A stretch of DNA of 64,000 nt, taken from assembly GCF_018143015.1 (NCBI RefSeq), contig NC_054755.1:6613624-6677623 (forward strand), read 5' to 3'. Of this stretch, positions 1 to 64,000 are shown piece by piece. Positions within the stretch are counted from its first letter, which is position 1. Each line of letters starts with the position of its first letter. Origin of the DNA: Lytechinus variegatus (taxonomy: Eukaryota; Echinodermata; Echinoidea; Temnopleuroida; Toxopneustidae). Below the pieces are notes generated by a model that saw nothing but the letters and a program-made list of their open reading frames with translations, was not told the origin of the DNA and ran no database searches. A program made the position numbers and the translations under genes.

Positions 1-226
1 CGGAAAATGCCTTCGCCAGGGTGTAAAACGGAAACGCGCAAACGGGGCATGGGTTATAGACCAATTTCACGGCCGGTTTATGTATTTGGCCCTCTATCGG
101 CGACGCCATTGCTGCGGTGGGCAAGTGCGCTGACCGCGATTGGCTCTGTGTACAAATTCAATGAAAGATTACAGATAAGCTCTGATATTGTGTCATTAAC
201 TTCATCATAAATCAATAAAATAAAGC

Positions 227-278
227 ATGGACACCTGGGTAGACGATGTAAGACAATGGCCATATCTGACCGATGAAG
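227..278 (+). CDS. Short first-exon fragment (WVDDVRQWP), transposon-type gene
   Basis: An ATG at 227 opens 17 codons, MDTWVDDVRQWPYLTDE, followed by a good splice donor (G|GTATGA at 279). The WVDDV-WP opening resembles the N-terminus of multi-copy marine-invertebrate genes that carry SWIM/YqaJ domains, as I remember them. No downstream exon was found before the next repeats, so the gene is probably truncated. It lies directly inside the left inverted repeat of the transposon remnant. Confidence 0.35.
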
Positions 279-417
279 GTATGATGAATTTTTGCACTTT
301 GCCTACTTTTTCCCCTAAGTTTTGTCAGTAAAAGTGAGTTGATGATGACCAAGAATCGCTGTTGGTTTTCATTAGGGAGCTCACTTCTTGTTGCTAGTAA
401 ATTGTGTTAGAGTAGCG

Positions 418-665
418 GGAGAGTGAACGAGACATAGTGAGAGAGAGAGAGAGAGGATGAGAGAGGGGAGAGAGTATGTGTGAGAGGAGGGGGATAGTGA
501 GAGGGGAAAGGGGAATAGTGAGAAAGGGGGGGGGGTAGTGAGAGAGAGGGGGGAGGGGGCTAGCGAGAGAGTGTGTGAGAGAGGGAGAGAGAGGGATAGT
601 GTAATACAGAAAAGGGGTTAGTGAGAGAGAGATAGTGTGAGATAGAGAGGGAGAGAGAGGGACTG
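418..665. repeat. GA-rich simple repeat
   Basis: About 250 bases of nearly pure purine on the plus strand, dominated by GAGAGA and GGGGA blocks. Long reading frames through it on the minus strand are Ser/Pro/Leu-rich translations of this low-complexity tract and are not genes. Confidence 0.9.
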
Positions 666-820
666 ATATTTCCATCTAAGCATGATCAAATAAATCCCCC
701 CTCCCTCCCCCCCACAAAAAAACCACCACCACCACATTTTATGCAGGCCTATAAGTATCCAAAAGGAGGGGGCAAGGCAAGAGAATAAAACAGAGAGGAA
801 GGAGGAAGGGGAAGAGAGGG

Positions 821-1020
821 CCAGGGCCCTGTTTCATAAAAAGTTGTTATGATAGCAACTCCTGCTGGAATGTTAACTACCATGGTAACAGTGAGAATGC
901 CCATTTCATAAAAAAAATTATGATAGCAACTCTTGCTGGAATGGCAACTTTTATTGTAAAAGCCAATCAGGAAGCAGAATTCTCACTTTTACCATGGTAG
1001 TTACCGTTCCAGTAGGATTT
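821..1020. repeat. Foldback repeat starting GGGCCCTGTTTCATAAA
   Basis: The segment holds two related blocks (TTATGATAGCAACTC at about 846 and 911) and inverted pairs around CTACCATGGTAA / TTACCATGGTAG. It is a small foldback MITE-like element of the same general type as the pair at 24,249-24,574, whose ends also read TGTTTCATAAA. Confidence 0.55.
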
Positions 1021-1414
1021 GATGTTTTTTATCCACTGGCGACGCATTCCTTCATTACGGCCTGGAAACCTATGCAGGGATTGATTGATTGATAACGAAT
1101 TTATTCATTCCAAAATTTTAACAGTTACAAAGTAAAGCAATATATAATATAACATTTTGAAATGAAATAGGAACCTTCTGGAAAGCAAAGCTTGTTATCG
1201 AAGGTTTCCTTCAATAAATAAGACATGTTAATGCAAAAAAACAATATACATGTATATCTGTATATAATATGCAAATCATATCGTACTTGTTGAAGTTCAA
1301 AATAAATATAATATACAAGTCATCATATCTTTCTTGTGAAAATTATATGTAAATCCTTGTTAAATATGTATATTTTTTACATATTCTTTCAAGTAGAAGA
1401 TAAACAAGGCTGGA

Positions 1415-1600
1415 TTATATTACAAGATATGAAGAAAAGTGAAAAGGACACACAGGGAGGGAGTACGGCTTCACACACAAACAGGCTTCAGGCGAGTGAA
1501 TTTCACATTCACTTTGCTGCCAATCCTGAACCTTTCTCCAATTGTTGTGGCAATTGAACACAGCACAGCTGCGACCTGAACTTCTCCGATTAATGCTCAT
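1415..1600 (-). pseudogene. THAP-type zinc finger, N-terminal half, broken
   Basis: From an ATG at 1598-1600 the minus strand encodes a 61-residue peptide starting MSINRRSSGRSCAVFNCHNN. The C-x4-C-x-NNWRK opening and the later C-x-C-x2-PYSL block match the first half of the C2CH zinc finger (THAP domain) seen in animal transposon proteins. The second half, with the conserved Trp and final Cys-His pair, is missing: the frame stops at 1415. A possible splice donor lies near the end, so this could be a first exon rather than a truncation, but no continuation was found. The start lies just inside the right inverted repeat of the transposon remnant. Confidence 0.5.
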
Positions 1601-2059
1601 TGTGAATCTTACAAGAAATCTGCTCAATTGGTCCAAAATAAAAAAAAAATCGAACGAATGTACCAAATACCCTATTGACTTGTGTACTATAAAAGTTGAT
1701 TCGCCCACCGCAGCATGGCGACCAGTCTGCTGCCCTCTCACGTTGTGAAATTGGTCTATACGGGGCATGCCGTATATCACGCAGCTGGATTGCACTGTTC
1801 AAGCATTTTGTGGTAGGGTCCGAAGTCAGAACAATTGTTCAAATTTTCAAGTCAACAGAATGGGTATAAAATGATTCAAATAGAATATTCACTTTCTTTA
1901 ATTTTCAAATACTTCTGATTATCCAAAATACAGTATTAGTTTTTTTTTACATAATTAGAAATGATAAGTTTTAATTCGGGATTAGTGTACTATGTAATGC
2001 TTGTTATGATTTCATTTCTAAATCATGTCCATATGTTTTTGATTACTCAGCATAAATTC

Positions 2060-2500
2060 TGTATATTTAGATTCAGATTTATTTATTTCCGTTCAACATT
2101 TTTTTAAAAATACAATCAAAGTAACAATACATATTCAATATAATACAGACAGAAATTTCGTAACAAATGTTGAATATAAATTAAACAAAACTACAATTTG
2201 TTGCAGTAATTTTATCAATGAAAAGAAACAAGAAATGAACGGAGGGACTTGCCAAGAATAGCAAAAGTTTTTTAGAGAAGGCAAGCCCCTAAACTTAGTT
2301 TCAATACTAATTATAAACAAACTATATATACAACTATATACAAAAATCGTACAAAATGTTGTAAATCGTACAAAATCGTACAAAATGTTGTAAAGAATTT
2401 TGCAGCTGTGATGTTTAACGTGTTCGAAAGCATTATTAATTTTGTAGAAAATAAGAACTAATTGAATGTGTAAATATAAGTAATAATAGTAAAAGTATGC
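2060..2500. repeat. Interspersed repeat, copy 1
   Basis: This AT-rich stretch is homologous to 6605-7060: both contain TTTCCGTTCAAC, AAGTAACAAT, AGAAATTTCG and AGTTTCAATAC/AGTTCAATAC blocks in the same order. This copy lacks the 180-bp insertion present in the second one. No coding content is visible. Confidence 0.7.
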
Positions 2501-2793
2501 TGACATTTACATACAGTACCAATCTTATTTGAGATGCATTTACTAGATCAGATTTCATTTTTGAATGAATCAATCAGGAGATTATATTTCATATTTCCTC
2601 ATACTGTCCTGACAATATATCCATTTTTACTTGATCGAATGTTTCCATTTTATCAAGGATGTCTGCAAATTTCTTGAGGTCCTTGTTGCAATAGGGCACA
2701 CCTGTTTTGAATTTAATTCAATATATTTTTGAGCATCACTATCAAATCTTCATTTTCAATTTATCAAAATTAATGTTTTCGCTTTTCATTGAT

Positions 2794-3783
2794 TTATGTA
2801 AATGTTATAGTCGTATATTCTTCAGCATCACTTTCGATCTTTTTTTTATGTAGATGGATGTTCTGATACAACCTTGCTATTCTTGAGATTCTGATATATG
2901 TACAGGCACAACGGATAATTACAGATATTAATGATATGATCAAAACTGATGCAATGGCATAAAGTATGATTAGGCCTGTTAATTTTCGTTCATGTATAGA
3001 AATTTCTATTGGATAAGTGGATGTTGATAAGAGGTAGTCTGTAGCGTTCATAGAGGTTATAAGCCATACCATGTTTGTATGATCTGTTGATATTTGTGTT
3101 GTAATTGGTATGTTCGGACAGGAATCTTGTCCATGATATTCATTTTGAAACAAGACAGTATCATCACATTCACAGCTTGATTTATTTGCATTCAAAGCAA
3201 AATAGCAACAAAATGCCGGCTGTGATTCCCTGATGATAATATTCTGTTTCAATAAAGAGCCTCTCACAGCAGGGTCTGTTAAATGAGGCATTGATAAACC
3301 ATTTTGATAGCATTCAATCTTTCCTGGAAGACTTTCAGCATCGGCTGTACAGTCTATTGTTACCCATCCTCTACTATAATATTCGTCCACAACACAACAT
3401 GCCTTTTTAGGAGGGCAGTTTACCTCTAGGAAAATTCTTTGTATACCATCACCTAGTATGTCCCCATCCTTGTAGACAAACAAAACATATGTTCCTTGAT
3501 CGTCTCTCATGAGCTCATTTATGGTAAGATCTAGAGAGCAGCTCCCATTGACAATCAGATTCTTAACCTGAAATCGCTGAGCCTGATTTGCAGGCAAAGA
3601 CAGAGATGGCCCTTCTGTTGATCTGTAAAATGGCCGTCTGTTTGATTGTTGTAACGTAACTTCTGTACTATTACATGGATATGGGAAAATCAAGTTGGCT
3701 TCTTGACCTTGCATTAAGGATATTCCCTTAGCCTCATACGCATTAACAATGAGACAAAATATCAAAGTAATTAATTTTGTCAT
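2794..3783 (-). CDS. Type I membrane protein with Ig-like ectodomain
   Basis: A single-exon frame of 329 residues from an ATG at 3781-3783. Residues 1-19 form a hydrophobic signal peptide. An Ig V-like region spans about 22-122 and holds the V-set signature DQGTY (95-99), but lacks the usual Cys after that Tyr. A second Cys-rich Ig-like region follows at about 128-208. There are N-glycosylation sequons at Asn38, Asn79, Asn200 and Asn246. A membrane helix (about 268-291) precedes a basic 38-residue tail ending with EEYTTITFT; Tyr323 in YTTI fits a YxxI/ITIM-like SH2 or endocytic signal without the classical residue at -2. An ATTAAA signal lies on the minus strand at 2712-2717, 77 bases past the stop. 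It is probably a surface receptor or adhesion molecule of a lineage-specific family. I recognise no named orthologue. The lack of introns suggests a retrocopy origin or an intron-poor family. Confidence 0.8.
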   Translation of the reverse strand: MTKLITLIFCLIVNAYEAKGISLMQGQEANLIFPYPCNSTEVTLQQSNRRPFYRSTEGPSLSLPANQAQRFQVKNLIVNGSCSLDLTINELMRDDQGTYVLFVYKDGDILGDGIQRIFLEVNCPPKKACCVVDEYYSRGWVTIDCTADAESLPGKIECYQNGLSMPHLTDPAVRGSLLKQNIIIRESQPAFCCYFALNANKSSCECDDTVLFQNEYHGQDSCPNIPITTQISTDHTNMVWLITSMNATDYLLSTSTYPIEISIHERKLTGLIILYAIASVLIISLISVIIRCACTYIRISRIARLYQNIHLHKKKIESDAEEYTTITFT

Positions 3784-4438
3784 GGTGTCAGTTGCAAATG
3801 CAGCAATTCAGATTAAAGATAAAAATTGTAATCTTTGATTAAATCACACAATTTTGATGTACATGTAGAATTTAAATTACCGAAATGTAGGCTTGGTATA
3901 ACATGTAACAAATTCAATTACAGTGGTTTACACACAAAAGAATTTAAATGGTAGTGTAACAGTTTTGAAGTTCTTATGATAACCTCCAAAATATGAAGAT
4001 CAAACGACCCGTGCTCCAACCGGTTGCAACTAATCACAGGTATTCAGGTAGTGGAGTCACTTTTTTTCAGAGTAGCCTTGTATGAGAATTAAGTTCCTTT
4101 CCTAAAGATCGATGTCTGGTTAACTTGAGTTTCTTCTTGACTGTGCACTTCTATCAGCTTTAGATTCGTCCTGGTTATTGGATGCTTCAATTCAGATCAA
4201 AACTTACCAGTGCTAGAAGATCCGTGCAGACAGTGGCAGATAATCCTTGAATAAAAGTGTTTTTAAGAAAAATTCTTATAAAGTATAATTCTGAGCAAAA
4301 ATTACTGTTGCATTTATGGTGAAGGTGAAACCAATGTCTCTTGATAAGATATATCCAGTCCTAGCTTATCAATTTTTAAAGTATATACGCTTGTATGAAA
4401 TCAGAAAAGTTTGACTGACAAATGATTTATTTACCTTG
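3784..4438. other. Upstream region of the Ig-like gene
   Basis: No reading frame of note. The segment directly upstream of the receptor ATG would hold its promoter; no clear TATA box with a matching initiator was identified. Confidence 0.5.
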
Positions 4439-4440
4439 TA

Positions 4441-5425
4441 CAGTGCGCATCAAAAAAATTTTACACTTTGGAAAAACCCTGGGAATTAAAAAAATATATA
4501 ACATGTGTGAAGTTTTTTCACATACTATATTGGGTTTGGGTCTCATCTATCCAATGAAAGTAAAAGGTTTGACAGAATCTTACACTTGAGTGAGCACTGC
4601 CCAACTTTGTAAAGCTCGCAGAAATCTGCGCAGAAATGCTTGTTTTCACGCTGAGCCAAGGGGAAAGGGTAAAATCAAACTTACCCTGTGAATAATTTCT
4701 CATTCATTTTCCTTGCACTTTTAGTCCATTGAAATAAAACGGATATATTTAAGCATTTTGTAACAATTTTGCCACCCATATTGAAATTTCAACACTTAGT
4801 AAGCACGACCTTTACAATTTTTGTGCCAGCTGGATCTGAGGACATAACTGAATCTGAACAAATATTTTATATCAGACATCTCCAGCATTTTTCACTAAGT
4901 TTTTTCATTTAAAGTGGGTTTACATTTCATTTTTCAAATAATACTTGTTATACTCCACACTTTTTCCAAGCTTGACAATGATTAACAAATTGAAAATCAA
5001 GCCAAAGCCATTTAATGTAAATCACACAGCTCAGTGTAAAGCAAATAACGTCACGATGGCCTCCGTGTTTGGGGGAGTGGGGTGGGGCGCAATGCACTCT
5101 TCCAAATATTTGGGCAAGGAAATAAGTTTTTAAAAAGGTAAAAGATATCTTCAAATCACTTTTACTAGGTAAATTCCACAAGTTCTTCATGATTATGGCC
5201 TACTTTAATTCGCATAACTATTTCAAAGTTCTGCGCAAATCATTTTCACTAACTTTTCAAAAGTAAGTGGTGCTCACTCAAGCGCAAATATTTTTCGACA
5301 GTTATATCGTCATTTGCTAAAATGGATATGTACCAATGTTGAAATGTGGAAATATCTTCAGAATATTACAAATGTCTAATTTTACAGGATTTTTTCTTAG
5401 TGTAAACTTTTTTTGATACGCACTG
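4441..5425. mobile_element. Tc1/mariner-type non-autonomous element, 985 bp
   Basis: Terminal inverted repeats: the left end reads CAGTGCGCATCAAAAAAATT and the complement of the right end reads CAGTGCGTATCAAAAAAAGT. The element is flanked on both sides by TA (4439-4440 and 5426-5427), the target duplication of the Tc1/mariner superfamily. No transposase frame survives inside; the longest frames are short and overlap on both strands. This is a deletion derivative or a large MITE. Confidence 0.85.
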
Positions 5426-5427
5426 TA

Positions 5428-6600
5428 TAATTCACATCTAAAATGAAATTATACAAAATGATGCACAGATGTAAATACATTGGTAGGTTTTGAGATAACT
5501 GTGAAACTGCAATAAATCCATGAGGCGCGCCGAGTGGGTTTATAGACTAGTTTCCATACCGTATCCTCTCTAGTCCTATACCGATACACGAACCAACCTG
5601 TGTATCATTTTGTTTTAGAGAATGGTGGATTTTTATTGCAAAAATCCTTATTTACAACACCGGACGCATGGCAAATTTACCAAAATCATGGTTGCCATTC
5701 TATCATACACATTGTGACTCTAAAGATTAAAGCTACTATATACTAACTGGGGTGAAAAAAATGAAATTCCATCTGAATAATGGTGGTTTAAGCCAAAATG
5801 TATTGTTTGATTCACAACAAATAATTACTGAAGCAAGATTTTTTGGAGAGCCTTTTTTTTTTGCTCTTTTGCAATTCTCATACAGGCTTGCTTTGAAAAT
5901 GAGAAAAAAAAATATTCATTCATTCACAGTGAATTAGGATATATTTCTTACCCGGGCTTAAAGCTTTGTGGTTAAATGAAAAAGAAACGTTATCCTTCCT
6001 TGATCAAGAGATAACGATTATATAAGGATAAATCAAGAATTGAGCTGTACTTACTCTGTCATCGTTTATAATGGTCTATCAATGGCAGTGAAAAAAAATA
6101 TTGTGCAATGCTGGCTGTTGTGAATGCCCTTTAACACAAAATTCACAGTTATCACAGAAACGATGCAAATTATAGTCGTCGGTTCTATGGATGGTCTCTT
6201 GTTCCTTTTAAGAAATATAAATAAATCTAAGTTTCAAGTTCAAGTTATCCAAATACATAGTTACAGATGAAGAAAATTGTGAAGATCGAAACCTGTCTGA
6301 GACTCAAATGTAAATGCTGGAACCGATGATAGTTGATTAAATTAGTCATTCGACAAAATGTGAACCTTGATACCATTTTTAAACGTGACATTAAATTACA
6401 TCATCAGTGCTGTTTGAGTGTTGACTGTATTACTGACAGACACGACGTGACTTAGTGAAAAGTATCTACAAAATGCTTTTAACTCTATGATAATTGGCAA
6501 GTAAGTCATTTCTTTGTCAAAGCTTATGTAAAGGTCAAAATATTTTAACATTGTATCAAAAAAGTAATGTTCAGTGCTCTGTCTTAAAATTGTGTTCTCA
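5428..6600. other. Non-coding AT-rich stretch
   Basis: No gene, repeat family or RNA recognised. Short frames here (at most 71 codons) lack any domain signature. Confidence 0.5.
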
Positions 6601-6604
6601 AAGA

Positions 6605-7060
6605 TGTGCAATTTTCAGATTTAGATTTTTTTTTCATTTCCGTTCAACAAAATATAATCGAAGTAACAATTTAACAGGGGCCGCGGAACGGTTTTCAAAG
6701 TGGGGGGGGGGGGCTGAGCCAAAAGTGGGGGGGGCTGAACATGCTAAAAATCACAATTGTATGGTCATTTTTGCGTTTTTGTACACGGTTTTGGAAAAAA
6801 GTGGGGGGGCTGAAGCCCCTCCAGCCCCCCCCCCCCCCGGTTCCGCGGCCCCTGCAATACGTATTCAAAATAACACAGAAATTTCGATGGTTATTTCATA
6901 ACAAAATATTGAAGATGAACTTAAACAAAAACTATAGTGAACTGCAATTAATTTTGGCTATAAATAGAATATCGAACATGGACTTGCTATGAAAGGCAAA
7001 GCCTGTATGAAAATTCCCTAAACCTAGTTCAATACATGATTAAACAACTATATACTATGA
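6605..7060. repeat. Interspersed repeat, copy 2, split by a MITE
   Basis: Homologous to 2060-2500 on both sides of an inserted element (6675-6854). Left part ends GTAACAATTTAA; right part resumes CAATACGTATTCAAAA, where copy 1 reads GTAACAATACATATTCAA without interruption. Confidence 0.7.
6675..6854. mobile_element. hAT-like MITE, 180 bp, G/C-tract rich
   Basis: Ends are CAGGGGCCGCGGAACGG and its near-perfect complement CCGGTTCCGCGGCCCCTG. CAGGG is typical for hAT termini. Flanking octamers CAATTTAA and CAATACGT share their first four bases and sit where the paralogous repeat at 2060-2500 has a single CAATACAT, consistent with a decayed 8-bp target duplication. The interior holds poly-G/poly-C runs and no gene. 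Confidence 0.75.
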
Positions 7061-8113
7061 CGGACGGAAGACGTGCTTAAAACGTCGTAATCTACAAAAT
7101 ATCAGAGTAAAGCGGGTGCGAAACTTGAAAAAATTAAGAAAAAGTAATTTAAACAATGCAATGATAACAGCAATGGTTGTTGCAAGAATAAAACAATAAA
7201 TAAACAGATAAAAATCAAACAAACAGGTAAATAGATATATGAATGAATGAATTGATTGATTGATTAATTAATTGATAGATTAATACATTCATTAATAGAC
7301 AATTTTGTCAAACATTATATCCGTGAGATTAATGGTGTTAAACGCCAGAAGGGGTCATCATCATGGCCATCCATTTTTTTAGGTTAAGACGATTCCGATA
7401 TCCTTAGGTCTGGTTGCTGTTTATGTATAGAAAACAAAATAATACCAAGACAATATAAACATTTCTGAGAGCTCACTTCTTCTTCTACATCTCCCTTTGT
7501 ATACCCGTTTTGTTTTTCTGCTCTCTTATCCATCTGAATTCAAAACATGATGGATTTCGAAAATAGGTTTATAAGCCATAATGCTTTCAAGGCACGTACT
7601 AATGTAATAATTAAACACTCCATTATTTACATGCAATATCTTTTGTTTAATCTTATTTATTTTGGGGATATATTGTTTGCGCGCTTGAATTACATCGCAA
7701 AGTGACTTTGTTATCATTATAAACACAACACATGAACATGCTTGATTTTGAAGTTCATGATTAATATTAACTGAGTATGATAATATTTGTAAGATAAGAG
7801 GATTGGGGCATAGTCTTTCTGAGGGTGTGGGTGTTTTGGACTTTGGGTGAGCGGCTGATCACTTCCTTTCAGTCAGTTGCAATAATTCTCAGAAAGTCTA
7901 TGCGTAGAGTAGGGCTTGTGCCATTACATCGGGTTATCGCGTTTACCCGATCATTCGAGAAAAAGGCCACTTAAATTCCCGAAATTTCTGGTCCAGTTTA
8001 CCCAACCATTCTAGAATGTTGTTATAACTGTTTCGCAAAACAAAGGGTAAACTGGACACAACCTTTCATATGAAATGAAATAAGCACTTCTTCATGCTCT
8101 TCTTGGAATTAGC
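7061..8113. other. Non-coding stretch with GATT/ATTA simple repeats
   Basis: A short GATTGATTGATTAATTAATT-type tract lies near 7250-7295. Otherwise nothing recognisable; the 66-codon minus-strand frame at 7526-7726 has no domain signature. Confidence 0.5.
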
Positions 8114-8920
8114 ATTACTGTGAGGCATCCATGAAAAGGGTGGCAGAGATTGATTAAGTACTATCATTAAATTAAGCATAATTTCGTTAGATATGTTAGA
8201 AATCACAGCCAGAATGTAAGTAATTCAGGAGAGAATGTGATTTACAATCACCTAATTTTGTAAATTTTGTGATTTACTTCAATTTGTTATGATAAAAACA
8301 GAATGATATAAAAAAAAGTTACCTTTTTTTATTGATATCGACGACGGGTATTGCTTCATATCTGGATCTGGGCCATCTTTCTTCATACATAAAAAAGTGG
8401 CGTACTGAGAACCCCGCCCCCCCCCCCCTTTGAGGGGCCAGATATGAGGTGTCGGGCAAATTTAATTTATAACATTGCCAGAGAGAGAAGCAAGCAAGTG
8501 CAAACTTATATTTTCATTACAAGAATTACTGTGAGGCATCCACGAAAAGGGTGGCAGAGAATGATTAAGTACTATCATTAAATTAAGCATAATTTCGTCA
8601 GACATGTTAGAAATCACAGCCAGAATGTAAGTAATTCAGAAGAGAATATGATTTACAATCACCTAATTTTGTAAATTTTGTGATTTACTTCAATTTGTAA
8701 TGATAAAAACAGAATGATGTATAAAAAGTTACCTTTTTTATATATCGACGACGGGTATTGCTTCTTATCTGGGCCATCTTTCTTCATACATAAAAAAGTG
8801 GCGGACGTCCCCCCCCCATTGAGGGGTCAGATATGAGGTGTCGGGCAAATTTATTTTATAACATTGCCAGAGATAGAAGCAAACGAGTGCAAACTTTTAT
8901 ATTTTCATTACAAGAATCAA
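8114..8920. repeat. Direct tandem duplication, 411-bp unit, two copies
   Basis: The block starting ATTACTGTGAGGCATCC at 8114 recurs at 8525, with the same order of landmarks (AAGCATAATTTCGT, CACCTAATTTTGTAAATTTT, GACGACGGGTATTGCTTC, a poly-C run, AGATATGAGGTGTCGGGC). Differences are scattered substitutions and small indels, so the duplication is not very recent. No coding content. Confidence 0.85.
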
Positions 8921-9659
8921 ACGTTGTTATCAGATTTTACATGACAGGCCTATTCAGAAAATGATATTGGGGCGTAATTTTTCAACCTTCTCTATTTCAT
9001 TTTCTTGGACGTGATTTTTTTGGGGACATGCACCTCCAACCCCCCTCCCCCCCTTCTGTACGTGGCACATAAAATAGTTTTGTTTCACGGGTAAACATAG
9101 AAAATGGAATAGTGTTTTTATATTTTCTGAAGAATAAAGAAAATAAATTAATACTGTCTGATTAAGATATCATTTGGCTTGTAACATTCACTTGAAATGT
9201 AGCTCTATATTCTGGGATATTTTGATATGGAGAGAGGGCAAGGCAACCCTTATGTGATTTCATACGAAATGTGGAGATATTTTTAAGAGTTGCACTGCTC
9301 AGACCTCTCAATTTTTTTTTTTTCAATTTCAAAACTAAATTCTTTCTTCCTCTTACTTTATTCATCTTTCCTCTTTTGAACCCTCCCCATGGGCGGAAAT
9401 TTGCCCCCAAAGGTAGGGGCCAGGGGCTAGAAACTTCGACAAGCACAAAAAAAGGGTTATCACCCAAAATGTAAGGTCATTTAGTAAAAAATACATGTAT
9501 TATTTCGATTGTGAATGATTTTGTTTCTCCATCATAAAAGACCAAAGGGGGACATTCGATATCATGCACCCCTACTATTTTGGTATGGAGATCAAATGCA
9601 GGGGAGGACGCGTCCCCCTGTCCCCATGCGATTCCCGCCCTTGCAATTCCCCATTTAAC
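8921..9659. other. Non-coding stretch with G/C-rich repeat debris
   Basis: Several CCCCTCCC and GGGGCCAGGGGC blocks (near 9040, 9380-9430 and 9600-9640) look like worn pieces of the CAGGGGCGGATCC repeat family seen intact at 21,865. No gene is visible. Confidence 0.45.
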
Positions 9660-9814
9660 TAGACTACTAGTATCCCTAAATTAGACCTCAAAAGAGCCAA
9701 TCTGGAATAAAATTATTGGAAATGGTTTTCTAACTGATTTGAGTAGGTATGGGTGTCAACACTTACCAAAAAAAAGTTAGGAAGAATACGGGTTGGGGAA
9801 AGTGGTTTTTTTCA

Positions 9815-10640
9815 AGGTCAAAGGTCAATGACCTTTTCATATATACTGTATAATGGTATCTCTGAGATGGAAAGGCGCAGGTTGGTGATAATGGTGTCAA
9901 AATGCACAAATTTTTACCAGAATATAAAATAAAATAAAATTAAGTACCTAGCATGCACATTCACCGATAAAATTCAAGGTCAAAGCCTTTCAAAGGTCAA
10001 TGACCTTTTTTACATTATATACCTGTACTGTATAATGGTATCTCTGAGATGATAAGGTACAGACTGGTGATCATGGTGTCGAAATGTACAGATTCTTACA
10101 AGAAGATAAAATAGAATAAATGTGAGTACCTAGAATGGACATTCACCAATAAAATTCAAGGTCAAAGCTTTCAAAAGGTCAATGACCTTTTAACATTATA
10201 TATATATATATATATATCATGCTGTATAATGGTATCTCTGAGATGAAAAGGCAAAGGTTGGTGATCATGGTGTCAAAATGCACAGATTCTGATCAGAAGA
10301 TCAAATAAAATAAAATTAAGGACATAGAATGCACATTCACCCATAAGATTTAAAGCCAAAGGTCAATGACCTTTTATACATTATATGCCATATTATATAA
10401 TGGTATCTCAAAGATAAAACAGCGCAGGTTGGTGTTCTTGGTGTCAGAATACACAGATTCTCTACAGGAAGATTAAATAAAATGAAATTAAGTATCGACA
10501 AGGCACATTCACCCTTAAAATTCAAGACAAAGGTCAATGTCCTTTTTGACATTAGATAATAATAATGGTATCTCTGAGATAAAACAAGGCAGGTTAGTGA
10601 TCTTGGTGCCAAAATGCAAAGATTTTTACAAAAAAGGTTA
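9815..10640 (+). repeat. Left-arm tandem repeats, five copies of about 180 bp
   Basis: GGTATCTCTGAGAT or a close variant starts at 9855, 10037, 10231, 10402 and 10567. Each unit also holds TGGTGTCAAAATGCACA, an AAATAAAAT block and a palindromic AGGTCAATGACCT motif (9822, 9994, 10176, 10360; one mismatch at 10531). A (TA)n run of about 20 bases at 10,198-10,217 interrupts the third unit. Confidence 0.85.
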
Positions 10641-12269
10641 AACAACACCAAAATAAATATAAAGAATAAACTTTCACCCTTGAACTCCAAGATCAGATGA
10701 AAAAAATATATATGTGTGTGTGTGTGTATGATTTTTATTTTAAGTAGCAGCATTTAATGCATCATAATATATAAATCAATGTTGTTGGGTCTTTTCTTTC
10801 CAGCGATAGGCCACTCACCTCAATGCTGTAATAAATACTATTAACTATTAGCTTAATCTTTTGAAAATGGGTAGGATAGGTCTAACTCTCATGTCACAGC
10901 TAGCAGCATCTGAGAGCATTTCCAAACAGTAGAGGGATGATGATGAAGTGAAGGCCATCATTAGAGCTGCATGTACCTCAACTTCAACAAAGATGAATTC
11001 CCATATTATCATTAATTACCTCTCATTGGGAACTGCCAGAATCTCTTGAGACGCTAATGCTGCAGGACAAAACTTCATATCTGCTCTCTACTGTACGTCA
11101 CTCATGTTGCTATTTCTGCTAGGTATCAGTTTGTACAAGGATCATATATTTGGTTCAGAATAACTGAGTGTTATCATGCACAAATCAGGCATATGATAAT
11201 GAAATTCCAAAAAAAGGAGATAATAGCGTAAAAGTATACATCCATCGACCTAACAATACTCCTACAGCACCACGTCCAGTTCTTGAGAATCAAGCTATGC
11301 AACATATCAGTAATAATATAGACCCTGATCTGATATCCCTTGACAGAACATTATTAGGCTTTCATTGAATGGGCCAGATCAAAGTCCTGAAAATGTTAGG
11401 TTTTCAAGAGTTTCATTACTCTTTGCTGAAGTTGAGACACTTAACTTCGTTTACTATGACAAAAGCTGCAGCTCTAATGATTGTCCTTTTTTAATTCTTC
11501 ATCATTGTCCCTGGCTATATGAAAATGTTCTTGGATGATGCTTGCCATTAGAGTTAGGCCTATCCTTTCCATTTACAGATTAAGTTATAGTTTATAGTAT
11601 TGATTGTAGCATTTGAGGTTAGTGACCTATTGCTACAGAGAAATTAGTACCTTGATTAATTCATAAAATTCATATGTAAATGCTGCAACTTTAGACAACT
11701 TACCATTTTAAATTATATCATACATGATTTTTTTACACTTTTGGCAATGCATTACTACAATATATATTAAAAAGTGCTATTTGATCTCGATTTCACCTCG
11801 AACTTGTATTTTGACGTCATCATTGGTCAAGGAATCAACTATTGAATTTGTGTTCATTTTCCACACAGGTCAGTCTTTTCCCATCAGAATCACTATAAAA
11901 CTACATGCCGCAATCAAGTTATCGACCTATTTACTTAAATTCCCTGAAGTTATTGATTGACTTCTAAGTTCTAACCCCTAAATATATTTTCCATGGCCAT
12001 TATTTATCCTAATTTCAGAGTGAAATTATTGAATATCCAAGTTTTCATTACAAATAGGTTTATTTCTTTCTATAATTCAGAAATAAAATGTGAATATAAT
12101 GAATTACTTTTTTGGGGGGGATCATGCATGGATGTATAAATATTTATTAACTTCTGACCTTTGACTTTGGATATCAAAGGTGAAGGGTTATTCTTTATGA
12201 TTTTGTGCCTTTTCATCTTCTTGCAAAAATTGCTTTTTGACACCAAAATCACCAACATGCAGCATTTTA

Positions 12270-13190
12270 TTTCAGAGATACCATTATAGCCTAGGGAAAT
12301 AGGTCATTGACCTTTGACCTTGAACCTAATGGATTAATATGCATTCTGGGTACTTAATTTTATTTCATTTGATCTTCCTGTAAGAACCTCTGCATTTTGA
12401 CACCAAGATCACCAACCTGCGATTTTTCATCTCAGAGATACCATTATACCGTATATAATGTAAACAGGTCATTGACCTTTGAATGGCTTTGACCTTGAAT
12501 TTCATTGGTAAATGTGCACTCTAGGTACTTTATTTTATTTCATTTGATCTTTTTGTAAGAATCTTCATTTTGACACCAAGATCACCAACCTGCGCCTTTT
12601 CATCTCAGAGATACCATTGTACCGTATAATAAAAAGGGTCATTGACCTTTGAAAGGCTTTGGCCTTGAATTTCATTGGTGAATGAGCATTGTAGGTACTT
12701 GATTTGATCTTCATGTAAGAATCTGTGCATTTTGACACCAAGATCACCAACCTGCGTCTTTTCATCTCAGAGATACCATTATACCGTATATGGTATAGAA
12801 TTTATAAAAAAAGGTCAATGACCTTTGAAAGGCTTTGACCTTGAATATTTTTGGTTAATGTGCATTCTGGGGACTTAATTTAATTTTATTTGATCTTCCT
12901 GTAAGAACCTCTGCATTTTGACACCAAGATCACCAACCTGTGCCTCTTCATCTCAGAGATACCATTATACCGTAAATGGTATATAAAGTAAAAAAAGGTC
13001 ATTGACCTTTGAAAGGCTTTGACCTTGAATTTCATCGGTGAATGAGCATTGTAGGTACTTGATTTGATTTTATTTGATCTTCTTGTAAGAATCTGTGCAT
13101 TTTGACACCATGATCACCAACCTATAATATTTTAGCTGGGAGATGCCATGATACAGTATATTTAAAAAGGTCATTGACCTTTGACCTTGA
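12270..13190 (-). repeat. Right-arm tandem repeats, six copies of about 180 bp
   Basis: The complementary block CTCAGAGATACCATTAT recurs at about 12,272, 12,431, 12,604, 12,764, 12,951 and, diverged, 13,136. AGGTCA-T-TGACCT palindromes follow at 12,301, 12,466, 12,636 (GGGTCA variant), 12,812, 12,996 and 13,168. These copies are inverted relative to 9815-10,640. Confidence 0.85.
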
Positions 13191-13497
13191 AAAAAAGCAC
13201 TTTCCCCAACCCGTATTCTTCCTAACTTTTTTTTGGTAAATGTTGACACCCGTACCTACTCAAATCAGTCAAAAAACCATTTCCAATAATTTTATTCCAG
13301 ATGGTTACTAATTATGGGATACTATACTTGCGGCTTGCCCCCATCGCCACTCCTCCCCTGAGGCTTGATTGATTTGATTTGCACATAATATCGCGCATGT
13401 ATTACGATCGATGGCCATCTGGACGATATTTATGATCGATAGACATAACATACCGTAATGGTGAAAAGAAAGTGGGACTTGGAGAGAGTGATGAAGA

Positions 13498-16400
13498 ATG
13501 GCCGGAAATGCATTTCATATGGAGGTTCTTACTAAAAGCATCAATGAGCTTCAACAAGGTAATTAATGTATATTATTTTAAGAAATTTATTGTCTGTATC
13601 TCGTGGTTTTATTTTTTTAAATTTGATATCTTTGTTAGATTGTGAAGTACCGGTAGACGAGAGGGTTACGTTGACTCCTCGACCTCATCTCCCTGTCCCA
13701 GCCCGGCCGGCGGGGCGGCTTGTCCATCGGTTGTGGCTCAGTCATATTGATGACCTGGGCTGTGGCTGTGAGACTGCATTTGATTTTGATTTAACCCAGG
13801 AAACGACCGTGTATTTACCCATACTCGCGGGACTAGGGTAGATAATGGTCAAAATATCTAGCAAAATAAATTGTGAAAATGGAAATTATGCACTTACCAC
13901 GATTATTTATGACGGATGAAGTCAGAACAAGAAGGTCTAGGCCTAGGCCTATATAGTATTATGAATGATATGATTGTGGGCTGTGTGTGGCAGTATCCTT
14001 AATATCGAGGCACAGATACCGTACCTCAAACAAAAGTTCTCTCCTTCTACCCCAGTCTCGATCGGCCATTTTGTAATGAATTTTGAAAGAATTAGGAGAG
14101 GTATCACGACAGAACTTTTTGGGGTTTTTTTTTGAGGTTCCAGTCTCTGCCTCGATGTCAAGATGCTGCCACATGATTGATAGAACTTCATCCATATAAT
14201 CGTGGTAAGCACATAATTTCTGTTTTCACAATTTATATTGCTAGATATTTTGACCATAATCTACCCTGGTCCTGTGAGTATGGGTAAATACAGAGACCGA
14301 AGTTGTAGCTCGATCTGTACAGGAACTCAATGGCCATGTTTATGTATGAAAATGGAAGTGAATTTGCGCGACAGCTGAAGTAATACCCCTTTCATAAACC
14401 CAATTACTATGAATTAGGCGGCTAATAGCAGCATAATTTGGTCGTAAAATTGGAGGAGGACAAGAGTTATCCGCATTACTCTGATGCTGCTATTATCCGC
14501 ATAATAGCGGCATCGGGATAAGATTTTGAGTTTATGAACGCATTTCCAAATAATGCGGATAATTGCCATGGTGCGGTCACAAGGTCACCCTTTTCCAACA
14601 CAACCGCATCAGAGGGGGTGTGTCCAGTTGTCATGGCGATTATCCGCCTTTTTCAGGACGGGCGCTCGTAAAAATAATGCTTATTTTCGGAGTTTATGAA
14701 CGCAATTTTTATTGAATTATCCGCATTACTCTTAGGCGGCTAATTGGAGGATAGGTTTATGAAAAGGGTATAAGTTACTGTTTTTTCCCCTTTTAAGTTT
14801 ATTTTTCTCTGTTTTGGTGCATTTCCAGGCCAAAACGGAATAATGATCTTTATGAAATAAATATTTTTATGAAATAAAGACAAAAATCAATGAGCCCTGT
14901 TGGGTGGATTTTGCATTTTTACCCCTCCCCCCCTCCTAGTGTAGTGGTGGTGGCTGCACGATAGTGAGCCGTCTGTGTACGAGGAGAAATTTTTTAAAAA
15001 ATTAAAATGTTAAAAAAAGCTCCTCAAAACAGATGGCTGCCAGCAGTCTAGGCTACTAGGCATCTGAGCCTGAGAAGTGAGGTCTGGCCGAGGTCGAGGC
15101 CTGGCCCTGATTTAAAATTAGCTAAAATCTGTTTGCTCGTTCCCAGTAGTACAGACTACTTCTAGAATCTACTACAGTCCAGACACAGTTGGATCTCCTT
15201 ACATGTAGACTCATGTACTATTAAACCTTACAATAGTAGATAACTGAGGCTGAGTGTCATAAACTGAAGATTAAAGATGAATTCTTTAATATTCCACAAG
15301 TTCGCTTGGTATTGGTTCTTTTGTTTTTAGGAATAAATGTGTCAAAATATTCAAATATAAGCAAAATATATGCACTTTAACAAATGCTGCCTGTCAAATA
15401 AGAGTGAAAAAAGTGCCCTTACTTTGGAATCATTCACACACACACTTCCTGGATTTTCTTGGAAGGGGGATGTATTAAACCCTCTGGATTTGTGAGAAAT
15501 GCCTAAAATTTAGCACGATTCCCCGGTTGACTCCGAGTTTTTAATGAATATCTGTCTTCTTTACTGCAGATGGAAATGTTACGGTTGCAAGTCTTCTTTG
15601 ATAGAATCATTCATGCAGATACCTTCATGAAATACTTTATGTGCTGACATACCGTAATATGGGATACCAGGCACACCATACGTAAATGATGAAATTGCAA
15701 TAAATTTCATGAGTGACTTGATTGTATGAATGTTAACACTCTCAAACTCTTTTCTCTTTCTGGATTAGAGAAAGCAAGGAATGAACAGAAACTGCGGGAG
15801 GTGAGGAGCAAACGGAAAGCCTTGACCAAAAAATTTGAGAGCTGTGAGTATTTTTTGTGTTACTTCAAAATCTCAGTTTATATTAAGCCTGGAAATCAGC
15901 ACTGCCAAAATTGAGGATATCTTGCAGTCACAATTTATTTGAAGGAAAGAAATATTACTAGATCTGTGATAGTTGTGTAGTGAATTAAGTTAATACACAA
16001 AAAACAATCCTACTTCCTAGAGCAACACATAGATTAAAATGATAATGCATAAACAAGTGAAGGGTTGACTGAATGCATCATGATATAGTTTCAAACATAG
16101 GACACTTAATTGGAATTGTTTGATCATGCCTGTCATTTGGTGTATAAAATATAAAGTACATCTTAAAGCATTGATCATAAAGTCATAATACCCATGAGGA
16201 AATAAATGAAGTCAGTGTATAAAATAAAGTAATCATGAGAAGCAAAATAAAAAATTCTCATAAGGTTTGAGTTTTTTTTAAATTCAATATTGTACAGTTC
16301 AAATATGTATAATGGGAAAAGAATGATATCTTACTTATTTTGGAAGTATCATAAATTTTTCTTGTCTCCTTTATGACTGATAAAGCTGCTGCAAGGCATA

Positions 16401-19400
16401 ACCAGTTGGAAGAGAAAATCTCAAAGTTAAACGAGACCTTGAAGATAGCACAACATAAAGTTCTACAATCTCAGACTGAATTGGACGGGTAAGAAGAGAA
16501 AAATAATGAATCATGCTGGATTGTTATCAATATTACAGACTTGTTTTAAACAAAAGACAAATGAATTGAACTTAATCTGTTCATTGTGTGCAATATTATA
16601 GATTATGTAGTTTATCACCTGTGATGCTGTATATGCTTTGCCATTTTTGACAGTCATTTTGCTAAATAATTGTTTATTTTCATAAATGTGGGAAATTTTA
16701 TTCAATTCAATTCAAAATCACTGTCATCATAATATAATTATTTACCTTTACATCTACAGTTACTGTACATACTATTATTGTTATAATATTGGGAATCATT
16801 TTAGCTTTGTATTACTGTTTGTGCATTTTCCCTTGAACATGGAAATAGATTTGATATAATCAATTCAAAATCACTATCGTTATTTTCAGAATTATTGAAA
16901 TTATTACATTTTTTATACCCGATTTTATAATCATCTGATGTGAAGTGAATTTATATTCCTCTGTATTTTTCCCATTACATTTACTTTATGATTTCTAAAT
17001 GAACTTGTACATTTGTTTATCAATTTACATACAGTCAGCTGAATTCAAATACCATGGTTCAAGCACAAGTACAGCACATAGAAGAGGCAATAAAGGATAC
17101 CAAAGAACAACACACCAAAGACATGTAATTTATCTTGCTTTAACCAACTTAATAAGGGGGCTGTCACAACTGGACATTTAAGCCAGCATATAATTATGCT
17201 GACATACTGTATGGTGTGGCTGGTCATTTTGTCCTTTCATTCTCTGTTGATATCAAGCCATTTTCTCCTTTCATCTTATTTGTTGGTATAAATCATTCCA
17301 TTCATGAAATCAAGGATTGGACAAGTGCCTACCAATGACAGCTTCCCCATAAAAGCATTCTTTAGATTTTGTCAAGTTTTGTAGTAGTATTTCAAAAGTG
17401 AGTGTAGATGAATAAGGTGTAGAAAACTCATGTATAATTTTTTATCAAGATTGGAGGTCTGTTCACCAATGATACATTCCCCTCAATTCTCTACCCATTT
17501 TCCCTCTCCTCCCTGCTATCCCGTACCCCCCCCCCCTCCACCTTTCATTCCCTCAAACCTCCCCCTTCTCTAACCCATTTCTCTGTAGCGAGAATTTTTA
17601 AAAGAGCAATAATAAGTTTGAGCCTTCATCATTATTTTATGCCAGAGGTCATAGTAGTAGTTCCACATCAGGGGTAGATAGTTTCATATCTCATATTGGT
17701 GAATTTAGAAGGTTACTTGGTCTACATGCAGTTCATGTACTTCTCAGACCAGGGGTGGATCCAGTTTGTTTTTTTAAGGGTGCATTTATCCAAGGAAAAA
17801 TTTTACAAAGCAAAAAAAAGGGAGGCTTTAACCAAAAATTAGGGGGATTTCATCCACGAAGAAATTTGACAAGCAAAAAAAAAGGTCTTCACTTTCAAAG
17901 GGGGGGGGGGCACACTTCTTTTGTAACTGCATTTTTGCACTACAAATATTAATTGTGTCTCTCAAAAGGGGGGAGGCACAGGCTGGCTGTGCCCCTCCCC
18001 CAACCTGAATTCGCCAGATTTTCAGCTTTTCCCTGAAACATGAATTGATTTCTTAACTTTGAAAGCTAATCAAAATGTTTAAGCAATTGAATATAAATCA
18101 TGGCTTTTTTTTTCTTGTCTCGCAGAGAGGACTTTGAAGAACATCTTTCACAAATGGCCGACAAGTTTCATCGCTCAAGACATTTCTATGTAAGTTAGTT
18201 CTCCTTGCTTTCTTTACTTTGAACATGACACTGTTTACACAAATAGAATAAATTCTAATTTAAGAAGATATTCCTTACATTTAAGTTTTCCTCCCACTCT
18301 CTCCTTTTCTTTACTTTAAAAGGTGAATTGTTAAAGGTATCATAATAGCATTTACAACAAACATGGTAACCTACATAACTCCTTAATTCTGTTTCATAAA
18401 ACTTGTAATAATAACCAGAGTAACATGGACTGTCAAAAGATAAAGATTGTGAATCTTATTAGTAAATCAAGATTTAACTCTGTTGAATCAATTAATTTCT
18501 AGTATGGACTGCTACAGTTTATTACCTTTATCAGTATAATGAATTCATGATAATGATGACTCATGTTTAATGAATTCAATATCCATGCCAAAGAATTGAT
18601 TAACATCCATTTACTTATGTGAATCATCATCATTCCAAACAATAATCAATTTGTGCGTATTTCACTGAAAAATTATACTTTCTGAGTTGTAACTGACACT
18701 CCACATTCTCGGATTAACTTCATCAATATCATGACAAGAATATCAATCTTTTTGGGGGGTGGTTTGCTGGAATGAATTTAGCTTCACATTTTTATTAATT
18801 ACCCATTATAGAACATGATCCTGTTACAGAATTCTGCATATTCCAATTAATCCTTTCAAAAATCTGATTTAAAATTTTGTTATAAATCTATTTATTAAAA
18901 TATATTTTTGATTTTCCAGACAGATGAGTCTCTTTTGAATGAAATTGAGCTGATGAAACAAAAGGCACAAGAACTTGATAAAGAAGGTAAATATCTTAAA
19001 ATATTAGGATAAAATGTACTTTATCTACATGTAAACCACTTTGTCTTCATAAGTGTTGAAAAAAACAATTATCTCTAATTTTTCATGAAGTTGTGGGCTC
19101 AGGATCACAAATTTCTTCCATCTGGATGCCAGTTATTTCATTTTATCACTTTCATATCTGTTTTGATAGCAATGTTTTACAGAAATCAACCTAATATTTG
19201 CACAAGTTCCTTCAATTGTAATGTTTGTATTGGACCCATGTTCAGTTTAGTTGCTTCTTTCCATCACCTACATGTTCTTTAAAAAATATTGCATAGCACT
19301 TCCCCTCGCCCAGCCCTACCTGTGGCGAAAAATAGGATTTTCTGCTTTGAAATAGGGTTTTTCAGAGAAAATGGTAGAATTATGGTCCTATTAGGTTGAC

Positions 19401-20384
19401 AGCTCTGATTTGATTTTAATGACGAGTGGCACTATTGCATTTGCTTTAGGGATTGCATGTTGAAACTTCTTTTGTCTTGAATTTTGTCTTGAATTTTGTC
19501 TTTAAGTGGCAGCTGTAAAGACAGAAAGTGAGAAGAAGAAACAGCACATTTCAGAATTGCAAGAGTCACTCAAACAAACCAAAGCAAAACAGGAAGAGCA
19601 AGGACTGTTGGCAAATGTGCAGAGAGAAGTCATGTACGTGTTGGTATCTAGTATCGACATTAATGTAAAAAAGTAAATAAATGAACGTGATAATGAAGGG
19701 ACCCAGGGAGAGAAGCCGGGGGAAAGGGGGGGGGGATCTGTCATTAGAAGGTGGACACAATGCTTGCACATGAACTTTCAAAATGTACCCTTAAACAAGT
19801 AATCATCATTCAACCTTGTATACCAATTAAGTACTTTTCAGTTCCCCTACCCTAGTTTGATGATAGGGTGAATATGTATACTCGCATATCCTGGGTTGTA
19901 ATGTATATCTTTTTCCCTGATATATTTTTTTTTTTAATCCTTTAACTGTATGCATGTACATTGCCCAACCATGAAAAAAAAAACAATTTACGTGCTTTTG
20001 TGTAAAAGCCTGGGGTCCAGTCCACCTTGTGATGGCAACCCCCCCCCCTCGGGAGCAGAGGGAGAGATGGAGGAAGAGAGGGAGGGGATGACTGGTGAGA
20101 ATAAGATTTATCAACATAAAGAGAGATGGGGGTGGTGGTTAAAGCTTGAGAGAGAAAAGAAAGAGCAAGAGCCTAGAAATGAATTTTGTGTTATCCCACC
20201 CAGATGATTGAATGCCATTCTTCTTTTTCTCTGTAATTCTCCATGCAGGTCCATGTTGACTGCTGAAAATGAGAGAATTGAGAACTTCAGACTAGGCCTG
20301 TTGGAGAGAAAGGAGGAGGTTGATAGCGTTCTGGAGAAGCTTAGGCAGTGGAAACCACCTCATGAAGTCACTCAAGAGGAATGA
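13498..20384 (+). CDS. Coiled-coil protein, 240 residues, eight exons (CCDC122-like?)
   Basis: Exons by GT-AG junctions and continuous frame: 13498-13558, 15769-15843, 16386-16488, 17035-17124, 18126-18189, 18920-18986, 19507-19633, 20249-20384; they sum to 723 bases, 240 codons plus TGA. The ATG at 13498 directly follows an in-frame TGA, so the start is at 13498 or the next Met (13519). The protein is almost entirely charged heptad-type helix (REVRSKRKALTKKFES, QLEEKISKLNETL, SEKKKQHISELQESLKQTK) with a short Pro-containing tail, QWKPPHEVTQEE. No signal peptide or membrane segment. The EDFEEHL block in exon 5 recalls the EDFEEHM stretch I remember in vertebrate CCDC122 (273 residues, function unknown), so that is the best candidate, but coiled coils give weak identity. 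It converges with EFHC2. Gene structure is well supported; the name is not. Confidence 0.8.
13806..14283. repeat. Palindromic repeat of about 480 bp in the first intron
   Basis: 13806-13930 (TGTATTTACCCATACTC, GGTCAAAATATCTAGC, CTTACCACGATTAT) matches the complement of 14,190-14,283. The match continues inward (TCGAGGCA-AGA, ACCTCAAA) to a centre near 14,070. The arms are imperfect. Minus-strand frames through it (102 and 78 codons) overlap and have no domain signature. Confidence 0.75.
14284..15055. repeat. Dispersed repeat family R, copy A (interrupted)
   Basis: Shares CGATCTGTACAGG, ACTCAATGGCCAT, GTGAATTTGCGC and the terminal hairpin AGCCGTCTGT / ACAGATGGCT with copies at 32,975-33,445 and 33,845-34,310. 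The copy is split by a MITE at 14,384-14,770. No gene. Confidence 0.8.
14384..14770. mobile_element. PIF/Harbinger-like MITE, 387 bp
   Basis: Ends TACCCCTTTCATAAACC and GGTTTATGAAAAGGGTA are inverted with one mismatch, and further inverted blocks follow (GGCGGCTAAT, ATTATCCGCAT). TAA flanks it on both sides (14381-14383 and 14771-14773), the 3-bp duplication of PIF/Harbinger elements. The paralogous repeat at 33,160 reads GAAGTAAGTCACT without the insert, so the insertion point and duplication are directly visible. Confidence 0.85.
17750..18017. mobile_element. Diverged hAT-like MITE (CAGGGGTGGATCCAG)
   Basis: Starts CAGGGGTGGATCCAG and ends near ATTCGCCAG. Its interior (poly-G, GGCACAC, AACTGCATTTTTGCACTAC, TGTGTCTCTCAAAAGG, GGCTGTGCCCC) follows the same order as 21,865-22,081. 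It lies in the fourth intron of the coiled-coil gene. A plus-strand frame across it is not a gene. Confidence 0.65.
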
Positions 20385-20455
20385 GGAATGTCATTGTAAT
20401 CAAATTTAAAGGGACTATTCAAAGTTGTTATATCTCTGAAAATCCTGCCCTGTAA

Positions 20456-20461
20456 AATAAA
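20456..20461 (+). promoter_or_regulatory. Poly(A) signal AATAAA of the coiled-coil gene
   Basis: AATAAA lies 72 bases after the TGA at 20,382-20,384, a normal distance for a short 3' UTR. Confidence 0.6.
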
Positions 20462-21864
20462 GAACTACCAAAAATCGTGTCCTTGAAAGGACGATCATGA
20501 GTCCATCACCCAAACACTTATCACGTTCAAGCTTGTCTGAAGAATTTTCTCCTGTTTTTATTTGATGGTTCACGAACATCACTGACAGCAGTCATCAATT
20601 CAGAGCTGTGAACTTGCAGCTGCTTAACTCCTCACCTACTTTAAACAAGTGTTCCAGGTAGAAAGCCTATGGTAATTTCAAATTCAGTCAGTTGGTTAAA
20701 TCACTTCATAAAGACCTACCATCATTAGAAACAGCGGTTGCATATTAAGACATCCATTGCTATCTTCGGTCGAGCAGCTAACCTACATTTATTTTTCCAG
20801 CATTCAACACTTTTCGGGGAAATGATTTTTTCAACAAACTCTCGGGATGAAATGAATATGAATATTTTGTATGTCTACAAATATGGAATTATATTGATTC
20901 ACTTAATCTGGACTATGAAAATATTTAACCATCGAGAGAATATTTAGTGTAAGCTGCCTAAAACTTATAACATTCCACTGAATGCATATTTTATCATTAT
21001 CCTTGACTTTTAAAAACAGGAAATGTAGAGCACTTTATGTGGTTTCTAGAATATTAGAAATACAGGCTACATGGGTAGTGTATTAGTATTTACAATTTCA
21101 TTTTCCTAACCCCCTTTTTCCCCAATTGTAGTGATGACGTCCCAATTCAAAGTAGCAGTTCAATTGTTATCTATAAATCACAATAGATCCCTTTTTCACA
21201 AATTTTTACAACTCATACAGAGGAACATAAAAAAAAAATTTCTAAAGTCTAATTCAATCAGCTTTCACTCATCGAATTGTTTTCTTCTGCCCTCTTTCAT
21301 AGTTTCAAAAATGAGAATATAGCTCATAATGAATTGGCGATGTAGAAAGTTACTGTTTTTGCACGCTGAATTAATTTTTGGGAGATAATAATGATTGTTT
21401 CCATGTTATTTAATTCAAGCTATCCATATTGCACCATTTATACTTATTGTTATATAGATGTTATCCAAGAACTGTTGCATTTTATTAGCTTATCTAATTT
21501 GAAGTTAGGGGACAAAATTTATCATTAAAATTGTTGATTTTAATTGTACGAATGTGCAAAATTGCAACATCAGCATGCAAAGGATTGATGATTTTGTAAT
21601 GTCGGTTAATTTTGAATTTATAAAGTGTAAGTCCCAAGTAAAACAACTTCTATGGGAGAACCATGCAGCACACTATTGCAAAGGGAATTATTTTTTATTT
21701 CTGTACATTGTTTTCATTCTCGGTGCTCTATGAGGCTTAGTGATTGATCATGGGGCTAATTTATGATTGGTTGGAGTTTTGAAAAGATCAATCCTAACAA
21801 TCATCCCTATGATCGGTTAAATCGATCGTTAAGCTCTGTGTTCTAGGACTCTGGTCATCAGGGA
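20462..21864. other. Intergenic or alternative 3' UTR
   Basis: AT-rich, no long frame, no repeat recognised. It may be extended 3' UTR of the plus-strand coiled-coil gene. Confidence 0.45.
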
Positions 21865-22081
21865 CAGGGGCGGATCCAGGATTTCGCAAAAGGGTGGGGC
21901 ACATTTTCCTGAGGAAAAAATTGTTGACAAGCAAACGAAAAATTTTTCACTAATTTCAAAATGGGGTGGCACACTTTTCATTCAACAGCATTTTTACATT
22001 ACAAATTTTAATTGTGCCTCTCAAAGGATGGGGGGCACGAGCCATCTGTGCTCCCCACCCCCTCTCCAGGATCCGCCAGTG
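21865..22081. mobile_element. hAT-like MITE, 217 bp
   Basis: Ends CAGGGGCGGATCC and GGATCCGCCAGTG are inverted repeats with two mismatches. Flanking octamers ATCAGGGA and ATCGGATG agree at four positions, so the 8-bp target duplication is at best decayed. The interior is G/C-tract rich and non-coding; 17,750-18,017 is a relative. Confidence 0.7.
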
Positions 22082-23780
22082 ATCGGATGTTGTTGAGGCT
22101 GGTAGTTCCCAGTCACAAGGCCGCTGGAGAAAGCTTTTCCCATTTACTTTGTATGTGACTCTGGCCAAGGCCTGCAAAATATGACCTTGAGGCCAGCTTC
22201 AACTACATCCCTGTGGGTCATATCAGTGTAATTGCCAGCATTCAGTATCAAATTCTACAACCGTCTTGTACAAAAAAAATACTGCACAACTGGCAAAAAA
22301 AAGAGAAAGTGTTATTCCTTTTATTTTTTCTTACAGTTTATGTGAGAATAACTGGCCACTACTTTTGGATTTAAATTTAAGTGGTAAAAGTTAGGTAGAT
22401 TTGTTTTGATGGAGCTACATGTATGTAAATATATGAAGTAGATGTTGCTATGTCATTGGTATATTGTTATTGATGCCTGGATTTCATGCAAGACAATATT
22501 AAATAATGTAAAAGTACACATATCCTAAAGTCTTTGAAATGCTCTTTATTTGTTGCATATATACATAATATATAGTTAAAACATGTAGATTCATTCATAA
22601 TAAATGGTTCTTTGTAAAGACTTCAACCAACCAATGGAATGGAATTAGTCTTGGGAAATATTTTGATTTAAATTATACAACATGACACTAAAGTTTTGCT
22701 GAGCCAATAGTTGGTTCAAAATCTGATAATAAATACATTAACACATGATCATGGATGCGGATTCCATTAACTGCATATAATACACACAGAAAAAAAATCT
22801 TCATATAGACATATTTACATCTTCCATAGAAGAGTCTACCTAAATTTATAATACGGAATGGTACATGTAGTACAGGTACCATATCAAGACAAAATATATA
22901 ATTCAACTCTAGAATTCAATACACAATATGATAAACTGAGATTTGGGGCCAGTTGCAGAAAGAGTTACGAACAAACACAACTGCAAAATCAAATGCAACC
23001 AGGTTTTTCAGAGACACATATTGTGAATTTGTGTTTGATTTTTTTTTAATTCTTCAATTGCATTCAAAGGAACCTATTCTGCAACGGGCCTCCAGCAAAT
23101 AGAATATCACTATCAAAGGCCTATCATCTGGCTTATGAAAAAGCATGAAATATTGGACGCAGAATATCTTGCATGGCAGTAAGGCGGGAAATGCAATCAC
23201 AATTTATTTCAAGTTTTCATAACTTGTGTCATCAAAAGTGCATAGATAGTTGGACGGTGGACTATTTTATGTAGAAAAAAGGCATGAAGGCTTGCAGAAG
23301 GACGGATAAGAAAAACTAAATTCAGGGAACTTGATGATTGTATGTAATACTCTGAACCTGTTTGACAACAAGAGTGTAAAGATGACAATAGAGAAAAACT
23401 TCCAAAGTGAAAAAAATGTTTAAATCAAACTATGTAAAAGGTTTCACCTTTAGAAACATGGAGCAGTTAACAAGTATAACTTGGGCTGTTGATGACATGT
23501 TTTCTTATTGACATGAATACCTCAATCTATAGGGTTGCAATATCCAACGCAATCAGATTAAATTTCTTTTACATTATTTCATTCCATCCTTTCTCCAACC
23601 AAAGAAATGACCATCGCATTCTCATTCTAAACTTAACATAAATAACAGCAGTCTTCAGCAATCCATCTCTACCAATGTTGCTCGTCCATGCAATACAGAG
23701 GATCGTCAATAGAATAAAAGTCTTTGATGCACTCTTTTTGCCCTGTTCATAGATATCAAGTTTTCAAAAAGTTCTTTTGT
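22082..23780 (-). other. 3' UTR / intergenic region of EFHC2
   Basis: No frame above 75 codons and none convincing. Minus-strand AATAAA signals at 23,213-23,218 (563 bases past the EFHC2 stop) and at 22,545-22,550 are the candidate 3' ends. Confidence 0.5.
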
Positions 23781-26700
23781 TTACATATCTGGGAACACTG
23801 ACTGGAGGAGAGCCATGTAGTTGACCCTCTTGACACGGTCGTCCTCCTTGCCCGTCCATGATTCGTCAAACTTGGCGGGCGGTTGGATGTACTGGGCGGT
23901 CGTCACGGCGTGGTCGCACCAGTTCAGGTGAGTGACAAGGGCATTGTAGTTGACGAGACCATCTTCGTTCTTTTCAAGTCTGGTGTGGGAGAGAACAAAG
24001 ATGAAGAAAAACTTAGGAAAAGGGTGTTCTTTTTAATTCAATAAAGAGTTGTGACAATACTGAAATGAAATATTAAGAAATTTGCTGTAAATTAGTCTGA
24101 GAGTGATCAAAAACTGAATAAAGAGATATGATCCACACAACCACAAAATCAAATGCAACTCGACTATTAACCAATGAAACATGCATATTAGGGACTTGCG
24201 CTTGATTCTGTTACTTGCATTTAAATGCTACTCTTCCTACAATGACGCCTAGGGCCCCATTGCACAAAAGTTACAATTATGGTATCTTTGCCATGCAATG
24301 GTACCTTGCGTGGAATCCTTGATTTTGATTGGCTGTTGATTATCGTTTCCATGATAGCTACCACTGGATGACAAAGTTACCATAACGGTAACTTTTATGC
24401 AACAGGGGGCTGTTTCATAAAGCTGTTCGTAAGATAAGAGCAACTTTAAGAACGACTGGTGAACCTTTCTTATGCATTAAACCATCACCAATGAATGTAC
24501 CATTTACCAAAAGAAAGAATCACCAGTCGTTCTTAAAGTTGCTCTTAACTTACGAACAGATTTATGAAACACCCACCGAGACCCTGGTTGTCTAATTTAC
24601 AGCACTGATATTTACCTCGATATGAGTGCCCTCAGGAGATCATCAGGGAGAGGCAGATGGAAAGCGTTGCAGGTACTGCGGACCAAGGCCGCGTCCAGGT
24701 AGCCAGACTTGTCTGTGTCACGCTGCAGGAAGCCTTCCAGGAGCTTGGCAAAGTTCTCAAAGCTGTTCTTCTTGAGCTGCTCCTGCACAATGGACACCAG
24801 CGTCTCCATGCTGAGTTTGACGTCCTGGGTGTCGCTGTAGTAGCGGCCGAGGACGATGATCTCGTGCTCCGATAGATGGCTCCCTCCCAGCTGGACTAGC
24901 AGATTCCTGTTTAAAAATGTCAAGAAATCAATGGTTGAAATTGAGAATATGTTCACCATGCCCACAGACACTGAATCATCAAAAATTAATCTTCAAATAA
25001 CATGTCAATATTCTGTAAACATTCATAAAAATTGTAAAAACTAACTGATGCAAATAAGTTTGCTTACATGTCAATAACATGCCCAAAATTTTTTAAAATG
25101 AAAACACAAGTAAAATCAACTCATCTGCATTAGGTAAAAAATTACACAGAGGCTCAAGGTGATTTTGAAGAAAGTGAGAAAAGTGTCCCAAAAATAATAA
25201 AGAGCCCCAATAATTTCTCATTCACCGCAATATTAAAGCTTATCCAATATTGAAGATTTAGGCAGTAGGTTGTAAGAAGGTATGCCCCTGAAAACTAAAA
25301 AAAATCTGATTTGTACAATCAAGACTACAAAAATGGCTTTAACTTTGCTCAAATTTGTTTACTATATAGGTTTAATGTGTGGGTGAATAGCCACTGTTAA
25401 ATTGTAACTCACCTGAAAAGATCAAACTCGAGATGTCCTGAATTACTAGGATCGTTGCGTCTCAGGAATTCTTTGATTTGCTCCTTGTGCTGTGAGGCAA
25501 TTTTACCTATCTTATCAGTGATGAAAGCAATGTTTGCCATCGGGAACTGCAAATCACAACAAAAAAATAATCATCATCATTTTTTGTCAATATATTTTAT
25601 AAATGCAAGTTACATGCTCATTGGATCGTTAGAAACCATTATCAGCTTTTATTTCTTTTCTTAAAATGTTCAGTAGAATTCTGTTAAAGAAATGCATTTT
25701 TGCTTTATTAAGAGTTTTTATTTATTGATCAGAGAAAAATATTGATGAATATCTTTTGAAGTCTGTGAGTGCAACCTAAAAATTCTGATATTCCTGTATT
25801 TTTGCTCTATAGTTTTTTCATCTGAAATAAAGATTGATAAAGGAAAAAAAGTCTTGTATATTTGTACAGGAAAAAAAAAATTGATATTAACATTGCAATG
25901 GCAATCTGAAGAGTCTATTGTTTTCTTTAAAATTTACAACATAACATTGAATAGAAAATATGGAAACAAAGGAAATTTATAAAATGTGGGTAGGTTTTGT
26001 ATGCTTCTTATTGTTTAACGGTTAATAGGGTTTTACATCAAAAGGTATTGGAACAAATAAAAAATGTTGGTTCTTCACTCTATGTCCCAAATGGGTTTAA
26101 TCTACTGTGTTTGTAGGATGGTAAAAGTTCCTTACCACATCTGCATTTTTCTCCATGTATCTGAATGCGTACTCATCAGCATCGATGAGGATGAAGTAGT
26201 AGCTATTGAAATTGAGGCGACTACCAACATAGAGGTCACTGGCCATGAAATACTGAGAGTGCTTTGTTGCAAACCGCGGCTGGTTAGGCTTCTTGACGCG
26301 GCCACGCTCAAGGAACTTGCCTCCGATGATTCCTGCATGGGGAAGAGGTTGCTAGATTTTAGTTTCATAACCTCATACATGTGGACAAAATATTTCGACT
26401 CAAATGATTCATGGGGAAGAGGTTATTAATTGTAAATTATTACTTAATCACATTTATATAAATGGGGTACAATATATATTGATTGTAAGGCATCGATTAT
26501 TTGGGGAAGAGGTTCCCAGTAAATTTCACATGCATAATACATACTTCCAACACACAGAGTGAGTTCACAAAAAGTGTCAAAATTGCACATTATTGATCAC
26601 TCAACACCAAGTGAGACTCGTCCCAAGATTATTCTTTTAGCGTTGTGCTGATGTACCGGTATATCAGCTCAACTGCATAAGGTGACTCAATACCAAAATT

Positions 26701-29700
26701 GAAATCATTTTATGCTGGGTTTGAATATTACTTATAGCATTGCAGTCAATTATCTGGATATTCATACATTACTGAATAAATATTTCAGAAATTGATTCTA
26801 AAAATTGCATTCATCCATTGACATTAATAAAAAAATGTATATGAAAATAAATATACATGCTATTACAATTTTTCATAACATGTAAAGAGTATCAAACATT
26901 CTCAATCTTAACTTTTTAAACAAATATATCAACATTATAATGCAATGGATTACATGTCATTCAATTCATTAAATATTCGAAACTTGATTACTAATGAACT
27001 TTACCACATTCTCTAATTTCAGTGCATACCAAATATTGAAATAAATACAATCTATTTTCATCCAGAATTCACATATCCAAGGAGAGTTGATAATTCTTCT
27101 CTCAAATGCCCTTTTTGACCTGAGTAAAATTGTTTCATAATCTATTTTATTTTGTCTTGCTTACCGGAATTCCTTTCAGGTGGCTCAAAGACTGCGATGG
27201 TGTCATCAGACAGGAAGTATGAGATGATGAAACGACGATCGACATCGATTGGTTTGGTCGTGTCCAGACGGGCAACAAATCGAAGAACGTTGCTATCCAA
27301 TCCATGTCTGAAACAATAGCAATCAATTCATTAGTATAGTTGTAAATTTAACAGTATAGAAAATTTAACTTTTTAAACAAACACCTCATTATTATGCAAT
27401 AGATTAAATGTCATTCACTTCATTAAATATTCAACCAGGCGCACTCACATTACTCCTATTTTAAGATCCTTACATTGGCTCCCTGTAAAACAGCGTATTA
27501 TGTTCAAGATTTTGTTGTTAACTTTCCATTGTGTTCATGGCTCATCTCCCCAGTACCTTATTTCCCTGATCAAAAGTTATACCCCCTCAAGATCCTTACG
27601 TTCCTCCTTTTCCAATTCTCTTGTTACCCCCAAAGTTTCCAAAACCTGGGGTGAAAGATCATTTGTTTACTCATCCTCTAAGCTATGGAATAGCCTCCCT
27701 CACAACATCAAACAGTGCTTGACTTCTGAAACTTTCAAAAATTACCTCAAAACATTTCTGTTCAATTCTTCTTAATTTCTTCTATAATTTCTTTTATAAT
27801 TTCCTATAAAGCGCCTTGAGCACTCTACAGAGTGGATTTGGCGCGATATAAGTCTAATTATTATTATTATTATTATTAAAATACATGAGAGATACGAGAT
27901 TTTCAGCCTCCTTACAATCCAAATCACACCTAAAATTTGCCAAATGGCATGCTTTGGGGCAACCATCTTTTCTACAGTCACCCCAGGATTTTCCTTAAAA
28001 TTATAGAAGAATATTTTGAGAATCAATATTCCACATTTAACAAAATAGTAAAATCAGCATTTATACCATATAATTGATTCTTGCGAGAGAAAAAAATATC
28101 CCTTCAAATGATTTGAAGAGCCCTCTACATTCAGCATTCAACTCAATACAAATAGATGCGGATTTCAGTCCTTTAATATATCATATCTTCCTACAATTCT
28201 CCTGCATTTCGTTATAAGATTTGTCCTAGCCGATGACACCACCAGTTTACTGAGCTGATGCAGTGCAGACGACATACAAGTAAAAATGGAGGTGGCATGG
28301 AGATGCAGCACGTTGCAGAGCTGTTGCAATGTGTGCGCTGGCCTGCAATGTGATGCAATTGGCAAATTGTTGCATTCAAATCCTACTGCAGTCTCATTGC
28401 ATAGTGTGCGCTTGGCTAAGTGCTGACTGAGCAAAGCCTATATTACACGTTTATACCTGTCTTTCTCCATGAACTTGATGAAGTCCCGACGTGGAGGCTT
28501 TGGCAGGAGCCCCATGCAGGAGCAGAGGGAGTCTTCTTCGGAGCCGAAGCCTGTGTATGGAGGCCACTCTCGCTTGCTTGCCCCTGCGGGAGCATTCCTA
28601 TAGTTCACTGCACTGTAGTCATCTGTGATTGAGAATGATTCAAAGGGCATTTCAAGTTATGGGTAAGACAAAACAATTATTGTGAGGAGTATTTATATAG
28701 GTTATAATAAAAACAATGATAATAACACATAGGATTTATATACTGCATCATTAGACTTGCTGCAATTGGGAATGGAAATTTAAATAGAATGTCAAGTACG
28801 GGTTAGCCGATAAAAATTACTGTCAGTAGCATTCCTATAATTTACAGGAATGTTGTCCACTGTGATCGAGAATAGACCTTATGCATTGACAACATTGTGC
28901 CACTATCTAAGAGGCTGTAGCCATTGCCTTTCATGCGTTGGTGATATGCAACTAACACATCTCTGACAAATCCATCCATTTACGTATATATTCTACATCA
29001 GAGGGAGGGCACTACGAGATTATGACATCATATGCAGAAGGTCTATGAGAAGTACTTATAAAGGGTAAATGTACTTACTGACTCCATATTTCCTCGTGTA
29101 GTACTCCTTGGTGAAATCATCAAAGTCTGCCAGCGTCAACCAACGCCCGTTGGCGTTGATGGTACTCCCTATTGTCAGATCATGGTCCATGTAGAATTCA
29201 GAGTGGACAGCCCCAGTCTGAAGGTGGTGAAAAATAAGGGCAGAGTTTTTTAAACAATGTTTGGATAGTATAATGAACAGAGGATTGTCGTTACGTAAAA
29301 TATACAACGAAAATGGCTAACATGGGTAATCCATTCTCACAATAAAACCTTGGTTAGGTACGATTGACCAAGCCAAGCAATATTTATCAAAGTACTAAGA
29401 CATCATGGGAGTAGCCAGAGCAATAGTAGCCGGGGCAAATGTTACAACACGACTAGCTGTGAAACTAACCTTCAGACTGTCAAGTATGTATCTTCCTCCA
29501 TGGCCAGTAGGTCCAAAGACATTGAGTACGGTCCTGCCGGTGATCTCACCAGGTTGTCTCAGGGCTTCTGGGGATACCTTCGACAGGCGCCCTCTCCTCA
29601 AGAACATGGGAGTCTTGTCGCGGCCAGAATTGGGCTGGATGATCTCCTTGATCTCGATAGTGTCATCTGCCAGGAAGTAGTGCAGGTAGAACTCCCTGAG

Positions 29701-32700
29701 GTCACCAAACATGTTGTCACGATCATCCCAGAAGCACAAGAAGCGCAGTACGTGACGGTCGTGATCAAGGAACTGCTTGAGTGTGTCAACCTTTTCGTAT
29801 GGTCGCAGTGGCTGTTGAGATTCATCCATCTGTAACATACAAAAAATCATTGCAGCCACACATTATACAAGTATACATATTGGCTTTCAATTTTGATTAA
29901 AAATTACATCTACATTTGTGACTTTATTAAAACTATCATTGCTAAAAAATGATGTTGTAGAAGGGGTCAGTCATTAAATCCCTCCATTAGGATGTGAAAT
30001 TATGGGAATTCTCATCTGCTACATGTACTTGGAAAAAATTGACAAAATTTCATACACAAGTTGATGTATATGGTGTTATACATACTTTAAGATAATCACA
30101 ATTTCATGAAGCTAATTAGAGCATATAGCAACCTCTTGATGATTTTACAGTTTAATTTCACAAACAGTTATATGCACATCCTGGTCGGTATTCGAATTAG
30201 GAAGCTGATGATGTCATCCACTCACTATATCTTTTGTATTTTATTATATGAAATAGTTTTTCTCTCATTGTCAAGTGAAACAACAATTAATTCCTTCCTG
30301 AACATGCAGAATTAATACTATATGGTTCAGTAAAGTTGGTACTCATTGTCACATCTGGAAAAATGAAATGGTGTATAATTTAAACAATAAAAAACAAAAG
30401 AAATAATGATTCAGGGACATCCTTGAATGTCTCAATTGCATGTCACTAAGTTGTGCATATCACTGATTTGTGAAAAATGAGAAAAATTCTAAAATGTCAC
30501 AACTTTCTTATTTTACATCTGATTTTGATGAAATTTTCAGCATTATGCTAATTTGATTTTTCTCTATTTATTCAAATCAACATTTTTCTGGGGTGGACTT
30601 GACCTTTAAGAATTCCTCTACACTTACGCCTTTCCTGAAGTTGGTATAAGGATCAGCTGGTGTTTCCACGGGAGCCTTGATGCGAACTCCAAGTTTCTTG
30701 AGGAAGTTGTAAGTGAACTGATCGCATCCTGTGATCTTGAATGTTCGCCCGTAAAGTGTTATTTCCTGATCGACATTGAAATGTTGGACTGTGTAGAACT
30801 GGTCGTCATTTGGAGGTGGGAGGGGGATGCGATGCCGTCTGATTAAGGTTCCTGGAAAAAAAATGTGGGACAGACACATATGCAATGAACTGAGCATGTG
30901 CTATTGACTTCTTAGCAATCATTGTGACATCACATCCAATTTCCAAATACGGGCATTCAATTAAACAATCTTTAGACATTTCTACACCATAAATTTATCT
31001 CTGGAGTGCATCCTGTCTAGTATGGTGTAAAATTACATCAAAATTAATCAGTATTCAATTTGTTTGAAGCATTAATAATGTCAAATTACTTGCTTGATGT
31101 AACTCTATCCTTCTTTATGATTAAATATTGCCACTTTGTATGTACATGTAAGCTCTTGATGGCCTAAATGGAGAAATAGTTATTCGCAATATTTCTCTCT
31201 GTATATCTGGATATTTCATTATCGATTTGATTTCTAAGAATAAGAGATTAATTGATTACATTTTTATTGTTGATTCCAGTCATTAACTGGTAGATGTGTA
31301 CAACTCCCGTTAAAACTCCTTGGAGTATTTCGGAGGAACATCATACCAAGTACCAAGTACTGGGATTTCTACACACAGAAATATCAGTATTAGGCCTACA
31401 TTATAAGCACCTTTATTATTATTGTTAATCACATACCTTGTGGGATACCGCTGTTTTCAACCAGAGGTTCGATGACCTGAATGGAATCGTCCTCAAGATA
31501 GAAATAGATCTTGCACTTCCTGATGCGGTACTGTTGCCTCATCTCGTGGACAGCCTCCTGGAAGAAGGCGTCAAAGTGCAGGACCTGCTTGTCAAAGGCC
31601 ACCCAGGATGGAGATGAGTTGCCTTGGCCCTGGGGTATGCTGCTTGTCTCAGGCTTGAGCTTCTGTCCAAGTCGTTTGTCACCTCCGATGCCCGGCTTGT
31701 GTTCTCCGACCATCATGGGTACTTCATTGCTGTAGTCGAAGTGCTGCGACTTGTGGAATTTATCTTTCCCCAACTGACAAAAAAATGGGAGGGGAAAAAG
31801 AGATACAAAAGTAAATACCATGATTGGACACTTTGGTTGGTATTTTAGTCTCAAGATTTATATCTAGATTCTATACCATATTTTTAGAGAATGTCAATTG
31901 TTGACTCATTCACAACGTGTGTGAGATTGTCCCCATAAATGTTTAATGATTGAACTTCAGTGATATTGTTCTAAAATGACTAAAATCAAATCCGTCCCTG
32001 TAGACCTACTCCTAGTATCTACTCTTAGTATTTAAAAATTGTCTGTGTTAATTACATGTACGTCTTGTTTAGAAACTCCTCCAAACAGACAGATTTCAGC
32101 TAACCTAATGTTAACCCAGGTAGGCTCAACGCCAGCAGAGTCACACACAAATTGATTTTTGAGACGCAGAGTACCGGAAATGTACCTCAAAACACCCACC
32201 CAAAATACTAAAAAAATGGAAACCATGCACCACCCTCTTGGACTGAAGTTAGCAACCAAAAACATGCAAACTGGTGAGCTGCCGTGGGCAAATCTTCTGA
32301 TCATTAACTTCCATTCTAACTTAGAATTTGTTCAAGTACCAGTTTACCATTTTGTGTGCAATTTTGAATGGGAGAGAATGGATGCCGCACTATTTTTTTT
32401 TCAGGGTCAAGCTCCTGAATACTGAATACTACTTTTTGATGATAGGTTTCCTGTGAAAAAACATCGATAAAATTGAGGTGGGTGCATTATGTCTATTATT
32501 TTTTTTTATTTGGCCCCGTTTTGAGGTAGATCTATTAATGGTAAGGTGCCACAAGTTTGAGCAAAACCCTTGTCTGTATGCACGAATATCTGTGCTATTC
32601 TAATAAAAGAAGTTACTCAACGACAACAAAATTTACACCTGAAATGCATAGATGTTCCAAGCTACACCCTCGCGCATGCAATGTTTTGAAATCGGCAGCA

Positions 32701-34727
32701 AATTATTTATACGTGTGAGGAACTCAGTGTTGGCTCTAAATCACAAATTTTGAGGATGTTAAATTAGAGGATGATTGGACTAATTGGAGTTAAATTAGGA
32801 TGAGAAAATAAGAAATTAAGCTTCTAATTCTTTTTAAGCGAGTTTCAGTGTAGGATTTTTTACAAAAAATATGCAATTTCTTCCCCACCTTTGCCACTCG
32901 GGAGTATCAGATTCAGAGCGAATTTTTTTATCTTGATATTCGGGTGGGTGGAATGTACTGTAGCTGTAGTGAAGAGTGGAGCCTGCACGAACATAGACCA
33001 AAGGCTTTGGTCTCTGTGATAGTGGTTGTTCCACTGAACTCCGTTGGCTCCACTATACAGAGCCCAAAGTTCTAACTCAATCTGTACAGGGACTCAATGG
33101 CCATATTTGTTTAAGTATGAAGTTCGGATAAACCAGGGAAGTGGAAGTTGCACGACAGTCGAAGTAAGTCACTATTTTTACCCCTTTAAAGTTAATTTTT
33201 CCCCCTTTTTTGGTGCATTTAAGGCCAAATCGGAATAATAATCTTTAATTTGGTACAGAACTTTTAATATATTCTTATGAAATAATGAAAAAAATTGACG
33301 AGCCCCGTCGGGGGGGGGGATTTTGCATTGTTAACCTCCTAATGGTGGCTGCACGGTAGCGAGCCGTCTGTGTATGAGAAATTTTAAAATTTTTTAAATG
33401 TTAATAAAAAATCCTCGAAACAGACGGCTGCCAGGCAGTCTAGTACGAACATTGCTTGAGGCACTTGTTTGTTACTCGTGTGTGTTATGCTGTACATAAC
33501 ACACACTTTGAAAAATCATTAAAATAGCACTTTTGTAACCAAAATTACTAATTTCCATACAGTTGCAATTTATTTTCCATTAGTAACTTGGGAATATTTT
33601 TTGTATTCACCAGAGCACTCAAAAACTTAAATTTTGGGCATATTTTTGTGTACACATTATTATTGCCACACATGGGGATGTAACTGAGAACAAGGTTATA
33701 TCATAACCTTGTTCATTGAATGAGTGGCTTGAGGTAATTTGTATCCAACTTTTCCTTTCTAAATCTCTTATGTCAGATAATTCTTGAACTTTTTCTTGAT
33801 AAACCTTCTGGCTTCTCTGTATTTTTTTTTTATTTTAGTTTACTTTTTAGTGGAGCCTGGAGTGGACCTAGACCAAAAGCTTCGGTCTCCGTTATGTTGG
33901 TTGTTTTGCTGAACTCCGTTGGCTTCACTCACCAAATACAGAGGCCGAAGTTCTAGCGCGATCTGTACAGGGGACTCAATGGCCATATGTTTATGTACTT
34001 AAGATTGGATAAAACGGGGAAGTGAATTTGCGCAACAGCCGAGGTAAAGTCACTGTTTATGTTCCTTTTAACTTGATTTTTCTCCGTTTTTTGGCAATTA
34101 ATGCCAAGAGGGAATATTAATTTGCATTTTGGTCGCAATAATTGTCAATTTTTTTATTCATTAAAGACAAAAATTGAAGAGCCCCGACGGGGAGATTTTG
34201 CATTGCAAGTCCCCTAATGGTGGCCGTCTGTGTACGATGAGAAATAAAAAAAAATGTTAAAAAAACTCCTCGCAACAGACGGCTGCCACTGCCAGCTGTC
34301 TAGAGTGGACCGTGATTGGGGGGAGTCTTGCCGGTCAAATAACTTTTTTCCTTACTCATTACTGCATTACTGGGCACTAGATTTTTTCCCATGTAAGATT
34401 TATTAAACTCAGTTTAGCTGTGAGTGTGCCCAGTCCCATATGGAATATTCCCAGTTTCAGTTTCATTTCAGTTCGCCAAAATTCAATCTCCATGAAGCCG
34501 GGCATGATTAATCAAATTCAAAACACATTCAACATCGCCATATAACCATCGGCGCGGCACTCATCTCATTCTCAAACTGGGCCACAGCTGCCCCACTGCC
34601 CCTGGACTCGTCTCTCTCTGACTCTGGAGCTGCTGCACTGACACAAAATTCAGTCTGCACTTCGATTTCCTCTATGAAAACTTACCCTGGGGTTAAAGGA
34701 ATTTCCTGGTAAAAATGGTAACGACAT
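23781..34727 (-). CDS. EFHC2: EFHC2, EF-hand domain-containing protein 2, complete
   Basis: Eleven exons in transcript order: 34727-34686, 31773-31437, 30851-30628, 29829-29470, 29217-29079, 28622-28457, 27307-27165, 26332-26136, 25546-25413, 24906-24616, 23979-23781. All junctions are GT-AG and in phase; 2232 bases give 743 residues (human EFHC2 is about 749). The start exon encodes MSLPFLPGNSFNPR, the conserved N-terminus. GKDKFHKSQH and KPGIGG are EFHC2 hallmarks. Three DM10 domains lie at about 71-180, 215-355 and 417-530, each opening with a VL-F/RF-type strand and holding a YLEDDS, FLADDT or FLSDDT block. The C-terminal third has degenerate EF-hands: NDPSNSGHLEFD near 565 and DTDKSGYLDAAL, which has Leu instead of Glu at loop position 12. 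Homologues (EFHC1, algal RIB72) are microtubule inner proteins in the A-tubule of ciliary doublets. Expression in ciliated cells is expected. Confidence 0.96.
24249..24409. mobile_element. Foldback MITE in the last EFHC2 intron
   Basis: GGGCCCCATTGCACAAAAGTTAC at the left end pairs with GTAACTTTTATGCAACAGGGGG at the right; the interior also pairs (TGGTATC..., GATAGCTACCA). About 160 bp, non-coding, directly abutting the next element. Confidence 0.7.
24408..24574. mobile_element. MITE with about 57-bp inverted repeats
   Basis: The left end (TGTTTCATAAAGCTGTTCGT, then AGAGCAACTTTAAGAACGAC) is nearly perfectly inverted at the right end (GTCGTTCTTAAAGTTGCTCT, then TTATGAAACACCC). Total about 167 bp, loop about 50 bp. 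It lies in the last EFHC2 intron, end to end with another foldback element, which suggests insertion into its terminus. Confidence 0.8.
27435..27878 (+). pseudogene. CR1/L2-type LINE 3' end with ATT tail
   Basis: From about 27,445 the plus strand encodes HITPILRSLHWLPVKQRIMF and, further on, SSSKLWNSLPHNIKQ and FKNYLKTFLF, the conserved C-terminus of CR1/L2-like LINE reverse transcriptases, ending at a stop near 27,775. The 3' UTR (GCGCCTTGAGCACTC, GGATTTGGCGCGATATAA) and a terminal (ATT)n run at about 27,856-27,878 are the typical tail. Heavily 5'-truncated; it lies in the sixth intron of EFHC2, antisense to that gene. Confidence 0.85.
32975..33445 (+). repeat. Dispersed repeat family R, copy B
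   Basis: Begins near AGTGGAGCCTG and GACCAAAGGCTTTGGTCTC (self-complementary), holds ATCTGTACAGGGACTCAATGG, and ends with the hairpin GAGCCGTCTGT / ACAGACGGCTGCC. Same orientation as copy C about 870 bases away, in the first intron of EFHC2. Confidence 0.8.
33845..34310 (+). repeat. Dispersed repeat family R, copy C
   Basis: Begins AGTGGAGCCTGG, holds CGATCTGTACAGGGGACTC and GTGAATTTGCGCAACAGCC, and ends GGCCGTCTGTG / CAACAGACGGCTGCC. It is the clearest uninterrupted copy beside B; copy A carries a MITE. Confidence 0.8.
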
Positions 34728-35050
34728 TTTATGACTTAATGTCTCTTAAATTCGTTATTAAAACTTGTCCAGCGCTGTGTTATTCTCTCCTTTCGCCTTG
34801 TTCCACTGCAGTTGTGTGACTGACTTTTCTTTTCTTCACTATTTTTCGATTTCGCATGTGTTATACACACTCCATTCACTTTGCATGCAAATCACCGGTT
34901 GTTATTGTGTGTCCAAGAGACTTGGCAACACAGCGTTTTCGGTCGCTATGAGTGACATCACGCAATGAGGGGTATGGCCGTAGTGTTGTACCGGGTGGCC
35001 AATATGCAAACCACGCCTCACCGACTCATTAGGCTATAGTCTACGAGAAC
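34728..35050 (-). promoter_or_regulatory. Candidate EFHC2 promoter / 5' UTR region
   Basis: Directly upstream of the EFHC2 start codon. Motifs seen: GTCGCTATGAGTGAC at 34,942-34,956, an imperfect match to the RFX X-box typical of ciliary genes; TGACATCA (CRE-like) overlapping its end at 34,953-34,960; an octamer ATGCAAAT near 34,885; and CCAAT at 34,999-35,003. The transcription start is unknown, so all of this is tentative. Confidence 0.3.
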
Positions 35051-35329
35051 AGACCCCGTTGACACTTAGAGCAACATCGAGGGTCTCAATGACAAAAGTC
35101 TAGTTCAATTTTCCCTTCTCATTTTCAACACATATTTTATTTTTTCTCCCATGTTTTACCCAATATTGATTTAGGTTTGTTTCTTTGAAGGAGTAATCCT
35201 ATCAATCACTATATAAATTCATTCTTTTAAAACAGCAGAGCAGAAGGTTTCAATGTATTCTAGCCTGGTCGAAAAGGTACCTGTTCAGGACCGTTTGCAA
35301 TTAGCTATGAAGACAATACATATTTTAAC

Positions 35330-36790
35330 AAAGACGAGCGAGAAGCGCGAGCTGAATTTTTTACGTTTCCGCCTAAAAAACGATTTCTAAGCAGTTTTTT
35401 TTAATCATGAACAGGATAGGTATATAATTAAACGATTGTTGCGAGCGCAAAACGCAAGCAAAAAAAAAGAGATTTCCACTGAAAAGGGACACTATTCATG
35501 CTTTGCAAATCCTGAAAACTTGGCAATTGGGTATCTTTCTTTTATAATGGAGCAAGAAGCGAGAGCAGAAATCTGAAACTGGATAATTTGAGCACGTTTT
35601 AAATGATGGACAAGTTGTGTATCTCAAAAAAACATAATTATGTGAGCGTGTTCTAGATTTAGACCAAGAATCTGGCCATTCTAAATACATTTTTTAACCA
35701 GTGAAATCAATAATGCGAACGCGAAGCGCGAGCTGAAAATATTTGATATTCCGATATAAAAAAGTCAATCTAAGCATTATTATTCATTTATTTATTTAAA
35801 ATGGGTTATTTCTACAGCGGCTGAAAAGCTGAATTGCATAACCCTTTACATTAATTTACATAAAACTACAATCAATATAAAAAAGCTAAATTTACACAAA
35901 TTCTACATCATAAGAAATATCAAAACACATAAACGGTTGTTTATCATGTTCGGGGCATATGTAATAAATTATGACCTTCATCCCCATAATTACAGACGTT
36001 GTGTAGGAAAATTGTGAAGTGGATATGGATTGCACGTAATAAATTATGCCAGCGCGAAGCGCAGGCTGATATATTTGTAATTATTATTTTGACCTGCGAC
36101 TGAGACATTCAAAGAACATACGTCATCATATTATGAAAATTATGACTATCCTCCCATTCATCCTTCGAAGCGCGAGAAAAAACTTGCCGATATTCCATTC
36201 TGAAAAACGGAATTCTAGGAATTCATAAAAATTATCTTATTTAATAATTTAATAGGCCTAATGTGAGCCAAAATTTTGTTGATATCAATGCCTAAAAAAA
36301 TTGACATTTTGTAATTATGAATAGGATGTGTATATAACAATTGATCATGCGAGCGCAAACCACGAGCCCGTTTTTCATTGATAAACTGTCATGAAAAGGA
36401 GATTTTTAAAGACGTTTGTTATAAAATTGTATAAAGGTATACATAACTCAGTCAAAGTACGAGCGCGCAGCGCTAGCTGACCTGAAAAGAGATATTTTTA
36501 GAACTTTTAAGGAATACACGAGGAGGATATGTACTTGACAAATCAAATAATACGAGAGCGAAGAACAAGCTAAAAACGTTAATTTTCATACCATAAACCG
36601 GACATGTTGCAAAGTATTTTTTTTCAATATAGTTTGTAACTAAAACAAAATAATGAAAGTTCGATGCCCGAGTTGAAATGTTTTTTGCTTATCAACTTCA
36701 AACTTTATATTCTAAGCTCTATATAAGCCTATTGAACAAGAATGTATCATCGATCAGCCAATGCAAGTACGAAGCGCGAGCGAAAATTTT
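35330..36790. repeat. Degenerate repeat with GCGCGAGC core, about 100-bp period
   Basis: A motif of the form GCGAGCGCGAAGCGCGAGCTGA appears in worn form near 35,335, 35,447, 35,545, 35,715, 36,050, 36,165, 36,345, 36,460, 36,550, 36,660 and 36,765. AT-rich spacers between them share TTGATATTCCGA, CTAAGCA-TT and ATGAATAGGAT-type pieces. It reads as an old tandem family with GC-rich cores in AT-rich linkers. No gene. Confidence 0.65.
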
Positions 36791-37116
36791 ATATAGTGAC
36801 ATGATTTTTTTTCCAACTCTTCACCTGATCTTATTTGTTTCCACTCGTCTTCCCCTCTTAGTTTCCTTTTCCTTTTCTGCTCTCTTTTACCTTTTTTTCT
36901 CTTTTTTTCTCCGCCAATCGGGGAGGGGGGTGGGCCCTCGGCCCCCCTGGATCCGACTATGCACAGCATCGTCAGTATGATAATGTATTGCCGCATAGCC
37001 TTTCTCCTGGCTACTATAGACAAGGCAAGGGTAGGGGGCGTTTGTAGCTGGAATTGGATCTAGGGGGCGGCGGGGACTGGAGGCTCTTGATTACCGAAAG
37101 ATAATTGGTATCGAAA
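35743..37116 (+). repeat. Source copy of a 1.37-kb segmental duplication
   Basis: Matches 40,927-42,297 in the same orientation with few differences, from TTGATATTCCGATATAAAAA to TAATTGGTATCGAAAAA. The 3' part includes a pyrimidine-rich tract and TCGTCAGTATGATAATGTAT. Frames inside it (100 and 89 codons, opposite strands) overlap each other and are not convincing genes. Confidence 0.9.
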
Positions 37117-37119
37117 AAA

Positions 37120-37290
37120 AATATTTATTCATGTATTCACTTTTCACTTATTCATTTATTTATTTATCTATTTATTATTCATTTATTTATTCATTTATCT
37201 ATTTATTTATTAATCTAATTTATTATTGATTGATTGATTGATTTATTAATTTATTCATCTATTTATTTATTCATTTATTTATTTATTTGT
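37120..37290. repeat. (ATTT)n-type microsatellite
   Basis: About 170 bases of ATTTATTC/ATTTATTT with short GATTGATTGATT inside. Confidence 0.9.
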
Positions 37291-38229
37291 CCGGCACTTC
37301 AAAGGATCAAGTTATAAATACATTAACAAAGAAAATAAAATATAGGCCTACAAATGCAATAAACATATACAAGCGCAAATGTCCAGTTCGAATTTTTTTG
37401 CTCTTTCCTTATCTTTTTTTTTGTATCTTATTCTTTCTCCTTGTCACCTGTCCATTTTTCTGGGATTTTTTTGTTTGCTTTGTTTTGTTTGTTTGTTTGT
37501 TTTTTGTTTTGTTTTTTGTTTTAGCATCCATGACCATGCATTTATTTTCCATATGTTCAGCGATTTTCCTACTACATGTATTTACGTTCCCTTGATTCGA
37601 ATGATCATTTTCCAAGTTCACATTATATTACGTTTTTTACATTATTTACGTATTTGAGATATCAGCGTCCAACAAGCCAAGCTTTTAAGCGGGTCTCTCT
37701 TTTCATTTTTCCCTTTCTTCTTTTAACATACACACGAATACCCATGGTTTTAAGAATGTTAAGTTTTATAAAATGATGATATTAGTATCGTATTTTGTTT
37801 GTATAATTGCCCAATCTTTGCAAATTTAAGGTCGTTACTTTTGTTCATTTTTGTAATTGTATTTATGTATTTTCGACTTGTATGTGAAAAATGGTAAGAA
37901 AAGAAATGAAATAAATCTAAATCTAAATTGATACTCTGATCGATATTGTAGTGTACATAAAGGTAAGGTTCATCCCGGAAAAAACAGGCAAGCATAGCGC
38001 TGAAAGTGTAATCAAAATCAGGCATAACTTTGAATAACAAAGCTATGTAAGAACATAAGAAAAATTAGATGTAGACACGACATCATCTGTACACCTAATA
38101 AATATTCATGACGATGTGCATATAAATGTGTTCACATAATATTGCTTAACTTTAAAATTCATTAACTTTGTTATCAGATCTTGATGAAATCTTCAGATTT
38201 TTTTCTTGGTGAGTTGTACTTTATTGTTT
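37291..38229. other. Non-coding stretch, T-rich low complexity
   Basis: Holds a TTTGTTTGTTTG tract near 37,460-37,525. Frames of 92-102 codons on the plus strand here are Phe/Leu-rich translations of the T-rich tract and are rejected. Confidence 0.5.
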
Positions 38230-38781
38230 TATTTGCTTTCCAACATGTCCAATGTGCAGCAATGACCAAGAGAGGCAATATGGTACTATCTATAGGGATG
38301 ATCAAGCGCAACTTTACATATAAAAACATACAAGTGATCCTGAAACTGTACAGATCGCTGGTACGACCACACTTGGACTATGCAATGCAGACTTGGAACC
38401 CATACCTAGCAAAGGACAAAAAAATACTGGAGAAGGTCCAAGCAAGAGCTACGAAAATGATCCCTGATATCCATGATCTACCCTAAGAAGACAGGCTCGC
38501 CAGACTACGTTAGAAAGAAGGAGAGAAACATACAAAACATTCAAACATATCGAATTATTACCCAAATGGAAAAATCAAACCCAGAGAGTAGAGTGTGTCA
38601 GAACAAGAGGACACTCTCTTAAATTTGCCAAGTAACGATCTAGACTGGATATAAGGAAACACTTCTTTAGCCAAAGGGTTGTCAATCAATGGAATCAACT
38701 CCCACAGTCCACAATTGAGGCACCAACACTCCTCCAATTTAAGACACAATTATCAAAATTGGGTTTTTAAATGGGCTCCTA
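38230..38781 (+). pseudogene. LINE reverse transcriptase C-terminus, broken
   Basis: Encodes LYRSLVRPHLDYAMQTWNPY and LEKVQARATKMIPDI, the C-terminal signature of jockey/CR1-type reverse transcriptases, followed by a stop at 38,484-38,486 and further stops and frameshifts through about 38,770. The 3' tail runs directly into the first unit of the tandem array at 38,782. Confidence 0.85.
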
Positions 38782-39149
38782 AAACTGGACTCATGAAAAG
38801 GTTTTGGGACAAATATCAATGAATCATTTTTTGTTCGTTTTATCTGACCAAGAACTCACAATTTCAGGCAATTTTGAAATCCCCAAACTTAAGTCATGTT
38901 GCAATTCCATCATAAACATATTTTCACTCTGTTTGTTTATTTGCCTTTGACATTCATCGTTTCAAAACTTAATCTACCATTTTTGCTTGTCAAATCATTA
39001 TCAGGTTTTCACTAATGACAAATAAATTTCTCATATCAAAGTAATATTTTTTTCATGAACCATCTGTTAAAAACGAATATAATTTTTTTTCACTATAGCG
39101 TAAAGGATTTGTGTCAACTTGAACAAATTTGCATCTTCCTTTTAGCCAA

Positions 39150-39554
39150 GAAAGTCTGCCGTGATTGAGTGCAAAAGAACGATGGCGCCAAAAATGCACA
39201 TTAGGCAAACTTTCGAGAAACTTTGCGAGCAGCCGGTTGGTGTCCTGCACGTTCGAGTTGAAATTCGGCTTCCAATTCGGCACGAACAGACGAGGGATAA
39301 TACCACAAACGAGTACATGGCGAATGCCAGGTATGCGCGAAATACGAAGCGCCAGGTCGACGATTGAAAGCACCGTGGATTCGGTAGTCGCGCGCCCGTC
39401 ACACAGGTCGTTGGACCCGAGATCGAGCACCACGGCATCTGGAGAGAGATTCCAGACGAGATCAAGCTGCGCTGCCGCAGAAAATACACTGCCCGGTTGA
39501 TCGTGCCCGACATCGTGCATGAAAGTGAGAACGGAAGATTTCTCTAGACCGAGA
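39150..39554 (-). pseudogene. SGNH hydrolase fragment, first array unit
   Basis: Only the middle of the gene remains (about residues 46-179). A deletion on one side removed the Ser28 block and promoter, joining CTAGACCGAGA to spacer GCACTAATTTGAATG. A deletion on the other removed the Asp183-His186 block, joining spacer TTTAGCCAAG to AAAGTCTGCC. The open frame that runs through (39,053-39,637) is a chance fusion and lacks two of the three catalytic residues. Confidence 0.9.
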
Positions 39555-40926
39555 TGCACTAATTTGAATGAAAAAGTTTGCAGAGAGGCCCGTAGTCTAT
39601 GCATACCATTATAAAAAGAATTGTTCATTGCTTGCATTTTCTTCGTAGAAATACCCCCAAACTAATTCATTAATTACGATTCAGGCATCTTGTTGTTTAT
39701 TACCTCTCATTTATTTTCGATATATTTATTCATCTTTCTAATTCTTGTTTCAATGAAATTTCCATCATTTTTCAAATCTATCCCCAAGCATTTTGCTCTC
39801 AAGAAACTTAATACTGAAGTATGTTATGTCTAAAAATACGCATGTGTGAAATAATATTTACGAGAAATATAATTAAACGGAAGAAAATAAATGTTCGTTT
39901 TAATTGAATTGAATTAAAAGTACAGATATTTTAACATTTTATGCGAGGGCTAATTTTATTACAAATCATGAAGTTTTGGTAAAGGTTAAAACACACATTC
40001 ATTGGGACTATAATCATTTCTTTTATTTCAATTTTACCGAAAGTTATCTGACTTCTACTTCAACTTCTGTTGATCATCTCTTTGACGAGAAAAAAATAAT
40101 TGCACTGGTGATCCAGTTGAGCCCTCTCTCGGCAATTACAATATATATTCCGAAAACAACACCGTATAATATAACATCGTGGCTTAAGCCGTATAAAAAA
40201 GCTATCAAATGTGTATCTTCCTCTATTCCAATCTTTTAGAAATGAATTCATACCAAAAGGGAGGGGACTAGTGAAACTGGACTCATGAAAAGGTTTTGGG
40301 ACAAATATCAATGAATCATTTTTTGTTCGTTTTATCTGACCAAGAACTCACAATTTGAGGCAATTTTGAAATCCCCAAACTTAAGTCATGTTGCAATTCC
40401 ATCATAAACATATTTTCACTCGGTTTGTTTATTTGCCTATGACATTCATTGTTTCAAAACTTAATCTACCATTTTTGCTTGTCAAATCATTATCAGGTTT
40501 TCACTAATGACAAATAAATTTCTCATATCAAAGTAATATTTTTTTCATGAACCATCTGTTAAAAACGAATATACATTTTTTCACTATAGCGTAAAGGATT
40601 TGTGTCAACTAAAACGAATTTGCATCTTAATATTTCCTTTTAGCCAAGAAATTTGAATTTCCGATTTTTGATATAGATTTGAATTACAATTTCCGATTCG
40701 TTGAGATTGTGAAACTCTGCAAGAATTAATTCCGCTTTGCATAAATCCGGCAGGCTACCAAAGCACACGCTTATAATTGTGTAGGCTTATTAGTACCGTC
40801 TTGGATAGCATACCATCATAAAAATATAAGATTTTCTAAAAAAAATTGTGTTGCAAGAAATGAGATAGGATTAAGCGCACAGCGCCTGATAAAATACGAT
40901 CGAGCAGCAACAAGCTACCCCGCAAA

Positions 40927-42297
40927 TTGATATTCCGATATAAAAAAAGTCAATCTAAGCATTATTATTCATTTATTTATTTAAAATGGGTTATTTCTAC
41001 AGCGGCTGAAAAGCTGAATTGCATAACCCTTTACATTAATTTACATAAAACTACAATCAATATAAAAAAGCTAAATTTACACAAATTCTACATCATAAGG
41101 AATATCAAAACACATAAACGGTTGTTTATCATCATGTTCGGGGCGCATGTAATAAATTATTACCTTCATCCCCATAATTACAGACGTTGTGTAGGAAAAT
41201 TGTGAAGTGGATATGGATTGCACGTAATAAATTATGCCAGCGCGAAGCGCAGGCTGATATATTTGTAATTATTATTTTGACCTGCGACTGAGACATTCAA
41301 AGAACATACGTCATCATATTATGAAAATTATGACTATCCTCTCATTCATCCACGCGAGAAAAAACTTGCCGATATTCCATTCTGAAAAAAAGGAATTCTA
41401 GGAATTCATAAAAATTATCTTATTTAATAATTTAATAGGCCTAATGTGAGCCAAAATTTTGTTGATAACAAGGCCTAAAAAATTGACAGTTTGTAATTAT
41501 GAATAAGATGGGTAGATAACAATTGATCATGCGAGCGCAAACCACGAGCCCGTTTTTCATTGATAAACTGTCATGAAAAGGAGATTTTTAAAGACGTTTG
41601 TTATAAAATTGTATAAAGGTATACATAACTCAGTCAAAGTACGAGCGCGCAGCGCTAGCTGACCTGAAAAGAGATATTTTTAGAACTTTTAAGGAATACA
41701 CGAGGAGGATATGTACTTGACAAATCAAATAATACGAGAGCGAAGAACAAGCTAAAAATGTTCATACCATAAACCGGACATGTTGCAAAGTACTTTTTTT
41801 TCAATTTAGTTTGTAACTAAAACAAAATAATGAAAGTTCGATGCTCGAGTTGAAATGTGTTTTGTTTATCAACTTCAAACTTTATATTCTAAGCTCTATA
41901 TAAGCCCATTGAACAAGAAACGTATCATCGATAAGCCAATGCAAGTACGAAGCGCGAGCGAAAATTTTATATAGTGACATGATTTTTTTTTCCACCTCTT
42001 CACCTGATCTTATTTGTTTCCACTCGTCTTCCCCTCTTAGTTTCCTTTTCCTTTTCTGCTCTCTTTTACCTTTTTTTCTCTTTTTTTCTCCGCCAATCGG
42101 GGGAGGGGGTGGGCCCTCTGCCCCCCTGACTCCGACTATGCACAGCATCGTCAGTATGATAATGTATTGCCGCATAGCCTTTCTCCAAGCTACTATAGAC
42201 AAGGCAAGGGTAGGGGGCGTTTGTAGCTGGAATTGGATCTAGGGGGCGGCGGGGAGTGGAGGCTCTTGATTACCGAAAGATAATTGGTATCGAAAAA
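40927..42297 (+). repeat. Inserted copy of the 1.37-kb flanking segment
   Basis: Replaces about 1.16 kb of the second array unit: spacer runs to CTACCCCGCAAA, then the foreign segment, then the unit resumes at ATCTTTCATAATTTGGTG. The missing piece corresponds to 43,954-45,111 of the next unit, which is the whole hydrolase gene with its promoter. Junctions show no more than a few bases of shared sequence. Source: 35,743-37,116. Confidence 0.9.
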
Positions 42298-44037
42298 TCT
42301 TTCATAATTTGGTGAAAAGTCTCGGCCAATCACATTGCTCGGCTAAATTAGAACTTTAATGTATCAATCTTATTCTGTAGCTTAATTCGATACATTGCTG
42401 GCACCAACAATGTCTTTCCTAAATAAAGATGAATGAATGTATTGCATGCACGTGATTCGAATTCAACGACCAAACACATTTTTACAAGAAGTTGTTTCTG
42501 AATTAGAAACGACAATCAACTCATCTCTGTTGAAACGAGTAGGACTTTTATTGAAAGTTGAAATAGTCAGATGTTATGTAAATCAAGTATTCCAAACGAT
42601 GCTTTTGCACTAATTTGAATGAAAAAGTTTGCAGATAGGCCCGTAATCTATGCATACCATTATAAAAAGAATTGTTCATTGCTTGCATTTTCTTCGTAGA
42701 AATACCCCCAAACTAATTCATTAATTACGATTCAGGCATCTTGTTGTTTATTACCTCTCATTTATTTTCGATATATTTATTCATCTTTCTAATTCTTGTT
42801 TCAATGAAATTTCCATCATTTTTCAAATCTATCCCCAAGCATTTTGCTCTCAAGAAACTTAATACTGAAGTATGTTATGTCTAAAAATACGCATGTGTGA
42901 AATAATATTTACGAGAAATATAATTAAACGGAAGAAAATAAATGTTCGTTTTAATTGAATTGAATTAAAAGTACAGATATTTTAACATTTTATGCGAGGG
43001 CTAATTTTATTACAAATCATGAAGTTTTGGTAAAGGTTAAAACACACATTCATTGGGACTATAATCATTTCTTTTATTTCAATTTTACCGAAAGTTATCT
43101 GACTTCTACTTCAACTTCTGTTGATCATCTCTTTGACGAGAAAAAAATAATTGCACTGGTGATCCAGTTGAGCCCTCTCTCGGCAATTACAATATATATT
43201 CCGAAAACAACACCGTATAATATAACATCGTGGCTTAAGCCGTATAAAAAAGCTATCAAATGTGTATCTTCCTCTATTCCAATCTTTTAGAAATGAATTC
43301 ATACCAAAAGGGAGGGGACTAGTGAAACTAGTGAATCATGAATGAATCATTTTTTGTTCGTTTTATCTGACCAAGAACTCACAATTTGAGGCAATTTTGA
43401 AATCCCCAAACTTAAGTCATGTTGCAATTCCATCATAAACATATTTTCACTCGGTTTGTTTATTTGCCTATGACATTCATTGTTTCAAAACTTAATCTAC
43501 CATTTTTGCTTGTCAAATCATTATCAGGTTTTCACTAATGACAAATAAATTTCTCATATCAAAGTAATATTTTTTTCATGAACCATCTGTTAAAAACGAA
43601 TATACATTTTTTCACTATAGCGTAAAGGATTTGTGTCAACTAAAACGAATTTGCATCTTAATATTTCCTTTTAGCCAAGAAATTTGAATTTCCGATTTTT
43701 GATATAGATTTGAATTACAATTTCCGATTCGTTGAGATTGTGAAACTCTGCAAGAATTAATTCCGCTTTGCATAAATCCGGCAGGCTACCAAAGCACACG
43801 CTTATAATTGTGTAGGCTTATTAGTACCGTCTTGGATAGCATACCATCATAAAAATATAAGATTTTCTAAAAAAAATTGTTGCAAGAAATGAAATAGGAT
43901 TAAGCGCACAGCGCCTGATAAAATACGATCGAGCAGCAACAAGCTACCCCGCAAACATTTCCTCTCTGCCGTTAGCATCGAGTCGAATTATTGCTAATCG
44001 CGATTGAAAATAATATTTGAAAAAAGGTCATTTCAGC

Positions 44038-44670
44038 TCAATCCATCTTATAAGCCTTCATGACGGCGCCGCGAATGCTACGGTAATACCTCAACATACC
44101 AGCATCGTTAAAGTGGAACCCATCCGACGAGAAAAGTCTGCCGTGATTGAGTGCAAAAGAACGATGGCGCCAAAAATGCACATTAGGCAAACTTTCGAGA
44201 AACTTTGCGAGCAGCCGGTTGGTGTCCTGCACGTTCGAGTTGAAATTCGGCTTCCAATTCGGCACGAACAGACGAGGGATAATACCACAAACGAGTACAT
44301 GGCGAATGCCAGGTATGCGCGAAATACGAAGCGCCAGGTCGACGATTGAAAGCACCGTGGATTCGGTAGTCGCGCGCCCGTCACACAGGTCGTTGGACCC
44401 GAGATCGAGCACCACGGCATCTGGAGAGAGATTCCAGACGAGATCAAGCTGCGCTGCCGCAGAAAATACACTGCCCGGTTGATCGTGCCCGACATCGTGC
44501 ATGAAAGTGAGAACGGAAGATTTCTCTAGACCGAGATTATCCCTCTTGGGATCGCGAGCGATGTACTGATTAAGACGGCTGATGTAACTATGACCGAGTA
44601 CAAGGACGACGGGCGATTCGCGATCATCGCAAAGTTCAGGAGAGCTGCATGACATGCTTGAGGTAGACAT
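44038..44670 (-). CDS. SGNH-fold hydrolase, array unit 3 (reference copy)
   Basis: A 210-residue protein from the first ATG (44,668-44,670); the frame stays open eight codons upstream but without an ATG. SGNH blocks: GHSY with nucleophile Ser28 (block I), a Gly in HDVGHDQPG (61 or 66, block II), LGSND with Asn93 (block III), DGFH with Asp183 and His186 (block V). The C-terminal FWRHRSF and RYYRSIRGAV blocks match hydrolases carried by tyrosine-recombinase retroelements (Ngaro/DIRS type) and similar mobile elements, as I recall them. No signal peptide or membrane segment, so cytosolic or nuclear action is likely; the substrate is unknown (family members are esterases or lipases). A minus-strand AATAAA lies about 575 bases downstream near 43,460. 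The gene block is GC-richer than its spacer. Confidence 0.85.
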   Translation of the reverse strand: MSTSSMSCSSPELCDDRESPVVLVLGHSYISRLNQYIARDPKRDNLGLEKSSVLTFMHDVGHDQPGSVFSAAAQLDLVWNLSPDAVVLDLGSNDLCDGRATTESTVLSIVDLALRISRIPGIRHVLVCGIIPRLFVPNWKPNFNSNVQDTNRLLAKFLESLPNVHFWRHRSFALNHGRLFSSDGFHFNDAGMLRYYRSIRGAVMKAYKMD

Positions 44671-44803
44671 AATCAATTCGAAAACTGCGACCACAAGTGC
44701 GAGCGAAATATGAAGCGAGCGAGTAACTCAAGAAACCAAGTACGGGTAATTCAAAAACGAAAATGGCACAGCGTGTTGGCAAGCTCAAGAAGGTCTAGAA
44801 GTA

Positions 44804-44957
44804 GACTGAATTTTGAGAGGGAAATTGCAGTATTTATCCATGCCATCATCGTTGAATACGCTGCGGAGATTGCCCCTTAATTGCATTGCGACGGGATTAG
44901 CCATGACTTTTGACCAATGAGAAAGCTCCACTGCCAGTACAATAGAAGTCGACCAAT
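44804..44957 (-). promoter_or_regulatory. RNA polymerase II-type promoter of the hydrolase gene
   Basis: Minus strand: ATAAATA (TATA box) at 44,831-44,837; initiator TCAGTC at 44,804-44,809 with its A at 44,807, exactly 30 bases from the TATA start; inverted CCAAT boxes (ATTGG) at 44,914-44,918 and 44,953-44,957, about 110 and 150 bases upstream. This predicts a 137-base 5' UTR. The same block lies at 47,618-47,771, 50,429-50,582, 53,246-53,399, 56,058-56,211, 58,869-59,022 and 61,681-61,834. A third CCAAT, at 45,139-45,143 in this unit, also recurs in the other units. Confidence 0.6.
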
Positions 44958-46851
44958 TAGCGACCCTTTAACGCCGGGGCATAATGGCGCGAAGACGAGC
45001 TAATTGCACCCATTAAGACAATAGGACAATAGCAGGTGGACCTCATGTTACGTAACTCTCGCATCTTCGCCCCCATAGTTCTGGGCTTGTTATTCAAAAT
45101 TAATTGGCAATCTTTCATAATTTGGTGAAAAGTCTCGGCCAATCACATTGCTCGGCTAAATTAGAACTTTAATGTATCAATCTTATTCTGTAGCTTAATT
45201 CGATACATTGCTGGCACCAACAATGTCTTTCCTAAATAAAGATGAATGAATGTATTGCATGCACGTGATTCGAATTCAACGACCAAACACATTTTTACAA
45301 GAAGTTGTTTCTGAATTAGAAACGACAATCAACTCATCTCTGTTGAAACGAGTAGGACTTTTATTGAAAGTTGAAATAGTCAGATGTTATGTAAATCAAG
45401 TATTCCAAACGATGCTTTTGCACTAATTTGAATGAAAAAGTTTGCAGATAGGCCCGTAATCTATGCATACCATTATAAAAAGAATTGTTCATTGCTTGCA
45501 TTTTCTTCGTAGAAATACCCCCAAACTAATTCATTAATTACGATTCAGGCATCTTGTTGTTTATTACCTCTCATTTATTTTCGATATATTTATTCATCTT
45601 TCTAATTGTTGTTTCAATGAAATTTCCATCATTTTTCAAATCTATCCCCAAGCATTTTGCTCTCAAGAAACTTAATACTGAAGTATGTTATGTCTAAAAA
45701 TACGCATGTGTGAAATAATATTTACGAGAAATATAATTAAACGGAAGAAAATAAATGTTCGTTTTAATTGAATTGAATTAAAAGTACAGATATTTTAACA
45801 TTTTATGCGAGGGCTAATTTTATTACAAATCATGAAGTTTTGGTAAAGGTTAAAACACACATTCATTGGGACTATAATCATTTCTTTTATTTCAATTTTA
45901 CCGAAAGTTATCTGACTTCTACTTCAACTTCTGTTGATCATCTCTTTGACGAGAAAAAATAATTGCACTGGTGATCCAGTTGAGCCCTCTCTCGGCAATT
46001 ACAATATATATTCCGAAAACAACACCGTATAATATAACATCGTGGCTTAAGCCGTATAAAAAAGCTATCAAATGTGTATCTTCCTCTATTCCAATCTTTT
46101 AGAAATGAATTCATACCAAAAGGGAGGGGACTAGTGAAACTAGTGAATCATGAATGAATCATTTTTTGTTCGTTTTATCTGACCAAGAACTCACAATTTG
46201 AGGCAATTTTGAAATCCCAAAACTTGAGTCATGTTGCAATTCCATCATCAACATATTTTCACTCGGTTTGTTTATTTGCCTATGACATTCATTGTTTCAA
46301 AACTTAATCTACCATTTTTGCTTGTCAAATCATTATCAGGTTTTCACTAATGACAAATAAATTTCTCATATCAAAGTAATATTTTTTTCATGAACCATCT
46401 GTTAAAAACGAATATACATTTTTTCACTATAGCGTAAAGGATTTGTGTCAACTAAAACGAATTTGCATCTTAATATTTCCTTTTAGCCAAGAAATTTGAA
46501 TTTCCGATTTTTGATATAGATTTGAATTACAATTTCCGATTCGTTGAGATTGTGAAACTCTGCAAGAATTAATTCCGCTTTGCATAAATCCGGCAGGCTA
46601 CCAAAGCACACGCTTATAATTGTGTAGGCTTATTAGTACCGTCTTGGATAGCATACCATCATAAAAATATAAGATTTTCTAAAAAAATTATTTTGCAAGA
46701 AATGAGATAGGATTAAGCGCACAGCGCCTGATAAAATACGATCGAGCAGCAACAAGCTACCCCGCAAACATTTCCTCTCTGCCGTTAGCATCGAGTCGAA
46801 TTATTGCTAATCGCGATTGAAAATAATATTTGAAAAAAAGGTCATTTCAGC

Positions 46852-47484
46852 TCAATCCATCTTATAAGCCTTCATGACGGCGCCGCGAATGCTACGGTAA
46901 TACCTCAACATACCAGCATCGTTAAAGTGGAACCCATCCGACGAGAAAAGTCTGCCGTGATTGAGTGCAAAAGAACGATGGCGCCAAAAATGCACATTAG
47001 GCAAACTTTCGAGAAACTTTGCGAGCAGCCGGTTGGTGTCCTGCACGTTCGAGTTGAAATTCGGCTTCCAATTCGGCACGAACAGACGAGGGATAATACC
47101 ACAAACGAGTACGTGGCGAATGCCAGGTATGCGCGAAATACGAAGCGCCAGGTCGACGATTGAAAGCACCGTGGATTCGGTAGTCGCGCGCCCGTCACAC
47201 AGGTCGTTGGACCCGAGATCGAGCACCACGGCATCTGGAGAGAGATTCCAGACGAGATCAAGCTGCGCTGCCGCAGAAAATACACTGCCCGGTTGATCGT
47301 GCCCGACATCGTGCATGAAAGTGAGAACGGAAGATTTCTCTAGACCGAGATTATCCCTCTTGGGATCGCGAGCGATGTACTGATTAAGACGGCTGATGTA
47401 ACTATGACCGAGTACAAGGACGACGGGCGATTCGCGATCATCGCAAAGTTCAGGAGAGCTGCATGACATGCTTGAGGTAGACAT
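46852..47484 (-). CDS. SGNH-fold hydrolase, array unit 4
   Basis: Protein identical to the copy at 44,038-44,670. One silent difference: the codon for His124 is CAC instead of CAT. Promoter block intact at 47,618-47,771. Confidence 0.85.
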   Translation of the reverse strand: MSTSSMSCSSPELCDDRESPVVLVLGHSYISRLNQYIARDPKRDNLGLEKSSVLTFMHDVGHDQPGSVFSAAAQLDLVWNLSPDAVVLDLGSNDLCDGRATTESTVLSIVDLALRISRIPGIRHVLVCGIIPRLFVPNWKPNFNSNVQDTNRLLAKFLESLPNVHFWRHRSFALNHGRLFSSDGFHFNDAGMLRYYRSIRGAVMKAYKMD

Positions 47485-49662
47485 AATCAATTCGAAAACT
47501 GCGACCACAAGTGCGAGCGAAATATGAAGCGAGCGAGTAACTCAAGAAACCAAGTACGGGTAATTCAAAAACGAAAATGGCACAGCGTGTTGGCAAGCTC
47601 AAGAAGGTCTAGAAGTAGACTGAATTTTGAGAGGGAAATTGCAGTATTTATCCATGCCATCATCGTTGAATACGCTGCGGAGATTGCCCCTTAATTGCAT
47701 TGCGACGGGATTAGCCATGACTTTTGACCAATGAGAAAGCTCCACTGCCAGTACAATAGAAGTTGACCAATTAGCGACCCTTTAACGCCGGGGCATAATG
47801 GCGCGAAGACGAGCTAATTGCACCCATAAAGACAATAGGACAATAGCAGGTGGACCTCATGTTACGTAACTCTCGCATCTTCGCCCCCATAGTTCTGGGC
47901 TTGTTATTCAAAATTAATTGGCAATCTTTCATAATTTGGTGAAAAGTCTCGGCCAATCACATTGCTCGGCTAAATTAGAACTTTAATGTATCAATCTTAT
48001 TCTGTAGCTTAATTCGATACATTCCTGGCACCAACAATGTCTTTCCTAAATAAAGATGAATGAATGTATTGCATGCACGTGATTCGAATTCAACGACCAA
48101 ACACATTTTTACAAGAAGTTGTTTCTGAATTAGAAACGACAATCAACTCATCTCTGTTGAAACGAGTAGGACTTTTATTGAAAGTTGAAATAGTCAGATG
48201 TTATGTAAATCAAGTATTCCAAACGATGCTTTTGCACTAATTTGAATGAAAAAGTTTGCAGATAGGCCCGTAATCTATGCATACCATTATAAAAAGAATT
48301 GTTCATTGCTTGCATTTTCTTCGTAGAAATACCCCCAAACTAATTCATTAATTACGATTCAGGCATCTTGTTGTTTATTACCTCTCATTTATTTTCGATA
48401 TATTTATTCATCTTTCTAATTCTTGTTTCAATGAAATTTCCATCATTTTTCAAATCTATCCCCAAGCATTTTGCTCTCAAGAAACTTAATACTGAAGTAT
48501 GTTATGTCTAAAAATACGCATGTGTGAAATAATATTTACGAGAAATATAATTAAACGGAAGAAAATAAATGTTCGTTTTAATTGAATTGAATTAAAAGTA
48601 CAGATATTTTAACATTTTATGCGAGGGCTAATTTTATTATAAATCATGAAGTTTTGGTAAAGGTTAAAACACACATTCATTGGGACTATAATCATTTCTT
48701 TTATTTCAATTTTACCGAAAGTTATCTGACTTCTTCTTCAACTTCTGTTGATCATCTCTTTGACGAGAAAAAATAATCGCTGGTGATCCAGTTGAGCCCT
48801 CTCTCGGCAATTACAATATATATTCCGAAAACAACACCGTATAATATAACATCGTGGCTTAAGCCGTATAAAAAAGCTATCAAATGTGTATCTTCCTCTA
48901 TTCCAATCTTTTAGAAATGAATTCATACCAAAAGGGAGGGGACTAGTGAAACTAGTGAATCATGAATGAATCATTTTTTATTCGTTTTATCTGACCAAGA
49001 ACTCACAATTTGAGGCAATTTTGAAATCCCAAAACTTGAGTCATGTTGCAATTCCATCATCAACATATTTTCATTCGGTTTGTTTATTTGCCTATGACAT
49101 TCATTGTTTCAAAACTTAATCTACCATTTTTGCTTGTCAAATCATTATCAGGTTTTCACTAATGACAAATAAATTTCTCATATCAAAGTAATATTTTTTT
49201 CATGAACCATCTGTTAAAAACGAATATACATTTTTTCACTATAGCGTAAAGGATTTGTGTCAACTAAAACGAATTTGCATCTTAATATTTCCTTTTAGCC
49301 AAGAAATTTGAATTTCCGATTTTTGATATAGATTTGAATTACAATTTCCGATTCGTTGAGATTGTGAAACTCTGCAAGAATTAATTCCGCTTTGCATAAA
49401 TCCGGCAGGCTACCAAAGCACACGCTTATAATTGTGTAGGCTTATTAGTACCGTCTTGGATAGCATACCATCATAAAAATATAAGATTTTCTAAAAAAAA
49501 TTGTTGCAAGAAATGAGATAGGATTAAGCGCACAGCGCCTGATAAAATACGATCGATAAGCAACAAGCTACCCCGCAAACATTTCCTCTCTGCCGTTAGC
49601 ATCGAGTCGAATTATTGCTAATCGCGATTGAAAATAATATTTGAAAAAAAGGTCATTTCAGC

Positions 49663-50295
49663 TCAATCCATCTTATAAGCCTTCATGACGGCGCCGCGAA
49701 TGCTACGGTAATACCTCAACATACCAGCATCGTTAAAGTGGAACCCATCCGACGAGAAAAGTCTGCCGTGATTGAGTGCAAAAGAACGATGGCGCCAAAA
49801 ATGCACATTAGGCAAACTTTCGAGAAACTTTGCGAGCAGCCGGTTGGTGTCCTGCACGTTCGAGTTGAAATTCGGCTTCCAATTCGGCACGAACAGACGA
49901 GGGATAATACCACAAACGAGTACGTGGCGAATGCCAGGTATGCGCGAAATACGAAGCGCCAGGTCGACGATTGAAAGCACCGTGGATTCGGTAGTCGCGC
50001 GCCCGTCACACAGGTCGTTGGACCCGAGATCGAGCACCACGGCATCTGGAGAGAGATTCCAGACGAGATCAAGCTGCGCTGCCGCAGAAAATACACTGCC
50101 CGGTTGATCGTGCCCGACATCGTGCATGAAAGTGAGAACGGAAGATTTCTCTAGACCGAGATTATCCCTCTTGGGATCGCGAGCGATGTACTGATTAAGA
50201 CGGCTGATGTAACTATGACCGAGTACAAGGACGACGGGCGATTCGCGATCATCGCAAAGTTCAGGAGAGCTGCATGACATGCTTGAGGTAGACAT
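49663..50295 (-). CDS. SGNH-fold hydrolase, array unit 5
   Basis: Identical protein; shares the silent CAC at His124 with its neighbours at 46,852 and 52,480. The spacer of this unit (48,949-51,764) is the longest regular one, with an extra CGA near 50,950. Confidence 0.85.
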   Translation of the reverse strand: MSTSSMSCSSPELCDDRESPVVLVLGHSYISRLNQYIARDPKRDNLGLEKSSVLTFMHDVGHDQPGSVFSAAAQLDLVWNLSPDAVVLDLGSNDLCDGRATTESTVLSIVDLALRISRIPGIRHVLVCGIIPRLFVPNWKPNFNSNVQDTNRLLAKFLESLPNVHFWRHRSFALNHGRLFSSDGFHFNDAGMLRYYRSIRGAVMKAYKMD

Positions 50296-52479
50296 AATCA
50301 ATTCGAAAACTGCGACCACAAGTGCGAGCGAAATATGAAGCGAGCGAGTAACTCAAGAAACCAAGTACGGGTAATTCAAAAACGAAAATGGCACAGCGTG
50401 TTGGCAAGCTCAAGAAGGTCTAGAAGTAGACTGAATTTTGAGAGGGAAATTGCAGTATTTATCCATGCCATCATCGTTGAATACGCTGCGGAGATTGCCC
50501 CTTAATTGCATTGCGACGGGATTAGCCATGACTTTTGACCAATGAGAAAGCTCCACTGCCAGTACAATAGAAGTTGACCAATTAGCGACCCTTTAACGCC
50601 GGGGCATAATGGCGCGAAGACGAGCTAATTGCACCCATAAAGACAATAGGACAATAGCAGGTGGACCTCATGTTACGTAACTCTCGCATCTTCGCCCCCA
50701 TAGTTCTGGGCTTGTTATTCAAAATTAATTGGCAATCTTTCATAATTTGGTGAAAAGTCTCGGCCAATCACATTGCTCGGCTAAATTAGAACTTTAATGT
50801 ATCAATCTTATTCTGTAGCTTAATTCGATACATTGCTGGCACCAACAATGTCTTTCCTAAATAAAGATGAATGAATGTATTGCATGCACGTGATTCGAAT
50901 TCAACGACCAAACACATTTTTACAAGAAGTTGTTTCTGAATTAGAAACGACGACAATCAACTCATCTCTGTTGAAACGAGTAGGACTTTTATTGAAAGTT
51001 GAAATAGTCAGATGTTATGTAAATCAAGTATTCCAAACGATGCTTTTGCACTAATTTGAATGAAAAAGTTTGCAGATAGGCCCGTAATCTATGCATACCA
51101 TTATAAAAAGAATTGTTCATTGCTTGCATTTTCTTCGTAGAAATACCCCCAAACTAATTCATTAATTACGATTCAGGCATCTTGTTGTTTATTACCTCTC
51201 ATTTATTTTCGATATATTTATTCATCTTTCTAATTCTTGTTTCAATGAAATTTCCATCATTTTTCAAATCTATCCCCAAGCATTTTGCTCTCAAGAAACT
51301 TAATACTGAATTATGTTATGTCTAAAAATACGCATGTGTGAAATAATATTTACGAGAAATATAATTAAACGGAAGAAAATAAATGTTCGTTTTAATTGAA
51401 TTGAATTAAAAGTACAGATATTTTAACATTTTATGCGAGGGCTAATTTTATTACAAATCATGAAGTTTTGGTAAAGGTTAAAACACACATTCATTGGGAC
51501 TATAATCATTTCTTTTATTTCAATTTTACCGAAAGTTATCTGACTTCTACTTCAACTTCTGTTGATCATCTCTTTGACGAGAAAAAATAATTGCACTGGT
51601 GATCCAGTTGAGCCCTCTCTCGGCAATTACAATATATATTCCGAAAACAACACCGTATAATATAACATCGTGGCTTAAGCCGTATAAAAAAGCTATCAAA
51701 TGTGTATCTTCCTCTATTCCAATCTTTTAGAAATGAATTCATACCAAAAGGGAGGGGACTAGTGAAACTAGTGAATCATGAATGAATCATTTTTTGTTCG
51801 TTTTATCTGACCAAGAACTCACAATTTGAGGCAATTTTGAAATCCCAAAACTTGAGTCATGTTGCAATTCCATCATAAACATATTTTCACTCGGTTTGTT
51901 TATTTGCCTATGACATTCATTGTTTCAAAACTTAATCTACCATTTTGCTTGTCAAATCATTATCAGGTTTTCACTAATGACAAATAAATTTCTCATATCA
52001 AAGTAATATTTTTTTCATGAACCATCTGTTAAAAACGAATATACATTTTTTCACTATAGCGTAAAGGATTTGTGTCAACTAAAACGAATTTGCATCTTAA
52101 TATTTCCTTTTAGCCAAGAAATTTGAATTTCCGATTTTTGATATAGATTTGAATTACAATTTCCGATTCGTTGAGATTGTGAAACTCTGCAAGAATTAAT
52201 TCCGCTTTGCATAAATCCGGCAGGCTACCAAAGCACACGCTTATAATTGTGTAGGCTTATTAGTACCGTCTTGGATAGCATACCATCATAAAAATATAAG
52301 ATTTTCTAAAAAAAATTATTTTGCAAGAAATGAGATAGGATTAAGCGCACAGCGCCTGATAAAATACGATCGAGCAGCAACAAGCTACCCCGCAAACATT
52401 TCCTCTCTGCCGTTAGCATCGAGTCGAATTATTGCTAATCGCGATTGAAAATAATATTTGAAAAAAAGGTCATTTCAGC

Positions 52480-53112
52480 TCAATCCATCTTATAAGCCTT
52501 CATGACGGCGCCGCGAATGCTACGGTAATACCTCAACATACCAGCATCGTTAAAGTGGAACCCATCCGACGAGAAAAGTCTGCCGTGATTGAGTGCAAAA
52601 GAACGATGGCGCCAAAAATGCACATTAGGCAAACTTTCGAGAAACTTTGCGAGCAGCCGGTTGGTGTCCTGCACGTTCGAGTTGAAATTCGGCTTCCAAT
52701 TCGGCACGAACAGACGAGGGATAATACCACAAACGAGTACGTGGCGAATGCCAGGTATGCGCGAAATACGAAGCGCCAGGTCGACGATTGAAAGCACCGT
52801 GGATTCGGTAGTCGCGCGCCCGTCACACAGGTCGTTGGACCCGAGATCGAGCACCACGGCATCTGGAGAGAGATTCCAGACGAGATCAAGCTGCGCTGCC
52901 GCAGAAAATACACTGCCCGGTTGATCGTGCCCGACATCGTGCATGAAAGTGAGAACGGAAGATTTCTCTAGACCGAGATTATCCCTCTTGGGATCGCGAG
53001 CGATGTACTGATTAAGACGGCTGATGTAACTATGACCGAGTACAAGGACGACGGGCGATTCGCGATCATCGCAAAGTTCAGGAGAGCTGCATGACATGCT
53101 TGAGGTAGACAT
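52480..53112 (-). CDS. SGNH-fold hydrolase, array unit 6
   Basis: Identical protein, His124 codon CAC. TATA, initiator and both CCAAT boxes are unchanged upstream (53,246-53,399). Confidence 0.85.
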   Translation of the reverse strand: MSTSSMSCSSPELCDDRESPVVLVLGHSYISRLNQYIARDPKRDNLGLEKSSVLTFMHDVGHDQPGSVFSAAAQLDLVWNLSPDAVVLDLGSNDLCDGRATTESTVLSIVDLALRISRIPGIRHVLVCGIIPRLFVPNWKPNFNSNVQDTNRLLAKFLESLPNVHFWRHRSFALNHGRLFSSDGFHFNDAGMLRYYRSIRGAVMKAYKMD

Positions 53113-55291
53113 AATCAATTCGAAAACTGCGACCACAAGTGCGAGCGAAATATGAAGCGAGCGAGTAACTCAAGAAACCAAGTACGGGTAATTCAAAAAC
53201 GAAAATGGCACAGCGTGTTGGCAAGCTCAAGAAGGTCTAGAAGTAGACTGAATTTTGAGAGGGAAATTGCAGTATTTATCCATGCCATCATCGTTGAATA
53301 CGCTGCGGAGATTGCCCCTTAATTGCATTGCGACGGGATTAGCCATGACTTTTGACCAATGAGAAAGCTCCACTGCCAGTACAATAGAAGTTGACCAATT
53401 AGCGACCCTTTAACGCCGGGGCATAATGGCGCGAAGACGAGCTAATTGCACCCATAAAGACAATAGGACAATAGCAGGTGGACCTCATGTTACGTAACTC
53501 TCGCATCTTCGCCCCCATAGTTCTGGGCTTGTTATTCAAAATTAATTGGCAATCTTTCATAATTTGGTGAAAAGTCTCGGCCAATCACATTGCTCGGCTA
53601 AATTAGAACTTTAATGTATCAATCTTATTCTGTAGCTTAATTCGATACATTGCTGGCACCAACAATGTCTTTCCTAAATAAAGATGAATGAATGTATTGC
53701 ATGCACGTGATTCGAATTCAACGACCAAACACATTTTTACAAGAAGTTGTTTCTGAATTAGAAACGACAATCAACTCATCTCTGTTGAAACGAGTAGGAC
53801 TTTTATTGAAAGTTGAAATAGTCAGATGTTATGTAAATCAAGTATTCCAAACGATGCTTTTGCACTAATTTGAATGAAAAAGTTTGCAGATAGGCCCGTA
53901 ATCTATGCATACCATTATAAAAAGAATTGTTCATTGCTTGCATTTTCTTCGTAGAAATACCCCCAAACTAATTCATTAATTACGATTCAGGCATCTTGTT
54001 GTTTATTACCTCTCATTTATTTTCGATATATTTATTCATCTTTCTAATTCTTGTTTCAATGAAATTTCCATCATTTTTCAAATCTATCCCCAAGCATTTT
54101 GCTCTCAAGAAACTTAATACTGAAGTATGTTATGTCTAAAAATACGCATGTGTGAAATAATATTTACGAGAAATATAATTAAACGGAAGAAAATAAATGT
54201 TCGTTTTAATTGAATTGAATTAAAAGTACAGATATTTTAACATTTTATGCGAGGGCTAATTTTATTATAAATCATGAAGTTTTGGTAAAGGTTAAAACAC
54301 ACATTCATTGGGACTATAATCATTTCTTTTATTTCAATTTTACCGAAAGTTATCTGACTTCTACTTCAACTTCTGTTGATCATCTCTTTGACGAGAAAAA
54401 ATAATCGCTGGTGATCCAGTTGAGCCCTCTCTCGGCAATTACAATATATATTCCGAAAACAACACCGTATAATATAACATCGTGGCTTAAGCCGTATAAA
54501 AAAGCTATCAAATGTGTATCTTCCTCTATTCCAATCTTTTAGAAATGAATTCATACCAAAAGGGAGGGGACTAGTGAAACTAGTGAATCATGAATGAATC
54601 ATTTTTTATTCGTTTTATCTGACCAAGAACTCACAATTTGAGGCAATTTTGAAATCCCAAAACTTGAGTCATGTTGCAATTCCATCATAAACATATTTTC
54701 ACTCGGTTTGTTTATTTGCCTATGACATTCATTGTTTCAAAACTTAATCTACCATTTTTGCTTGTCAAATCATTATCAGGTTTTCACTAATGACAAATAA
54801 ATTTCTCATATCAAAGTAATATTTTTTTCATGAACCATCTGTTAAAAACGAATATACATTTTTTCACTATAGCGTAAAGGATTTGTGTCAACTAAAACGA
54901 ATTTGCATCTTAATATTTCCTTTTAGCCAAGAAATTTGAATTTCCGATTTTTGATATAGATTTGAATTACAATTTCCGATTCGTTGAGATTGTGAAACTC
55001 TGCAAGAATTAATTCCGCTTTGCATAAATCCGGCAGGCTACCAAAGCACACGCTTATAATTGTGTAGGCTTATTAGTACCGTCTTGGATAGCATACCATC
55101 ATAAAAATATAAGATTTTCTAAAAAAAAATTGTTGCAAGAAATGAGATAGGATTAAGCGCACAGCGCCTGATAAAATACGATCGAGCAGCAACAAGCTAC
55201 CCCGCAAACATTTCCTCTCTGCCGTTAGCATCGAGTCGAATTATTGCTAATCGCGATTGAAAATAATATTTGAAAAAAAGGTCATTTCAGC

Positions 55292-55924
55292 TCAATCCAT
55301 CTTATAAGCCTTCATGACGGCGCCGCGAATGCTACGGTAATACCTCAACATACCAGCATCGTTAAAGTGGAACCCATCCGACGAGAAAAGTCTGCCGTGA
55401 TTGAGTGCAAAAGAACGATGGCGCCAAAAATGCACATTAGGCAAACTTTCGAGAAACTTTGCGAGCAGCCGGTTGGTGTCCTGCACGTTCGAGTTGAAAT
55501 TCGGCTTCCAATTCGGCACGAACAGACGAGGGATAATACCACAAACGAGTACATGGCGAATGCCAGGGATGCGCGAAATACGAAGCGCCAGGTCGACGAT
55601 TGAAAGCACCGTGGATTCGGTTGTCGCGCGCCCGTCACACAGGTCGTTGGACCCGAGATCGAGCACCACGGCATCTGGAGAGAGATTCCAGACGAGATCA
55701 AGCTGCGCTGCCGCAGAAAATACACTGCCCGGTTGATCGTGCCCGACATCGTGCATGAAAGTGAGAACGGAAGATTTCTCTAGACCGAGATTATCCCTCT
55801 TGGGATCGCGAGCGATGTACTGATTAAGACGGCTGATGTAACTATGACCGAGTACAAGGACGACGGGCGATTCGCGATCATCGCAAAGTTCAGGAGAGCT
55901 GCATGACATGCTTGAGGTAGACAT
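55292..55924 (-). CDS. SGNH-fold hydrolase, array unit 7
   Basis: Identical protein. This copy has two private silent changes, ATA to ATC at Ile119 and ACT to ACA at Thr101, and the CAT form at His124, which makes it the most diverged intact copy at DNA level. Confidence 0.85.
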   Translation of the reverse strand: MSTSSMSCSSPELCDDRESPVVLVLGHSYISRLNQYIARDPKRDNLGLEKSSVLTFMHDVGHDQPGSVFSAAAQLDLVWNLSPDAVVLDLGSNDLCDGRATTESTVLSIVDLALRISRIPGIRHVLVCGIIPRLFVPNWKPNFNSNVQDTNRLLAKFLESLPNVHFWRHRSFALNHGRLFSSDGFHFNDAGMLRYYRSIRGAVMKAYKMD

Positions 55925-58102
55925 AATCAATTCGAAAACTGCGACCACAAGTGCGAGCGAAATATGAAGCGAGCGAGTAACTCAAGAAACCAAGTACGGG
56001 TAATTCAAAAACGAAAATGGCACAGCGTGTTGGCAAGCTCAAGAAGGTCTAGAAGTAGACTGAATTTTGAGAGGGAAATTGCAGTATTTATCCATGCCAT
56101 CATCGTTGAATACGCTGCGGAGATTGCCCCTTAATTGCATTGCGACGGGATTAGCCATGACTTTTGACCAATGAGAAAGCTCCACTGCCAGTACAATAGA
56201 AGTTGACCAATTAGCGACCCTTTAACGCCGGGGCATAATGGCGCGAAGACGAGCTAATTGCACCCATAAAGACAATAGGACAATAGCAGGTGGACCTCAT
56301 GTTACGTAACTCTCGCATCTTCGCCCCCATAGTTCTGGGCTTGTTATTCAAAATTAATTGGCAATCTTTCATAATTTGGTGAAAAGTCTCGGCCAATCAC
56401 ATTGCTCGGCTAAATTAGAACTTTAATGTATCAATCTTATTCTGTAGCTTAATTCGATACATTGCTGGCACCAACAATGTCTTTCCTAAATAAAGATGAA
56501 TGAATGTATTGCATGCACGTGATTCGAATTCAACGACCAAACACATTTTTACAAGAAGTTGTTTCTGAATTAGAAACGACAATCAACTCATCTCTGTTGA
56601 AACGAGTAGGACTTTTATTGAAAGTTGAAATAGTCAGATGTTATGTAAATCAAGTATTCCAAACGATGCTTTTGCACTAATTTGAATGAAAAAGTTTGCA
56701 GATAGGCCCGTAATCTATGCATACCATTATAAAAAGAATTGTTCATTGCTTGCATTTTCTTCGTAGAAATACCCCCAAACTAATTCATTAATTACGATTC
56801 AGGCATCTTGTTGTTTATTACCTCTCATTTATTTTCGATATATTTATTCATCTTTCTAATTCTTGTTTCAATGAAATTTCCATCATTTTTCAAATCTATC
56901 CCCAAGCATTTTGCTCTCAAGAAACTTAATACTGAAGTATGTTATGTCTAAAAATACGCATGTGTGAAATAATATTTACGAGAAATATAATTAAACGGAA
57001 GAAAATAAATGTTCGTTTTAATTGAATTGAATTAAAAGTACAGATATTTTAACATTTTATGCGAGGGCTAATTTTATTATAAATCATGAAGTTTTGGTAA
57101 AGGTTAAAACACACATTCATTGGGACTATAATCATTTCTTTTATTTCAATTTTACCGAAAGTTATCTGACTTCTACTTCAACTTCTGTTGATCATCTCTT
57201 TGACGAGAAAAAATAATCGCTGGTGATCCAGTTGAGCCCTCTCTCGGCAATTACAATATATATTCCGAAAACAACACCGTATAATATAACATCGTGGCTT
57301 AAGCCGTATAAAAAAGCTATCAAATGTGTATCTTCCTCTATTCCAATCTTTTAGAAATGAATTCATACCAAAAGGGAGGGGACTAGTGAAACTAGTGAAT
57401 CATGAATGAATCATTTTTTGTTCGTTTTATCTGACCAAGAACTCACAATTTGAGGCAATTTTGAAATCCCCAAACTTAAGTCATGTTGCAATTCCATCAT
57501 AAACATATTTTCACTCGGTTTGTTTATTTGCCTATGACATTCATTGTTTCAAAACTTAATCTACCATTTTTGCTTGTCAAATCATTATCAGGTTTTCACT
57601 AATGACAAATAAATTTCTCATATCAAAGTAATATTTTTTCATGAACCATCTGTTAAAAACGAATATACATTTTTTCACTATAGCGTAAAGGATTTGTGTC
57701 AACTAAAACGAATTTGCATCTTAATATTTCCTTTTAGCCAAGAAATTTGAATTTCCGATTTTTGATATAGATTTGAATTACAATTTCCGATTCGTTGAGA
57801 TTGTGAAACTCTGCAAGAATTAATTCCGCTTTGCATAAATCCGGCAGGCTACCAAAGCACACGCTTATAATTGTGTAGGCTTATTAGTACCGTCTTGGAT
57901 AGCATACCATCATAAAAATATAAGATTTTCTAAAAAAAAATTGTTGCAAGAAATGAGATAGGATTAAGCGCACAGCGCCTGATAAAATACGATCGAGCAG
58001 CAACAAGCTACCCCGCAAACATTTCCTCTCTGCCGTTAGCATCGAGTCGAATTATTGCTAATCGCGATTGAAAATAATATTTGAAAAAAAGGTCATTTCA
58101 GC

Positions 58103-58735
58103 TCAATCCATCTTATAAGCCTTCATGACGGCGCCGCGAATGCTACGGTAATACCTCAACATACCAGCATCGTTAAAGTGGAACCCATCCGACGAGAAAA
58201 GTCTGCCGTGATTGAGTGCAAAAGAACGATGGCGCCAAAAATGCACATTAGGCAAACTTTCGAGAAACTTTGCGAGCAGCCGGTTGGTGTCCTGCACGTT
58301 CGAGTTGAAATTCGGCTTCCAATTCGGCACGAACAGACGAGGGATAATACCACAAACGAGTACATGGCGAATGCCAGGTATGCGCGAAATACGAAGCGCC
58401 AGGTCGACGATTGAAAGCACCGTGGATTCGGTAGTCGCGCGCCCGTCACACAGGTCGTTGGACCCGAGATCGAGCACCACGGCATCTGGAGAGAGATTCC
58501 AGACGAGATCAAGCTGCGCTGCCGCAGAAAATACACTGCCCGGTTGATCGTGCCCGACATCGTGCATGAAAGTGAGAACGGAAGATTTCTCTAGACCGAG
58601 ATTATCCCTCTTGGGATCGCGAGCGATGTACTGATTAAGACGGCTGATGTAACTATGACCGAGTACAAGGACGACGGGCGATTCGCGATCATCGCAAAGT
58701 TCAGGAGAGCTGCATGACATGCTTGAGGTAGACAT
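58103..58735 (-). CDS. SGNH-fold hydrolase, array unit 8
   Basis: Identical protein and, as far as read, the same ORF sequence as the reference copy at 44,038 (CAT at His124). Its unit has the shorter TAATCGCTGG spacer form near 60,027. Confidence 0.85.
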   Translation of the reverse strand: MSTSSMSCSSPELCDDRESPVVLVLGHSYISRLNQYIARDPKRDNLGLEKSSVLTFMHDVGHDQPGSVFSAAAQLDLVWNLSPDAVVLDLGSNDLCDGRATTESTVLSIVDLALRISRIPGIRHVLVCGIIPRLFVPNWKPNFNSNVQDTNRLLAKFLESLPNVHFWRHRSFALNHGRLFSSDGFHFNDAGMLRYYRSIRGAVMKAYKMD

Positions 58736-60914
58736 AATCAATTCGAAAACTGCGACCACAAGTGCGAGCGAAATATGAAGCGAGCGAGTAACTCAAGAAA
58801 CCAAGTACGGGTAATTCAAAAACGAAAATGGCACAGCGTGTTGGCAAGCTCAAGAAGGTCTAGAAGTAGACTGAATTTTGAGAGGGAAATTGCAGTATTT
58901 ATCCATGCCATCATCGTTGAATACGCTGCGGAGATTGCCCCTTAATTGCATTGCGACGGGATTAGCCATGACTTTTGACCAATGAGAAAGCTCCACTGCC
59001 AGTACAATAGAAGTTGACCAATTAGCGACCCTTTAACGCCGGGGCATAATGGCGCGAAGACGAGCTAATTGCACCCATAAAGACAATAGGACAATAGCAG
59101 GTGGACCTCATGTTACGTAACTCTCGCATCTTCGCCCCCATAGTTCTGGGCTTGTTATTCAAAATTAATTGGCAATCTTTCATAATTTGGTGAAAAGTCT
59201 CGGCCAATCACATTGCTCGGCTAAATTAGAATTTAATGTATCAATCTTATTCTGTAGCTTAATTCGATACATTGCTGGCACCAACAATGTCTTTCCTAAA
59301 TAAAGATGAATGAATGTATTGCATGCACGTGATTCGAATTCAACGACCAAACACATTTTTACAAGAAGTTGTTTCTGAATTAGAAACGACAATCAACTCA
59401 TCTCTGTTGAAACGAGTAGGACTTTTATTGAAAGTTGAAATAGTCAGATGTTATGTAAATCAAGTATTCCAAACGATGCTTTTGCACTAATTTGAATGAA
59501 AGAGTTTGCAGACAGGCCCGTAATCTATGCATACCATTATAAAAAGAATTGTTCATTGCTTGCATTTTCTTCGTAGAAATACCCCCAAACTAATTCATTA
59601 ATTACGATTCAGGCATCTTGTTGTTTATTACCTCTCATTTATTTTCGATATATTTATTCATCTTTCTAATTCTTGTTTCAATGAAATTTCCATCATTTTT
59701 CAAATCTATCCCCAAGCATTTTGCTCTCAAGAAACTTAATACTGAAGTATGTTATGTCTAAAAATACGCATGTGTGAAATAATATTTACGAGAAATATAA
59801 TTAAACGGAAGAAAATAAATGTTCGTTTTAATTGAATTGAATTAAAAGTACAGATATTTTAACATTTTATGCGAGGGCTAATTTTATTACAAATCATGAA
59901 GTTTTGGTAAAGGTTAAAACACACATTCATTGGGACTATAATCATTTCTTTTATTTCAATTTTACCGAAAGTTATCTGACTTCTACTTCAACTTCTGTTG
60001 ATCATCTCTTTGACGAGAAAAAATAATCGCTGGTGATCCAGTTGAGCCCTCTCTCGGCAATTACAATATATATTCCGAAAACAACACCGTATAATATAAC
60101 ATCGTGGCTTAAGCCGTATAAAAAAGCTATCAAATGTGTATCTTCCTCTATTCCAATCTTTTAGAAATGAATTCATACCAAAAGGGAGGGGACTAGTGAA
60201 ACTAGTGAATCATGAATGAATCATTTTTTGTTCGTTTTATCTGACCAAGAACTCACAATTTGAGGCAATTTTGAAATCCCAAAACTTGAGTCATGTTGCA
60301 ATTCCATCATAAACATATTTTCACTCGGTTTGTTTATTTGCCTATGACATTCATTGTTTCAAAACTTAATCTACCATTTTTTGCTTGTCAAATCATTATC
60401 AGGTTTTCACTAATGACAAATAAATTTCTCATATCAAAGTAATATTTTTTTCATGAACCATCTGTTAAAAACGAATATACAATTTTTCACTATAGCGTAA
60501 AGGATTTGTGTCAACTAAAACGAATTTGCATCTTAATATTTCCTTTTAGCCAAGAAATTTGAATTTCCGATTTTCGATATAGATTTGAATTACAATTTCC
60601 GATTCGTTGAGATTATGAAACTCTGCAAGAATTAATTCCGCTTTGCATAAATCCGGCGGGCTACCAAAGCACACGCTTATAATTGTGTAGGCTTATTAGT
60701 ACCGTCTTGGATAGCATACCATCATAAAAATATAAGATTTTCTAAAAAAAAATTGTTGCAAGAAATGAGATAGGATTAAGCGCACAGCGCCTGATAAAAT
60801 ACGATCGAGCAGCAACAAGCTACCCCGCAAACATTTCCTCTCTGCCGTTAGCATCGAGTCGAATTATTGCTAATCGCGATTGAAAATAATATTTGAAAAA
60901 AAGGTCATTTCAGC

Positions 60915-61547
60915 TCAATCCATCTTATAAGCCTTCATGACGGCGCCGCGAATGCTACGGTAATACCTCAACATACCAGCATCGTTAAAGTGGAACCCAT
61001 CCGACGAGAAAAGTCTGCCGTGATTGAGTGCAAAAGAACGATGGCGCCAAAAATGCACATTAGGCAAACTTTCGAGAAACTTTGCGAGCAGCCGGTTGGT
61101 GTCCTGCACGTTCGAGTTGAAATTCGGCTTCCAATTCGGCACGAACAGACGAGGGATAATACCACAAACGAGTACATGGCGAATGCCAGGTATGCGCGAA
61201 ATACGAAGCGCCAGGTCGACGATTGAAAGCACCGTGGATTCGGTAGTCGCGCGCCCGTCACACAGGTCGTTGGACCCGAGATCGAGCACCACGGCATCTG
61301 GAGAGAGATTCCAGACGAGATCAAGCTGCGCTGCCGCAGAAAATACACTGCCCGGTTGATCGTGCCCGACATCGTGCATGAAAGTGAGAACGGAAGATTT
61401 CTCTAGACCGAGATTATCCCTCTTGGGATCGCGAGCGATGTACTGATTAAGACGGCTGATGTAACTATGACCGAGTACAAGGACGACGGGCGATTCGCGA
61501 TCATCGCAAAGTTCAGGAGAGCTGCATGACATGCTTGAGGTAGACAT
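60915..61547 (-). CDS. SGNH-fold hydrolase, array unit 9
   Basis: Identical protein. The one base change near the start (CATATTCAATT instead of CATAATCAATT on the plus strand) lies just upstream of the ATG, in the predicted 5' UTR, and does not alter the protein. Confidence 0.85.
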   Translation of the reverse strand: MSTSSMSCSSPELCDDRESPVVLVLGHSYISRLNQYIARDPKRDNLGLEKSSVLTFMHDVGHDQPGSVFSAAAQLDLVWNLSPDAVVLDLGSNDLCDGRATTESTVLSIVDLALRISRIPGIRHVLVCGIIPRLFVPNWKPNFNSNVQDTNRLLAKFLESLPNVHFWRHRSFALNHGRLFSSDGFHFNDAGMLRYYRSIRGAVMKAYKMD

Positions 61548-63749
61548 ATTCAATTCGAAAACTGCGACCACAAGTGCGAGCGAAATATGAAGCGAGCGAG
61601 TAACTCAAGAAACCAAGTACGGGTAATTCAAAAACGAAAATGGCACAGCGTGTTGGCAAGCTCAAGAAGGTCTAGAAGTAGACTGAATTTTGAGAGGGAA
61701 ATTGCAGTATTTATCCATGCCATCATCGTTGAATACGCTGCGGAGATTGCCCCTTAATTGCATTGCGACGGGATTAGCCATGACTTTTGACCAATGAGAA
61801 AGCTCCACTGCCAGTACAATAGAAGTCGACCAATTAGCGACCCTTTAACGCCGGGGCATAATGGCGCGAAGACGAGCTAATTGCACCCATAAAGACAATA
61901 GGACAATAGCAGGTGGACCTCATGTTACGTAACTCTCGCATCTTCGCCCCCATAGTTCTGGGCTTGTTATTCAAAATTAATTGGCAATCTTTCATAATTT
62001 GGTGAAAAGTCTCGGCCAATCACATTGCTCGGCTAAATTAGAACTTTAATGTATCAATCTTATTCTGTAGCTTAATTCGATACATTGCTGGCACCAACAA
62101 TGTCTTTCCTAAATAAAGATGAATGAATGTATTGCATGCACGTGATTCGAATTCAACGACCAAACACATTTTTACAAGAAGTTGTTTCTGAATTAGAAAC
62201 GACAATCAACTCATCTCTGTTGAAACGAGTAGGACTTTTATTGAAAGTTGAAATAGTCAGATGTTATGTAAATCAAGTATTCCAAACGATGCTTTTGCAC
62301 TAATTTGAATGAAAAAGTTTGCAGATAGGCCCGTAATCTATGCATACCATTATAAAAAGAATTGTTCATTGCTTGCATTTTCTTCGTAGAAATACCCCCA
62401 AACTAATTCATTAATTACGATTCAGGCATCTTGTTGTTTATTACCTCTCATTTATTTTCGATATATTTATTCATCTTTCTAATTCTTGTTTCAATGAAAT
62501 TTCCATCATTTTTCAAATCTATCCCCAAGCATTTTGCTCTCAAGAAACTTAATACTGAAGTATGTTATGTCTAAAAATACGCATGTGTGAAATAATATTT
62601 ACGAGAAATATAATTAAAGGGAAGAAAATAAATGTTCGTTTTAATTGAATTGAATTAAAAGTACAGATATTTTAACATTTTATGCGAGGGCTAATTTTAT
62701 TACAAATCATGAAGTTTTGGTAAAGGTTAAAACACACATTCATTGGGACTATAATCATTTCTTTTATTTCAATTTTACCGAAAGTTATCTGACTTCTACT
62801 TCAACTTCTGTTGATCATCTCTTTGACGAGAAAAAATAATTGCACTGGTGATCCAGTTGAGCCCTCTCTCGGCAATTACAATATATATTCCGAAAACAAC
62901 ACCGTATAATATAACATCGTGGCTTAAGCCGTATAAAAAGCTATCAAATGTGTATCTTCCTCTATTCCAATCTTTTAGAAATGAATTCATACCAAAAGGG
63001 AGGGGACTAGTGAAACTAGTGAATCATGAATAAATCATTTTTTTGTTCGTTTTATCTGACCAAGAACTCACAATTTGAGGCAATTTTGAAATCCCAAAAC
63101 TTGAGTCATGTTGCAATTCCATCATAAACATATTTTCACTCGGTTTGTTTATTTGCCTATGACATTCATTGTTTCAAAACTTAATCTACCATTTTTGCTT
63201 GTCAAATCATTATCAGGTTTTCACTAATGACAAATAAATTTCTCATATCAAAGTAATATTTTTTTTTCATGAACCATCTGTTAAATACGAATATACATTT
63301 TTTCACTATAGCGTAAAGGATTTGTGTCAACTAAAACGAATTTGCATCTTAATATTTCCTTTTAGCCAAGAAATTTGAATTTCCGATTTTTTATATAGAT
63401 TTGAATTACAATTTCCGATTCGTTGAGATTGTGAAACTCTGCAAGAATAAAATCCGCTTTGCATAAATCCGGCAGGCTACCAAAGCACACGCTTATAATT
63501 GTGTAGGCTTATTAGTACCGTCTTGGATAGCATACCATCATAAAAATATAAGATTTTCTAAAAAAAAAATTGTTGCAAGAAATGAGATAGGATTAAGCGC
63601 ACAGCGCCTGATAAAATACGATCGAGCAGCAACAAGCTACCCCGCAAACATTTCCTCTCTGCCGTTAGCATCGAGTCGAATTATTGCTAATCGCATTGAA
63701 AATAATATTTGAAAAAAGGTCATTTCAGCTCAATCCATCTTATAAGCCT

Positions 63750-64000
63750 TCATGACGCGCCGCGAATGCTACGGTAATACCTCAACATACCAGCATCGTT
63801 AAAGTGGAACCCATCCGACGAGAAAAGTCTGCCGTGATTGAGTGCAAAAGAACGATGGCGCCAAAAATGCACATTAGGCAAACTTTCGAGAAACTTTGCG
63901 AGCAGCCGGTTGGTGTCCTGCACGTTCGAGTTGAAATTCGGCTTCCAATTCGGCACGAACAGACGAGGGATAATACCACAAACGAGTACATGGCGAATGC
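63750..64000 (-). CDS. SGNH-fold hydrolase, array unit 10, cut by window end, shifted C-terminus
   Basis: The C-terminal part of another copy; the gene start lies beyond the window. A one-base deletion near 63,757 (GACGCGCC for GACGGCGCC) changes the end: after RSIRGA the frame gives Ser and a stop at 63,750-63,752, losing the last eight residues. The DGFH block is upstream of the shift and intact, so activity is not excluded. The same unit has other small deletions nearby (TCGCATTG for TCGCGATTG). Confidence 0.8.
   Translation of the reverse strand, partial: IRHVLVCGIIPRLFVPNWKPNFNSNVQDTNRLLAKFLESLPNVHFWRHRSFALNHGRLFSSDGFHFNDAGMLRYYRSIRGAS

Follow-up and report, generated by a model that had tools for sequence, protein, structure and literature searches.

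We find that a 64,000-nucleotide stretch of the genome of the sea urchin Lytechinus variegatus, hereafter the window (C16:6613624-6677623 of a genome of 869.6 Mb in 33 contigs), contains a tandem array of a gene for an SGNH hydrolase, with at least seven intact copies that encode one and the same protein. Bindin, a sperm protein of sea urchins, is encoded in this genome (PF02084, 4 matches, best E 4e-66), which marks it as that of a sea urchin. Because this protein appears, from its pattern of substitutions, to be kept by selection, we read the array as a host gene in working order, multiplied to yield more product, and not as a transposon relic or a junk satellite. In our judgment, the probable explanation is a host SGNH gene that unequal exchange amplified at one of its loci and that has stayed functional there, probably because of a benefit in dosage. 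The array would then be a functional-looking further case of a known class, that of amplified gene arrays, and unusual for its enzyme.

Alignment of one unit (46000-48811, the reference in what follows) to the window delimits seven complete head-to-tail units of 2810-2816 bp each between positions 43188 and 62876, bearing out the original prediction of at least seven intact, same-strand copies in a 2.81-kb unit. Across the full units, identity to the reference, which is the second in the series, is 99.3-99.8%, and the minus-strand SGNH ORF is intact in all seven. The array and its edges are laid out as follows:

38782..40926, minus strand: scrambled left edge, unit fragments and a truncated ORF (alignment to unit, ORF list)
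40927..42297, plus strand: copy of dispersed repeat X, 1.37 kb, 96% identical to 35743-37118
42296..43187, minus strand: edge unit, leftover upstream part (alignment to unit)
43188..45999, minus strand: unit 1, CDS 44038-44670
46000..48811, minus strand: unit 2, reference, CDS 46852-47484
48812..51627, minus strand: unit 3, CDS 49663-50295
51628..54439, minus strand: unit 4, CDS 52480-53112
54440..57251, minus strand: unit 5, CDS 55292-55924
57252..60061, minus strand: unit 6, CDS 58103-58735
60062..62876, minus strand: unit 7, CDS 60915-61547
62877..64000, minus strand: unit 8, partial, before 5,500 N; 1-bp deletion in its ORF part and several small indels

Seven units are a minimum, since unit 8 ends at 5,500 bases of the chromosome that read N beyond the end of the window (an assembly gap or withheld sequence), and the next 43,877 bases to the right of this run hold no match to the array at E 1e-10. 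The indels of unit 8 adjoin the gap and fall mostly in single-base runs; one is a 1-bp frameshift in the ORF part, which counts against the explanation we favor, though it lies at the gap edge. On the left, position 38782, from which the array had been predicted to begin, is indeed the outermost array-derived sequence found, but the interval from there to 43187 is irregular and scrambled. In the plus-strand numbering of the reference unit, the pieces follow one another in the order 147-472, 948-1352, 2234-2812, 1-769, repeat X, and 1924-2812, and a truncated chimeric ORF occupies 39053-39637. Repeat X here replaces unit positions 770-1923, which comprise the CDS and core promoter; its second nearby copy is the one at 35743-37118, and its other longer matches, among the 40 scored of 4352 candidates, are 68-77% identical and distributed across many contigs. 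Scrambling and decay are usual at the ends of arrays. The gene neighboring the array is one with DM10-domain exons, and in the left flank a stretch at 38260-38780, whose frames contain stops, resembles by eye a fragment of LINE reverse transcriptase sequence.

The hydrolase gene of the reference unit has the following position and sequence blocks:

46852..47484, minus strand: SGNH hydrolase CDS, 210 aa, with blocks GHS (S28), G61, SND (N93), and DGFH (D183, H186)

From ATG to stop, the CDS spans 633 bp in a single open frame, with a GC content of 0.52 vs. 0.34 in the remaining unit. A 210-residue SGNH hydrolase with its ORF open in every regular unit had been predicted, and all seven array proteins are identical in sequence and match, above the gathering scores, Pfam families Lipase_GDSL_2 (PF13472; E 2.8e-9, 38.2 bits, cut-off 32.9) and Lipase_GDSL (PF00657; 34.4 bits, cut-off 23.6). 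The residues S28, G61, N93, and H186, which correspond to the four-residue definition of SGNH enzymes given in PMC4021074, are invariant in four aligned sequences, including a distant one from C4. A profile of these four sequences finds weak matches in the PDB, namely the GDSL lipase 3p94 (E 0.0012) and chains of PAF-acetylhydrolase Ib (E 0.002-0.012); with a single array sequence the best match reaches only E 0.48. The array protein has no match in NCBIfam, none of 42 pattern matches in viral contigs examined as relatives was confirmed, and an Rfam search of the unit found no structured RNA. The N terminus is serine-rich and by eye shows no evident signal peptide, which makes an intracellular location probable.

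A protein search of the genome returned 13 matches, nine of which are the array itself (seven units, the edge piece, and unit 8). The remaining four lie on C14 (88% amino acid identity), on C15 (two copies, 81%), and on C4 (26%, the distant sequence). The homologue on C14 and the C15 pair are intronless, as in the array, in that the whole CDS occupies one open frame, a result that concerns the CDS and leaves introns possible in untranslated parts. BLASTN between the homologues aligns coding sequence only (578-604 bp of it). The two C15 copies, located 2 Mb apart in opposite orientation, are a recent duplication. The non-coding DNA of the unit is confined to the array locus, short pieces excepted (40 of 181 candidates scored in one search and 11 of 11 in a second), and the terminal repeats found in the unit are short and chance-like, with no long ones. 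The original prediction had raised the possibility of a satellite formed from a non-autonomous element; dispersed copies with shared ends were not found among the candidates scored, and such an element is rejected because the flanks are undispersed apart from those short pieces and lack long terminal repeats.

Retroelements of the same genome also carry SGNH ORFs. A Pfam search for this superfamily gave 104 matches, 77 of which, by our own count, cover the same profile range at almost the same score and therefore look like one dispersed family. We fetched two of its members, one of them (L049) with its flanks, where consecutive ORFs encode a reverse transcriptase (RT; PF00078, E 6e-13), a tyrosine recombinase (YR; PF00589, E 1.3e-4, under its cut-off), and the SGNH hydrolase, an order that we take to be that of Ngaro/DIRS elements; that hydrolases of this kind ride on tyrosine-recombinase retroelements had been anticipated. 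In a Gypsy-type element on C4, the SGNH ORF comes just after the integrase ORF, and many relatives of this element, among 125 matches that include the array family, match only both ORF ends, as if internally deleted. The SGNH ORFs of the fetched elements resemble the array gene in superfamily and in being a single ORF but, unlike it, sit beside RT/YR or integrase ORFs and recur through the genome. No RT or tyrosine recombinase accompanies the SGNH ORF of the array, and the predicted absence of a mobilization enzyme agrees with what we see among unit ORFs of at least 40 aa, which were judged by eye, the Pfam search having covered the SGNH frame only. From these retroelement ORFs and the trees described below, it follows that the SGNH superfamily is present in both host genes and elements and that the array, for its part, is no such element.

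The array family could nevertheless be a domesticated retroelement hydrolase, derived from a Gypsy or tyrosine-recombinase SGNH ORF that parted from its element and was later amplified. The intronless coding sequence in the array, C14, and C15 would fit this origin, as would the place of the C4 ORF directly after an integrase. Furthermore, Gypsy family ORFs are the nearest to the array family among the SGNH proteins compared (24-29% amino acid identity), and a tree of 15 sequences from this genome only joins the two with support of 96/95. This join is flagged, however, as a possible meeting of two long branches, and when the array family is left out, the Gypsy ORFs group instead, weakly (78/79), with the tyrosine-recombinase type. 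The direction of descent is also unreadable from such a tree, as the Gypsy element may have acquired a host gene, and by eye no element ORF was noticed in the ORF lists around C14 or C15. A tyrosine-recombinase retroelement as the direct source is weakly disfavored, the grouping of the array with that type being weakly rejected (p-AU 0.036) for a group named after the tree had been seen. The retroelement SGNH ORFs, whether Ngaro/DIRS-type or Gypsy, reach no more than about 30% identity with the array family. Given proteins so distant, and intronless homologues under purifying selection in three other places, the suggested capture of the gene from a transposon was not borne out, and we regard domestication, tentatively, as unlikely. 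Its more elaborate form, in which a retroelement-type hydrolase turned into a sea-urchin host family with one locus expanded to a histone-like dosage array for egg or embryo, with a copy number that varies between individuals, seems to us quite unlikely.

Comparison of the coding sequences (Nei-Gojobori) gives dN 0.064 and dS 0.81 between the array and C14 (ratio 0.08), dN 0.13 and dS 1.14 between the array and C15 (0.11), and a ratio of 0.10 between C14 and C15, values that point to strong constraint by purifying selection on the homologues at C14 and C15. Within the array, the seven units differ at 31 substitution columns, 3 in the 633-bp CDS, all synonymous, and 28 in 2179 bp of non-coding sequence. 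Non-synonymous changes number 0 vs. 6.2 expected (P = 0.002); removal of four non-coding columns in a doubtfully aligned stretch (unit positions 2118-2126) gives P 0.0048, and removal of one further column gives 0.0060. In the longest aligned block of the C15 pair, 72 of 5493 flank bases differ vs. 3 of 639 CDS bases, again all synonymous, with 0 amino acid changes vs. 6.4 expected (P = 0.0016; density test p 0.08).

These counts bear on a further alternative, a passive satellite in which unequal crossing-over recently expanded a unit that happened to include a gene, so that youth alone would account for the intact ORFs. The difference between units is well under 1%, the left edge is scrambled, and the site patterns indicate exchange, all of which such a satellite would display. 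With divergence of about 0.5%, intact ORFs alone could mean recent amplification, and the density of variable sites does not differ significantly between CDS and non-coding sequence (Fisher p 0.13; 0.24 without the doubtful columns); both points also weigh against the explanation that we prefer. The zero amino acid changes over seven units (P 0.002-0.006) and the strongly constrained homologues nevertheless make a passive satellite distinctly improbable.

We further find that the four-gamete test is violated by 19 of 45 informative site pairs (by 12 of 28 and 7 of 21 under stricter choices of columns), the pattern expected from exchange between units, which suggests that the array is homogenized in this way. 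Unit-specific substitutions number 2-6 in six of the seven units and 0 in unit 4. Such private differences, together with a left-edge structure absent from the other units, make it extremely improbable that an assembly artefact repeated the reads of one locus head to tail, even though the array runs into a stretch of 5,500 N and indels occur in unit 8 beside it.

The promoter-like block predicted for each unit was recovered in all seven, with the following elements in the reference unit:

47618..47623, minus strand: initiator-like TCAGTC, predicted start site 47621 (motif inspection)
47645..47651, minus strand: TATA-like box ATAAATA, 28 bp before TCAGTC, spacing constant in seven units
47728..47771, minus strand: two ATTGG boxes (inverted CCAAT), farther upstream than the TATA-like box (motif inspection)

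The layout is common to the array and C14, where a TATA box lies 30 bp ahead of TCAGTC with ATTGG boxes upstream. For these motifs, which were picked after the sequences had been inspected, a TATA box with TCAGTY at 24-34 bp occurred in 2 of 2000 dinucleotide shuffles of the 400-bp upstream region of the array and in 3 of 2000 of that of C14. Against the host-gene explanation, the TATA/initiator pair was looked for upstream of the C15 homologues and is absent, and alignments of the whole upstream region of the array stand at shuffle level: the score was matched by 80 of 500 shuffles for array-C14 and 447 of 500 for array-C15, no conservation above shuffles in either case, with C14-C15 weakly better (24 of 500). 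In the array and C14 the TATA/initiator pair is the one upstream feature to stand out.

As a host gene, the array would have arisen from an SGNH hydrolase gene of one exon, equipped with a TATA/initiator promoter of its own and duplicated in tandem beside the gene with DM10-domain exons to give a 2.8-kb unit containing promoter and CDS. Unequal exchange and conversion would have expanded and homogenized this unit to at least seven intact copies; misaligned exchange between units would alter copy number and spread variants, and selection on the protein would eliminate damaged copies. The array may thereby raise the amount of a small, putatively intracellular esterase in one short period, in egg, early embryo, or germ line. 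Since selection appears to hold the protein unchanged, the array most likely serves enzyme quantity, and by analogy with histone repeats the benefit would come while transcription is limiting.

Sea-urchin early histone repeats are homogenized as well, and the genes in their tandem units lack introns and have TATA promoters. Each histone unit holds five different genes, and there are hundreds of copies, whereas the array has a single enzyme gene per unit; by this analogy, dosage amplification in the manner of histone repeats is a fair inference. To our knowledge, animals rarely maintain an enzyme gene as a regular head-to-tail series of a single short unit. If expressed, the array would offer a compact example of selection on enzyme dosage in animals that serve as models of early development, and with it a route to asking why SGNH hydrolases recur in both host genes and retroelements.

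Two published systems offer further comparison. The texim and teximY genes are described as multicopy animal SGNH hydrolase genes related to PAF-acetylhydrolases and retrotransposon esterases; there are 15 exons in teximYa and b, three copies are spread across roughly 300 kb, and texim of fish is Helitron-linked, whereas texim sequences are reported in sea urchins with no Helitron association (PMC4021074). The array is like texim, by description and not by sequence, in being a multicopy set of animal SGNH hydrolase genes but, unlike the multi-exon platyfish gene, has one coding exon (the CDS is in one frame in the array, C14, and C15) in 2.8-kb head-to-tail units. The hbox12/pmar1/micro1 genes are clustered multicopy genes of sea urchins, described with 6 to 22 copies in seven P. 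lividus individuals and with coding sequence conserved and non-coding sequence diverging among species; in the hbox12/pmar1 clusters, sea urchins already offer an example of multicopy genes that vary (PMC5370098), although these encode homeobox regulators and the array gene is of an enzyme type. In the titles and abstract openings of the literature, which was covered in part, we found no sea-urchin tandem array of SGNH genes.

A 173-bp stretch on C17, in a CTTT-rich tract, is 97.7% identical to the unit. It starts 5 bp downstream of the predicted start site and extends into the CDS, which is suggestive, though not proof, of derivation from a transcript of the gene.

SGNH hydrolase open reading frames also lie within retroelements of the Lytechinus variegatus genome (G000), as in the following stretches of contigs C4 and C3:

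L015:3522-5500 (G000:C4), SGNH hydrolase ORF placed after a Gypsy-type integrase ORF
L049:3-4312 (G000:C3), consecutive RT, tyrosine recombinase and SGNH ORFs

Many genomic relatives of the Gypsy-type SGNH ORF on C4 align to its two ends only, and the SGNH ORF of L049 is one of 77 matches with near-equal scores in a genome-wide SGNH Pfam search. The two intronless homologues of the array gene on C15 sit inside an inverted segmental duplication (L013 and L014), the copies of which are approximately 97.8% identical, lie 2 Mb apart, and are rearranged internally. The 5' part of the array gene is also copied at G000:C17:20263308-20263480 (L034; 173 bp), where it is surrounded by a CTTT-rich tract.

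Within the array unit, a dispersed repeat of approximately 77 bp (window 48520-48596) has about 79-88% identity to 30 places among the matches listed. Elsewhere in the window we find:

2794-3783, minus strand, 329-aa ORF
9842-10692 and 12211-13191, two clusters of approximately 182-bp tandem repeats, in mutually opposite orientation
29395-31857, minus strand, DM10-domain exons (E = 2.7e-26 and 4.8e-16)

The 329-aa ORF, which gave no significant match in a Pfam search, looks by eye like an Ig-type membrane protein. The DM10-domain exons, which share their strand with the array genes, presumably belong to an EFHC-like ciliary gene. Two bindin-like loci are both located on G000:C13, at 18601949 and 24947663.
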